Assembly (NCBI RefSeq): GCF_964355755.1
Contig: NC_092676.1
Span: 28,068,288-28,132,287 of the forward strand
Source of the DNA: Antedon mediterranea
Taxonomy: Eukaryota > Echinodermata > Crinoidea > Comatulida > Antedonidae
Direction: 5' to 3'
DNA: 64,000 nucleotides
A program made the translations under genes and the position numbers. The notes below the pieces were generated by a model that was not told the DNA's origin, ran no database searches, and saw only the letters and a list, made by a program, of their open reading frames with translations. This document shows positions 1 through 64,000 of the stretch, piece after piece; the stretch's first letter is position 1, and the number at the start of each line of letters is the position of its first letter.

Positions 1-701
1 TTGGACCTCTTAGAGCGTCTACTATGAGACGAACCACGCTTGTGTGGTTTTCGTTTTTTAGGATTATCAACATGTTCACAAATCTCAATGACGTCATCTT
101 CTGAACTCGATTCAATTCTCTGTGAAGAAACTAATCTTTTTGGAAGATGGATTTCTTCTTCTTTATCCTTAGTGTCAATATGCTGCCTTTTGTGCCCACT
201 TTTTATCTTATTTTTTCTACCATGTTTTGTAAATACAGGTGATGTAGACTTTTCGTCATCCTCCACTTTGCATTTTTCTTTCTCCTCCACTTTTTTACGA
301 CCCCGATGATGATCATTAACACTATGAAAAACATTTTTACGTTTGTCTTCTTTTTTTGCATTATTTTTTTTTCTTTCCCTTTTAGAAAATACTGGAGATT
401 TGCTTGCAGCGTTCACAGTTGTATTACTGTTATTTTCTTTTTCATATTTTTGTGAAAGCCAGACATTCAAAGCATCTAAGGCTTCATCGCTAGGTATATT
501 TGATCGTCTGCATTTGTCTGGTTCTGTTTCATTTTTAGATTTCTTCTTTCCATTTTTTAATTTAACTTTTTGTGTTAATCTCTGTGCCAATGGCATTTCT
601 AAGTACACAGTGGCATCATCCTCATTATTGTCATTTGACTCCAGTTCTTTACCATTATTCAATTCCATTTTTGAATGTTTGGAAAAATCAAGATAAATTC
701 C
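1..701 (-). CDS. Partial Lys/Ser-rich nuclear protein exon, possibly EME1 (MUS81 partner)
   Basis: An open exon on the minus strand runs from a splice acceptor (TTCTTGTTGCAG on the minus strand, at 702-713) to the window edge, about 233 codons with no stop. The first in-frame ATG is at 668, but the frame is open up to the acceptor in phase 0, so this is either the first coding exon or an internal one. The protein is hydrophilic and rich in Lys, Glu and Ser, with several basic nuclear-localisation-like clusters (KNGKKKSK, KKRKPHKR). Near its start is EMPLAQRL. From memory, the disordered N-terminus of human EME1, the partner of the MUS81 structure-specific nuclease, has a similar IPLAQRL motif after acidic residues. 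That is the only link to EME1, so the name is tentative. The catalytic-fold region would lie outside the window. Plus-strand ORFs here are antisense shadows. Confidence 0.4.
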
Positions 702-2135
702 CTGCAACAAGAAGTGAAAAGATAATATTTTAGAAACAAGAAGTAGGCCTAGCCTCTAATAAGATAGGCCTAACTAAAATTGAAACAACAAATAAAAAAA
801 AGTATTTCTTTTAATTTTTTATGAATTTTATTTATAGATTGTTATTAAAAGTAAAGTATAGGCCAATGATATATTATTATGGCCCACACCGACCATAATA
901 ATAATATAGAGCTAGGCCTAGGCTACACAATACCTAGTCAAGACTTGAATTCCCGTGCAGCCGGCCATCGGTGGGTCAAATACTCTCCTTTTTTAGGAAA
1001 TGATTTGGCCTTGGCCTAGCTAGCCTACCCTTACCATCAACACCACTTTTAGTTATTTTATCTGTTGTTATATTGTATATCCATTGCCTAATGTAATATA
1101 GGGTATACACTACTACTTTTATTATTAGTTAATAAGCCTTACTAATCATCTTATGTACAGCAATACAAGGATTTCACAGGAAATATTATTGGCGGGATGG
1201 AAAATGATTTTTCCGAGCAAATGGCAAAATTCAGATTCAGACGGTACCATTATTAGTCAAGGTGAAAAAAATATCATTTATTACAATACTGTACATAATT
1301 TAATGTAATAAAGTGATTATAGAATAAAAAACTAACCCAATAATTGTATAAATTATATTTATATATTCAATATTTAACTTACGCATTCTGAAAAATATTT
1401 GTTTTATAATATATTGAACAAATATCACTTTTCAAGAGTAGTAGAACTAAACTACTAAATACTGTAGGTCATGTCATGTCATCACATGTCAAATGATCAT
1501 CTTCGATTCGTGTATTTTTGATATTATTGCAGTTGAGTGTAGTGTCTTCTGAACGTTGTTTAAAGTTATAGTTATGACACTTAATAAAAAATCATAGTCT
1601 TAGTCGATCTCATAAATTGTAGGTGTACTTGTTTATAAAATACATTCCGCCATGTATATTTTTGTACTGGACTTTAATGGTTTAAGGCTAGCCATACATA
1701 GCTGTGTAGTTAGCTAGGCCTGCTTACGTTAATAATAATACTACTACTACTAGGCCTAGGGCTACTACTAGACTACTATAAACAGTACTAAACTAGCCTA
1801 CTACTACTTACGAATCCTACTTACTAGGCCTAGCCTAACTTCTTTATATGACAAACTTGGGGCAGGTTTCGTGCCCTCTGTTTGGCCTTTTAGTGATGGA
1901 GGAGGTGTTCGATGCAGAACTCCATGCTGTGGCACACTAGGCCTAGCTAGTACAATAGCACTGTACTGTTATTAGAGTAGGTATATAATTATTTAATTTA
2001 AATAAAATTAAAATGTTATATTTAAAATAACTTGATTATTTATTATTGTTTGTTGATAGGCCTAGATAGGACACATTAAATTTATTGATTGAAGCTTCCA
2101 GTTTAAAACTTTGTCATTGTTTTCTTTCTTTACAG
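702..2135. promoter_or_regulatory. Head-to-head intergenic region or shared 5' region
   Basis: About 1.4 kb separates the minus-strand exon from the RNF141 first coding exon, which is read away from it. Non-coding 5' exons of both genes probably lie here, because each facing coding exon begins with a splice acceptor (701/702 and 2135/2136). The DNA is AT-rich with clusters of AGGCCTA words (around 740-770, 915-935, 1715-1830). I see no convincing TATA box or CpG island. The bidirectional-promoter reading is an inference from geometry only. Confidence 0.35.
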
Positions 2136-2139
2136 TAAA

Positions 2140-4099
2140 ATGGGACAAACATTGGCTACAGAGAGGTCGTCGGGTATTGTAAAAGCATTCAAATCTGTCA
2201 AAGGTTTTGTACAAAGTCAGGCAATCTCATTACATCAAGTTGCAACTCTCAAGTATGAAGATTTTGTGGATGCAGTTGATAACTTAAATAAAGTGTGAGT
2301 TTCTGATTGATGCTAACAATTTTAGAAAGTGTTCTAATGAGGCTTGTTTAACATTAAAAACAATGACATTAATTTATTACCGAAAAGGTAACAAAACTAT
2401 ATGCAATCGGTTGACAATCGGTTGACAGTCGGTTAAAGCATGGAGGTATAAATAAAGAGTAAAATCAATAAAAATTCAAATTCAAAATAATAGTTATTTC
2501 CTTCATTCATAAACATAATTTCAATATACAACATGAAGGAGGCACAGATTTCAAGAAGCAAAGCTTGTGCTAATAGTGCCAACAGAAAAAATCAATCAAA
2601 AATGACAATTTAAAAACAAAAATAATCTATAAAATATTTTTATTACTGTAGTATCTGTTTTTCCACAAATAGTGTATATTATGTATATTTAGTAAAACAG
2701 TATGATAGTGATACAATACTCAATTGGAAGTTTATAGACTACCTAGTGCAATCAATAACCAATAATCAATTCTATATTGATTTTTGACACAGTACCAGTG
2801 ATGTGAGTGATTCAAGTGGAAAGGGTTTAGTGTTCGCTATCAAATGTCATTCTGATGACACTGTTTTGTGGAAGAAAACTGTCCGGATAAATTGCTTTAA
2901 GGTATGAAGGTACAAAGTCCATTCCATAGATATGAAGAATCACTTGTTTGATGAATAAAGCCTGTAAACCATGTATCTTGTCCCATGTAGAATCTGTATC
3001 TATCTTAAACGGAAACTGAGGTCCGCTCCGTGCTTTGTGCAAATATGGTCATAAGGAATAACATAGATTGTATATTTGTTTACCATTATCACTCGTCTGT
3101 GTAAATTATGGTATTTGTTTGTATAGGTTGACTTAACAAGTGGACAGATTTTGTCAACGAGAGAACTGAGTCTACGGCAGTTTATCACGGTATTTGAGAG
3201 TATACCTCAACAAATTCAAGCTATTAAAGATGAACAGAACATGATGATACAATCAACTTCATCACATGAACCTCAAATTCCAGCAGATAGCAGTCCACCT
3301 CCTGAATTATGTGTGTCTACTTTATTCCTTAAGTATGATTACTCATTTGTTCAATTGGTATTAATTCTCAATTTAAAGTAGAATCTCTTGCTGTATCTAT
3401 AATGTCTCCAGTGATACAGTGTCACATATGTATCACATTGCCTGTATCATTTATTTCTCTGTTTTTTCTTCTTCAGTATTGACCAAATTTCAAAGGAAGC
3501 AGATGACAATGAATGCTGTATTTGTCTAGATAATAGGTCAGAGGTCATTCTGAGCTGTACACATAGTTATTGCCAAAAATGTATTGATCAGTGGTACGTA
3601 CTTTGGGCCATATGTACATTAAGCTCTATCTACACTATCAAACTAGATTGACCAAATATGGTAGTGATATGCTTAAATATGGTAGTTATATTACATCATC
3701 ATGTCCGTATATGGGCACCTCTCATTTTTTGTTTCCATAAAGTTTGATAGTGTAGACAGAGCTTTAGGCAGTATTGCTAGTCACATGTGGGAAAGGGTGG
3801 TGGAAAAGGCCTTCATGGGAGAGGGTGTGGTCGAAGATTAAAATCTAGTCCAGGAAGAGGATAAGGAGTACATTCACATTTTTAAAATAAAACTTTTAGC
3901 ACTCTATATATTAATTTTATTTAGCTAAAAAAATTCACTATTTTCTAGGAAAAGAAAACATAGCACTTGCCCACTGTGTCGGGATGAGACCGGTGGAGTG
4001 GAGGATGTATGGGTAATGTCCAACAAACCAGATGATAAGGAGGTCGCAAACTACGTCGTTGGAGTCGCAGATCCGGCCGAAAAACTAGATGTAGGCTAA
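2140..4099 (+). CDS. RNF141: RING finger protein 141 (RNF141), complete
   Basis: Five coding exons join in frame: 2140-2294, 2793-2901, 3127-3332, 3477-3593 and 3949-4099 (245 aa; the human protein is about 230). The start MGQ matches the vertebrate protein and leaves an N-myristoylation-type Gly2. The middle contains SLRQFI followed by a low-complexity stretch. Exon 4 carries the first half of a C3HC4 RING (ECCICLD, then CTHSYCQKCIDQW) and exon 5 the second (CPLCR), followed by the family-typical WVMSNKPDDKEVANY near the C-terminus. It is predicted to be an E3 ubiquitin ligase; the vertebrate gene (also ZNF230) is known from testis expression. A splice acceptor at 2135, four bases before the ATG, shows that a 5' UTR exon lies upstream. 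The intron between the RING halves holds a family 1 element. An AATAAA at 4487-4492 could be the poly(A) signal. Confidence 0.93.
3621..3766. mobile_element. Family 1 MITE in RNF141 intron 4
   Basis: The ends are inverted copies (AGCTCTATCTACACTATC and GATAGTGTAGACAGAGCT), with the family core of repeated AAATATGGTAGT and CATCATGTCC...ATATGGGCAC. The element lies wholly inside the intron that splits the RING domain and does not touch the splice sites. Confidence 0.85.
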
Positions 4100-4261
4100 T
4101 ATAATTTGAATGCATGGATAGTAGTACTCTGAAGTTTGGCAATAAGGTGAATATATTAATATGTATTAATATGAATATTATGATATACACAAAATATACA
4201 GTATAAACGATATTGTATTTCAATATCAATCATGTATATTCAGATAGTCGCATTATGGTAA

Positions 4262-4440
4262 GGGATCAGACTAGCATGTAGAGGAATGGGTTCAAGCATA
4301 TTGATTGTGTCCTTAGGCAAGATGCTCTACTCTCATTGCCTTGTCCTTCAGATTGGACGTAAAGTCATGGGGTCATGTGTACATAGTACATGTAAAAGAA
4401 CTTGGTACACATCGTCTCGTGTGTCTAAGCAGTTAAACTT
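4262..4440 (+). repeat. Possible SINE-like fragment downstream of RNF141
   Basis: Just after the RNF141 stop lies GGGTTCAAGCATATTG followed by TGTCCTTAGGCAAGATGCTC, TCCTTCAGATTGGACGTAAA and GTAAAAGAACTTGGTACAC. This word order resembles the body of SINEs common in marine invertebrate genomes, as I remember them. It probably forms part of the RNF141 3' UTR. No clear A box or target duplication was found, so it is a fragment at best. Confidence 0.35.
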
Positions 4441-4499
4441 CATGTATCTTATTTACATTACTGTCAATGCATATATAAAATATTGTAATAAAAAACAAT

Positions 4500-7333
4500 A
4501 TGAATATTATAATTTATTTCAATAAGCGTGAAATGTGTGTGTGTGGAATATTTAATCTGTATAATTCTAAATAGTGACATTTTGTTATTTAAATTAAATT
4601 TTCTGTACCTTCATGAAAAAAATAAGTGGAATTATATGAATTATGTTACAGTACTATACATAGTTTGAAAACAATTGTACAGTTTGGCCTCTTGACCGTT
4701 ATTGACCGTTAGTGGAAGTTAAGAATGTCCAGTGGCAGAATGCATTTAAGATAGTGGAAAGGAGGTAGTTCCATATCAACTTTCTAATTTTTTTTTATAG
4801 TTTGTCGTTTTCAGTTAACATTGGTTGATTGTGTTATATCTAAATCAAATATAGATTCAATTTATTTTTAATTTCAATTGGTCACAATTTTATATAAAAG
4901 CAGTATTTTGTTATTAAATATTATAGTTTATTTGAATATGTTAATGTAATTAATATTAGTAACTTTTATATATTATTAAGATTACAAGTTGAAGTAATAC
5001 AATGTTCTTAAATAAACTTATACTTATTTTATTTATTCCAATATTTTCAAGGATATATCTTAGCCTTAAGTCACAAGTGTTTTAGTTTGTGTATATATTA
5101 TTCAGGTATAAAAAAACATTGTATAATTTGAAATGTTTACCAAACAATATTCTGCATGTTTAGGCATTAAATAATAGGGCTAAATCATCTTACATATCAT
5201 GTATGATTCTATCAAACGTTTGCAAGGTTTTGATGAATCACATTTGACCTTTGGCCTAATGGTAACATGTTAGCGGCAACTTGAAAGTTTTTTATTTAAT
5301 ATTGAGTGCTTAAATATTATATTATGAACTATATAATAATTCATAAATTAAAACTATAATATCGTACTATTATATCTGTCTTAACATATTTATGTCAAAA
5401 ACTAAGTACAGTAATAATATTTAAGATGTATTGTCCCCAAAAAACATGAAAAATGAAGTTTAATAAATTTAACTTTGTTAGTTAATGACGTAAAGAAAAA
5501 AAAATGAAAAAAAAAATTATGTTTTCACTAAATAAAAGTTCAACCAAAACCCATTGACTGGCAGCCAATTTAAATTTTTTTTCAATGTAATTTTTGGTCA
5601 AAGTGAATAATTATTTTGTGGCATTAAAATGGCATATTCAGCCAAAAAAATTACAATACATCTTTAAACATAGTATCACAGTGGATAGAATATTAATTAA
5701 AAAACACCATAAGGTTACGAGTAGGAATTTTAATTTAATCAAACTGTATAGCATAATAACAAAGACAGGCCATTTATGAATATCAATGCTATTATTGGTA
5801 TTTAATTTATCTACCTTATTTTTAAAAGGTTATCCGGTACTAATAAATAATTATGAATACTGCCCTCTATAGTTCATTAACACGTCATAAAGGTACTAAG
5901 AAGAACAGTATAAAGTTAAAGGACGAATTTTAATCTGATTTTTCAATCGTGTAATGTAAAGAGTAATTGTTCTGTGGCTTCCGTCCAATTGGGCCAAAGC
6001 TATGCCTTAAGATAGCAGATACCATTATCACTGTGGGTATTGCCTCACCTTTTTGTTCGTAGTTATACTTTCGTAGGAGGAATCTTACTATTTTTTATTT
6101 GCCAAATATAATTAGGCCTATTAGGTCTTCTTTATTAACTTATATTCGATGTATTTGTTTTATAGTCTTCGTATATATAAGCTATTACGTTAATTTTATT
6201 TTTATAATACATGTTTGCAGATTGATATAGGCGCGTAAGTATATACTCTATATTATGGGTAAATTGGGATACGTTGAAATAGAAAAATAAAGGCGGTACT
6301 TAAACATGAAGTTGTCTGTTACTTTATTTCTATACCTGTTGTTGACTATGTTAATATCTTTAAAACTTTTGTCGACATTCGTACGTAGGCCTAGACGTGC
6401 CCAAAGTCTGTAGTTATTTGGAGGCTTTTCGACTGTTTGTCAGAAATAAAGCTCAAGTATTATACGTATGAAACGCCATTTGCGCCAAAATATTGATCTT
6501 TTTCAAAAGCTCCGTCTAGAACTCAGACTAACGTAGGCCCTAAAGGCCACCGAAATAGACCATTTGCCTTCACCATGAGGTCGTGGTATTAACGCAATGA
6601 TTAACTTTTTATCGAAATTAAAACATACAAACAGGCCTAGATACAATGCAATAAAATAAATCGTCATAACCGATAAAGAAGATGTGGGGGTCACCACAAG
6701 ACGCGTTTCCAACGGCGTTTCCTTAGCAACCGTTGCTATTTTGCCTGTGTTTATTCCGCCATATGGCTCTCATTTTCATTCGGGTCACGTTCTCCTCTTT
6801 GCCGAATTCAAACTTTTTGTTTCTTTTTGTAACTTTCCGTAAACTGAAAACTTTTCTTTAATTTGTTCGCAAGGTTATTTTTTAGAATAATAATTGACGT
6901 TCATAGACGCAGTAAAACCAGACATATATAACTAATATCGAGTAATGGCGAGTTTTAATTTGGTTACAAAGTGATGTGTAACGCGTCAACCATACGTTTC
7001 TTCGTCTCACATTACACCCCTTCGGTTGTCTTCGACCTCCGAGTGTCTAAACACCATTATACCAACGCGTTATTCTTTACTCCATGGTTCTGGGCCTATC
7101 TAATGACAGTAAAGGCACAATATTACCTTTTGGTTAATGGTTCGGGCAGAGCTGCATAGGTAAATAACGTTTAAATAACTCATATTATTATTTCTTTCCG
7201 TTAATTTTGTGAAGTTCTCTCTCAGCAGAGAAGATATTGTGGAGATCGAGTGGTGTCTTCGCAGCAATTGTGTTTGTGTGTAGGCCTACTTACTGTTGTG
7301 TATCCAATCACATTATTTGATTGTACTGACAAC
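4500..7333. other. AT-rich intergenic stretch without recognised gene
   Basis: From 4500 to about 5950 the DNA is very AT-rich, with no ORF resembling a known protein and no strong repeat. At 6451-6530 there is one copy of a dispersed repeat (ATTATACGTATGAAACGCCA) also found near 15600 and 22055. From 6700 to 7333 base composition becomes more balanced with several CpGs, which could be the promoter and 5' UTR of the next gene. Short ORFs here have no family resemblance. Confidence 0.5.
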
Positions 7334-10300
7334 ATGACAAGTTTACGTTTGATTGTCGGTACTTTGATGTTGTTCTTAAAAACAGGTAATATTATAAGTA
7401 TTTTATTTAGTAATATAAACACCGTACTTAAGTAGGCCCGCATGCAATAATTTTACAGTAGCCTATAGGCCGTAAGTTAATATTTAACCATAATCATTGC
7501 ATTAACTTAGAAAGAAGAAAAAGTCAATTTTGTTTAGATTTCCCAGGAACAATATTTCATATCATGAGTGAGGGATGTTGTTGGGTGGGGTGAGGGATGT
7601 TGTTGGGTGGGGTGAGGAATGTTGTTGAGTGGGATGAGTGGGATGAGTGAGGGCCCGGGATGTTGTGAGGTAAGGGATGTTGTGGGGTGGGGTGAGGTAT
7701 GTTGTTGAATGGGGTAAGGATGTTGTTGGGTGGAGTGAGGGATGTTGTTGGGTGGAGTGAGGGATGTTGTTGGGTGGGGTGAGGGATGTTGTTGGGTGGG
7801 GTGAGGGATGTTGTTGGGTGGGGTGAGGGATGTTGTTGGGTGGGGTGAGGGATGTTGTTGGGTGGGGTGAGGGATGTTGTTGGGTTGGGTGAGGGATGTT
7901 GTTGGGTGGGATGAGGGATGTTGTTGGGTGGGATGAGGGATGTTGTGGGGTGGGATGAGGGATGTTGTGGGGTGGGGTGAGGTATGTTGTTGGGTTGGGT
8001 GAGGGATGCTGTTGGGTGGGGTGAGGGATGCTGTTGGGTGGGGTGGGGGATGTTGTTGGGTGGGGTGAGGGATGTTGTTGAGTGGGGTGAGGGATGTTGT
8101 TGAGTGGGGTGAGGGATGTTGTTGAGTGGGGTGAGGAATGTTGTTGGGTAGGGTGAGGGATGTTGTTGGGTAGGGTAGCTTGCTTAAAATTACAAATAAC
8201 TTCTAAAATTAACCTGCTGTTATATATTGCCATCAAGACACACACTGTTTTTATTTTTAGCTTACGTTATCGCGCAATCAGAAACTGAAACGATTACTTT
8301 TGGAACAGCTACTAGTAGTACAGCACTCACGGAAAGCACTAACGGTAAGTACCCGCTCCTGGTTGTTTTGATATATACTGTACACATATAGACCGAAGGA
8401 TAATGTAATAATCAGCTGCTACTATAAACCATGGAGGTATAAACCCTCCATGTATAAACCTATATTAATCTATGATGCGTTTGAACTAAGATCAAATATT
8501 TCTTTCTCCGTCCCAAGTAGGCCGAAAGTTTATTCTGGTTGCTAGGCCACCCCTATTCACTTCTGATACACTTAAAACATAAGAATTATGCTCACTTACT
8601 TTTAGTTCTCCTAATCCATTTCTCATCTGGTCAGTGGTAGTAGATATATATCCTAAATATAATACAAAACATCACGTTCGTTTCACTACTGTATCATACT
8701 ATTGTTGTAGCAGACACCACACAACGGTATTTTTAAATGTGTGTAAAAGCGTAAGATAAGAAGACACATTTACATACAGATTGCAATTTCAGTATGCAAA
8801 TGTATACGAGTTGTGCAGTTCACAGCCGTGTATCGGGTGGTAGCATTTTACGAGATCAGGTAGCATTATACGAGTTCGACTGCAAGGTTTTGCGTAACGA
8901 TTTAATATACTATTCATTTTGCCATTTACTTTTTGCGCGCTTCAATCTGTTCTTACTTTTCACAAGGCGTCCGTTTTTTGTACATCGTCATGTGCAAGTT
9001 AGAGGCTAATTCACTCGCTCATCCCTAGTTTGAAACTGGCATTTCAGGAAAAAAGACGGATCCGTGATTTCTCACTCCTGTCTACGCGCTTCCTTCCATT
9101 CGTGCGCCAATAATACGGAACAAATCATTGTTAAATGTTGTTGGGTGGGGGTTGAGGGATGTTGTTGGGTAGGGATGCTTGCTTAAAATTACAGATAAAT
9201 TCTAAAATTAACCTGCTGTTATATATTGCCATTAAGACACACACTGACACGGTTTTTATTTTTAGCTTACGTTACCGCGCAAACAACAAATGCATTGACT
9301 ATTTATGAAACAGTTACGACCAGTACAGCACTCACGGGAAGCACTAACGGTTAGTACCCGCTCCTGGTTGTTTTGATATAATATAGGCCTACACATACAG
9401 ACCGAAGGAATACAGAGTATAACGATAATCAGCTGCTACTATAAACCATGGAGGTATAAACACTCCATGTATAAACCTACACAAATCTATGATGCTTTTG
9501 AACTACGCTATACAATATTTCTTTCTCCGTCCCAAGTAGGCCGAAAGTTTATTCTGGTTGCTAGGCCACCCCTATTCACTTCTGATATACTTAAAACATA
9601 AGAATTATGCTCACTTACTTTTAGTTCTCCTAATCCATTTCTCATCTGGTCAGTGGTAGTAGATATATATCCTAAATATAATACAAAACATCACGTTCGT
9701 TTCACTACTGTATCATACCATTGTTGTAGCAGACACCACACAACGGTATTTTTAAAAATGTGTGTAAAAGCGTAAGATAAGAAGACACATTTACATACAG
9801 ATTGCCATTTCAGTGTGCAAATGTATACGAGTTATGCAGTTCACAGCCGTGTATCGGGTGGTAGCATTTTACGAGATCAGGTAGCATTATACGAGTTCGA
9901 CTGCAAGGTTTTGCGTAACGATTTAATATACTATTCATTTTGCCATTTACTTTTTGCGCGCTTCAATTTGTTCTTACTTTTCACAAGGCGTTCGTTTTTT
10001 GTACATCGTCACGTGCTAGTTAGAGGCTAATTCACTCGCTGATCCCTAATTGGAAATTGGCATTTCAGGCAAAAAGACGGATCCGTGATTCCTCACCCCT
10101 GTCTACGCGCTTCCTTCCATTCGTGCGTCAATAATACGGAACAAATCAATGACAATTTTGTTTCTCCGTTTTTTCTTCTAAATTTTGTTTTTATTAGAAC
10201 CTACGCCAGCACCGGATACTACAGCAAACGACGAAGATGACGACTTGCTGCTAGGGATAGCGATAGGAGCTGGTGCTGTTTTAGGGGTCGTAATCATAGC

Positions 10301-10421
10301 ATGTGTTGTTTTTCTGGTTGCACTTCGTTTACACGCTATGAAAAAGAGAAGAATAGCATTGTCACCACCGGACACACAACCACTTGAAGTGAAAAATGAA
10401 CAATCAGCAGAACAACCGTAG
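7334..10421 (+). CDS. Small type I membrane protein with duplicated Thr/Ser exon; unrecognised
   Basis: Four exons join in phase 1: 7334-7385, 8261-8344, 9266-9349 and 10198-10421 (147 aa). Exon 1 and the start of exon 2 form a signal peptide (MTSLRLIVGTLMLFLKT, cleavage likely near VIAQ). Exons 2 and 3 are 28-codon duplicates, both beginning AYV(I/T)AQ and ending STALT(E/G)STN, rich in Thr/Ser and suited to O-glycosylation. Exon 4 encodes PTPAP, an acidic NDEDDD stretch, one transmembrane helix (LLLGIAIGAGAVLGVVIIAC and onward), a KKRR stop-transfer and a ~25-residue tail with SPPDTQP. I recognise no family. The last exon resembles that of the neighbouring REJ receptor (same phase, DEDD before the helix, VIIACV inside it, KKR after it). 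Exon 3 is skippable without frame change. Exact start is the only ATG in frame. Confidence 0.72.
7563..8180. repeat. 22-bp G-rich minisatellite in intron 1
   Basis: About 28 tandem copies of a 22-bp unit close to GAGGGATGTTGTTGGGTGGG plus GT. Point variants (GTTGAGTGGGGT, GGGTTGGGT) show it is diverged in blocks. Because 22 is not a multiple of three, the long minus-strand ORF across it cycles through three frames (22-residue Pro/His/Gln repeats) and is an artefact. On the transcribed strand the tract is rich in GGG/GGGG runs. Confidence 0.95.
8178..10151 (+). repeat. ~1 kb tandem duplication carrying an exon
   Basis: Segment 8178-9130 is repeated as 9177-10151 with high identity, including intron sequence, exon 2/exon 3 and the non-coding stretch starting near 8794/9815. 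The offset grows from 999 to 1021 bases through small indels. The junction at about 9131-9176 retains two units of the 22-bp minisatellite, so the duplication breakpoint lay inside that tract. Intronic flanks are better conserved between copies than the exon 5' halves. Confidence 0.93.
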
Positions 10422-11943
10422 TAGCAGATGTGAGATATGTCATTCTCTCTGAGAGCTGAATATAGTAGGGTCTATATCGTGGGTGGAGGATTCGTCCAAC
10501 ATGATGTAATGTATATTTAGGTTCATTTTAATATAAAGATTTCCTGCCCTCACCAAACAGACTGTGTCAAACCAAGGCAATCTAACAACATGACACTGAG
10601 TTCGCCTTGTCAAGATAGGAACTCGTAACAGTCGTTTGATCTTATGGCTGGCAAATACCAATAATACTGTACTATGCGGCGGCGAGTGGTTTCTGTTAAT
10701 GGGCGGGGAACTGATCGTGTCGCAGCCACAGATAAACCCTTCGATCTCCGAAGCTCAGAATCCTGTTGTTAGATTGCCTAGGTCAAACAAAGATGTAAGT
10801 AAGATTGCCGTGTCGCATGTGCTGCTCATAGACAAGACAATCAAGTAAACATGCCATTTTTATTTTACTTTGAACTAATTTATTTTGTAATACAAGATAA
10901 ATATAATAATTCATATGCTTTATTGTAATTTTTTCTACTGCAAGATTGACAAAGGTCAGCTCAAAGGTCAACAAAAAGTTGTCATACGTTGTTTTGTATC
11001 AATAGAGTACCTTCTAATCCCAATCACTGTGCTTTTTACCAAACCTTAATGACGATATTAATAGTGCCTGTGTTTGTAATAATTATGAAAAATATAATTT
11101 TATAAAGCTAGGGGACTGATTTCGATGATTGTGCCAAACAGCTTCAGAATGTAAATAATGTGTTTTAGTTTTACTAAGGTTGATACGTATGCGTACGTAG
11201 TTGGCACGCGCGTACAAAAGTCGATCATTTATATCGACAGATGAACGCGCGCATCAATGTTGTGTATCTTCGGTGGCAAGGCAATCTTATATACCTAGTA
11301 CTTCTTGTATTTACTTGTTACTATATGCTTTGTATCCGATTTTAATGCATACCAACAAACAATAATCTGTGCCAAAATACAAGCATTTCACTTAAATAGT
11401 CATGTGTACATTTAAAATGGTGATATTAAAATAATATACTATTGTATTTCAAACATCTATTTATGTTTTATTTTGTTTTATAATAGATCATCAATAATAT
11501 AAAATACAACTATAATTGTAAAATACAACCTGAGAACACAATATTACTTTACAATATTGCGCAATACTGACAATTAAATTTATAAATACTTATTGCATAG
11601 GACTATTACTACATCAAATACTCATCAACGAATTTTGTGAGGTTTACGTACGTTTTAAAGCGTTACGGTACTAATCTGTTAGTGCATAGTGCTTTTATTA
11701 CCGCCTTTCTGACAAGGCTACGCTCGTAAGACCAGTGGAACTACCCACACGAGATAAGGTTGATCGCAAAAAGCGTGCGCGACGCATGTTGGGAAGCAAA
11801 CGTCACGAAGCGTAATTACGTGATTTGTTGTTTGTACGTACGTACGCGTCGTCGTGACGTTTGCTCCCAAACCCTTTCCATCATGCATTGTGCAATGACG
11901 TTCCTCGCGAAATCAAGCTATTTGCGATAAACCTTATAGCCGT
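10422..11943. other. Intergenic region between convergent genes
   Basis: Both flanking genes end here, so their 3' UTRs share this 1.5 kb. At 10555-10630 is a dispersed repeat (CCAAGGCAATCTAA, then GATAGGAACTC) also present at 39545-39605. A TTTATT near 11466 could be the minus-strand poly(A) signal of the REJ gene. ORFs here are short and unconvincing. Confidence 0.4.
11789..11870. repeat. Inverted repeat near the REJ gene 3' end
   Basis: TTGGGAAGCAAACGTCACG (11789-11807) is matched by the complementary CGTGACGTTTGCTCCCAA (11853-11870) with one base missing. The 45-base loop holds TACGTACGTACG. It may be the core of a degenerate foldback element or a hairpin in the 3' UTR. Confidence 0.7.
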
Positions 11944-12294
11944 TTATCTCTGTACGTTTTCCTTTGAAGGCGTTGGCGACACTTGCTTACGTTTCTTGAC
12001 TTTAGTCATGACGATTACACAAGCGATAATGACGATGATGAAAGCGGCTACAATGACAACGCTGACTGCAATGATCGTGGCCGTTGAGGCATCGTCTTCG
12101 TCATCTGTGTAATCATAGACATATATAGATTAGTACAAATAATATACAAAAAATCGGGATTAATGAATACATTAAATATATACCAGTCATGTAAAGCTTA
12201 CCTGCATCCTCCACGTCAAGGTCATTCGTTTCGTCACCACCATTCTCCTCCACTTGTCCTCCGGGTGATTCCGTACCTACAGACGCGTCGTACG
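11944..12294 (-). CDS. REJ gene juxtamembrane, transmembrane helix and tail (two exons)
   Basis: Exon 12202-12294 encodes an acidic, Gly-rich segment (SPGGQVEENGGDETNDLDVE). The last exon (11944-12104) encodes DDEDDASTA, a single helix (TIIAVSVVIVAAFIIVIIAC, then VIVM), a basic KVKKRKQ and the short tail SPTPSKENVQR before TAA. There are no further transmembrane segments and no room for a polycystin channel module, so the product is a type I receptor with an 18-residue tail containing possible phosphorylation sites (SPTPS). Confidence 0.85.
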
Positions 12295-15200
12295 CTAGAA
12301 CATAAAATCGGTGGATGTTGATCATAATTTTTATTTTATTACATCTCACATGATCACAAGATAGCTATATTTTGTTCTTACTGTACTCGAACTGCCTGTT
12401 AGTATAATACTATACATTCTTTCTTTATTTATTCCCATTCATCACGCATAATCATAAATACGAGGCGTGGCCCAGACTAAAACAAACGTTGTTTTAGATA
12501 CTTCATAATTCCATAATCCATAAACTTTGGTTAGTTTGGTGTAAAATCATACATACCTCCGACTGTTCCTCCCCCGGCTGTTCCTCCTCCGACTGTTCCT
12601 CCTCCGACTGTTCCTCCTCCGGCTGTTCCTCCTCCGGCTGTTCCTCCTCCGGCTGTTCCTCCCCCGACTGTTCCTCCTCCGGCTGTTCCTCCCCCGGCTG
12701 TTCCTCCTCCCACTGTTCCTCCTCCCACTGTTCCTGTTACCTGTTCTTCGATGTCTTCAACCGCGACTGTAAACTCAGTCAAGTGTGTAGCCATACAAGT
12801 AACCAGCCGCTTGTCGTCAGAGATGGTCGTCTCAATGCCGTCCTTCTTCCATGTCCATGTATTTTTGTCCATGTACTTGGCTACCGCTCTCTTTCCTTCT
12901 GGTATTTCATCACGGATTGGTATAACGATAGTCACCGGGGTCTCAAGATCGCTAACATCAAGCTCTTCACCTGTTTAATATAGTTAATATTAAATCAAAC
13001 AACATGACAATACGGTACTCTGCCATAATGTCAGTACGGTACTCTGCCATAATGTCAGTACGGTACTCTGCCATAATGTCAGTACGGTACTCTGCCATAA
13101 TGTCAGTACGGTACTCTGCCATAATGTCAGTACGGTACTCTGCCATAATGTCAGTACGGTACTCTGCCATAATGTCAGTACGGGACTCTGCCATAATGTC
13201 AGTACGGTACTCTGCCATAATGTCAGTACGGTACTCTGCCATAATGTCAGTACGATACTCTGCCATAATTTCAGTACGGTACTCTGCCTTAATGTCAGTA
13301 CGGTACTCTGCGATAAAGTCAGTACGGTACTCTGCCATAATGTCAGTATATATCAATTGACATGGTTCGTTTTTCCCACTGTATTGCAAGCAATAAGCAA
13401 ATGTGATCTTAAATCATACATTCTAAACATTGGTGAATTTACAGTAACAGTAACGCAACATACGCCACGTAAGAAAATTCCCTTCCAATAATTGTGTTTT
13501 CCCCCGTCTTCGTCAGTTTCCATTTTTGATTACGCAATACAGCACTTTGCGTCAATACGTCGCTGCGTTGCGTTGCATCGCTAGTGGGAAACACGCTTAA
13601 TGGTAGCCTAGGGCTTTAGATAGTGGGAAACATCAGCGATCAGCGTATGTGTTCTATAAATCCAATTGTGCACACATATTTTAAAACTGTGTATACAACA
13701 AGACCCCACCTGCCATGAGCTATCAAATACGAGACCCTACCTGTCTCCGGATCAGCAAGAGCTACATCAATGACGTCAGCAATAAGTGTCTGTGCGTCTT
13801 CTACACTGACAGATGTATAGTCAATTGTGTACTGCAACATCTTTACGCTCACGTCTGAACAAGTCTTGCCGTCTGCGCATGCCCAGTCTGTACCGTACCT
13901 GAATACGTGAACACAATTTTAATCACAGTTGAGTAACGGCTATGCGCGCTCACATACTAAACCCAGGTGGCCCAGAGCTTATAGGGGCCTCTGAGAAGTT
14001 CATGCCCAGAGAAAAAACAGGCATTAAAATATGTGGAAAATGGCTGAAAACGCCCGAGGCCTCCAGCGTTGGAGGGTTCCCAATCCAAGGGCCTCAGGCC
14101 TCTGCGTTATGCCACTGCATTCTCAATGTGTTTCTATACTGAGGTCACTGACAGAGCTACGATGTTAAAGTTCTATACCTTATCTTTACCACTTGTTTAT
14201 CATCATTACTAAGCCAACTGTCGTCCCATTGTTGTAATTTGTATCATTTATATTTATTATTCTGATTCATGATTATCCCTCTATAAAAAAAAATTTCACT
14301 AATCACTTGCAAGAGGTCTAACTTACTTTTCTCGCAATGCATTACCAAAGTTGACAGAGATAGAACCTTCTCCAGAATGGGATTGCACAGTTTCCGTCAG
14401 TTGTGTCCTCATGATGCTGATTTTACTGTCGCTAGTCTCCTTTTCGAACTTCTCACCGAAAGCTAACCCTCGCAATATTTCCTTAGAAACCGATTGCCGC
14501 GCCAACCTAAAATAAAGAAAGCATTTCTTGGATGTCATTTAAGAGAGTGTATACGTTTCTGCACATTTTGACTCTGACGCTGTATTCAATCCCTGCAGTA
14601 TAGCTTCGTTTAAGCTGCAAATGGATCAATGCACCAAGCTGTATCTTCAAGAAAGATAGTGTGTGATAGATTCAAGTATTTAGAAGATACATGTTGACAT
14701 GCGTTTGTGTGTGGGTTCGTCGTCCACATGTTATACGGTAGTTCATCATTCATCATCGTGTGTTTCTTCACAATCTATCAATTTATTCATACTTACAAAA
14801 CCTGTTCTAATACACACTACACGACATGCCGAAGCGGCCGGCACACTAGATATGATCATGTGTGCAATGTATTGTATACAAAGCTCTGTTTGACAAAAAA
14901 AGTGTGATGTGCACAATTATGGTAGTAATATGACATCATCATGTCCAAATATAGGCGCATCACACTTTATGTTTGAATGTTTATCAGTGTAGACAGAGCT
15001 TAGACTATCAAACTAGTTTGACAAAAAATGTGTGATGTTCCCCAAATATGGTAGGTCTAATGATATGCCCAAATATGGTAGTGACATGACGTCATCATGT
15101 CCATATATGGGCACATCACACTTTTTTGTCACATATAGTTTTATAGTGTGGACAGAGCTTTAGATACCTTACCTAAGCTCATCATTAAGTTTCCAATCTT

Positions 15201-18200
15201 CTCCTTGAGGGTGTATGCCAGATGCTGCCTCGCTCAGACTATCGAACACGTTACGCGCCGTGTCCTTGTCGATTGGTTCGTCATCCGATGATTCGTCAAC
15301 GTTCACAGAAACTAAATCTCGAATGCTTCTTATTGTGTCAACTTAAAAAAATAAAAAAGACAATAAACTCGAGTAAAACCTTTAAATTAAATAGCTTGTT
15401 TATTTACAAGATTCAAAGCGGCCTATTTTTATTCTACAGCTCACTATGTCAGTCGGTTGGTTGGTCGGTCGGTCCGTTGGTCGGTAAACACTAACACAGC
15501 CATCTATATGGCCTTGTTAGACTTGTTATTGTATTTTTGTAGTAATTGCTCTTGTTTATTTTAGTTCGACGTTTCATTTTGTCTAAAAATTTCGTAATTG
15601 TATTATACGTATGAAACGCCATATGTGCAAAACTATTTATCTTTTTATATTGCGGTCTAGAAGCTAGACTATGCACATGCAGTCACAGGGAATGGCAAAA
15701 GGTTTCCTACTTTATAGGATTTTTATCAGATAATATATATTTTATTGCTGATTTTGCCATTTTCCCTCTAACTGCAGGCCTATTTTATTTAAATAAATCT
15801 GGTACTTACGTTTTGAAGTTTTATTCATACACGGGTAAGCCAAATATTTGGTTTGATCTAGAAATGCTTTTCTGTCATTTGAGCCCAGGTTTTCATCAGA
15901 CTGAGCGCGTTTTAACATGTATGCCTGCATTTCACCGTACTCCTGTAGCAGCCTACTGTCGCATGATGATGCTACGTCACGCTTTCTGCGACGGGCGCCG
16001 TCAAAGAAATTCTCTATAAGGGAAGTCAGGCTTATGGTGGCTTTTAAAAGTGCACCTGTAACAAATTAAAAATTAATATTTTATAATAGAAAATACAAAA
16101 AACCAAAAAAAAAAATTTTTTTCAAACCAACAATGTAAAACACTAATATCATGTTGAATATATCGTTTATCTTTATACCTTTATGTCTTGATTTACCTTT
16201 CATTACTTCATTTTCAACATTTATAAAATAATATTCTTGTCCTTCTTCTTCTGACAAAGCTGTCGCTACTGTCGTTATTGGTTTCTTTTTATTTATACAT
16301 TTTTTTCTTGCATCACAAATCTATGTTAAACACAAATATCTACTATTACTAAGCCTGTAGCTTACAGTGCTACTTAGGATAAGAAAACAGCATTGCAATA
16401 CAATTATTTATAATGATCTTTTATATTATTCAACAAGGAGGCGGATCTGTTCGCGCGAATCGATAGCCTAAGCTTATACGCATGCGCAGAGAGGAATTTG
16501 GAAGATGAAAACATGAATACGTATACGTAGGCCCTATAAGCTGACGATTTCGATTCGCGTGAACAAATTTAATTAGCCTAGTGGAAAATCGGCTAATAGG
16601 CAAGACAATATTATAGCAACTACGGTAATAAATAAGACTTTTAAAATTATGTTTATACGCGAAGTTACACCACACAATTTGAATCTAATCTAGTATAAAC
16701 TTTAGGCCTACCTTGACCAAGAGTTTAAAATCCGTTTGACCAGCCACGGCATCAAAACTGGCATCATTGGTAGCTTGTGATATTATACTAGTGTCACTGG
16801 ATGAAGTGTCTTCTATAAGAGCCTGGTAGTTTAGAGGGTAATTGTCCTCATCTGCTACGCAGCCTGTAACGTTAACTAGAAACTGGGGTGCAATTAATTT
16901 GATTTAGTTAACATTTTATACCAACTCAATATAACTAAAGGTCTGTCTACACTATCAAACTAGTTTGACAAAGTGCGATGTGCCCAAATATGGTAATAAT
17001 ATGACATCATCATGTCCATATTATGAGCACATCACATTTTTTTGTCACACACAATTTGATAATGTAGACAGACCTTTAGGCAATGTTAGTTGTAATGGTT
17101 GACTACATATTCACAAAACAAGACTCCATATAATTAAGGCAATATTGGACAATCATAGTATACAATAATTAATAATGAATGTTTATGAGTGCAATGTGGC
17201 AAATAATGTCGTTCCGGTTGATTATTGTGTAACAACATGAATATGTACTCTGACGTCAGAGTTTAATAGTATATGTATATTGGAGATCATGTGACCCATA
17301 ATCCTCCAATCAATAACAAGAATCGGTACAGGTGTATTATAATAGAAGATATGCAACAAAGAAAACAACCCAATTACCCTTTTCTTTGTGATCCTTCTAT
17401 TTTGTCGGACTAAAGCGTGGTTCCCACTAGCGACGCAGCGACGTATCGACGCAAAGTGCTGTATTGCGATGGGGACCCTCCAAAGAAATTGCATTTTATT
17501 TGTCGGGCATTTGTATGATTTGTTTTATTTTTTTGAATGCGCCTTGAGCACTCTTGAGTGGTATGTGCGCTATAAAAATCCTGTTATTATTAGTGGGAAC
17601 CGACAACGCAAATATCGCAAGTTTGATTTCACGCAGGCGGGGGCAAACACAATTATTGGAAGGTTTCGTTATGTTACGTTGCGTCGCTAGTGAGAATAAA
17701 GCGTGGTTCCCACTAGAACGCAACGCAGTGACGTATTGACGCAAAGTGATGTATTGCGTAATCACAAGTGGGAACCGACGACGCAACGGCGTAGGTTTGA
17801 TTTAACGCAGGCGGGGGCAAACACAATTATTGGAAGGGCATTTTCTTACATTGCGTAGGTTGCGTTACGTTGCGTCGCTAGTGGGAACCAAGCTTTAAGC
17901 TGGACTAAATATAACTGTTTAAACTGCCTAACTTTGATGGAGAATGTGTGAACAAGAACACCACCGTCATAAATAAATTATATGTGGCCACGCTCCAACA
18001 CGTTTGGATGTTGACCGATTATAGATATAGGCCTAAAAACTGAATATCAAAAACATACCTTAAAGGGTGGGTTGACTTCGTCTTGCGCTGTTATTTCACA
18101 GTTTCGGATACCTCTGTTTGTCTTGATCTCAATTGTACTGGTTCCCGTACGTCCATCTTGTGACGATGCTGTAAACTTTATCAAATATTTTGCGTCTTCT

Positions 18201-21200
18201 GCAACAACACCTTTAAAACAGTATTTTGATTACTGATAATTAACTATTTTAATTATATGACTTTTTATAATGCATACTGTGGACCAAATGGAATATAAAG
18301 TCAGACATTGATTCGTTAAGTATTAACCGATTCTTTAATCCACAGAGTTTAATCTAAGTTGACAAAACCCAATGGTATGTGCGCTAAAGTGTGGTTCCCA
18401 CGAGAACTCAACGTAACGCAGCGACGTATCGACGCAAAGTGCTGTATTGCGTAATCACAAGTGAGAACCGACGACGCAACAGTGCTGCAAACATCGCTTC
18501 GATCACATCGGTTTGATTTCAGGAGGCGGGGGCAAACACAATTATTGGAAGGGCATTTTCTTATGTTGCGTAGGTTGCGTTACGTTGCGTCGCTAGTGAG
18601 AACCACGCTTAAGCCTAATTTGCACTGCTTTTGTAATCGGTAAAATTGGGTCTCCAAGACTTTTGCCAGACTTTTGAGGTTAATTATAAGATACTGCTTT
18701 TGGTATAGGATCTATAAAATAATAGTAAATAAAAGAAAGAGGGATAGACCTCATTCGAGATGGAGGGATAAGCTCGTCCTGAGACAGACCAGGGATGCTC
18801 CCTGAGACAGACTGGCACCACAGCATGGCCAAGATTGGCGAAAGACAACTGGCACCCGTTAAGAGAGGAGGCCTTTGCTTAATAGTGGGACGATATGGGC
18901 TGAAGAGAGAAAGCTAGTAATAGTAAATTTATGTATTTACCAGGTTTCAAATTCAAGTGCACTGTACTACATCTTTGTGTGCTGCTAATTTTTGGCGGTA
19001 CTCGAAAGTTTTTCGGATCTTCAAGATCCATGAATCCATACGCTGTGAATGTAGACAATAATATTATATTGTTAATATTTCATTTTATAACTGTCCATCT
19101 TGGGTACCTATTAATGTCACACTGTAAACGTGATTTATTTTTGAACAAACAAAGTTTTAACATTGAATCACATTGGCCTGCCTCGCTATTTTGGAGTGTG
19201 TTTTAATGTCACTACCGTATAGTGTCTTTAAATACCGTACAATGTATTTGTTATCGCTCTAGTGTAAATGGATGTTTACACTCACCGTCTTCGCCGGATA
19301 CATCGGTTTCCCACGTAAAGTTAGATATTGTCAAGTCGCCACGAATTTTTGCTTTAATGTCAATGTTATCTTGAATGCTGTACACGCCGTCATCATTTTT
19401 CATTAGTATTAGATCAACCTAATTTAAAATTTACAACATGGAAATAGTTTACACCGATGTGATGATAATTTCAAGAAGGCAATTCCTGTTTTTGTGCAGA
19501 TTACATAATAATAATAATAATAATAAGATTTTTATAGCGCACATACCACTCCAGAGTGCTCAAGGCGCATTTAAAAATAAAAAAGAAATAAATCATACAA
19601 ATTCCTGACAAATTACACTCATAAATCTAAGTTGTTAAGCTTATTTCTGACTACAGGACAAACGCAATGTAAGCTAGTCGACCAATCAATCACAAGCGAT
19701 GGATTATTCACTAAAGCCTGTTTTCCTGTCGACGTTATTCGACGCTATTGTTAACAAAAATCGGCGATCTTCTACGTAAACATTGAAATTTTTACGATTT
19801 ACAGGAAAGGGTACTTTTTTAACTAACGACGACGATACAAAATGTCGGCGATTTACAGGAAAAGGTGTAATAATCGACGGTAACCGACGCTACAAGTCGC
19901 GATCGTTGACAATCGCAAGAGTTGAATCCAGTTCAACTCTAGCGATATCGCAACGCTTAAACGTAAGAACTGACCAATCATCATGGCGATACAGCACATG
20001 ACGTCCCATAATTGATGGCAAATTCTGCTGACTACATTTTATTTTTGTTGCATCGCGGCGCGGTCAAAGCTAGGACTAGCCTTACCAAAGTTACTATAAA
20101 ATGATGTTCCGGAAAGTAGGCGCGTGGATATTAGGTAGGTCAAAGTTCTCAGCCTAGTCCAACATACAATTTGGACTAGGATAGGCCTACTGAGAACGAA
20201 GAACCATCAGTATAGAGATATTAGTATGCCTAGGCCCACGTCTCTTACACTGTGAGCCTACTGCTAGAGGCAGGGGAGTCCTCTATTCATTTTTGCGCGT
20301 TACGACGACGTCGAGAAAGAAAACAGGCTTTAAGTAAACTCTAGAAATCAAATGTTCGCGCTATCGTTAACATTTCAACTTGATCGTTTTCAAACGATGG
20401 TCGTTGAACTTTTAACGATTAACGATGATAGCGTCGACTAACGTCGACAGGAAAACAGGCTTTATTGGTCAACTCACTTGCGTCGCGTCTACGTCATCGC
20501 GTTGCGTCCTAGTGGGAACCAAGCTTTACATACAACAATGTAATATGCTTTTCTTATGGTACATTCACAGTTGTTCAGTTTCATGGAATGGAAGAAGGTG
20601 CCTTTCTATTCTTTATACAATTTTCCATTATTAAAACAAAATGGTGACGTCTTCCGTTAAAACAGTGCTATGTGTAGTTTTATAGTCTGAAGGTACGGTA
20701 ATTCTCGTATAGGAAAAACAATAATGACGTTGAGCCGAAACCGCTCCGTCTTTTACCTTTAAGAGATCGTCTTCTGAGCAGGATCTTGTAACGTTAGTAG
20801 AGTGAAACCTTGAACCCTTCTGGACGATCAGTGTGAAGGTATATTCCACTCCAGGTGTCATCTGTTCTGAATAGAACCTTATTGTGCTGTTAGACCTTTG
20901 TTCATTAGACGGGAATTCGATGTTATTTTCACCTTCACGGTAAGAAAAACACGGTCTACTGTCTATTGTCTGTAGAAAATAGAGAAGAGTAAACAAAAAC
21001 AACAGAAACAAATCGATTTTTGACAAAGTGAATAACCCGAATTTACATAAACATGGTCTACCTCTTAAGCGTGGTTCCCACTAGCGACGCAACGCAAGGA
21101 CGTAACGCAACGAAAGTGAATTGACCAATCACAAGCGATGGCTTATTCGCTTGTGATTGCTAACTGTCTATAACTTCGCTTTTCATTGGTCAAAACGCTT

Positions 21201-24200
21201 GCGTTGCGTTTACGTCCTTGCGTTACGTTCTAGTGGGAACCAAGCTTTATTGTACTAAATTACTACGTTACAACGATAAGAAATTTCAGATTTTCAGTTC
21301 TTAAAGCAATTGCTTAAGCTTGGTTCCCACTAGGACGCAACGCAAGAACGTAAGCGCAACGCAAAGACATAAGCGCAACGCAAAGACATAAGCGAAACGC
21401 ACAAGCGAGTTGACCATTTACAAGCGAAAATGTGGATAATCCCCATCGCTTCTGATTGGTTGAATTGCTTACGTCGTTGCGTACGTCCTAGAGTGGGAAC
21501 CAAGCTTTATGCTAAATTAATAATATATACAGAAAAACACCACTCTATACTCTGTAAAATATCCTATAAACTACAATCACGTGGTATACTTACCTGTTCA
21601 CATGTCCAGGTGTAGACCATTTCTAAATCATCTTTATCCGGGTCTTTAGATCCACTGCCATCAAGCATGACCTCGCCACTACTACAGCCATATTGACTAC
21701 TTTTACCGCCTTTAATCCGGGCTTTTAGGTCAGACGCCACGGTTGTGACATCTATGAAGTCTGTTGCAACTTTTGACGGTTCCTCTTTCTTGTAAACCGT
21801 GACGTTAAACCGTGTCGTCATACCGCCTTTAAGGCCAAACTTCGGGATACGGAATATTCTATTTTCAGATATTCGACTCTTTTCGTCAATGTAACGAACA
21901 TCGTCCTTGTTCCAATCCCATTTAAAGACAGTGTCTCCAACAGGGAAACACGTCATATCATACTTCACTTTTGCGTTAAGGAGTATCCTGAAACATAAAC
22001 ATTACATTAAACTATCCTCTATCCTAAAACTTACTCTAAATCTGTATCTATGAGCTCAAGTATTATACGTATGAAACGTCATATGTGTCAAAATATTTAT
22101 ATTTGTACTAATATTAATTCGAAAACAAGGTCTATAGATAGACTTGTACTTGCTATCCTCGGGTATTTTACCGTCGTTATCAGCCTCATCAGTTACTTCA
22201 TTTATCTCATGAATAGGTGGATGTATACTATTGTTAACACAACCCCTTCCCAAACCATCCCCTATACAACTATCGTTATCAGTGACGTCACAACACTAAC
22301 CCAACAAGAGATAGATGCTCTCTTTCTTCCTTTTTTCATCTTTCATACTTACGGTTGATAGACACGGCCCGCCTGTACGTCGCCTTCCTTTACCTTGATA
22401 GTAACAGTAGGTTTGGCATCGCTAGTCTGTCTAAACCTCCGCGAGACATTGTGCCGCAGTCCTAGGCTTTTCTCAACAACAAGTGTTATTTCATAATCTA
22501 CATCATGAGTAAAGTTAGCGGTAAATGTAAATGCTTTTTCACCTTTGCCTTCATTACGACCTAGAGGGGAAAAAGGAAAATGTAAACCAAGCTTTAAAAT
22601 GTCACAATTATGAACAGATTTTGTTCAGTTTTGGGGAAAATATAAAACATAGCATATACTGTGTGAAAACATACCGTTATGTCTATCAAGCACCATTTGT
22701 AAGGCATCAGTGTTGATACTGCCGTTAACTGCTCTGATAAACCATAGATACTTCAAAAGCCCTGTTCCTCGTGATTTGTCACCCCTCAATTCCAACCCTT
22801 TGCTGCATGCCGATATTTCACTGGGTAATTCGCAGATAGCTATGGGTGGTTTGGGATTCCTTGGCGGTTGAACCACAACTGGTTTTCTAGCAGATTCTCG
22901 TGAGTTTTCAGCACCATAACCTCTGATTGCACCCTCTAGGACTCGCATCATGGTAATATCTAAACAAAAATAATTACGTTAACTTAAAAAGCCAACAGAT
23001 ATTTCAAAAAGTGTAATGAAGTAAAGTCTAATGCTAATATCGTAATACATAACACTAGTTTTGAAAATCGCGTTTCATGCAACAACACAAAAACGCGTTT
23101 CATAATGCACCCCATGATGATGATCATTATTCTAACCATACAATTTGTTTAATACTGCAAAATATTCGCCATGTCCATTTCATCATGACGTAATCGTTAC
23201 GTAATCATAATCAACTAGGTTAATGCAAATACGTGTTGATGTTGCCTTACTGGGTATGATATTGTGATTCTTTCCTAATTGCACAATCAGTGACTGCAAG
23301 CTGTTCCATTTGCATTCCGCCTTAACCCCCAGTCTGTTGGAATCCTCGAATATCAATGTACAGTTATCCAAGCCGACATTTTCAACCTTTTTATCAAATC
23401 TAACCTTCAGTCGATCCTCTACAAATTAATCAAATTTCAAATAATTACAAATGAGTATGATGTACTAGAGAACCAGAAATGATGTCATCAAGAAATAGGT
23501 TAAGTCAGGCTAACAACACTCAAGTTGTTAATTCTCTATAAACAAACAAATATGGTCTGAGGCAGTGGCGTTACGGCTATAAACGCTCACTGGCTAAACA
23601 CAGGGTCCCCAGAGCTCAAGGGGCCCAAGAGCATGAACAGTCCAATAAAACTACCCAGGCCCCTTGAGATTGCTAAACCATGAGCCTTCGCCCTGTACGT
23701 TACGCCACTGCCTCTTACAGAATCGGCACATCAGAGTACTTGAATCCCACTAGCCTGGACGACACAGACGTACTATAAACGGCGGTCAAATTTATAGAAG
23801 CACCTAAGTTAGTAAAGAAAAGCAACGGAATTGTCAGCCAAAACGTTAATATTTAAAGTACGTTCACACTGCAATCAAATAATGAACCAACCATTGTTAG
23901 TCATTAGAATACTTGAGAGCTTTGGCCCTACGGTGTAAACGGTCACTCGGAAGCCGTCTTCGTTGTTATTTCTATCCGTTAATGGATGACGCCCGTCCAA
24001 CGACGGCTGAATCATAAATGACTTTGAAGAACATTTCTTAAATTCAAAGCTGAAGTTCATTTTTGTGTTTGATACAACTCTCCCGTCTAAAACGGCAAAA
24101 TCACGTGATCCACCCGCAACATCCAAAACTTTCTTCAGTTGATCTACAAGAAATCAAATAAGTTTTTCGTAATTAAAATCAATAGTAGTTGTTACCACAT

Positions 24201-27200
24201 CAAGAGAATAATTATTGTTAATGTTGTACTTCTGTATATATCAATATTAAAATCATGAACGGTGCGAATATTCAATGTAAACGATTAACTACCACATACT
24301 AATAAGGGCTAATTTACACAGACGAGCGGTAACGGTAACACACATATAGAATGTATGTTTCTTATGACCATTTACACAAAGCGTGGAGCAGACAGACGGA
24401 CAAGCTACACGTTTTTCCCCTTACCGTTATCGCTCGTCTGTGTAAATTGGCCTTAATACTAATAGAGCATTTCAATCCACATACGCTCGTCCATAGCAAC
24501 CATCATGTAAGCATCAATGTCAACATCATCCTTCCCCCTCCCCCACTTGCACTTACCACCTCGCACTATGAGCTTTGGCACCAGCCCATCATAATCATTA
24601 AGGCGGGCACCACTTTCTAGCGTAACTTGGAGTTCAAATTCCAGCGAGCGACCCTTTATGGCATCGAATTCTCTGGGTTCAACTGATACTACAGTTGGCG
24701 CTGATGAATTAAGAATAAAAATACAAAAATGAGTATCAACAGTTATGAAAAAATGAAATAAATTATGTAAAAATGAAAACCCCCAGCCCTATACGTTGAT
24801 AAATATTAAACTAAGCAGTTTTATAGTTGTGGAAAGTGTAGAAAAGTTTCAAATCATGAATTATGCATAAACGACTCACGATATCTCATGAATAATTCAT
24901 GATTTAATATATTTCTAAACAAATTATTGAATTTGAAATTGAAAGTAGTAGTAAACAATATGTGGTGTACGCAGAGTCATAATACGTGATCGCACATATT
25001 CATAATTATAAAATTTTTTATTAATTGGGTTAAGGCAGAAATGAATGAATAATTCACCTCATTATAGGAGAAAAAATAATGCGCCCAGGCTCAAGAAATA
25101 ATATTGACTTACGTTCATACACTGATATGGTAATCGGTTCTGTGCCATTTATTTCATCACCATCTCTGCTTATAACAGCAACGTCATAAACGTCTAAAAA
25201 ATAGTTTATATTGTTAAATACAATTTGTTTAATTTAAGAAATGTCCGTTTTCGGCAATATATACCGCTCCGATTTTTAGACTCGACTACAAAATAAGACA
25301 ATTACCTTGTTCAAGAGTTTCTCCTTCTGACGACTGGCACGTGACGGCAGTATTCGTTACGTCAGTCACTGGCCATTCGACGATGACGTCATTTGAAGTT
25401 GTCGACGAGAGCATACAATTAGTTATTTCGTTACGGCGAACGTTCCGAGAAACGCGTACATTACTACTATCGAATCCAGCGCCGTGTATAGTAATCTAAT
25501 AAAAACATAACTAAAAAAATAACTTAACTTAAAATATAGTTTAAATAACGATAATAATAAGCAGTGAATATAATAACAAAAATATAATAATTGATAAATA
25601 ACATAATACTATTAAAGTTATTATATTATTAAAAATTAATTTGATACGATGGTTTCTAATAGGACGCACACAAGGAGCATTTCAGATGATTCGTTTCTTG
25701 AGATTGGTCAAATTACTTGCGTCACGTCAGAGGCAAGGAAAGAGTGCAATTATTATTACTTAAGCGTGGTTCCAACTAGCGACGCAACGCAAGGACGTAA
25801 CGCAACGCAAGTGAATTGACCAATCACAAGCGATGGCTTATTCGCTTGTGATTGCTAACTGTCTATAACTTCGCTTGTCATTGATTAAAACGCTTGCGTT
25901 GCGTTTACGTCCTTGCGTTACGTTATAGTGGGAATCAAGCTTTACAGGTAATAATATTAACATAAACATTTTATATATAATGTATACGTTCAAACATATT
26001 TTATACAAAAGAAACGTCCATGTTATCTCCATGGTAAATAACAAATGTTTTTGTAATAAAATGGTAAATCGATTAATATTCACAATAGGTATAATATGCA
26101 CAAAGCTATCGATCGATCGATCATGTTAAATAAGGCCATCCGTTGTAATGGATTTTCTAAAGAATAAATTACCGGTGTTCACGTTCAATATGTACATACT
26201 TGGTCTTGTTTGGCTGTTTAAACCATGAAGGTCGATTTTAAAGCGTGGTTCTCACTAGCGACGCAACGTAACGCAATCGACGCAATGTAAGAAAATGCCC
26301 TTCCAATAATTGTGTCTGCGTGAAATTAAACCTACGAAGTTTGCAGAACTATTGTGTCGTCGGTTCCCATTCGTGATTACGCAATACAGCACGTTGCGTA
26401 GGTTGTGTTACGTTCCCCCGCTATGTGGGAACCACGCTTTAGAACAAAATTAGATAAAACTTCCAATGGAAAGTTAGTACCTGTTGTGTTCCTGAGTTAG
26501 GTAGCAGTGCTGGTTCCACGGACTTAATAACTTGACAACTCGATCCATCGCCATCACATATGCCACATGCATCTTCGACAAGGCCACTACAACATTACCC
26601 AAAGACAGTAATATATATGTATACAAATTTAGAAAATAATTAATTAATAAAAGTGGTTTAATTTTGATAAAGGCGCTATAGAAATAATAATGTTAATTCT
26701 AATGTTAATATTTAGCCTAAAATTCTTGCGATTGTTATTATTTGGACAGATATAGGCCTAAGTTTATTTTATATTTTAACTGATAATTGTGGAGATATAC
26801 TTTTTTAAAGCCTTGTCTACACTATTAAACTATGTGATGACAAAAAAATGTGATGTTCCCATATATGGACATGATGATGTCATATCACTACCATATTTGG
26901 GAATATCACTACCATATTTGGGCACGTCAGGTTTTTTTCAAACTTGTTTGTAATTACCCCGCGGACAACTACCTCTGACACAACACAATACTCCCCGTAG
27001 GACAACTACCTCCTGGACCTGGACAATACTCCGAGGGCAAATAATCTTTTAGGACAACTACCTCCGTAGGACAACTAACCCCTGAACAACTACCACCCAG
27101 ACAACTATCCCTTTAGAACAACTACCCCCCCCCCCCGGACGGACAACTACCACCCAGACCATTCAACAACCTGACTCTGCAACAGTGTATAATAGGAATT

Positions 27201-30200
27201 AATAACTATATTTTAATTCGTTACTTTGACGAATTACTATTCATTATTGTAAACAAAAGTAAAAGATTGAACATAAATATAGTCCTAAGGGAGGGGGTAG
27301 TTATCCGAGGGGTAGTTGACTGGGGGTAGTTGACCGGGGGGTAGTTGACCGGGGGGTAGTTATCCTAAGGGGGGGGGGTAGTTGTCCTAAGGGGGTAGTT
27401 GTCCGGGGGTTGTTATCCTAAGGGGTAGTTGTCCTAAGGGGGTAGTTGTCCGGGGAGTAGTTTTCCGGGGGGTAGTTGTCCGGTTGGTAAACATCCGGGG
27501 GGTAACTGTCTAGGGGGTAGGTGTCCTAAACCCTTTCATGTAATTCTAGGATAATTGGATCTGAATTTAAAAAGAAAATTGTCGACTGGTCGGGAGGCTG
27601 GGGGTAGGCCTAATATTACATATTCGACTCAACTAAAACATGTCTCGCTCCAGGTTTACAGTTAATCGTCTTATTGTACTATACTAACCTGTTTGGAACA
27701 TTATCACAACCGTTACACTTGGTTTTTTCTTCTTCTGGAGCGTTGAGGCATACGCCGCATTCGTTTTTCACCGGTTCACCTCTAACAACGCAGATACCAC
27801 ACTCTTTGTCGATACGAGCTCTGTTACGACCTAAAACAATAGAAAACATTGAAAATTCAGATAATGTCAATTTTCCTGTTTGAAATATTTTTGTTGAGTC
27901 AAAATTGGGGTTTTTTCAATTTCGGTTATCTGATAAGTTATCCGTCGGTTTCTAAAACTTGGTGGCCTCATTTGGACGCAACGAAACGACGTAGGAGCAA
28001 GAACACCAGTGATTTAATCTATCGCGTCGTGATTGGTCAAATTCTAAAGCTTGGTTCCCACTAGAACGTAACGCAAGGACGTAAACGCAACGCAAGCGTT
28101 TTAACCAATGACAAGCGAAGTTATAGACAGTTAGCAATCACAAGCGGATAAGCCATAGCTTGTGATTGGTCAATTCACTTGCGTTGCGTTACGTCCTTGC
28201 GTTGCGTCACTAGTGGGAACCACGCTTTAGCGTTGCGCTTACGTCCTTGCGTTGCGTGGGAGCCAAGATTTAGGCTACTAATATAATAGTGTCAATTACT
28301 CACCGTTTGTACAAGCCCCATTACAATCGGCGGCGGAAGGAATGATACCATCAGGCCCTACTCTCACGCAATCGCCGCAATCGTTTTCACCATAGGAAAA
28401 TGTTCCTTCAAGTTCGCAGACTCCTTTGCAATTGATACGATGACTGTTCTTATCTACCGCCAGTCCAGTCTCTCCACCTTAAACAACAAAAGGATATGCT
28501 TTTACATATTAAGGCCTTGTCTACACTACCAGACAAAAAAACACCTAACCCTTACCCACATATGGACATGTCATATCACTACCATATTTGGGAATATCAC
28601 ACATTTTTTGTCAAACTACAGTAGTTTGATAGTGTAGACGAGCTAAACAATCGTTCCCGAAACCCAAATTACCGTAAACGTATAATATAACTATAACTTG
28701 TGCTTACCGACACACTCTCCACATTTGTCTGACCTGGCATTTCCATTACAAGTTCCGTGACAATCTTTAGTCGTGTGCATAATTATTGTATCTGTACCGG
28801 ATACTTGGCATTCACCACAGCTGTCCTTGCCTGCGTCCCGTCCTCGATTAGTGTTACCACCAACACACAGTTCACAGTCGTTTAACACCGCTGTACCACC
28901 ACAGTCACCATTACAGTCAGTTTCTACATCACATTCTGAAAAACACACATTAATTGGAAAATGTTATTTGATACGATGACTGGTAAAGTAAAAGTGGAAT
29001 GAGTTCACAATCGTTATTAATGGTTTATTAATAATTTAATGAGAGTTTAATTATGATGTTGGAGAATAAAAGTATGTTTGTATTTAATTGTAAAATAAAC
29101 TATGTGAAAAATAGATAAATATATTGTAAACAAAATATGTTAAGTTATGTGTTAAGAGTTAATAATGAAAAGGAAATGAAAAAAAAAACAATGTTAATAG
29201 GATAAATAGGCCTATAAGAAAATATTTATGAAACAAATGTGTTAACTAGAAAAAACATTGTTAAGAAAGTATATTTTAAAGCACAGTATATAAGCTAAAC
29301 TATGTTTGTAAACATATTAGTTAAGTCGAAGATGCTTTCCAGATGGAATGCCATCCTGAGATGAGTAGTAGTAATTTTGTTTATTTTATTTATTTCATTT
29401 ATATGTAATTTACTTTCTATGGACCAGAGTTTCCGAAATAAAAGATTGAATGAATGAATTAAAAACACAATTGAAAAGTTAGAATATGTAAAATGCTGTT
29501 CTACAGTACATAACTATGATAAGAGAAATGTACAGTACAGTTATATATGAAAATAAAAGTGGGTTGAAAAAAAAAATACTTAAAAAATATTTCTGGACAT
29601 CTGGACGTCATGTAAATGTTTATTTGTTTTGGACTGTTTACAAATTTAAATTATCGCACAATTATCTCACCACCCAATCATGAGTATTTGAGTACTTATC
29701 TTTTAAGCAAGGTAATTTTATTTACCTTTACATCGTTTTCATAATTTGTTGAGTATTATCGACGTCATAAAAATACATTAATGTATTTTTACGGCTGAAG
29801 TTGCGAAGGTATTGAAGGCGGGCGAGGCAACTGGCCCCATGACACCAGGCGGCAGTCCTCTAACAATTCAAGCCGCTACCACATCCTTGACTGTGGATAA
29901 TGCCAGGCTCAGCCATTGGACGCGTCTGTAAACGATCTCTTTGAAGGTGAGCCGTCTCGGGACGACATAACAATGACTGACTCGATTGCTTTGGGCAGTA
30001 ATGTGCCACTATCGGTTAAAAATAAAATATGGGCAAATGGATACATTGACCTCAGGACTCTGATCAATAACGACAATGATGAATGCTATACCAGCGAACG
30101 CGAATTCTTTGCTTTACGCCTAGATGCAAGTTTGTACGATGTCAAGTATTATTCACGCGGAGCATTGTCGTCATTTCGTCATAAAAATACATTAATGTAC

Positions 30201-33200
30201 TTTTAACATGAACAAGTCGCGTGCGCAAATGAAGTTTATCATAGGCCAGCTATCCATGCCGATTGCATATATCTTAATCCACTCTCGATTCTTCTAATAT
30301 GTTAAGAACACTAATAATAATTGGTATTTCAATACCAATTTCCCGACGTCATAGTAACGTATTATTATATCTGACAAAAACTTGAGAATGACAATAGTTA
30401 ACCAAATGGCGTTGCTTAGCATCGCAATAAACACGTATATTCTAACCATTTTAACATAATTATGTATCTATATTGTAAACTTATAATATTGAATACAAAA
30501 TGACAGCCAGCTGTCAAACTAGAAAGATCGATTTTTGTTATCAATTTAAAGGTGTATTGTCGTCCTGAAAAAGAATAATTACTGAAAAAGTTGCTGGTGA
30601 ATAGGCCATTTTAATGTCACATAGTTGGTTTGTATCTTACTGAAAATGTCTGTTGTTGTCAAACTAGAAAGATCGATTTAATTATCAATTTAAAGGTGTC
30701 TTGTCGTAAAAGAATAATTACTGAACAACCATTTTAATGTCAATAATAGTTAGTTAATTTGATTTATCCTTTTTTCATGTTTTGAAGAACAATACAATTT
30801 TAATGTTTAATATCTTTGATATTATATTGGAGGGAAATATTTTATAATATGGAATTTCTTTTAGGAAAATATTTCTTGTGGTAGAGTTTTACTTTTACAA
30901 TTGAAAATCAAATATAGAGTGACAAAAAAATCACGAAAAACAGGGCGACGGTTTAAAGCAACACAACTCTATGGAGCGCCAACGCAGCAAAAGTATCATG
31001 CTAAAATAGTGTAACTTTTAAAATACACCTCTAATTTCATAAAAAGCACAGCGTAATTGTTAAAATACAAGTGTAAATTTTAAAATAACAGAGAAGTAGT
31101 AACATGCAATTGAATATTATAGCCAAACATGTGAGCATCTTTTATAATGATAACTTACAATAATATTTACTCTGGTACTAATAACTAAACACATTTTAGA
31201 ATGTGAATTACAAACAACATGAAAATATGATCTCGGAAATATACCCATTTTTAAAAGCATTGTTGAAACTATAAACTAAGTTTTTAATTAGTTGTTTTGT
31301 TTTACCTTCTTTAATGGGCCGTCGACCGCGGATAATTCTCGTTTCGTCTATGGATCCACCGGGTTCTCTATGGGTCGTGGGCTGTTGGGTTGTTCGCCGT
31401 CCGCCTCCAGTTTCGTCTTTGGAACCATCATGGCCGGGCTGTTTTGTTGTTCGCCGTCCGCCTCCAATTTCGTCTTTGGATCCACCGTGTTCTCTTTGGG
31501 TGGGCTGTTGTGTTGTTGACTGTCCGCGTCTTATAGTTTCGTCTTTGGAGCCACCGTGTTCTCTATCATGAGTGGGCTGTTGTGTTGTTTGCCGACCACC
31601 TTGAGTTTCGTCTTTGGAACCATCATGGGTGGGCTGTTGTGTTGTTCGCCGTTGGCCTCCAGTTTCGTCTTTCAAGCCTTCGTGTTCTCTGTCATGGGCA
31701 GGCTGTTCTGTTTGTCGGCCGTCCTCGTCACTTTCCTCATCTTTCATACCTTCATCTTTGCCGCCAGTACTATCATCCACAGCTCGTGTTGTTGGCAGAC
31801 GATCCGCGGGACTAGGATCTTTAGACTTCACAAATATAATATTTATCCAGATGACAAGGCAACATACACACGCTACCTTGAAATTTGAGATAGGCATTAT
31901 TCCTAATAATAAATAGGCCTACATACAGTACAAGAACGAGCATCCGCGATAACGGTTGCCTAATATTTGACTGCCGATATAGCAAATAAATTGCATCACT
32001 AAAAACCGAAATGTATGCCTTTTTTGATTGGTTAACTATACATAATAATACGCCAAAGCAGCCAATCACAATTATACTTTGTTGTCAATTATTTATAAAT
32101 GTATTCTTTAGTTAAAAAACGATCTATATATCTTTGTAATTGATGTAATGATTGTTATAACGTTACATAGTTCTATTTAAACGTAATGAATGCATAAGGT
32201 AACATTACCTCCACCAATGAGGTAATGTTTGCGTGTGTATTTTTGTCAGAATAACGTCAAAACTAAAGCGTGGTTCCCAGCGACGCAACTTAACGCAATC
32301 TACGCAACGTAAGCAAATGCCTTTCTAAAAGGCGTGGTTCCCACTAGGACGTAACGCAAGGACGTAAACGCAACGCAAGCGTGTTGACCAATAACAAGCG
32401 ACAGTTCGAACAATCCATCGCTCGTGATTGGTCAAATCACTTACGTTGCGTTACGTCCTTGTGTTGCGTCTCTAGTGGAAACCAAGCATAAAGCTTATTT
32501 CCCACTAGAACGTAACGCAAGGACGTAAACGCAACGCAAGTGTTTTAACCAATGACAAGCAAAGTTATAGACAGTTAGCAATCACAAGCGAATAAGCCAT
32601 CGCTTGTGATTGGTCAATTCACTTGCGTTGCGTTACGTCCTTGCGTTGCGTCGCTAGTAGGAACCACGCTTAATAATTGTGTTTGCCCCGGCATGCGTCG
32701 GTTCCCACTTGTGATTACGCAATACAGCACTTTGCATCGTTACGTTCTTGTGGGAACCACGCTTAAAAGACGGATCAACTACAAATAGATATGGTCACGG
32801 AAGATTCTATTGAATGTTGGAGGCAATGATATAACAATAAACAAAATATATTACATTAGGCAAACCCTATTTGATTTTGGCCTACACATTAGTTCGGTAT
32901 TTCAAACAATAAATTTAAAAACGGAGCTTAATATTTTTTTATTTTGGAGGAGGTCAGTATATGTAATCTCCCATTGCTTGTTGTATCTATTATTATCAAT
33001 AGAATAATTACTAATAATTATTGGTAAAATCAATAAATATTGTATCATAAATAACGACAACCTGATACGACACGTATGATGACGTCACTAAGTTATTATT
33101 TCTTAAATAATTTATTAAAAAACCTAGTATATAGTTAATTCAATGGGTTCGCACTTACCCGATATTTGCCTTTCTGTAGGATTTCTTCCACCAATTGATG

Positions 33201-35220
33201 GGCGTCCTCTCGACGGTGGGGTATCGCCATCGCTTCCACTGTTGCCAGATTGACCACCGGGTTGACCACCTGATGAGCCTCCGCCACCAGGTTGACCACC
33301 TGTTGAGCCTCCGCCACCAGGTTGACGATCTGTTGAGCCTCCGCCACCGGGTTGGCCATCTGTTGAGCCTCCGCCACCGGGTTGACCACCTGTTGAGCCT
33401 CCGCCACCAGGTTGACCACCTGTTGAGCCACCGCCACCAGGTTGACCACCTGTTGAGCCTCCGCCACCAGGTTGACCTCCTGTTGAGCCTCCGCCACCAG
33501 GTTGACGATCTGTTGAGCCTCCGCCACCGGGTTGGCCACCTGTTGAGCCTCCGCCACCAGGTTGACCTCCTGTTGAGCCCCCGCCACCAGGTTGGCCACC
33601 TGTTGAGCCTCCACCGCCAGGTTGACCACCCGATGAGCCTCCGCCACCAGGTTGACGATCTGTTGTGCCTCCGCCACCGGGTTGGCCACCTGTTGAGCCC
33701 TCACCGCCAGGTTGACCACCTGTTGAGCCTCCACCGCCAGGTTGACCACCCGATGAGCCTTCGCCACCAGGTTGACGATCTGTTGAGCCTCCGGCACCGG
33801 GTTGGCCACCTGTTGAGCCCCCACCGCCAGGTTGACCACCCGATGAGCCTCCGCCACCAGGTTGACGATCTGTTGAGCCTCCGCCGCCGGGTTGACCACC
33901 TGTTGAGCCTCCGCCACCGGGTTGACCAGCTGTTGAGCCTCCGCCACCAGGTTGACTACCTGTTGAGCCTCCGCCACCAGGTTGACCACCTGTTAAGCCT
34001 CCGCCACCAGGTTGACCACCTGTTGAGCCTCCGCCACCAGGTTGACGATCTGTTGAGCCTCCGCCACCAGGTTGACGATCTGTTGAGCCTCCGCCACCGG
34101 GTTGGCCACCTGTTGAGCCTCCACCGCCAGGTTGACCACCCGATGAGCCTCCACCACCAGGTTGGCCACCTGTTGAGCCTCCGCCGCCAGGTTGACGATC
34201 TGTTGAATCTCCGCCACCAGGTTGACGATCTGTTGAGCCACCGGGTTGGCCACCCGTTGAGCCTCCACCGCCAGGTTGACCACCCGATGAGCCTCCGCCA
34301 CCAGGTTGGCCACCTGTTGAGCCTCCGCCGCCAGGTTGACGATCTGTTGAATCTCCGCCACCATGTTGACGATCTGTTGAACCTCCGCCACCGGGTTGAC
34401 GATCTGTTGAGCCTCCGCCACCGGGTTGGCCACCTGTTGAGCCTCCGCCACCAGGTTGGCCACCTGTTGAGCCTCCGCCACCAGGTTGACGATCTGTTGA
34501 GCCTCCGCCGCCGGGTTGACCACCTGTTGAACCTCCATCAGCTCTTCTATCGTCACCACTTGATGGGCCTTGGCCATCAGGTTGTCCACCACTACTCCGA
34601 TCACCATCAGTTTCCCTATCCGAGGATCCTGCAAATAAAGGAATTATATGATACTAACAATTATTTTAAGATATTCGGTCTTTTAAATACAATGTAAACC
34701 AGGAGAATGCTTTAACACAAATCATGATTGTGACTATGTTAGTAATGATAGCAGTAGTGATCATGATTGTGACTATGTTAGTAGTGATAGCAGTAATGAT
34801 CATGATTGTGACTATGTTAGTAATGATAGCAGTAATGATCATGATTGTGACTATGTTAGTAATGATAGCAGTAATGATCATGATTGTGACTATGTTAGTA
34901 ATGATAGCAGTAATGATCATGATTGTGACTATGTTATTAATGATAGCAGTAATGATCATGATTGTGACTATGTTAGTAATGATAGCAGTAATGATCATGA
35001 TTGTGACTATGTTAGTAATGATAGCAGTAATGATCTACCGTATCGAACCAGAATAACAAGTTGTGTTGATGATATATACAATATACTAAGACGTCATGAA
35101 AAAAATATTTTATAAAATTCAGTTTTACGTACCTGGTGCTTGTCCTACTATTAGCGTTGAGCAGAAACAAATAAAAAGAATAAAAAATCCAAGACGAACA
35201 GACATATTTAACTCCATCAT
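11944..35220 (-). CDS. REJ-domain single-pass receptor (polycystin-1/suREJ-related), complete or nearly so
   Basis: A minus-strand gene with 25 phase-consistent common exons: 28708-28935, 28304-28477, 27689-27830, 26481-26586, 25306-25495, 25113-25193, 24557-24700, 23892-24143, 23251-23418, 22675-22959, 22353-22560, 21594-21987, 20757-20969, 19286-19418, 18941-19042, 18059-18210, 16712-16882, 16197-16320, 15810-16055, 15173-15341, 14327-14506, 13741-13898, 12557-12970, 12202-12294, 11944-12104. Upstream lie two alternative or serial N-terminal blocks (33159-35220 and 31306-31897). With the nearer signal exon the protein is 1759 aa. Order: signal peptide, low-complexity repeats, Cys-rich modules, IPT-like region, REJ module, furin-like site, GAIN/GPS-like region, GGGT stalk, one helix, 18-residue tail. 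REJ proteins include sperm receptors for egg jelly in sea urchins and polycystin-1. The single helix resembles suREJ1 rather than polycystin-1. Ligand and role here are unknown. Confidence 0.85.
12557..16320 (-). CDS. REJ gene furin-like site and GAIN/GPS-like region (six exons)
   Basis: Exons 16197-16320, 15810-16055, 15173-15341, 14327-14506, 13741-13898 and 12557-12970. Exon 15810-16055 carries GARRRKRDVASS, a strong furin-type basic site. Later exons are helical then beta-rich, as in GAIN domains (LTETVQSHSGEGSISVNFG, VSVKMLQYTIDY, TPVTIVIPIRDE). The end resembles a GPS: NTWTWKKDGIETTISDDKRL, then TCMATHLTEFTVAVED. The His-Leu-Thr of the autoproteolysis site is present, but the usual cysteine pairs are mostly missing (CMATH instead of CxCxH). 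It is followed by 11-12 GGGT(V/A) pentapeptides. Known GAIN receptors self-cleave between Leu and Thr; whether this one does is open. Confidence 0.75.
12566..12735. repeat. 15-bp coding minisatellite (GGGT stalk)
   Basis: About 11-12 copies of a 15-bp unit (TGTTCCTCCTCCGAC type) inside a REJ-gene exon. On the coding strand they read GGGTV or GGGTA, in frame. Between the GPS-like region and the membrane this would form a flexible stalk whose length could vary between alleles. Confidence 0.93.
13005..13345. repeat. 24-bp intronic minisatellite
   Basis: About 14 copies of a 24-bp unit (TCAGTACGGTACTCTGCCAT plus AATG) lie in the intron immediately upstream, in transcript sense, of exon 12557-12970. 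Since 24 is a multiple of three, both strands show long repetitive ORFs; neither is part of a gene model. Confidence 0.95.
13441..13600. mobile_element. Family 2b MITE, left end degraded
   Basis: The right end is GCTAGTGGGAAACACGCTTAA, and the interior matches other 2b copies (AATAATTGTGTTT, GATTACGCAATACAGCACTT). Intronic to the REJ gene. Confidence 0.75.
13931..14117. mobile_element. GTGGCGTTACG-family element, three copies in window
   Basis: Related copies lie at 13931-14117, 23563-23710 and 48691-48836. They share termini of the type CAGTGGCGTTACGG and TACGCCACTG, with GCTCACTGGCTAAAC and GGCCTCAGGC-like interiors. Short inverted termini and the lack of coding capacity fit a non-autonomous DNA transposon. 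Superfamily not assigned. Confidence 0.7.
14881..15160. mobile_element. Two abutting family 1 MITEs
   Basis: A shorter copy (14881-15000) is followed directly by a fuller one (15001-15160), sharing the AGCTTAGACTATC junction. The second ends a few bases from the donor of exon 15173-15341. Confidence 0.82.
15680..15774. mobile_element. CAGTTAGGGGGAAAATGG-family MITE, degraded copy
   Basis: It ends ATTGCTGATTTTGCCATTTT followed by CCCTCTAACTG; the left end (CAGTCACAGGGAATGGCAAA) is a weaker inverse. The better copy is at 62689-62810. Confidence 0.65.
16712..22959 (-). CDS. REJ module (eight exons)
   Basis: Exons 22675-22959, 22353-22560, 21594-21987, 20757-20969, 19286-19418, 18941-19042, 18059-18210 and 16712-16882 encode about 550 residues with REJ hallmarks: KGLELRGDKSRGTG followed by LKYLWFIR, a second half with EVMLDGSGSKDPDKDDLEMV then YTWTCEQ, YTFTLIVQKGS, AKYLIKFTASSQDGRTGTST with EIKTN, and GCVADEDNYPLNYQ. 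The pattern of Gly/Ser-rich L-x-G-S followed by a Trp strand is typical of the receptor-for-egg-jelly domain. An RGD tripeptide sits in the first unit. Exon 18059-18210 has an alternative in-phase acceptor at 18198 that would remove four residues. Introns here hold most of the family 2 elements. Confidence 0.82.
16936..17078. mobile_element. Family 1 MITE in REJ gene intron
   Basis: Inverted ends AAAGGTCTGTCTACACTATC and GATAATGTAGACAGACCTTT with the family core. The terminal change is compensated on both sides (GGTCTG/CAGACC), so the hairpin is preserved. Confidence 0.85.
17411..17897. mobile_element. Two tandem family 2b MITEs, first interrupted by another repeat
   Basis: Both copies begin AAGCGTGGTTCCCACTAG and share CAGGCGGGGGCAAACACAAT and ATTGGAAGG; the second ends CTAGTGGGAACCAAGCTTTA. 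The first is split at about 17473-17592 by a sequence (GCGCCTTGAGCACTCTTGAG, GGTATGTGCGCTATAAAAAT) that occurs in reverse orientation at 19518-19610. Confidence 0.82.
18385..18612. mobile_element. Family 2b MITE
   Basis: It has the termini AAAGTGTGGTTCCCACGAG and CTAGTGAGAACCACGCTTA and the same interior as the pair at 17.4-17.9 kb. The words before it (AATGGTATGTGCG) resemble the edge of the repeat inserted in that pair. Confidence 0.8.
18739..18905 (+). mobile_element. LINE ORF2 C-terminal fragment
   Basis: Plus-strand translation gives fragments such as SRWRDKLV, DWHHSMAKIGERQLAPVKRG and LIVGRYG, with interruptions. This resembles the C-terminal tail of non-LTR retrotransposon polyproteins (the RPxxRWxD...W...A.DR...W pattern). 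It is a short relic in an intron of the REJ gene. Confidence 0.5.
19636..20528. mobile_element. Family 2a MITE split by a nested TIR element
   Basis: Left part 19636-19711 (AAGCTTATTTCTGACTACAG, then CAATCACAAGCGATGGATTA) and right part 20465-20528 (TTGGTCAACTCACTTGCGTC, then CTAGTGGGAACCAAGCTTTA) are the two halves of a family 2a element. The 753-bp insert between them has its own inverted termini. Confidence 0.75.
19712..20464. mobile_element. 753-bp TIR element (TAAAGCCTGTTTTCCTGTCG)
   Basis: Perfect terminal inverted repeats of about 23 bases (TAAAGCCTGTTTTCCTGTCG at 19712 and CGACAGGAAAACAGGCTTTA ending at 20464). Subterminal words such as TTCGACGCTATTGTTAAC and GTTAACATTTC/AACGATTAACGATGATAGCG form further inverse pairs. 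No coding capacity is visible. Likely a non-autonomous DNA transposon. Confidence 0.82.
21066..21249. mobile_element. Family 2a MITE, well-preserved copy
   Basis: Near-complete foldback element: AAGCGTGGTTCCCACTAGCG at the left and TAGTGGGAACCAAGCTTTA at the right. Its inner arms include ACGCAACGCAAGGACGTAAC and CAATCACAAGCGATGGCTTA with its inverse TTCGCTTGTGATTG. Other 2a copies: 21314-21509, 25761-25944, 28045-28229 and the two inside 32264-32765. All lie within the REJ gene. Confidence 0.88.
21314..21509. mobile_element. Family 2a MITE with internal duplications
   Basis: Termini AAGCTTGGTTCCCACTAGGA and GTGGGAACCAAGCTTTA. The left arm contains three copies of AAGCGCAACGCAAAGACAT-like units, so this copy has expanded internally. 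Confidence 0.82.
22051..22150. repeat. Dispersed repeat GCTCAAGTATTATACGTATG
   Basis: The same word string (CAAGTATTATACGTATGAAA, then CGCCATATGTGTCAAAATAT, then GTCTATAGA) also occurs at 6451-6530 and 15597-15670. Three diverged copies of one repeat family; ends not defined. Confidence 0.65.
23251..24700 (-). CDS. REJ gene linker region of unknown fold (three exons)
   Basis: Exons 24557-24700, 23892-24143 and 23251-23418 encode about 188 residues between the IPT-like and REJ regions. Beta-rich alternating hydrophobic patterns (PTVVSVEPREF, LEFELQVTLESG, FRVTVYTVGPKL, LKVRFDKKVENV, CTLIFEDS) suggest further Ig-like domains. I do not recognise them. The donor at 23892 (GTTGGT) is weaker than the others but is the only one that keeps the frame. 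Confidence 0.7.
25113..25495 (-). CDS. REJ gene IPT/TIG-like region (two exons)
   Basis: Exons 25306-25495 and 25113-25193 encode a stretch starting ITIHGAGFDSSNVRVS, with NCMLSSTTSNDVIVEWPV and TAVTCQSSEGE and ending ITISVYE. The opening (I-x-I-x-G-x-G-F) and the paired cysteines resemble IPT/TIG immunoglobulin-like folds found in cell-surface receptors including some REJ/fibrocystin relatives. The match is by eye only. Confidence 0.6.
25761..25944. mobile_element. Family 2a MITE
   Basis: Nearly identical over its length to the copy at 21066-21249, apart from terminal changes (TTCCAACTAG, GGGAATCAAGC). Confidence 0.85.
26239..26441. mobile_element. Family 2b MITE in inverse order
   Basis: Termini AAAGCGTGGTTCTCACTAG and GTGGGAACCACGCTTTA. 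The interior reads GCCCTTCCAATAATTGTGTC and GATTACGCAATACAGCAC, the reverse complement of the copies near 17.8 kb. Confidence 0.8.
26481..28935 (-). CDS. REJ gene Cys-rich modules (four exons)
   Basis: Exons 28708-28935, 28304-28477, 27689-27830 and 26481-26586 encode about 216 residues dominated by short disulfide-rich units: DCNGDCGGTAVLNDCELC, KDSCGEC, DKCGECVG, ENDCGDC, KECGIC, NECGVC and ACGICDGDGSSC. Such DCxGxCGG...DxCGxCxGG units occur in several secreted animal proteins and resemble calcium-binding thrombospondin-like repeats, but no exact domain is claimed. Splice phases run 1-1-1-2-0. The intron 26587-27688 contains two complementary minisatellites and a family 1 element. Confidence 0.82.
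26806..26950. mobile_element. Family 1 MITE, right end damaged
   Basis: It begins AAAGCCTTGTCTACACTATT and carries the inverse-order core (GGACATGATGATGTCATATC, ACCATATTTGGGCA), but the right terminus degrades at about 26940 against the adjoining minisatellite. Confidence 0.75.
26958..27530. repeat. Two complementary minisatellites forming a long inverted repeat
   Basis: 26958-27165 is built from GGACAACTACCNCC-like units; 27288-27530 is built from the complementary GGGGTAGTTGTCC units. They are separated by about 120 bases of ordinary AT-rich DNA. Runs of nine or more C or G occur in both arms. The region sits in the intron between REJ exons 27689-27830 and 26481-26586. Confidence 0.88.
28045..28273. 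mobile_element. Family 2a MITE with trailing fragment
   Basis: A full copy (28045-28229) is followed by a partial right end (28230-28273, GCGTTGCGCTTACGTCCTTG then GGAGCCAAGATTTA) and preceded at about 27960-28044 by a degraded half. Three pieces of the same family lie side by side. Confidence 0.8.
28511..28646. mobile_element. Family 1 MITE
   Basis: AAGGCCTTGTCTACACTACC at the left and GATAGTGTAGACGAGCT at the right, just 34 bases from the REJ-gene exon start at 28477. Confidence 0.8.
28980..31200. other. Long AT-rich intron of the REJ gene
   Basis: Apart from the direct-repeat-flanked ORF at 29763-30207, this 2.2 kb holds AT-rich sequence with no family recognised. A short duplicated phrase occurs at 30515-30560 and 30658-30705 (AAACTAGAAAGATCGATTT, then ATCAATTTAAAGGTGT). 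Confidence 0.5.
29763..30207 (+). mobile_element. Direct-repeat-flanked element with transposon-like ORF
   Basis: Two direct repeats of about 30 bases (CGTCATAAAAATACATTAAT at 29763 and 30177, each itself palindromic around ATTAAT) bound a region with an open frame from about 29890 to 30206. Its product includes PLDASVNDLFEGEPSRDDIT and then PLSVKNKIWANGYIDLRTL. The motif S-V-K-x-K-I-W-x-x-x-Y-I-D-L resembles ORFs found beside tyrosine-recombinase retroelements (DIRS/Ngaro-like) in invertebrates, as I remember them. There is no recombinase or reverse transcriptase in the element, so it would be a non-autonomous remnant. Confidence 0.5.
31306..31897 (-). CDS. REJ gene N-terminal block B: second signal-peptide exon with KDE/TTQQP repeats
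   Basis: This exon begins with a textbook signal peptide from the ATG at 31897 (MPISNFKVACVCCLVIWINI, then IFVKSKDP). It continues with about six imperfect repeats of roughly 20-24 residues built from GSKDETGGG, RRTTQQP and THDREHG. The donor (GAAG then GTAAAA) leaves phase 1, matching the acceptor at 28935. An acceptor-like TTATTATTAG ends at 31903, and using it would keep phase 1 from exon 33159, so an internal-exon reading is possible but would bury a hydrophobic segment. I favour an alternative first exon. The repeat is highly charged and probably disordered. Confidence 0.72.
32264..32765. mobile_element. Family 2b MITE carrying two family 2a MITEs
   Basis: Outer 2b ends: AAAGCGTGGTTCCCAGCGAC (32264) and TGTGGGAACCACGCTTA (ending 32765). 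Its centre is interrupted at the CTTTCTAA/AATAATTGTG point by two consecutive 2a elements, 32326-32489 and 32489-32672, each with GGTTCCCACTAG-type and CTAGT(A/G)GGAACCA-type ends. Confidence 0.8.
33159..35220 (-). CDS. REJ gene N-terminal block A: signal exon plus Gly-rich decapeptide exon
   Basis: Exon 35133-35220 encodes a signal peptide (MMELNMSVRLGFFILFICFC, then STLIVGQAP; a second Met at 35205). It ends in phase 1 and joins exon 34628-33159, exactly 490 codons. After an acidic/Ser-rich lead the exon is about 43 copies of a 30-bp unit translating as GGGSTGGQPG with variants (TDRQPG, SDEGQPG-like changes). It closes with a Ser/Arg-rich segment ending TERQISG and a GTAAGT donor in phase 1. 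The correct frame is open throughout despite a 6-base deletion in one unit; the longer ATG-initiated ORFs on both strands here are other frames. The sequence is expected to be an extended, flexible extracellular region. Whether it is spliced to 31306-31897 or directly to 28708-28935 cannot be told, since all three joins are in phase. Confidence 0.75.
33240..34530. repeat. 30-bp coding minisatellite, about 43 units
   Basis: Unit close to CCACCAGGTTGACCACCTGT followed by TGAGCCTCCG. It falls entirely in one REJ-gene exon. Variant units (GACGATC, TGGCCACC, CGATGAGCC) recur in higher-order blocks, a sign of past unequal exchange. Variation in copy number would change the protein by ten residues per unit. 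Confidence 0.95.
34722..35036. repeat. 39-bp intronic minisatellite
   Basis: Eight copies of a 39-bp unit (TGATTGTGACTATGTTAGTA, then ATGATAGCAGTAATGATCA) in the intron between the signal exon and the Gly-rich exon. Both strands stay open through it only because 39 is a multiple of three. Confidence 0.95.
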
Positions 35221-36350
35221 CTGTATATGAAATAAACATAATATATTACTTGGTTGGGGAGAGAGAGACACACACACAGTAAAATATTACCCAACATATT
35301 CATCAATATTAATTGAATAAGTGTCTAATATAGATGTGTATTGATCAGTTTTAAACATTATTAATACCTATACAAACCAATCGATCGAAACATTGTTTGT
35401 GCTCAGATAGTGAGAAGGAAAGTTGAAGTCAGGCGTGTGGTCACGAGGAAGAGAGATTCCAACAATCTTGCCTGGTGGCATGGTGTTCGATTAGTAAAGC
35501 GGAAGTAAGTATAAACTTCACGTATCAATGACTATGTTGTTTGTAAAAGGCGTAGGCTGTGTGCACAGGGAGGTGTCAATCTTAGAGAGGTGGAAGTTTT
35601 AGGAAATTGTTGGGGAGGAAGCAAGGCCTAATTTAGCCCGAAAAAACACATACATTTAAAACTTTACAAATATTCACGCCCTTTCACATCGCCACTATAT
35701 TGAGAATTTTCAAAATTGACTGGTAACGGACCATAAATTAAAAACTTTACAAACATTTTTAAAAGGTCTCGTGTATAGTGAAATAAACAGTACTGGTTTC
35801 CTTAACAACGTAATGAATTGTTTTCATTTCATTTATTTCGTCTTTTAATAAAAATCACAAGGTACATAGCACTTTCAAAAAGTGAAACAAAACTGACTAT
35901 CGAGTGACTCTCCGACTCTCTAAAGTGTAAAAATGAAATAAACTTAAATACAGAAAAAGTAACAGAAATATATACAACAGTTTAAAATAACATTTCACAT
36001 TTCATTGAGTTCAGACAGGTATTTGAAGCAAGTTTTTCTTAAATGAATATATAAATGATGACAGGGAAAAAACTAGATTATCTTTAACATTTGGAGGCAA
36101 GTTTTTGAACAGACATAGAATTAAATGAGTCAAAACAATTATAATGAGCAGAATTTGTTCTTGAAATACTATGGACAAATAGGCCTACTACAGAAAGGTG
36201 TCGCAAATTAATATAGAGTAATGTACCCCTCTATTGAAATATCAATTTTCTTGTATAACATCTTAGCTATAAAAGTAATTCCCATAAAACAAAATCTATT
36301 TTAAAGGCTTATCATACCAAGACGCTGAAGACGGATTTCATAAGGAACAG

Positions 36351-36884
36351 TTAAATAATTATTTTGTAACGTGGGCCTAGGAAAACGTAACGTGGGCCTA
36401 GGAAAACATAATCTGGTGAACCTACGCTGACTTTTTTTTCAAAATCCTTGACATATTGCATGGAGGGTTTAAAAACACAACATACAGGAACTCCTTGTTC
36501 TAGAACTGGACGAACAAGACTATAGTTAACAATAAGTTTAGGATTTCCACATCCAACTGTTCTGATTATGAAACCTATCTTTTTCGATGCTTTATTACTC
36601 TTGTTCGAAATACATGAGACCTCAAGTTTAGATGACAGGGTGACTCCAAGATACTTTAATTCAAAAGTTTCATCAACGGTATCCGAGCCAATATTATACG
36701 GTAGGCCTATTGTGTTTAAAACTTTATTTTTACTCCTAGTTACCCTAATAATTTTACACTTGTTCACATATAATTTCATTCTACATACATCGTTAGGCGA
36801 TCTAATGATAAACTGTGTGTTTAACACAAAAGGACTCTGGAAATCATTGCATTGTTCACTGTATGTATACAGTAAACAATGCAA
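36351..36884 (-). mobile_element. Non-LTR retrotransposon reverse transcriptase fragment (CR1/jockey-like)
   Basis: A 177-codon minus-strand ORF contains LYVNKCKIIRVTRSKNK, then YNIGSDTVDETFELKYLGV, ASKKIGFIIR and YSLVRPVLEQGVPVC. These match the end of non-LTR reverse transcriptases (the KC.....T..K, KYLGV.LS and LVRP.LE blocks). The catalytic YxDD block is absent and the frame drifts at both ends, so the element is dead. Confidence 0.75.
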
Positions 36885-36890
36885 TGATTT
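36841..36890. repeat. 23-bp near-perfect hairpin
   Basis: Arms 36841-36863 and 36868-36890 are complementary with one mismatch and a four-base loop (TGTA). It lies at the upstream edge of the LINE fragment. Confidence 0.85.
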
Positions 36891-38199
36891 CTATTCGAGT
36901 ATATAATCTGCCATGGACAGATTAAACAATGTAAAATATCAGTTAAGTTTGACTTACCTGAAGTGTTGTTAACCAAACGGTCTCCACTCTGGAACTAGAT
37001 GACAAGATATAATGACATATGATATGATATTCTGAAGAGTAATTTATGAACAATAGAATACAAGTAGGCAATCAATTATTGGCTGCATGCCATCGATTCG
37101 CATAACAATAAACTTGTTCATTATGCATCAGTTATGTGGTGTGGAAAAATAGTCTAAATAATTTCAACACACGTTTATAAAACAGAATTGGAAAATGCAG
37201 TATAGGATTTGAATAACTTTTCTATAAGTTGAAAATTGAAGTTATAGCCGAACACATTATATTCGACGGACAGTAGCAGAGTTAGAGAATTGGTTATTTT
37301 GAATTTAAAACATTAATTTCAAATTTGATGATTTTTAAAATTAAAATTAGAATAGTATTGTCTCGCTCGCTCCACACGCGTACCACCACCTCTTTCCAAC
37401 TAAAAATCAAAAAGTAATAATTCGAGAGCAAAATAGAGGGGGCTATACAATCAAGAAGTGCGCATGCGATGTGAAAAACGTAAACAAACTATTTTTTTTT
37501 ACGTTGTACAAAAGGTCGTCAACATCTTGGGCCTTCTTTTGTTAATTTCTGTGGTATAATTTAAACTCAAGTTTGTTTATCCGTTTTTTCATACATACTG
37601 CATTCTTCATAGATAAAAAATTCACGATTTAATTGTTTTGGTAGATATAAATTGAGCCTAGCCCTCCTCCTAGCTAGGCTACTACTAGCCTACTAGGCTA
37701 GGCCAAGAAGGCATCTAATAGTAGGAGGCCGCCTCTACTCGCTGCCTCCCTACTACAAACAATACTAGTTACTACTACTACTAGGCTAGACTACTGACTG
37801 TAGCTAGTGTAGCCTAGTCAGGCTATAGGCTATAATAGTAGAATACTGTAGAGGAAGATCAAACAATCTAATAATACAAATTCTCAATGAAAGGCAAGAG
37901 TTTAAAATTCACCGCTGTCACGATTTCTTTAATTAAAATTAAAGATTAGAAAGAAAGAAAGAATATTTGATAGGCATAGAGTACTTACATGTTTTTACTT
38001 ATAATGGTATTTCAATTGTTGTACAGTATGATCTCTATTATGCATTATGTAGTTAGAGCATGGAGTTAATTAACTAATTAACTATTGTTTTTTTTTATAG
38101 AACAATTTGAAACTATATAAAACGGCGCCAGAAAATCACTACCAGTCAGTACAGTACTGTAGTAGGCATACTTTTTATTTGTTTGGCTCCATCCAGAAT

Positions 38200-41100
38200 A
38201 TGTCTGACAATCTAGAAGTAACTAATGTCGTCCAATCCGATGAAGTCCAAACTAAAGGAGATAATGACAACCAAACTGAAATCAATCGTTTCGATGAAAT
38301 ACCAGCCGCAGAATCACCAGCCGCAGAATTACCAGCTGCAGAATCACCAAAAGAAGGTATTGAGTTAGAAAAAGAAAATTTAAACAAGGAAGCTGTGACA
38401 TCTGACAACATTGGTGACAAAAATGACAAGGAGAATAATTCAAAAAAAGAAAGCACAGTTTTGTCGTCTGATTGTAAGTTAAAGCATACAATGGTCTGTA
38501 CCATTTTAAATAATTCAACAAAATACATCAATTGCAACCATCAATCTTTCCCTATTCAGGGAATTTATTCATGGAGTCGTTGGCTCTTATACAAATTGAC
38601 TATAACTGAACATAAAATAATTTATTTCTTCTTTCAAAAGAAAATTATACATTATTTTCCCCTAAATTATAATTAAGCATACGTTTGAACGGAATAAACT
38701 TAGCTTGTTAATAAACATGAATAAATCTTGGAATATGTTTGCTTATTAAATCATAACTAATGGAATGTAAATGAAATGAAATTTATATGACAAAATGTTC
38801 TGTTTACAAATTTTACAATAATAATCTTGTGTACCAATAACCAATACTTAAATGATTCTTCAGTGTTAGTGTTCCAGTCGATTTTGGTTCATGTAACAAT
38901 ACTGTATGTCACTTAACAGTGTTCTTCCAGCTGTAGATGTCCAGGGATAAAACATAATTTTATAAGCTTAAATCTTTTCATAGCTTTTTAACTTATTATT
39001 TTTCTTATTCTTTCCAGCAGGTGCAACACCAGCTGTAAACGTCTACCATATAAAATGGATAAAATGGAATAATGAAAAAACTCCAATTATCACTCAGAAC
39101 GAGAATGGTCCGTGCCCCCTGATAGCGTTAATGAATGTACTCATCTTGAGGGGTAAAGTAAAACTACAGCAATCGGCTGAATTAATTACTGCTAATCAAC
39201 TCATGGAATATCTTGGTAGCTGTATATTAGAGTATGTTCCAAAGGTAAGGTCTAGATGCTGTAATAGTAGGAAATGGTAGTATTCATCCAAACCAAGACT
39301 TCTGTAAGAGTCTTCAAATCAAAATTGTTTGATGTAGTTATTAAAGTCTCTGCTGATTTTTTAACAATGTATAATGTTGTATACAGGGCCCCAATGAAAA
39401 CCAGTTTAAACTGTTTGGGCTACCCTGGATAAAGAAATGTAATAATAACAATAATAACCTTCACTGAATTTGTTGACATTCAAATATGGCGGACCATTCT
39501 TGCACACACAAATTTGGCAGGACCTTCTGGTGCGAGAGTGCCATTTGACCAAGGCAATCTAAAAACAGGACACTGACCTCGCCTTCCCACGATAGGAACT
39601 CTTAATAGATCTTAAAATTAATATTTGAATAAACTATCGTACAGCTGTTACAATTGTTCTGTTTTTAATTATTCTGTATAGGATGCATCTAATGATATGC
39701 AGAGGAACTATGAACAAAACATGAATGATGCAATGGCAATATTACCTAAATTACAAACTGGCTTAGATGTTAATGTGAAATTTACTGGGTAAGTTACAGT
39801 ATATGACAATAACCTCATGGGTGGTAATACCACCAAATTTCAAGTTTCAATCTATTGTACCATATCAAGTTCATAAATGATCGATAGCAAATGCTGCTAC
39901 AGATGACCATAAGAGCAAAGCTTGTTTGCCGGTCACTCATTAGTGCTGTATATTACAAACAACATAAAGAACAAAGGTGCGATACATAACAAAACAGATG
40001 AAGCACCAAAAATGTGCTTGATAAATTTTGTAAGCTACCTTTGTTTTTAGTTCTGTATGGGATAAAACCATAGCGGTATAACAACTAGAGGGTCAACTCC
40101 ACTAATATCACAATTCAATCAAAGTTACCTCTCTAGTTGTTGTATAATAACTTTATTTCTATCGTTACTAAAGGGTCAACTCCACTACAATCACAGTTAA
40201 ATCAAAGTTACTCCTCTAGTTGTTTTATAATATTACCTCTATTTCTATCATTTTTTCCGTCAAGAGTCCAGCATTTTGAGTACACCTCAGAGTGTATAGT
40301 CTTCGATCTTCTTAACATTACTCTGTGCCATGGATGGCTATATGATCCTCAGAATCTAGAGATAGTGTCAGCTGTTGGGACACACAGTTACAATCAACTT
40401 GTAGAGAAAATTATTAATGGAAAATCTTCTGGAGATCCAGATGTTTTACAAAGTGGTGAGTTTAAAATTTGTTAATGATAATGTCAACATTATTCTACTG
40501 CAGTTACTGCAGTAACTAAATGTTTTTACTGCAAACACATATGAATTATTAGACTTTATGAGACAGGCATTCCAATATAAACAAAGTTTATGATACCATA
40601 AAAAGTCTTACTATAATTTCATAAACAGGTTAAAGAGTAAACAAAATACATTTATTTTAAAATGGTGGTCTCTTAGTTTTCTAAACACGTTTTACATTTT
40701 TTAACATTAATTTTAAATTGAATGCAAGCTTTGTTTACAAATACAGTCTCAAGTTTATTTATAGTTTCTTTAATATGTTAATCATATTTTTTCGAAAACA
40801 AATAATCGTAATTTATTTTTTATTTTTAGCTTTAGTTGCTGAACAATTCTTAGAAAATACAGCAGGCCAACTTACATATCATGGACTATGTGAAATAAAT
40901 AGCACCATTAAAGACAATCAACTGTGCGTCTTCTTTAGAAATAATCACTTTAGTACATTATTGAAACATGAGGTATAGTGTTACAACCAATATGGTATCT
41001 TTTATTATAAGCTGTAAAAATGGAGTACTTACCTAGATACCTTATGAGCTTTGTTTGTTCTGGTTATTAGATATTACATATAAATTCGCCATATTGGTTT

Positions 41101-43055
41101 ACAATATTGTATCAGCTGAATCTGGTGAAGAGAAATAATCCAATTATTACTGTATGCCTACAATGTAAAAATCATAAAAATTATTTATAAAATGGATTAT
41201 TTAAATTATTTAGTAAAACTGTACATTACTTGTAACAAGTAACATTATAGGACACCATAAAACAACAAATAATACTATAATAAAATAGGTAAAATATGAT
41301 AAAATCATAACATTAGTAAAAATAATGACAGTTTTCAATTTACTGTATTAGTTTCTACTGATTGGCAAATTTCATTTTTAGAACCAGTTATATCACCTTG
41401 TGACTGATCAGGGTTTCTTAAGAGAAACAAATGTAGTTTGGGAAACCTTAACCAACGTAGAGGGCGACTGTAACTTCTTGAATTGCGACTTCACAGCAAG
41501 TAGAACAGAAATAGCAGAGATGCCAGCTATGACAGAGGATCAGCAGATATCAAATGAGTAAGATGTTAACAGATTTAAAATCTTCGTTAAGCTTTGTCTA
41601 CACTATCAAACTTTACGTGACAAGAAAAGTTGATGTGCCCATATATGGCCTAGATGATGTTATATCACTACCATATTTAAGCATATCACTACCATATTTG
41701 GGCACATCACACTTTTTTTTCACACTTAGTGTAGACAGAGCATTGGGCAGCTAACAAAAAGAGGACAAAATGAACAACCATCTGAGGCAATTACTTCTTC
41801 AGAGCAAACAATCAATATCTCCAACTTTTATTTTGACTTTCAAACGTTAGGAGTCAAATTATGCATAATGATTAGATGTATAGTTATTCATTCATTCAAT
41901 CATCGAATGACATGCAACCAGAAAATACAAAAAAAACCACAGCTAGCAGTTAAAATAATAACAACACCAAGAAAGAGAAATGTCACTGTTGTTTTATGAT
42001 TTAATATTATTGTTCTTGTAGCCTATTAATAGCCTTGAGTTTACAAGAAAGTAGTCAAGGTGGAAATCCACCCCCTGCTGCCCAAGTAGAGCAACCCCAA
42101 GTGCCACTATCAGAGTAAGTATTCTAGTATAAGCCCAGGTAGAACAACCTCAAGTGCCATTATCAGAGTAAGTATTCTTTTATAAGCCCAGGTAGAGCAA
42201 CCTCAAGTGTCACTATCAGAGTAAGTATTTTATTATAAGCCCATGTAGAGCAAACTTCAGTACTACTATCCCACAGAAGCCATATCAAATGATTGGTTAG
42301 AGTTCCTTATTTTAAAAATCACATTGGGTAATAACACAGTCAATTCTGACAAACTGAACTTTTGTAAATATTAGAATTTTCTTTAAAATATTTTCTAGCC
42401 ATGAACTAGCATTGCAATTACAAGTGGAAGAGGACAGGTTAGCAGCGGAAGCTGCTTCTAGAGACCAGGATGTAGCAGCCAATAGACCACAACAACGTCA
42501 AAATAATCAACAAGCACAACAACAACAACAACAGTCATCACCAAGAAGGAGAGACGTGAGTTCAATATTAGTTGAACCTCTTTGATTTTGACAGACCCCC
42601 ATACGCCTGATAATGCTATTTTCCCATGGACCCAGGTTGGAAATCACTGAGCTATGAATGTGATATAAGATTAGAGATAAACATTAAACCTGACCTGACA
42701 AATAATTGAATTTTGTGAAATATAAAACTCTGTCTAAACTAGTTTGACAAAGTGTGATGTGCCCAAATATGGTAGTGATATGATGTCATCGTGTCCATAT
42801 ATGGGTATTGCATCACATTTTGTTGTCACTTAATTTTGATAGTGTAGACAGAGCTGTAATAAAAGTTAAACATCGAAAATTATTTCGCTGTCATTGATTC
42901 ATTATTATATTCACATACAAATGATAATTTATTGTCACAATTGTTATTCAACAATTTTTTAAAGAGACTAAAAATTTTAAATATTTACTTTTGTTAAAAA
43001 AAAAAATTAATCATTAATCATTATTATCTTTTTTTTTCAGTGCATAATTGTTTGA
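38200..43055 (+). CDS. MINDY2: MINDY1/2-type Lys48 deubiquitinase, complete
   Basis: Nine exons join in frame (460 aa): 38200-38473, 39018-39244, 39682-39788, 40265-40455, 40830-40972, 41382-41557, 42022-42114, 42399-42555, 43041-43055. After an acidic, disordered N-terminus (AAESPAAELPAAESP), the catalytic domain starts YHIKWIKW and holds TQNENGPCPLIALMN with the nucleophilic Cys, RNNHFSTLLKHE with the catalytic His, and LVTDQGFLRE with the supporting Gln. Two ubiquitin-interacting MIU-type helices follow on separate exons (DLLIALSLQESS; DHELALQLQVEED), then a Gln-rich stretch. The last coding exon is only 15 bases and gives CIIV and a stop, a CaaX prenylation signal. MINDY (FAM63) enzymes trim Lys48-linked ubiquitin chains. 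Invertebrates usually have one gene equivalent to vertebrate MINDY1 and MINDY2, so the symbol is approximate. The 39018 acceptor is a NAGNAG site (39018 or 39021). AATAAA at 43511. Confidence 0.94.
41588..41743. mobile_element. Family 1 MITE in MINDY intron 6
   Basis: Inverse-order core (ATATATGGCCTAGATGATGT, ACCATATTTGGGCACATCAC) with ends AAGCTTTGTCTACACTATC and AGTGTAGACAGAGCATT. Sits 30 bases after a splice donor. Confidence 0.85.
42088..42260. repeat. 53-54 bp tandem repeat spanning the MINDY exon 7 splice donor
   Basis: The end of exon 7 and its donor (GTAGAGCAACCCCAAGTGCC, then ACTATCAGAGTAAGTATT) are repeated about three more times in the intron, each with an intact GAGTAAGTAT donor (near 42115, 42168, 42222). 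Reading past the first donor gives an immediate TAA, so later donors would encode a truncated product. Confidence 0.88.
42725..42855. mobile_element. Family 1 MITE in MINDY intron 8
   Basis: Slightly shortened left end (AACTCTGTCTAAACTAG) and intact right end (GATAGTGTAGACAGAGCTG). Confidence 0.82.
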
Positions 43056-43103
43056 AAGGTTCACCAAATTTGACAGAAGTTCATAAGATTCACGTGTCGC
43101 AAC

Positions 43104-43268
43104 ATAAAGCGTTGTCTACACTATCAAACTTTATTTGACAAAATAATGCGATGTGCTCATATATGGACATGATGATGTCATCACTACCATATTAAGGTAC
43201 ATCACTACCATATGTGGGCACATCACACTTTTTTTGTCAAACTAGTTTCATAGTGTAGACAGAGCTTT
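43104..43268. mobile_element. Family 1 MITE in MINDY 3' UTR
   Basis: Starts about 50 bases after the MINDY stop codon and ends AGTGTAGACAGAGCTTTA. If the AATAAA at 43511 is used, the element is transcribed in the mature mRNA, where its arms could pair. Confidence 0.82.
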
Positions 43269-44859
43269 AGATTACAATCAGTGATATAATTGTGTGTAGA
43301 TTAATAGATTCTTTCTCAAATACTGTGCTAATGTGTTACCAGGATTGTTAGTAGAGGTTTAAAAGAGTAACCACTGCCTGCCTATCTGATATATGATAGA
43401 TGTGTGCATGCATAAACAGATTGAACGCATCAATGCATTCGATTTCATAGATTTTAATATTAGAGAGATTGGAGAAAGATTGTGTTTTTTTTAAACTGCT
43501 CCTGTGATAGAATAAATACATTTATTTGAAACAAAATAATGTTTTTATGTTGTTGTCATCCCTCTCTTTATGTTTAAGCTTCCCTGTTGAAGGGAGTAGC
43601 CTTAAAACGGGAGGAAAATTAATGGAGTGTGTCACCCTACTGTATTATAACTGATATGCTGTAGTTGTGTATGAAATTACTCCAATTTTGAGGGTGAGGT
43701 ACACCCCTGAACCCGGGCCTGTGCATGATTGGAGTTTGTTTTGTTAAATTTAGTTTCAAATTACTTTTAGCAATAAGTACGAAGTTTACAACAAAGAAAT
43801 ACAATCTATCTAATAAGATATGAAAAAATAGTTCTCGCATACACGTAGGCAAAAATCAAATATTTGCTAGTATATTATGTTTTGTACCTAGGAATAGTTT
43901 ATTAGGAATACTTGTTTTGCATGGTTTTTTTAAATCTATTTATAACTTATAATATTGCCTTTTGTTTTATACCATGTTGTGCTATTCAGAGTAGCAATAA
44001 AAATCAATCACATTTCATTATATTTCTTACCGAAAATAATTTGTGTTTGAAACTGGAATTTATAAGTTATTGCATGCTTGGCAGTTTCATTTCATTCACA
44101 CAGTTCTATATTCAAACTAGGGATCCATGGGAAGGTGGGGTTGGGGGTGGGGGAAGTAGAGGAATGGCTTACTGTAACTATACTGATCAGACTGGAAGAG
44201 CATGTTCATTTTGTTTTAGGCATATACAATATGAATACTGACTTGTCTACTGGATTGACAAAAAAAGTGTGATGTGCCCAAATATGGTAGTGATATGACA
44301 TCTTCATGTCTATATATGGGTATATCATATTTTGTTGTCACATAGAGTTTGATAGTGTATATAAACGGGATGACAAAGATTCAACTTCTCTAAAGCTATC
44401 AATGTTGGTATTACAGTAGAACTCATCTTGCAGGACACCCCTATACAGTGAAACCGATGAGGGACAATATGTTTAAAATTTTCTGGGAACCCCCTATATT
44501 CAGAGGACTTTTTTAAATCTTTATTTTATTCGGGTATAAAAATATACAAAATAGCCAAAGGGCTAAACTTATTGTATTTACAATTATTTTAGATATTTAG
44601 GCCCTACTAATGAGTTGGGTCCCAGAAGTGTCCCCTTAATGGGGGCTCTACTGCTTTGTATTCTCAAATGTATACTTTCTCTTTAATCAGTTGAGTCAGT
44701 GAAATAATAAATTATATATATATATATCAATGTATAAGGGTTATATTAAAAGCTATTATAAACTTTCAAGTATATATTGTGTTTATTATTTAGAGTCCTT
44801 TCTTGTCATATTCTACTTTGCATTGAATAATAACAGCCTTGACATTAAAAGAATTGATT

Positions 44860-45200
44860 GTGTTACATTGGCTAAACAATAGAAGATGCACATCAATAAT
44901 TCTAGTACCCTGGAATAAAACATGAATATAAAATTGATTACAATTCTATATGCCAGTCTGTAAATGGTACGCAATAAAGCAAAACACTGTGTTTCATATT
45001 GGCTAAACAATAGAAGATGCACATCAAATAATTCAATAACTACCCTGGAATAAAACATAAATATAAATATAAAATTGAATTCTATACTCCAGGTTGTAAA
45101 ATGGTATGCAATAAATACCCTGTATTAAAACATTGACATAACATTGATTTCAATTCTATACACCAGTCTGTAAAATGGTACGCAATAAAGCAAAACCATA
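44860..45200. repeat. Imperfect ~130-bp tandem repeat, about three units
   Basis: Each unit contains GGCTAAACAATAGAAGATGC or its relic, CCCTGGAATAAAACAT, and CCAGTCTGTAAAATGGTACG followed by CAATAAAGCAAAAC. The third unit lacks the first part. Confidence 0.8.
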
Positions 45201-47385
45201 TAGATACACTACTTAAATATTGAAATCAAAAATTATCCCTACTCAAATGTATTATCTTTTGTTATTTATTTGATGTGCGTGGATGCTTTATTACTCTACA
45301 TACAATTTGCATACAATTCCTTCACTGTACATGCATCAAACATAAATTTAAAACGTTTTGTCGGTGAATGCTTTTTATTGATGAAATCAAATTTCATTGG
45401 CATTTTCTAACAATATTTTTTCAGATCAGGAATCTTAAGCTCTGTCTACACTACTTGACAAAAAAATGTGATGTGCCCAAATATGGTGGTGATATGCCTA
45501 AATATGGTAGTGATATGACATGATCATGTCCATATATGGGCACATCACATGTTTTTGTCACATAAAGTTTGATAGTGTAGACAAGGCTTTAGATAGACAG
45601 CTTTAATACATAAAATAAATTATAAAATGATTGAATGTACTTGCCCTGTTCACACTGCTTCATCTTTAACCAATAAGTAAATAAAATCCAGTAAAATACC
45701 AGAAAATAAGATGAAATGGTAGACCATACTAGAGCACTAGCATAATATGTTATCTTGTACACTACCACACTACAACTGAGTAACACAACAATATAATTCT
45801 GCACACATGTTATATGCAAATTAGAACAACTCCACACATGTGCTACATTCATTCAAATTATATGCAAATTAACCTGAGTGAGGACAACAACTTTTGATTC
45901 ATTCATTCTTTTTATTTTTATCAAGTCATACACAAATGAATTGAATAGTTGTACATGTAATGGCATAATAAACACTTACAATTTAACCTTTGACCTCTGC
46001 TAAAGCCATTAACTAATGATGATTGTTTGATTTGATTGTTTTTTGTAAAATCTAAACATGAAAGAAAATGTAACTAAACATAAGATACAAGGAAATTCTA
46101 CCAGAGATGTCAATAAAACTAAATTGTTTTTATTTATATTTTATTTAAAAATATAAATACACTACAGTACTGCTTTATCCATACAACTATTGCACTTCTA
46201 AAAAATAAAATAAAAAACAAGGTTTTAATATTTTAATGCAACTCCACTTTTGAAAGTAAATAAATACATAATATCAAATATCTATGAAGACCAATGGTTA
46301 GTTTCATTACTAACATTTACTGGTGGTAGAGTACATTATTACAGTATGTCTAAATAATGCTGTTAAGACGCAAACGTTGACAGAATGGAAGACAAAACGC
46401 TGCCTTAAAATGACATTAGTACTATTACTATCTATGTTAAAGAATGTTCTATTAATTCAAGCTAAAATAACAGTATTATTAAAAGCCCTAATACTAAAAA
46501 AAAAACCACACATAATATTATTTAAAGTTCTTTAAAAATACTTTAAATCGATGTACTGGAAGACATTAATAAACAAATAATATATTATATTTGGAGGGTC
46601 ACCCTAATCTCTAAATATATAACTATAATTAATATAATTTTATACAAAATGAATAATTTATCTATAGTATATTAATTTACAATAGTTTTATTTATATAAT
46701 TATCAAAACCTATAAAATATACAATAGTTGATCACCTATATATACATAAAATCCATTATTATTGCACACATTCAGTTTAAACTCTCAGACAAGTCCATAT
46801 AAATACATTTTCAAATATTGATTCAACTTCTTCTTTATCAGAATTATACTAAATAGTTTAGAAAATGTTAGTGATATTAAAGGGGAGCTCCGGGGTAAAG
46901 TTTCTATTTCATAAACCTTTGCAACAACATTGATAATAACCCCACTTATTTTTCCAAAGCAGTGAAGCGGAACAAGTATTGTGAACAAAAAGTGGCAGCA
47001 GAGGACTTTTATATTCATTTTTATATCAAAGGAATTTAAATTAGCAACACTCATTCTGGCAAAATATAAGTGATATTATGATTTTAAATGTTTAAATTTT
47101 TATAAAACAATAGAAACATTATATCTGCAGTTACTCTTTAAACAATTTTACCTTCACACTAATCTTTTAGTTAAAGTCCAAAAGTGTCTATTACAAACTA
47201 GTACTAGCTCTAACTTAAATTAAAACCATTATTTCACCAGCAATTTTCTATACCTAAGGCCTACTACTACTGTTTATTATTGCAAGAACATCAAATGTGT
47301 TTTTAGAAAAAAAGATAAATATATAGCACTAATTATTGGTGGTGATACTTCAGAATAGTCTTAGAAATAATAATAACTTTATTAT

Positions 47386-47795
47386 ACCTGAGGTAAAAAG
47401 TGGTGCCTATAGAATAAAATTTAACAATTATATTATCAGCATAAAATTATTAATAGTAACCCAGTTTTTTTTTTTTAAGAAAATGATGTATTAGGAATTG
47501 TTTTACCACACAAAACAAAAAGTATGATGTAACAGAACGTAACAAGCATTTGGAGATGAATTCATACAGACTGTATCATTCACACAGCTATATGGAAGCT
47601 GAATACCTGAGGTAAAAAGTGGCACCTATAGAATAATATTTAACAATTATATTATCAGCATATCATTATTTATAGTAACCACATTTTTTTATAAAGAAAA
47701 CGATGTATTAGGGATTGTTTTACCACACAAAACAAAAAGTATGATGTAACAGAACGTAACAAGCATTTGGAGTATCATTCACACAGCTATGGAAG
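47386..47795. repeat. ~217-bp tandem duplication
   Basis: Copies at about 47386-47600 and 47606-47795 share CTGAGGTAAAAAGTGG, TTAACAATTATATTATCAGC and GTTTTACCACACAAAACAAA, then GATGTAACAGAACGTAACAA. The second is slightly shorter at its end. Confidence 0.88.
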
Positions 47796-48151
47796 ACAAC
47801 ATTGGAAGACAGAGACCAAAGAAGCAATATATAATATATAAAGAATTACCAAAATACAATAAAAACAAATGAACACAAAGAATTATTGCAGTGTATTAAA
47901 ATAATTACATAAACAAGTCATCACCATCATAATTTAATCTTTAAAATTAAATAAGGAAAAAAAATCCAAGATATATTAGATTCCTAAATGTAAATTTTGA
48001 GAATATATGCATATGTAAAAACAGCATTTCTTATGGAGTACATGCTATAGAGCATGATCACATTTATAGTACATACTTTGTACACACACTCTCTCTCTCT
48101 GTCCACTCTATCTGCTATGATCTCAACACCTACTGTACCACAGATTAGCAA

Positions 48152-48319
48152 TAGAGAGCTTTCGAAACAGGTGACGTGCAACCGAGCATGCGGATACAAG
48201 AAAACTTCCACCGACAGTTGATCAGGCAACACAATTTGGCCGATTTGATCAGGCAACACATGGCTGTTTCTGACTTGCGCGTCTCTCCTAACCCGCGTCG
48301 CTATTTCGAAAGCTCCCTA
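48152..48319. mobile_element. MITE with GAGCTTTCGAAA termini in the large-Rab 3' UTR
   Basis: Left AGAGAGCTTTCGAAACAGG and right CTATTTCGAAAGCTCCCTAT are inverted. The interior has a direct repeat of TTGATCAGGCAACACA. It ends eight bases from the stop codon of the minus-strand gene. Confidence 0.78.
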
Positions 48320-48327
48320 TTAAACAC

Positions 48328-50280
48328 CTATAAGGGACAACAGCCTTCCTTATCAATTCTTTGTTCCACTAAATTCACAGACTTTTCAATTTCTTTATCT
48401 TCTTTTTCCAGCAAGAATCGTCCGATTATGTACATAGCTCTTAGTACATTATCACCATTCTTAGCACTGGTTTCCAAAAATGAACAGTCATACGACTACA
48501 AGAAAAGAAAGATTTTAATTATTATTCTCTTTATTAATATATGTTTAAATTCCTCAAAAATAAATCTTTTGAGGTATTTACAAGGCAACCCGGGCAGGTT
48601 TTTAATACAAACAAGGTTGAACATATCATTTACAAAGATTGACCAGTGACCACCTCTCCCTTCTTTTCTTCTAATTCTTCTAGCCTAGACCTGTGGCGTA
48701 ACAGTGCTCACTGGCTAAACCCCTGATCAGTGCCAAGAGGAGGAACAAGAAAATATGTCGAAAAAGCTAAAAATGCCTGAGGCCTCCACCTAGGGTTCCT
48801 AAACCAAAGGCCTCAGGCATCTGGGGTACGCCACTGACCAAGATATTTCTCTATGTACATTAAATTAATAATTGATACCTCAGCGAGTTTCCTTGCAACG
48901 TCGTCTTTGACTGCTTTGAAGCCATTTTCTTTCACCAAATCTGTCTTGTTGCCAATCATCATCTTCACTATTCCTTCTTCTGCATTATCCTATTCAAATG
49001 TAATATTTTGTAACATAAATGAGAAATGCTTTAAATTGTTTAAATAGGACTAAAGCTTCGTTCACACAGAGCCTAGATTATGGCCAGGTGGCTGGATTCT
49101 GGCCAGGTGGCTGGATAAAAAAATTGTGAGAAATAGCACTGTTCACACTAAATCATCATGGATTCAGAAAAAATGATGTGTGTGTGATTGGAAAACATAA
49201 CAAGCCCAGAGTTCTTTTTTTTTTTTTGGTCACTGGACCGAATGTTGGGTCAATGGGAAAGTAGCTTAGGCCTTACTACTAAACTATAGGGGTATGGTTT
49301 TTCTTAAAAAGAAATCCCCACTCATAATTGAGTTCACCTAAAATCTTATTACCTGTACACTGTTCATCCAGTTTCTCACACTCAGGAACGAGCCTTCAGT
49401 GTTTACGTCGTACATGATGACAACGCCATCTGCCTTGCGGAAATACTGCTTTGTGATGCTGCGGAATCGTTCCTGCCCTGCTGTGTCCCATAGCTGTAGT
49501 GCCACAATCTTGTTCTCTACTTTCACGGCTTTGATTCGAAAATCCACTCCTGTGAAACACGAATCCAAAAATACTTTACTTTACATACTTTATTTTAAAA
49601 ACTTATTATGATCAATTTCATCATCCACAACCTCAGAACTGTATGAGCTCATATAATTTACCATTACCAACCAACTCTCTAAATTTCTCCATACATAGAC
49701 TCACCCAACACACTATGTAGAAATATCTACACACCACCAATATATGTCCCAATACTTGACAGGCTAAGCACACTTTAATAATATACATTAGAATCTGCTT
49801 ACCTATTGTGGCACAAAATGAATCCTTAAAAGAGTCTGTTGTAAATCGGTGGAGGAATGTTGTCTTTCCAACCCCGGAGTCACCAATAAATACGACTTTA
49901 AAAACCCTCTCTGGCACCATAGCATCCACACCCACCTGCTACGAAAAAAACCACACATCAATTATGTTTAGATTTGAAATTATTCTTATAAAGACTGATT
50001 CTGATGGTTCTTAGTTCATTGATTAAAGAAAAGAATAAAAAAAACATCCTGAGAATCAGATCCAGAGAACTTTAATTTTACAACAGTAGACCTACTGTAC
50101 ATACGGTAGTCTCATGACCATACCTCTAATAGCTCAGCTTCCATATCAACTTTAGCCTGACATCCTACAGGTTCTACTCTCTCTGCATCTTGACTACTGC
50201 CTGATGTACTCAATCTCGTCCTGGATGCTTTTGGGTCTGAGAAGGCCGAGTTTTCTGAAACTGGTAGGCTAGGAAGGCGT
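48328..50280 (-). CDS. Rab GTPase domain exons of the large Rab
   Basis: Exons 50124-50280 (linker end), 49803-49935 (P-loop), 49353-49549 (switch regions and WDTAGQE), 48879-48989 (NKTD) and 48328-48495 (ETSAK and the CC tail). All nucleotide-binding motifs are intact, so binding and hydrolysis are expected. The donor at 49803 is in phase 1 inside ATIG, splitting the Rab domain between G1/G2 and G3. An in-frame Met just before the domain ([10 protein letters not shown]) could start a shorter Rab-only product, but no promoter evidence was found. Confidence 0.9.
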
Positions 50281-53200
50281 CTAATTTTATTACTACTATT
50301 GCTACTGTTAGCAATAACAAATTAAGGTGAAAGATAAAAGATAGTAATTGTTAAACAATTATTTTATTCTATGACAGATTTGTGATTTCTGTCTATTTGT
50401 GTTTTCTGCATCTAAAACTAAAAAATACATTTCATTGAACAATACTATCATTAGCCTAAGTGTATTCAATGTATTGTATTCAATGTACTGTATGAAGAGT
50501 GATAGAACGTACAATGGTATACAGTAGCTATCATTAGCCTAGGTGTATTCAATGTATTGTATTCAATGTATGAAGAGTGATAGAACATACAATGGTATAC
50601 AGTAGCTATCATTAGCCTAGGTGTATTCAATGTATTGTATTCAATGTATGAAGAGTGATAGAACATACAATGGTATACAGTAGCTATCATTAGCCTACGT
50701 GTATATATGGTATACAGTAGCTATCATTAGCCTACGTGTATATATGGTATACAGTAGCTATCATTAGCCTAGGTGTATATATGGTATACAGTAGCTATCA
50801 TTAGCCTACGTGTATATATGGTATACAGTAGCTATCATTAGCCTAGGTGTATATATGGTATACAGTAGCTATCATTAGCCTACGTGTATATATGGTATAC
50901 AGTAGCTATCATTAGCCTAGGTGTATATATGGTATACAGTAGCTATCATTAGCCTAGGTGTATATATGGTATACAGTAGCTATCATTAGCCTAGGTGTAT
51001 ATATGGTATACAGTAGCTATCATTAGCCTAGGTGTATATATGGTATACAGTAGCTATCATTAGCCTAGGTGTATATATGGTATACAGTAGCTATCATTAG
51101 CCTAGGTGTATATATGGTATACAGTAGCTATCATTAGCCTACGTGTATATATGGTATACAGTAGCTATCATTAGCCTACGTGTATATATGGTATACAGTA
51201 GTTACTACAATTTGTTTACTCTTTGTTTATGTCATTAATTAGCAAGTTTTTTTTTAGTATCATACACGACTGCCTCAAACTTTTACATTCATTCATTCAT
51301 CTCTTTATTTTGGAATACCATGATGACATAATATATCCATAGCAAAAGAAAAAAAAATATTAATCTAAGAACTCATATTACAAAATGATTCAATGAAACT
51401 AAAATCATGTTACTGCAGTTTAATAAAAAGTAGTTTAACTGCAGTAACTGCAGTATAATTATTTATGCAAGGTACTTACTGGTGCTTGAGATCATACTTA
51501 CAATTCTCTATGAGTGTTCTCATCTAGTGCACCTGATGAATCACCACCATATCCATTCTGTTCTGAGGCAGCAGACCTTCCATTTTCTATAGTCTTATTG
51601 ACTTGACTGTCATTTGAATGCAATGAACTCATTTGAACGCTTTCTACTTGAGCGTTCCTAAATTGAAGCGGAGAGCTTGTCATATACGTTGATCCTGGTT
51701 GATTCTCAATGCTTCGCAAAGGATCTTGAGATAGCATACTTAAATTAGAATTAAAATCATTTTGTTGTAAATGCGATAGCGGTAATTGTTGATTTCTTGC
51801 TAATAATGCTGATTGCATAAAATAGTCTTCATCGACTTCAATGCTGTCGTCACTCTCCTCATTTTTGTCTTCATCCTCATCGTCAAAATCGTCTCTTTCC
51901 CCATTACCCATCTCCTCCTCCTCTACACCGTCTAAATTTTGCCGTCCCTCTTTTCGTCCAACGGTTTTCCTTTTAGGTTTCGAACTGAAAAGGCAATCAA
52001 AATCAGAAGATAAACTATTGAAAACAAAGAAAAAAATAAACTCCTTTAAAAGTTCACACACCGCCAACACAGATACAAGCAAATACTTTCACACCAAAAT
52101 AAACTACTTACATGCATTTGGGTCAAATGTTTTACATCATAATACTGTATATATAAACACAACAGGCACAGAATATATACACATAATATAAGTATATCAA
52201 ATTAAACTGATACATACAATAACACCAAGAACAATGAAATATCATGTCATATAAAACAAAAATGCTATTAAAAATTATTGTCTACTTTTATGTTGTTATT
52301 TCAAATACAGTCAACTATCTCAAAACTGGTTTGCTTTGTATTAAGAAGAAGAATTAATAAATTGATCCCCCTCCCACTATATTCAGATTTCGGAATAGTT
52401 GACAGTATTTACACTATTTTTTAGCTTTTTTTTTAGCTGCCAAGTTTTCTTTTCACAATAGAACATACTATTATTAATAGCCTGTTTATTAGTAAACCAA
52501 TATACAGCAATAATGCATTATGGAACATATAGTGACGGATATTATAGTAAATAATATTGTTAGAGATATAACATTGAGTTACAGATTAAAAAGAAAGAAA
52601 TGGATTAAAATACAATATAAAACAGAGTTCACTAGCTTTAAGTGTAACATTCTTTTGAGTTCTTGACCTCTGGACTTGTAGGCCTACCATTCACATGGCA
52701 GAAGACAGGACTTAGAACTTACTTATAAGTCTCTAATAATAAAACTAAAGCAGAAGTAGATTTTTATTTTTTGAGGTAGCTCATTAAAAAATATCATAAA
52801 TGTCAGATAAAATATGTTATAAACTTTAAAATTGTTAATTTATATCAAAGCATGTCGTAATTGCATATCTATTTACAGTATGTGATTAGACAATTTTCAT
52901 ATTTTTGTTAATATTAATATTGTTATTCATTATTTCTTTTGGTTAAAAGTTATTTTCTAATATAATATATTTTAAATATTGGAGTTAACTTGACAGTGGA
53001 ATTAACTTGATGACAGGTCTATTTCAAATTTTGTTTAAAGCTCTGTCTACACTATGAAACTAGTTTGACAAAAAAATGTGATATGCCCAAATATGGTAGT
53101 GATATGACGTCATCATGTCCATATATAGGAACATCATATTTTGTTGTCACATAAAGTTTGATAGTGTAGACAGAGCTTAACATTGATAAAATGCGACACT

Positions 53201-56200
53201 ATGAGAATGACAAGACAAGCAGACTGACAATATGCAAATGAGAATGATGTCATCAGTTGAAAGAATACTATATACCTTGGTGCGCTGGTAGAGGGACACT
53301 CCAAGATAGAGTTGGGGTGAAAGAACTTTGCAGAACACATGGAATGACATGAAAGAGAGAAATACCAACAAAATATGTTGTGAAATCCCAACAAAATAAC
53401 CGTGCCTGATTGGTCAATATGTTTAAATTGTGAAATCCCAACAAAATAACTGAGCCCGATTGGTCAATATGTTTAAATTGTGAAATCCCAACAAAATAAC
53501 CGAGCCTGATTGGTCAATATGTTTAAAAAGATGAATAATATATGAATATTCATACTCATTTGGTTGTGAAATCCCCACAAAATAACCGTGCCTGATTGGT
53601 CAATATGTTTTAAAAGATGAATAATATATGAATATTCATACTCATTTGGTTGTGAAATCCCAACAAAATAACCGTGCCTGATTGGTCAATATGTTTAAAA
53701 AGATGAATAATATATGAATATTCATACTCATTTGGTTGTGAAATCCCAACAAAATAACCGTGCCTGATTGGTCAATATGTTTTAAAAGATGGATAAATAT
53801 ATGAATATTCATACTCATGTGTTCATAATTATATAATAGTTTAAATTAAACCTTGTTTTAACACACACCAAAAACCCACAAAAAACCTCATCAAATAGCT
53901 GTACACTAAACCAATGTGATTTCTCCCTGCAACCCAATCCAAAGCATTGTCGTCAAACATTACACATATTCTCTCCATTTTATTAAGCTCTGTCTACACA
54001 CAAATTGTATGTGACACAAAAATGTGATGTGCACAAATATGGTAGTGATATGACATAATCATGTCCATATATGGGCACATCACATTTTTTTTGTCACATA
54101 AAGTTTAATAGTGTAGACAGAGCTGTAAAGCAAATTATTGTTACTATAAAGTAACTATACTTACTTGGTTGGTTGGTCAAAATAATTAGACAGGATGGAA
54201 CCTTGTTTCACCAATTTCCTTGGTCTACTCTTACGAGATGCCTAAAAAATAATAATTAATATAAAAAACCCTTAATCTTCAGATAATAATACTACACTAT
54301 AGAGTATAGATGTTTGTGTTATGTTGTACCTTTGTGAATTGAACCATGCTACATAAACACTGTGGGACATTTACATGTAGTTAGACAGTAAGGATGTATG
54401 AAGATATAAAACCTTTAAGTTCTGTCTACATTATCAAATTAGTGCGATGTGCCCATATATGGTAGTGATATGCCCAAATATAGTAGTGATCATCACCATG
54501 TCTATATACAGTATGGGCACATCACATGTTTTTGTCAAATAAAGTTTGATAGTGTAAACAGAGCTTTATACTGCAAAGGATGATACTAAATTGTTACGAC
54601 TCACAACACAGATAGATTATTAGAATTCAGTTATATGTTACACTAACAAATATTAATATTATGTGTGATATATAGAATAGCAAATAGAACATTCAAAATA
54701 TAAAACAATGGGGACTTTGCAAACAATTAAATATTATAATACTAATACCACATAATAATAGACACATTGACAAATACAACTGGAACAAAAAGGATGGTAA
54801 GGCCGTTTCCTCTTTGCGACGACCTATGACCTATAAAGCTCTGTCTACACTATCAAACTTTATGTGAAAAAAAATGTGATGTGCCCAGAGAGATGTAATA
54901 AGCTTCGACTATATAATATCATTGAACGTGCCAACATATAAGCATGATGATGTCATATCACTACCATATTTGTGCATATCACTACCATATTTGTGCACAT
55001 CACAAACTAGTTTGATAGTGTAGACAGATTTTTAAGGTCATGGGAATTCATTGTATGTAGTTTGTGGGGGCATTGGGATATCCTTCCACAATTAATTAGA
55101 TAGATTCTATGTTCTGACGACCACTAATGAGACATTATGCGTAGGTCGTCGCAAATCAAAACTTCCAAATATATAATATATATATAATTGACACAAAATA
55201 AAAACATAATAAACAGTAAAGGAATCTATAAATTCTTACAAAAGGAAAGATGTACGTTTAAACACACTGTACAAACATGCCAAAATACAATTGATAACAC
55301 AATAATGAATTGTTAGTGCTATAATAAGAAAATGATGAAGTATTTTATGAAACCAACTACTAGAACTAGTCAACACAATCCAACAACATGACAATTATAA
55401 ACATATATACTGTGTATATAAACATATATACTGTGTATATAAATGCTTTTAAAAATATATTAGACAAAAAATAATTATTGGGAAATTTAGGTGGGATTTT
55501 GTTGAGATAAAAAATGATCCAATTATCCTTTCAAAATTTTGGGGAATTTTTTTGGATTTTGTTGATGTTTTATAAATAAAAATGAATTGTTATTGACATC
55601 GTTCTAAGAGTTATTAGTAGTGAAGATGTGCCAAATGTCTGCAATTGTTGTTGACATAGTTCTAAGAGTTATTAGTAGTGAAGATGTGTCTGCAATTGTT
55701 GTTGACATAGTTCTAAGAGTTATTAGTAGTGAAGATGTGTCTGCAATTGTTATTGACATAGTTCTAAGAGTTATTAGTAGTGAAGATGTGTCTGCAATTG
55801 TTGTTGACATAGTTCTAAGAGTTATTAGTAGTGAAGATGTGTCTGCAATTGTTGTTGACATAGTTCTAAGAGTTATTAGTAGTGAAGATGTGTCTGCAAT
55901 TGTTATTGACATAGTTCTAAGAGTTATTAGTAGTGAAGATGTGCCAAATGTCTGCAATTGTCTGCACATGGTATACCTCCATTAACTCCTCTTCCAGACT
56001 TGGCGCCCTCTATTATATGATAGAGTCAAAGTAAAAAGACAAGAAAACATTTTAATACAAAACATTAACCCAGAACAAACATGTAACAAACAACATTATT
56101 AATTCACATTTTTAAAATTCATTTAATAATTAAGACAAATTAATTGAATGCATTATAATTGACTGCAATGTACTTCTGAGTGATGCAGAAAGTAAACGTT

Positions 56201-59200
56201 GTCATTTAAGTATGATGATTCACTTCAAACAAAAAGAATACATTCAAGAAAAGTACAACAATAATATTGATAATGATGATTGATGTTGGTCATTGAGAAT
56301 AATCATTGTGGTGGTGGTGATTATGATGATGATGATGAAAATGATTTTGATTGTGATTATGATGATGATGAAAATGATTGTGATGATGATGATGATGATG
56401 ATGATGAAAATGATTGTGATGATGATGATGATGAAAATGATTGTGATGATGATGATGAAAATGATTGTGATGATGATGATGATGATGATGATGAAAAAAA
56501 TGATTGTGATGATGATGAATATGATTGTGATGATGATGATGATGATGAAAATGATTGTGATGATGATGAATATGATTGTGATGATGATGATGATTATGAT
56601 GATGAAACTGATTATGATGATGATGAAAATGTTTTTGATGATGATAACATCAATAAGAATGGCAGTGGTGATACATAAATAATATGATTCAAAAACATAA
56701 CCATCAGAATAGAAAATTGAGGGAAAAAATGTTATTATTTACAAAACTTCATTACAAACAGGTTACAATTGAATGCAAGAACAACATTCATTAAAATCAT
56801 TATTTGACATATTTGTCACATTTTCTTTAAAAAACATGAGCTTATCGATTCATTTACAATCATAGGCATAAAGAGTATAAAACTTTACACTTTACAATAA
56901 TTGTGAGTAAAATAAAAATAACACAGCAAACACATCAAAAATTGAAATCAAAGGATGGATAGACAGACAATAAAACACAATGAAAACCATAAAACACTTG
57001 TACAAGGAATTAAAATGAAGGAACATGTTTTTGTAAAGTACAATTATCATTGTGGAGACTACAATGAGCACTCTTTGGTGGCACAAAAAAGGAATGTTGT
57101 TTTTCTAAGGAAAGCATGAGCACCTTATACAGTAGTTGATCTACTTTTAATTGTGAAAAAGTAGGAGAGAAGAATTTAAGATCACACTATGTTTTAAAAT
57201 TCTTTGGTGAAGAGATAAAACAAAATAATACTTTAAGGGGAATGTAGATGGAAGTTTAATTTCAATTGTACTATTTGTTTGTATACAACTACAACTCAAC
57301 TACAGTATGGTAGGAGAGGAGATTTGCTTACTGTAGATCATATAGGATACTAGTAGTATATTTATTTTATGGGACAGGTTTATGGGATCTGAGAGGAATG
57401 AGTGAGTGAGTGTACACACTATTACAAATTTGTGCTAAAGGATCTTTCAAAAACGTTGAAAAGATAAAATAAAAACATTCCAAATGTACCTTAATTCTAT
57501 TGAATTCATTTTCAAGTGAGATCTATACGGAGGACAGAAATTAGACACAAAGATATGTAACGTCAAACCAGACACTATTAAACCTAACTTTCTTCATTTT
57601 TTTACAAATAATGTTGTTGAAAAAGTATTTATCTTAAGTAAAAATAGGATGACATTTAAAGGCCGGCTTTCAATTTAAATGAGAATTTTGTAATTGTTGA
57701 TATATGGTTTGGTTTGGCTGACTTGGATGTATTTAATGCAGAGAGGGGGTTGTATAGGGCTACAATAAATGGAACAAGGTATAAAGCTCTGTCTACACTA
57801 TCAAACTAGTTTGACAAAAAAAGTGTAATGTGCCTAAATATAGTAGTGAGATACAGTACCCAAATATAGTAGTGGTATGACATCATCATGTCCATATATG
57901 GGCACATACACAAAGTTTGATAGTGTAGACAGAGCTTAAGATGGTTGGAAGGTTCTGGTAATGAGGTGGTAATGAGGGATATGACAATTCAACTAAATAA
58001 TACCTCTGCATCTTGTGGTACCTGGAGTCAAAAATTATAAATAAACATAATGAAACTTTAGAGAACAAATAATGACAAAACAAACAAGAACATATTTGAC
58101 TGAAATTCAAGCTACAGTACAACCATAATACTGTACATTAGTTCATTCTTCAAGTACTATGGACCACATTATGTAAAATTTAAAACACAAAAAAACAGGA
58201 CAAATATGCCATTTTTGTGAATTCAATTTTGAAAGTTAGTTTAAAAAAAGCTCCCAAATAAAATTTTGTTAATAAATGTAAATGTTTCTTACCCTTGATT
58301 CAGCTTCAAACGCATCTTTTTCATCCTGAAGTTTCTTGTTTACGTCTCTAAAGTAATTAATTAAATAAATTAAAATAAATGACTGTTCCCATAGCTACTA
58401 AGGCGGACATATTCCAATGACAGAAAACAGACATTCAAACTTTTGGAACATTATGTATGATCCAAAATGGTAACTTACATATCTGGATGTAATGTTTGCA
58501 AGGGTCTTACAAGGGTCAGAGGTTATGAGTATGCAGACTGACAGGCAGAAACAGACATTCAAACACTTGGAACCTTGGGCATATCCGAAATGGTAACTTG
58601 AACACATGCTACAAATGTACATACATATAGTCAAGTACTTGTGCTAAGACAGGGTAAAATTTTTTTTAAATTAAAAGATAATATTTTAGGTTTACCTCAA
58701 GACATCCAGCTGATGAACAAGACTTTCTCTCTCACTGGTGATGCCCTGCGTCATCTTTATGGTGTGCCTTTGAAAAAAAAACATTTTAAGATATTTTGTA
58801 CAACTTAAAACTGAACCACTAACTATACTCTTTAAAGCTCTGTCTACACTATCATTATCAAAGTGTATGTGACAAAAAAATGTGATGTGCCCAAATATGA
58901 AATCGTCATGTCTATATATGGGCACATCACTATTTTTTCTCACATAAAGTTGGATAGTGTAGACAGAAATTAAACAATTCTATTTACTTACATGGCCCTT
59001 TCTTTTTTGTCTCTCTTTATTGTATTTTTCACTTCTTTTAGATACATCCTCTGTTCTTCCAAATTGGTTGTGGTGTCATCTAATTGGTCTATTAAAACAT
59101 CTTTTTCCTGCAAAATTGAATATTTTAATTGTCTAAACTTGTCTAAGATAAATATTAGATAAATCATAAATATAATCAATACAATTTTAAAATAGATGAG

Positions 59201-62200
59201 AATGAACTAAATGAATACCTTCTGCAGTTGTTGATTTTCTTCTTTCATAATTGACTCAGACAAACTAAGATGTTCAAGTTTTGATTCCAGCTAAAAAGAG
59301 AAACCAACAAGGAACATTTTACAACATTTAATAATAATCGTAATAATTCATTCACTTTATATTGCGCAAATGACGGAGAGAAGGTATTAAAATTTAACCA
59401 TAAAGACAGTCTTGATTGTTTTATGGTGACAGTCTGTGGTGCCGTGTTATAGTAACACAGTCTTATGGTGACAGAGCCTATGATGACACAGTCTAAAGCT
59501 AATACTGTAGTGTAAAACATGCTATGTAAATTACTGTTTAAAATGTCAAAGTTCATAGTTCATTGATTTTTTATTCCAGTATTGGAATAGATTTGAAAGG
59601 TCTTTTACTTAATCATGTTTTTTAAGCAGGTAGTGGTACATCACCATTAGATTACTACTAGGTATATGCTGTAATATTCATGTCTTCAAGCTGGGTTTCA
59701 GGGCTACCTTCAATCGAAGTGGAGTTGTGGCTTGGTACGTGGTTATGATGCTTGGCTACCACTCCAAGGGTCCTGGATTCAAGTCCCGTCACATGTCAGG
59801 ATTTTTTCTAAGGACCAAATATACAACTCCACTCCCAAATACTTGTAGTAAGACTTTGTTTATGTAGAGCATCTTGTGTATATGTTTGTTTTGTGAACCT
59901 CTGAGGGTCCCTAATGATCAGCTGGATGGATCACCCTTATTAAATATGGTTTTAAAAAAAAAATCTTATGTATCATAATAAAATAATTAGGAATTAAAAC
60001 GAGTATAAAATTACATCATACCTCACTATTTCTTATTTGACCAAAATGTTTACCAACCTTAGCCTGTTGCGCCAGTAACTCCCGTAACTCATTATCTTTC
60101 TGCGTAAGTTGTTGTGATAAACTATCCACCACCTTCTTCCCTTTATCCTGTTCCTGTATCAACAAAGGTCGGACAAACACATAGAAGATATAGATAAAGA
60201 TCATACCAACGGCATACGTAAATAGATATTCCATGGAAAAAGATTCTTGTTTCGTAGTAATAATATTAAAGATGTCATTAAACAGTGGAACTGTTCAGGA
60301 AAATAAACTATGTTTTTTAAAAGGCAGATTCTTTACAACTTTGCCTGATTCTCCCTTGTTAGGCACTATCAACACTGAACTTGATTTTTGTGGTTGTCTA
60401 TTGAACAATACAACTGTCAATGAACTACAAACACAGCTACAATAGCATTGTAATAATTCACTTTTAAATGGTTCACTTGTTTGATCTTTATTGTTGGAAT
60501 AACCTTTAACCTGAAGAAAAAACTCAAATAGGGCAACAGACACCCTTTCATACAGAAGAACATAAATTCTGTAGAATTCTACATAGATGATTCTATATCA
60601 AACAAGCAAATATATCCTGATATATTCCTTGAAACAGTGGAAATAGACAACTTGTCAAAATAGAAGATTCATTGTCTTCAAAACAAAACAAAAATATTCC
60701 AGCATCAAAAACTTCTACTTTAGTATATTGCACAGGATACAGCTAATGATCTACAATTGTATCCAGTTAAAACACTGTACAGTGCAGTGAGAGATCTACA
60801 ATTGTATCCAGTTTAAACTCTGTACTGTACAGCCAATATGCATTCTTTTTAACACAGTGTGTTTTAAAATTTCACATCTTGAATCCGTCTAACATTGCCA
60901 AATCCAAAACATCTAGTCACAAAATGAGGGTTGATAGTTCATTAGTTTTTTAAACCTAACCAACAGTTTCAGCCAAAAATCGTTTCATAATTAAAGATTG
61001 TTAAAATAATCTGCCTTGTATTTTTATAGATTTCGATTTTTCAAGGCTGTAATATTGCGTGCTTGAAGTCATTTGAGCTGACAGATTTAACATTTGCTGG
61101 TGGGTAGCAAAGCAGTTTGGTATGATGTCAAGGCAATTCTACAGACTTATCGGAAACAAAATAATACTAATACTGTAATAGGTTACTAGGGTTGCTATAG
61201 CTAATTAAAATAAAAAATTGTCAGGTCAGTTGCAAATCCAAGGGCCCTAAAGCTGCAAATTCAGGGGTCCTGAAGCTGCAGATCCAGGGGTCCTGAAGTT
61301 GTAGATCTAGGGACCCTGAAGTTTCAAATACAGGGGTTCTGAAGCTACAGATCTATAGGGTCCTGAAGCTACCCATCCAGGGGTCCTGAAGCTGCACATT
61401 CAGGGTACTGAAGCTGTACATTCAGGGGTCCTGAAGCTGCACATCCAGGGGCCTTTTGTAGCTGCAAATTTAGGATCTTAGTTGCAATCCAGGGATCACA
61501 CTTCAGCGTTAATTTTGATAATGTATTAACTACATTATTAATTCAAAAATTAACTTTAATGAAAACATTAGGTTGTAGTTAATAATGTTTTAAATAGAAA
61601 GTTAAACAGAATGTTTTATGAGGTCATTTTTTGGAGGATAAAGTATGACACAATTAATAAGTATTTTACCTCAGCCGCAATTCTGTCTTTCTCCATTTTT
61701 AATTGATGTTCCATTTCTTCATAAAGTTTTCTCACTTCTTGGTCATGTATTACTGACCGACTGTAAAAAATAACTTATATTTAGAAATAAAGGTATGGTT
61801 GCAGATGAAAGAAGTCTCTATAGAAAAAGAAAACCTTTACAGTCTAACCAGCCTAAAGCCCGGCGCACACTAGAGCTTCCGGCTGAGCCAACTGGCACGA
61901 GTAACACTTTGCTCACAGTGTGCGCCGGAGAATTCGTGAGGAATCGGCCATGCCTCAAGTGTGCGCCGAATGTGAGCTTCCTGCTCACTAAAAAATTCCA
62001 CTGCACATGACATGTTCTGATTTATTATAATATGTCAGCGCGTGCCGTATAGCGTATTAAGTAACTATCCAATCAGAAAATCGCGTTTAGTGTGCGTCCG
62101 ATAGAACGCGATCACAATTTGCGGCAAATTTTTTAGTCAGCCAAGTGTTACTCGTGCCAGTTGGCTCAGCCGAAAGCTATAGTGAGCGCCAGGCTTAAGA

Positions 62201-63733
62201 TGTCAGAGGCCCTTGGAAGCAGTTCTGGTGACTAAAGTATAATTCCAAATAATCTTGGAGCTATAGCTCTATCCATTTGAAAAGATTAAATCTATAATTG
62301 TAAGGAGATGAAATATTTAATATAAATGTTACACTTACGATTTGAGTGCGTTTTCTAGTTCGTCTGTATTGTGTTGTACTTGTCTTACATCCACTGATAT
62401 TTTCTGCATAAAATCTTCAAAACGATTTAACAAATCAGGCTGATTCTCTTGTTTCAAATGTGTCCAGATTTCACGGGCTAACTCGTGACTAATAAAACAA
62501 AATTACAGTTTTGGTTATCACTATCAATAGGAATTGTAGTAATAATGGTACCTTTAAGATTACACGATGTTTTACCACATTATCGGAAGAAGTAGAGGGT
62601 GGTCTGCCTTTGGAGCTTGAAATGAAAATATTCACCAAGACAACAAAACCACCAACATCTAAAAATATTTCTATTAACAAATAACTGACAGTCAGGGGGA
62701 AAATGGCAAAATGCTTTCTTCTTTCTAGGAGTTTTATGTAATCTATATTGTTGTGACAACTCTTGTAATAACATGACCATATTGCTGATTTTGCCATTTT
62801 CCCCTAACTGATGATGAATTAATGGTTAAAATAGTTTGCTTTCAAAAAAGTATACTTAAAACAACCCATACAGTACATTAACTGCTGTAAACCAAAAAGC
62901 CAAGAATTAGTAAAGTTAGTAAAAATAAACACCAGAAACGAAATCAAATACCTGTGTTCTCCTCCAATGCTGTGGGAAGAAAATGACTGGTGAAAATATT
63001 GGATAAATCACAACTATTTTGATATCAATATGATAAGGAACTTGAAGGTACTGTACAGTATACAAATTTAAAAGCCACAAGGGTTATTTATATACAACCT
63101 CAATCAACCAAAGGTCACAGATTACAGTATTATTATCTCCAATAATATGTTTACAGACACAATTTTATCAGTAATCAAAAGACAGTTCATTCACAAATTC
63201 ACAGGAATCCAATTCAGCATTTCATTTTTACAAGTTTAGGCCCTGCAATTCCACCCCCGCCCCCAGTCAAAATTTTGGGTCCAAGTCATGTAGTGTATAG
63301 AGAGTATGGTACTCCTACTGGGTAGGTGGATGTAGGTAGAGGGTCTAGGATAATTATGGGAGAACTTGGGATAAAAAAATAGGTTAGTGATCAGATTTAT
63401 AACAAATAACATGTCTAGACTATCTAACTAGTTTGACAAAAAAGTGTAATATACCCAAATATGGTAGTGATGTGCCCAAATATGGCAATAATATGACATT
63501 ATCATGTCCATATATGGGCACATCACCTTTTTTTTGTCACATAAAATTTGATAGACTGAGCTTAAGACATTGCTTCTCTCACCTCTGAAGAACATCAGAT
63601 GCATCAATTGTCTCCATTGCACGTTTAAAATCTTCGTCCAGATTTAAATCTGTCTCTTCAACATCATTTGCTTCAAACAATCCATCCGTTTGTTCTTCTT
63701 CGACTGTCTCTTGAGGGAGCCCTAGATATCCTC
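48328..63733 (-). CDS. Large Rab GTPase, CRACR2A/RASEF type, 3' part (5' end outside window)
   Basis: Seventeen minus-strand exons join in frame (720 aa to the stop): 63583-63733, 62952-62969, 62339-62488, 61670-61760, 60058-60153, 59219-59290, 58992-59107, 58696-58767, 58293-58347, 58004-58021, 54165-54241, 51502-51984, 50124-50280, 49803-49935, 49353-49549, 48879-48989, 48328-48495. The first half is coiled coil ([51 protein letters not shown]). Then comes a long disordered, acidic linker ([20 protein letters not shown]). The C-terminus is a Rab domain with [11 protein letters not shown], Thr of [17 protein letters not shown] with the catalytic Gln, GNKTD and ETSAK. It ends GCCPL, suited to geranylgeranylation. 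CRACR2A and RASEF have EF-hands before the coiled coil; those would lie past 64000. The linker-Rab junction ([11 protein letters not shown]) and [11 protein letters not shown] look closer to CRACR2A. These proteins link vesicles, calcium and motors. Confidence 0.9.
48691..48836. mobile_element. GTGGCGTAAC-family element, third copy
   Basis: CTGTGGCGTAACAGTGCTCA at the left and GGTACGCCACTGA at the right; its inner GCCTGAGGCCTCCACC and GGCCTCAGGC are inverse. Intronic, 43 bases from exon 48879-48989. Confidence 0.72.
50460..51195. repeat. Compound minisatellite: ~78-bp units followed by 37-bp units
   Basis: Three copies of a ~78-bp unit (GTATTCAATGTATTGTATTC, GAAGAGTGATAGAACATACA, GGTATACAGTAGCTATCATT) pass into about thirteen copies of a 37-bp unit (GTGTATATATGGTATACAGT, then AGCTATCATTAGCCTAG). 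Both share the GGTATACAGTAGCTATCATT core, so the short unit is a deletion derivative. Intronic to the large Rab gene. Confidence 0.93.
53037..53179. mobile_element. Family 1 MITE, representative copy with list of all copies
   Basis: Termini AAAGCTCTGTCTACACTATG and GATAGTGTAGACAGAGCTTA, then AGTTTGACAAAAA subterminally. The core AAATATGGTAGTGATATGAC and CATCATGTCCATATATAGG is partly self-complementary, and the element occurs in both orientations. Copies in the window: 3621, 14881 (two), 16936, 26806, 28511, 41588, 42725, 43104, 44241, 45435, 53037, 53984, 54416, 54834, 57782, 58832, 63412 and 63870. A TTA/TAA-type duplication at the ends is possible but not proven. No transposase is present in the window. 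Confidence 0.9.
53375..53830. repeat. Compound ~51/100-bp tandem repeat
   Basis: The phrase TGTGAAATCCCAACAAAATA followed by CTGATTGGTCAATATGTTT occurs seven times. The first three are spaced at about 50 bases; later ones are spaced at about 100 bases by an added GATGAATAATATATGAATAT TCATACTCA segment. Intron of the large Rab gene. Confidence 0.9.
53984..54568. mobile_element. Two family 1 MITEs flanking a large-Rab exon
   Basis: Copies at 53984-54126 and 54416-54568 lie on either side of exon 54165-54241, at 39 and about 175 bases. They could pair in the pre-mRNA, looping the exon. Confidence 0.82.
54834..55033. mobile_element. Family 1 MITE with internal insertion
   Basis: Longer than its relatives (200 versus about 145 bases) because a ~45-base non-family segment (GAGAGATGTAATAAGCTTCG onward) sits after the left GTGATGTGCCC. 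Confidence 0.8.
55590..55970. repeat. 51-bp minisatellite
   Basis: About seven copies of a 51-bp unit (GTCTGCAATTGTTGTTGACA, then TAGTTCTAAGAGTTATTAGT, then AGTGAAGAT). Multiple-of-three length keeps frames open on both strands without coding meaning. Confidence 0.94.
56290..56665. repeat. (GAT)n-rich compound microsatellite
   Basis: GATGATGATGAAAATGATTG units of varying length. The apparent poly-Asp and poly-Met ORFs are artefacts of the trinucleotide. Confidence 0.95.
57782..57938. mobile_element. Family 1 MITE beside an 18-base exon
   Basis: Full termini, core duplicated once (AATATAGTAGTGAGA, AATATAGTAGTGGTA). It lies about 66 bases downstream, in transcript sense, of micro-exon 58004-58021. 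Confidence 0.82.
58832..58972. mobile_element. Family 1 MITE between two coiled-coil exons
   Basis: AAAGCTCTGTCTACACTATC at the left and GATAGTGTAGACAGAAAT at the right. The element ends 20 bases from exon 58992-59107. Confidence 0.82.
59718..59960 (+). mobile_element. tRNA-derived SINE
   Basis: The head contains A-box-like TGGCTTGGTACGTGG and B-box-like GGATTCAAGTCCC at about the spacing of a tRNA promoter. An unrelated body follows (CCAAATATACAACTCCACTC, GATCAGCTGGATGGATCACC), then a short A tail at 59952-59960. It is not a functional tRNA gene: no cloverleaf with paired acceptor ends. Intron of the large Rab gene. Confidence 0.75.
60720..60830. repeat. Short direct duplication
   Basis: GATCTACAATTGTATCCAGT followed by TAAA and CTGTAC occurs twice about 50 bases apart. 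Confidence 0.75.
61225..61490. repeat. ~25-27 bp imperfect tandem repeat
   Basis: About nine diverged copies of CAGGGGTCCTGAAGCTGCA-type units. Intronic. Confidence 0.88.
61854..62197. mobile_element. Foldback element with ~57-bp inverted arms
   Basis: The left arm includes AAAGCCCGGCGCACACTAGA and GGCTGAGCCAACTGGCACGA, then GTAACACTT. The right arm is its inverse (AAGTGTTACTCGTGCCAGTT, GGCTCAGCCG, GCGCCAGGCTTA). The centre repeats GTGTGCGCCG in both orientations. GC-rich against its surroundings. Confidence 0.88.
62689..62810. mobile_element. MITE with CAGTCAGGGGGAAAATGG termini
   Basis: Inverted ends of about 24 bases: CAGTCAGGGGGAAAATGGCA and TGCCATTTTCCCCTAACTG. A degraded relative lies at 15680-15774. 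Confidence 0.8.
63412..63565. mobile_element. Family 1 MITE, trimmed right end
   Basis: ATGTCTAGACTATC at the left and GATAGACTGAGCTTA at the right. It ends 18 bases from the donor of exon 63583-63733. Confidence 0.78.
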
Positions 63734-63869
63734 CTAAAATTAAACACAGTAGATGAGTGCATTAAGGTTTTTGGTTAACTGTATATGCATTCATTCAAAC
63801 TTCTAGCAATACAAATCTAGTGTAGTTTCACCAACTACTACCGGTATATTAAATGTGATGAGTTAAGTT

Positions 63870-64000
63870 TTAAAGCTCTGTCTACACTACAAATACAAGT
63901 ATCAAACTTTATGTGACAACAAAATGTGATGTGCCCATATATGGACATGATGATGTAAAAGATCTTTTAAGATACCGTTATGTAACTGAGGCATTGTTCA
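63870..64000. mobile_element. Family 1 MITE, cut or truncated near the window end
   Basis: Starts TTAAAGCTCTGTCTACACTA and includes GTGATGTGCCCATATATGGA, then the family signal fades from 63955. Either a truncated copy or one interrupted near the edge. Confidence 0.7.

Follow-up and report, generated by a model that had tools for sequence, protein, structure and literature searches.

One of two sister REJ genes in the crinoid Antedon mediterranea, apparently intact, single-pass and probably of the SpREJ8/SpREJ9 kind, may encode a cleaved adhesion tether or co-receptor

Whether a chain of exons spread over 23 kb of a crinoid contig makes up a single REJ-type receptor, and what such a receptor might do, is the question raised by a 64,000-nucleotide stretch of the Antedon mediterranea genome (NC_092676.1, positions 28,068,288 to 28,132,287 of the forward strand; this whole stretch is hereafter the window, and position 1 is its first letter). 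The initial annotation had read here 25 in-phase exons leading from a signal peptide to one transmembrane helix, and had suggested a gamete-surface receptor. We favor a different reading, to which we give a probability of about 0.6: the locus is an open, apparently intact gene for a single-pass REJ/polycystin-1 protein of the type of SpREJ8 and SpREJ9, it has one sister in the genome, and its product is a putative cleaved adhesion tether or co-receptor.

Manual splicing of the minus strand from 35220 to 11944 gave 28 coding exons (6,723 nt) that encode 2,240 aa with 0 internal stops, with GT-AG borders, picked by hand, at all introns. The chain itself and the coordinates of its start and stop thus stood as annotated, but the number of exons had to be raised from 25 to 28. 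Hydropathy peaks above 1.2 over 19 residues occurred only at the signal-like N-terminus and around residue 2201, that is, the protein has one membrane helix, followed by a tail of ~20 residues, and has neither 11 helices with a channel end nor a seven-helix domain.

All parts of the protein described below are encoded on the minus strand. Exon 1 (35133-35220) carries the ATG and a signal-like peptide, MMELNMSVRLGFFILFICFCSTLIVGQAPG, with a best 12-residue Kyte-Doolittle mean of 2.87. Exon 2 (33159-34628) encodes a Gly/Ser-rich head of tandem QPGGGGSTGG/QPGGGGSTDR units, corresponding to a 30-bp array at 33254-34536 in which TRF counted 43 copies, and exon 3 (31306-31818) adds charged repeats of the KDETGG...TTQQPTHDR type, with a frame that stays open on the upstream side as far as a competing ATG at 31897. 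In the spliced model, Cys-rich CGxC modules, 48% identical to those of the sister gene, follow in exons 4-7 (26481-28935), and then an IPT/TIG-like domain in exons 8-9 (25113-25495) and ectodomain that we could assign to no domain in exons 10-14 (22353-24700), where exons 13-14 show a weak, sub-threshold similarity to REJ (13.8 bits). The REJ domain occupies exons 15-20 (16712-21987). Exons 21-25 (13741-16284), delimited by the spliced model and by alignment to the sister gene, contain a linker, a polybasic site and a GAIN-like region; the polybasic site is the furin-like RRRKR in exon 22 (residues 1789-1793, 15979-15993). Exon 26 (12557-12970) encodes the GPS, with its predicted autocleavage tripeptide HLT (residues 2081-2083, 12777-12785), and a (V/A)GGGT stalk that coincides with a 15-bp array at 12556-12735. 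In the spliced model an acidic juxtamembrane linker in exon 27 (12202-12294) leads to exon 28 (11944-12104), which holds the single transmembrane helix indicated by hydropathy, a short basic tail and the stop codon. The domain order read previously, from Gly/Ser-rich repeats through CGxC, IPT-like, REJ, RRRKR, GPS and GGGT stalk to the helix, was reproduced in the spliced protein.

The REJ assignment is firm. When the region that begins with the first CGxC module and ends with the GPS was compared with Pfam, REJ scored 134.4 bits (cut-off 25, E=5.7e-39) at residues ~1355-1722, the best stretch covering profile positions 1-373 of 452, and the open frame of exon 15 alone scored 64 bits. The residues 725-1270 originally given for this domain follow another numbering. 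The earlier claim of a single-helix receptor of REJ type whose domain order departs from that of polycystin-1 is supported. The flanking assignments are weak as far as IPT and GAIN are concerned: TIG reached 17 bits (cut-off 20.9), no Pfam GAIN model matched the window protein, and a profile built from the window gene and its sister found only weak PDB matches to the GAIN/GPS part of ADGRG1 (E 0.02) and ADGRG6 (E 0.06), at exon 26. The CGxC modules matched no Pfam family; in a PDB search the last of them, in exon 7, resembled the CGVCGGDGSSC motif of ADAMTS proteins (E 0.058). Structure predictions of single exons were uninformative, with pLDDT values of 39.5 for exon 26 (80 aa) and 46.8 for exon 15 (131 aa).

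The GPS of the window gene scored 18.6 to 19.8 bits, under the Pfam cut-off of 22.5, and was absent among the matches listed in a genome-wide GPS search (150 of 180 candidates scored), in which the GPS of the sister gene was listed. It is without three of the four disulfide cysteines of what we take to be the usual GPS pattern. For these reasons the window GPS may not cleave. The earlier description of this GPS as degenerate fits the missing cysteines, but the protein retains HLT, the tripeptide at which a GPS is usually cleaved, and in the sister gene the GPS, with HLS, is above the cut-off.

Most decisive was the outcome of searching the genome for the protein body, which brought up a single collinear relative, a gene of 28 exons (25 of body and 3 of head) and 2,699 aa at C10:5,014,077-5,034,044. 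Its body runs in the same order, with Cys-rich CGxC modules, an IPT-like domain, REJ, a polybasic site, a GPS with HLS and one helix, and is 31% identical to that of the window gene over 1,401 aligned positions; of the 47 cysteines that the window gene has in its aligned body, the sister shares 37. The sister REJ is nearly complete (203.7 bits, profile positions 5-430 of 452), its GPS scores 30.3 bits, its RRRRR stands at the alignment place of the window RRRKR, and the tail behind its one helix is longer than that of the window protein. Polybasic site and GPS are thus co-placed in both genes, which gives two concrete predicted cleavage sites. Among the best candidates scored, neither of the two proteins brought up a further collinear locus; the other matches were weak and single and fell in REJ or in the last CGxC motif.

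The two genes also agree in their introns. Of 24 introns in the window body, 18 lie in the same phase and in the identical alignment column in the sister, and 23 within 15 columns, as against maxima of 3 and 12, respectively, in 20,000 trials of random placement; because the structure of the window gene guided our manual choice of the C10 splice sites, the agreement in phase is only partly independent. In exon 2, the 30-bp array has the substitution pattern of coding sequence. Among 38 of its 40 units (those of 24 nt and 60 nt were left out), 49 differences from the consensus were silent and 37 were replacements, and the nonsyn/syn ratio was 0.34 in the reading frame compared with 1.93 and 0.94 when the frame was shifted on that strand. 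The collinear sister body, the intron agreement and this silent-site bias together place the chain beyond chance, and, apart from the link between exons 2 and 3, we regard the exon chain of the window gene as confirmed.

The two heads, by contrast with the bodies, appear unrelated. The sister head (three exons, 1,113 aa, G000:C10:5029384-5034044) contains two copies of a ~190-residue Cys-bearing module with 30% identity to each other. Three pieces of this head gave no Pfam match, and a genome search with its third exon alone recovered no sequence other than that exon and the duplicate within it. We detected no similarity between the heads, either when the sister head was searched against the window with the low-complexity filter on or when the window head was searched against the sister region with the filter off or on; nothing meaningful was found for exons 1-3 in Pfam. 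Unrelated heads on one body suggest how this branch of REJ genes can diversify.

The link between exons 1-2 and exon 3 was drawn from splice-site quality and phase only. Exons 1-2 could instead be optional or independent: with another promoter, at exon 3, the gene would yield a receptor without the Gly/Ser array, or the two exons would belong to another transcript. The ATG at 31897, in the frame of exon 3, does open a signal-like peptide of its own whose hydrophobicity (2.80) is close to that of exon 1 (2.87), and the unrelated sister head lends exons 1-2 no support. However, the phase-1 donor of exon 2 and the usable phase-1 acceptor of exon 3 scored 7.9 and 7.6 in a leave-one-out evaluation, within the range of the other sites, and the frame of exon 2, if unspliced, would stop 13 codons past the donor. 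A low-complexity head is also present in SpREJ9 (PMC1934368). We consider a separate first part rather unlikely and retain the chain of 28 exons.

What sets these two genes apart within the genome is seen from a census of the family, in which the Pfam REJ profile gave 28 matches that we grouped into 12 loci (weak profile matches may be missed). In eight of the 12, matches to PLAT and PKD_channel follow downstream in the same orientation. At C1:4.29 Mb only PLAT was matched, and the locus at C2:9.41 Mb has neither, but is followed by long frames with, by eye, several hydrophobic stretches. The window and C10 loci are the two without any sign of PLAT, channel or multiple helices: PLAT is absent from the spliced window protein, none of the 38 genome matches to PLAT lies near the window gene on C7 or anywhere on C10, and none of the 21 matches to PKD_channel lies at the window locus. 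The pair therefore presents the anatomy of channel-less REJ genes, with CGxC and IPT-like modules upstream of REJ.

The closest described match to this pair, by architecture, is SpREJ8/SpREJ9 of the sea urchin Strongylocentrotus purpuratus (accessions EF216328 and EF203419; PMC1934368), and the claim that the window gene stands apart from known REJ proteins is not supported. Both have one predicted helix, a GPS and a partial REJ (347 and 319 residues) and no C-type lectin domain; their exons number 30 and 29, and in SpREJ9 the N-terminal part includes a Ser-rich region (PMC1934368). The same text states PLAT for five of the ten SpREJs, which it does not name, and SpREJ8 and SpREJ9 are presumably without it. 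They resemble the window pair, by published architecture, in the one helix, in being two genes similar to each other and in exon number; the GPS, sub-threshold in the window gene, is a further point of likeness. Differences are also evident. At 3,274 and 2,965 aa, SpREJ8 and SpREJ9 are longer than the window protein (2,240) and its sister (2,699), and their REJ is described as partial, whereas that of the sister is nearly complete. Upstream of REJ no domain was recognized in them, unlike the CGxC modules and weak IPT of the window pair, and their upstream portions are reported to be alike, unlike the heads of our two genes (PMC1934368). The unrelated heads and the nearly complete sister REJ speak against a straightforward one-to-one correspondence. 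Our literature search for SpREJ8 and SpREJ9 found nothing relevant beyond that paper.

We also compared peptides encoded by the published primers for SpREJ1-10 with the window and sister proteins, in 42 pair-frame-target tests with 500 shuffles each. The best result, equaled in 11 of 500 shuffles, is expected once in ~42 tests and is therefore at chance level; it paired CEQTDDN/ATVDTTS of SpREJ9 with CLQVDEN/WTTDTKT of the sister at nearly the published spacing. At the REJ site aligned to the SpREJ9 primer peptide, the window protein reads CEQT.

Other known proteins share less with the window gene. suREJ1/SpREJ1 has REJ, GPS and one helix in common with it, but its 1,450 aa include EGF and C-type lectin domains, which were not found in the window protein, and it is highly expressed only in testis. 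Polycystin-1 and SpREJ3-6 likewise have REJ and then GPS, but also 11 helices, a channel-like end and PLAT (the SpREJ carriers of PLAT being unnamed), not found in the window gene. Adhesion GPCRs resemble the pair in having an HL[T/S] GPS before a membrane helix and in the weak ADGRG1/ADGRG6 profile match, but they have seven helices and the window gene has one. The likeness to the Cys-rich/spacer junction of ADAMTS proteins is limited to ~30 residues of exon 7, and no protease domain was found.

Taken with the polycystin-1 literature, these features led us to propose a cleaved, extensible tether. In hPKD1, REJ is required for GPS cleavage and unfolds stepwise under force (discussion of PMC1934368, citing others). 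The proposal combines this force-extensibility with the matching positions of the two predicted cut sites in a pair of genes that have diverged, and with the lack of channel or signaling domains; a role as tether or co-receptor is suggested because the protein has no channel and almost no tail. The window protein would reach the cell surface, furin would cut it at RRRKR, and the GPS would cut itself between the Leu and Thr of HLT. The long ectodomain (disordered head, Cys-rich modules, IPT and REJ) would then be held non-covalently by a short stub consisting of the GGGT stalk, one helix and the small basic tail. Such a molecule could serve in adhesion, as a tether that can be extended, or as a co-receptor that may stand next to a channel-bearing polycystin of the same genome, or its ectodomain might be shed. 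For the window protein we infer both cleavages, the tethering, the partners and the tissue.

The suggestion that REJ plus repeats points to a gamete-surface receptor is possible but, in our view, unlikely. The protein would sit on sperm (or egg) and read the coat of the partner, as SpREJ1 and SpREJ3 are thought to do, and its repeat head would evolve fast. It has the REJ domain, comes from an echinoderm genome with a bindin gene, and includes a 43-copy coding minisatellite, for which length variation is to be expected. SpREJ1-4 belong to the sperm membrane, and since SpREJ6 is the sole SpREJ called weak in testis, SpREJ8 and SpREJ9 are expressed there too (PMC1934368). A REJ-GPS gene of Ectocarpus male gametes is also reported to be under positive selection in the accessible part of PMC4700764. 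However, expression of most SpREJ genes can be measured in adult tissues, and in embryos (22 h and 65 h) the SpREJ8 and SpREJ9 transcripts are the most abundant of the ten (PMC1934368). Lectin, EGF and channel domains were not found in three scanned pieces that cover the whole model except the stalk; for C-type lectin and EGF, Pfam gave no match up to E=5 in residues 1-690, in residues 691-2098 or in the last 84 residues. Minisatellites are common across the window, introns included, so that repeats alone are no mark of a gamete gene, and a repeat-laden REJ protein need not be a gamete receptor.

In a more novel reading, the pair might stand for a type of cleaved, single-pass REJ receptor in echinoderms that combines one conserved ectodomain body with interchangeable, unrelated heads; the head would set ligand or reach, and its length, varying between individuals, could permit individual- or species-specific recognition; we regard this as speculative and improbable. 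Least likely of all is a surface protein associated with skeleton, cuticle or body-wall matrix whose Gly/Ser/Gln/Pro-rich head binds mineral or matrix, because, although repetitive proteins are common in skeletal proteomes (PMC5460417, in part) and a coral REJ protein was found in one, that coral protein is multi-pass with PLAT (PMC4890752, in part), the sister gene has no such repeat, and the term 'REJ' has a count of zero in the available text of a Patiria skeletal paper.

Several further features were observed in the window. A small single-pass gene on the plus strand (7334-10421), recognized by eye and with a signal-like start, lies tail-to-tail with the REJ gene. It has two similar exons of ~28 aa (8261-8344 and 9266-9349) inside a ~1 kb tandem duplication, and a helix exon with a KKRR tail (10198-10421). 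The idea that the membrane exon had been duplicated between this last exon and the convergent REJ gene was dropped (BLASTP E=32). What we take to be the RNF141-like start of a RING-finger gene lies at 3480-3590 on the plus strand, a MINDY deubiquitinase gene at 38984-39277 on the same strand, and a Rab-like GTPase gene at 49341-49938 on the minus strand. Introns of the REJ gene hold minisatellites at 13004-13348 (24-bp units), 27293-27526 (~15-bp) and 34721-35035 (39-bp). Window introns (for example at 17700-17900, 21070-21250 and 32270-32760) contain numerous copies of a short element whose ends read GTGGTTCCCACTAG...CGCAACGCAA, and of another that carries CCCAAATATGGTAGTGATATGAC; both look MITE-like by eye.

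Elsewhere in the genome, the bindin locus (G000:C1:15552813-15555145) was matched at E=2.3e-28, and the frame upstream in this locus encodes a very long repeat rich in Lys and Arg (KKNRRKNKNRKRNRKQRKRN...); to our knowledge, bindin is known only from echinoderms. The genome-wide GPS search also revealed dense clusters of GPS-motif exons at C9:18.6-19.0 Mb and C7:2.28-2.32 Mb. In the C7 cluster 10 of 11 copies have identical scores, and it looks like a recent tandem array.
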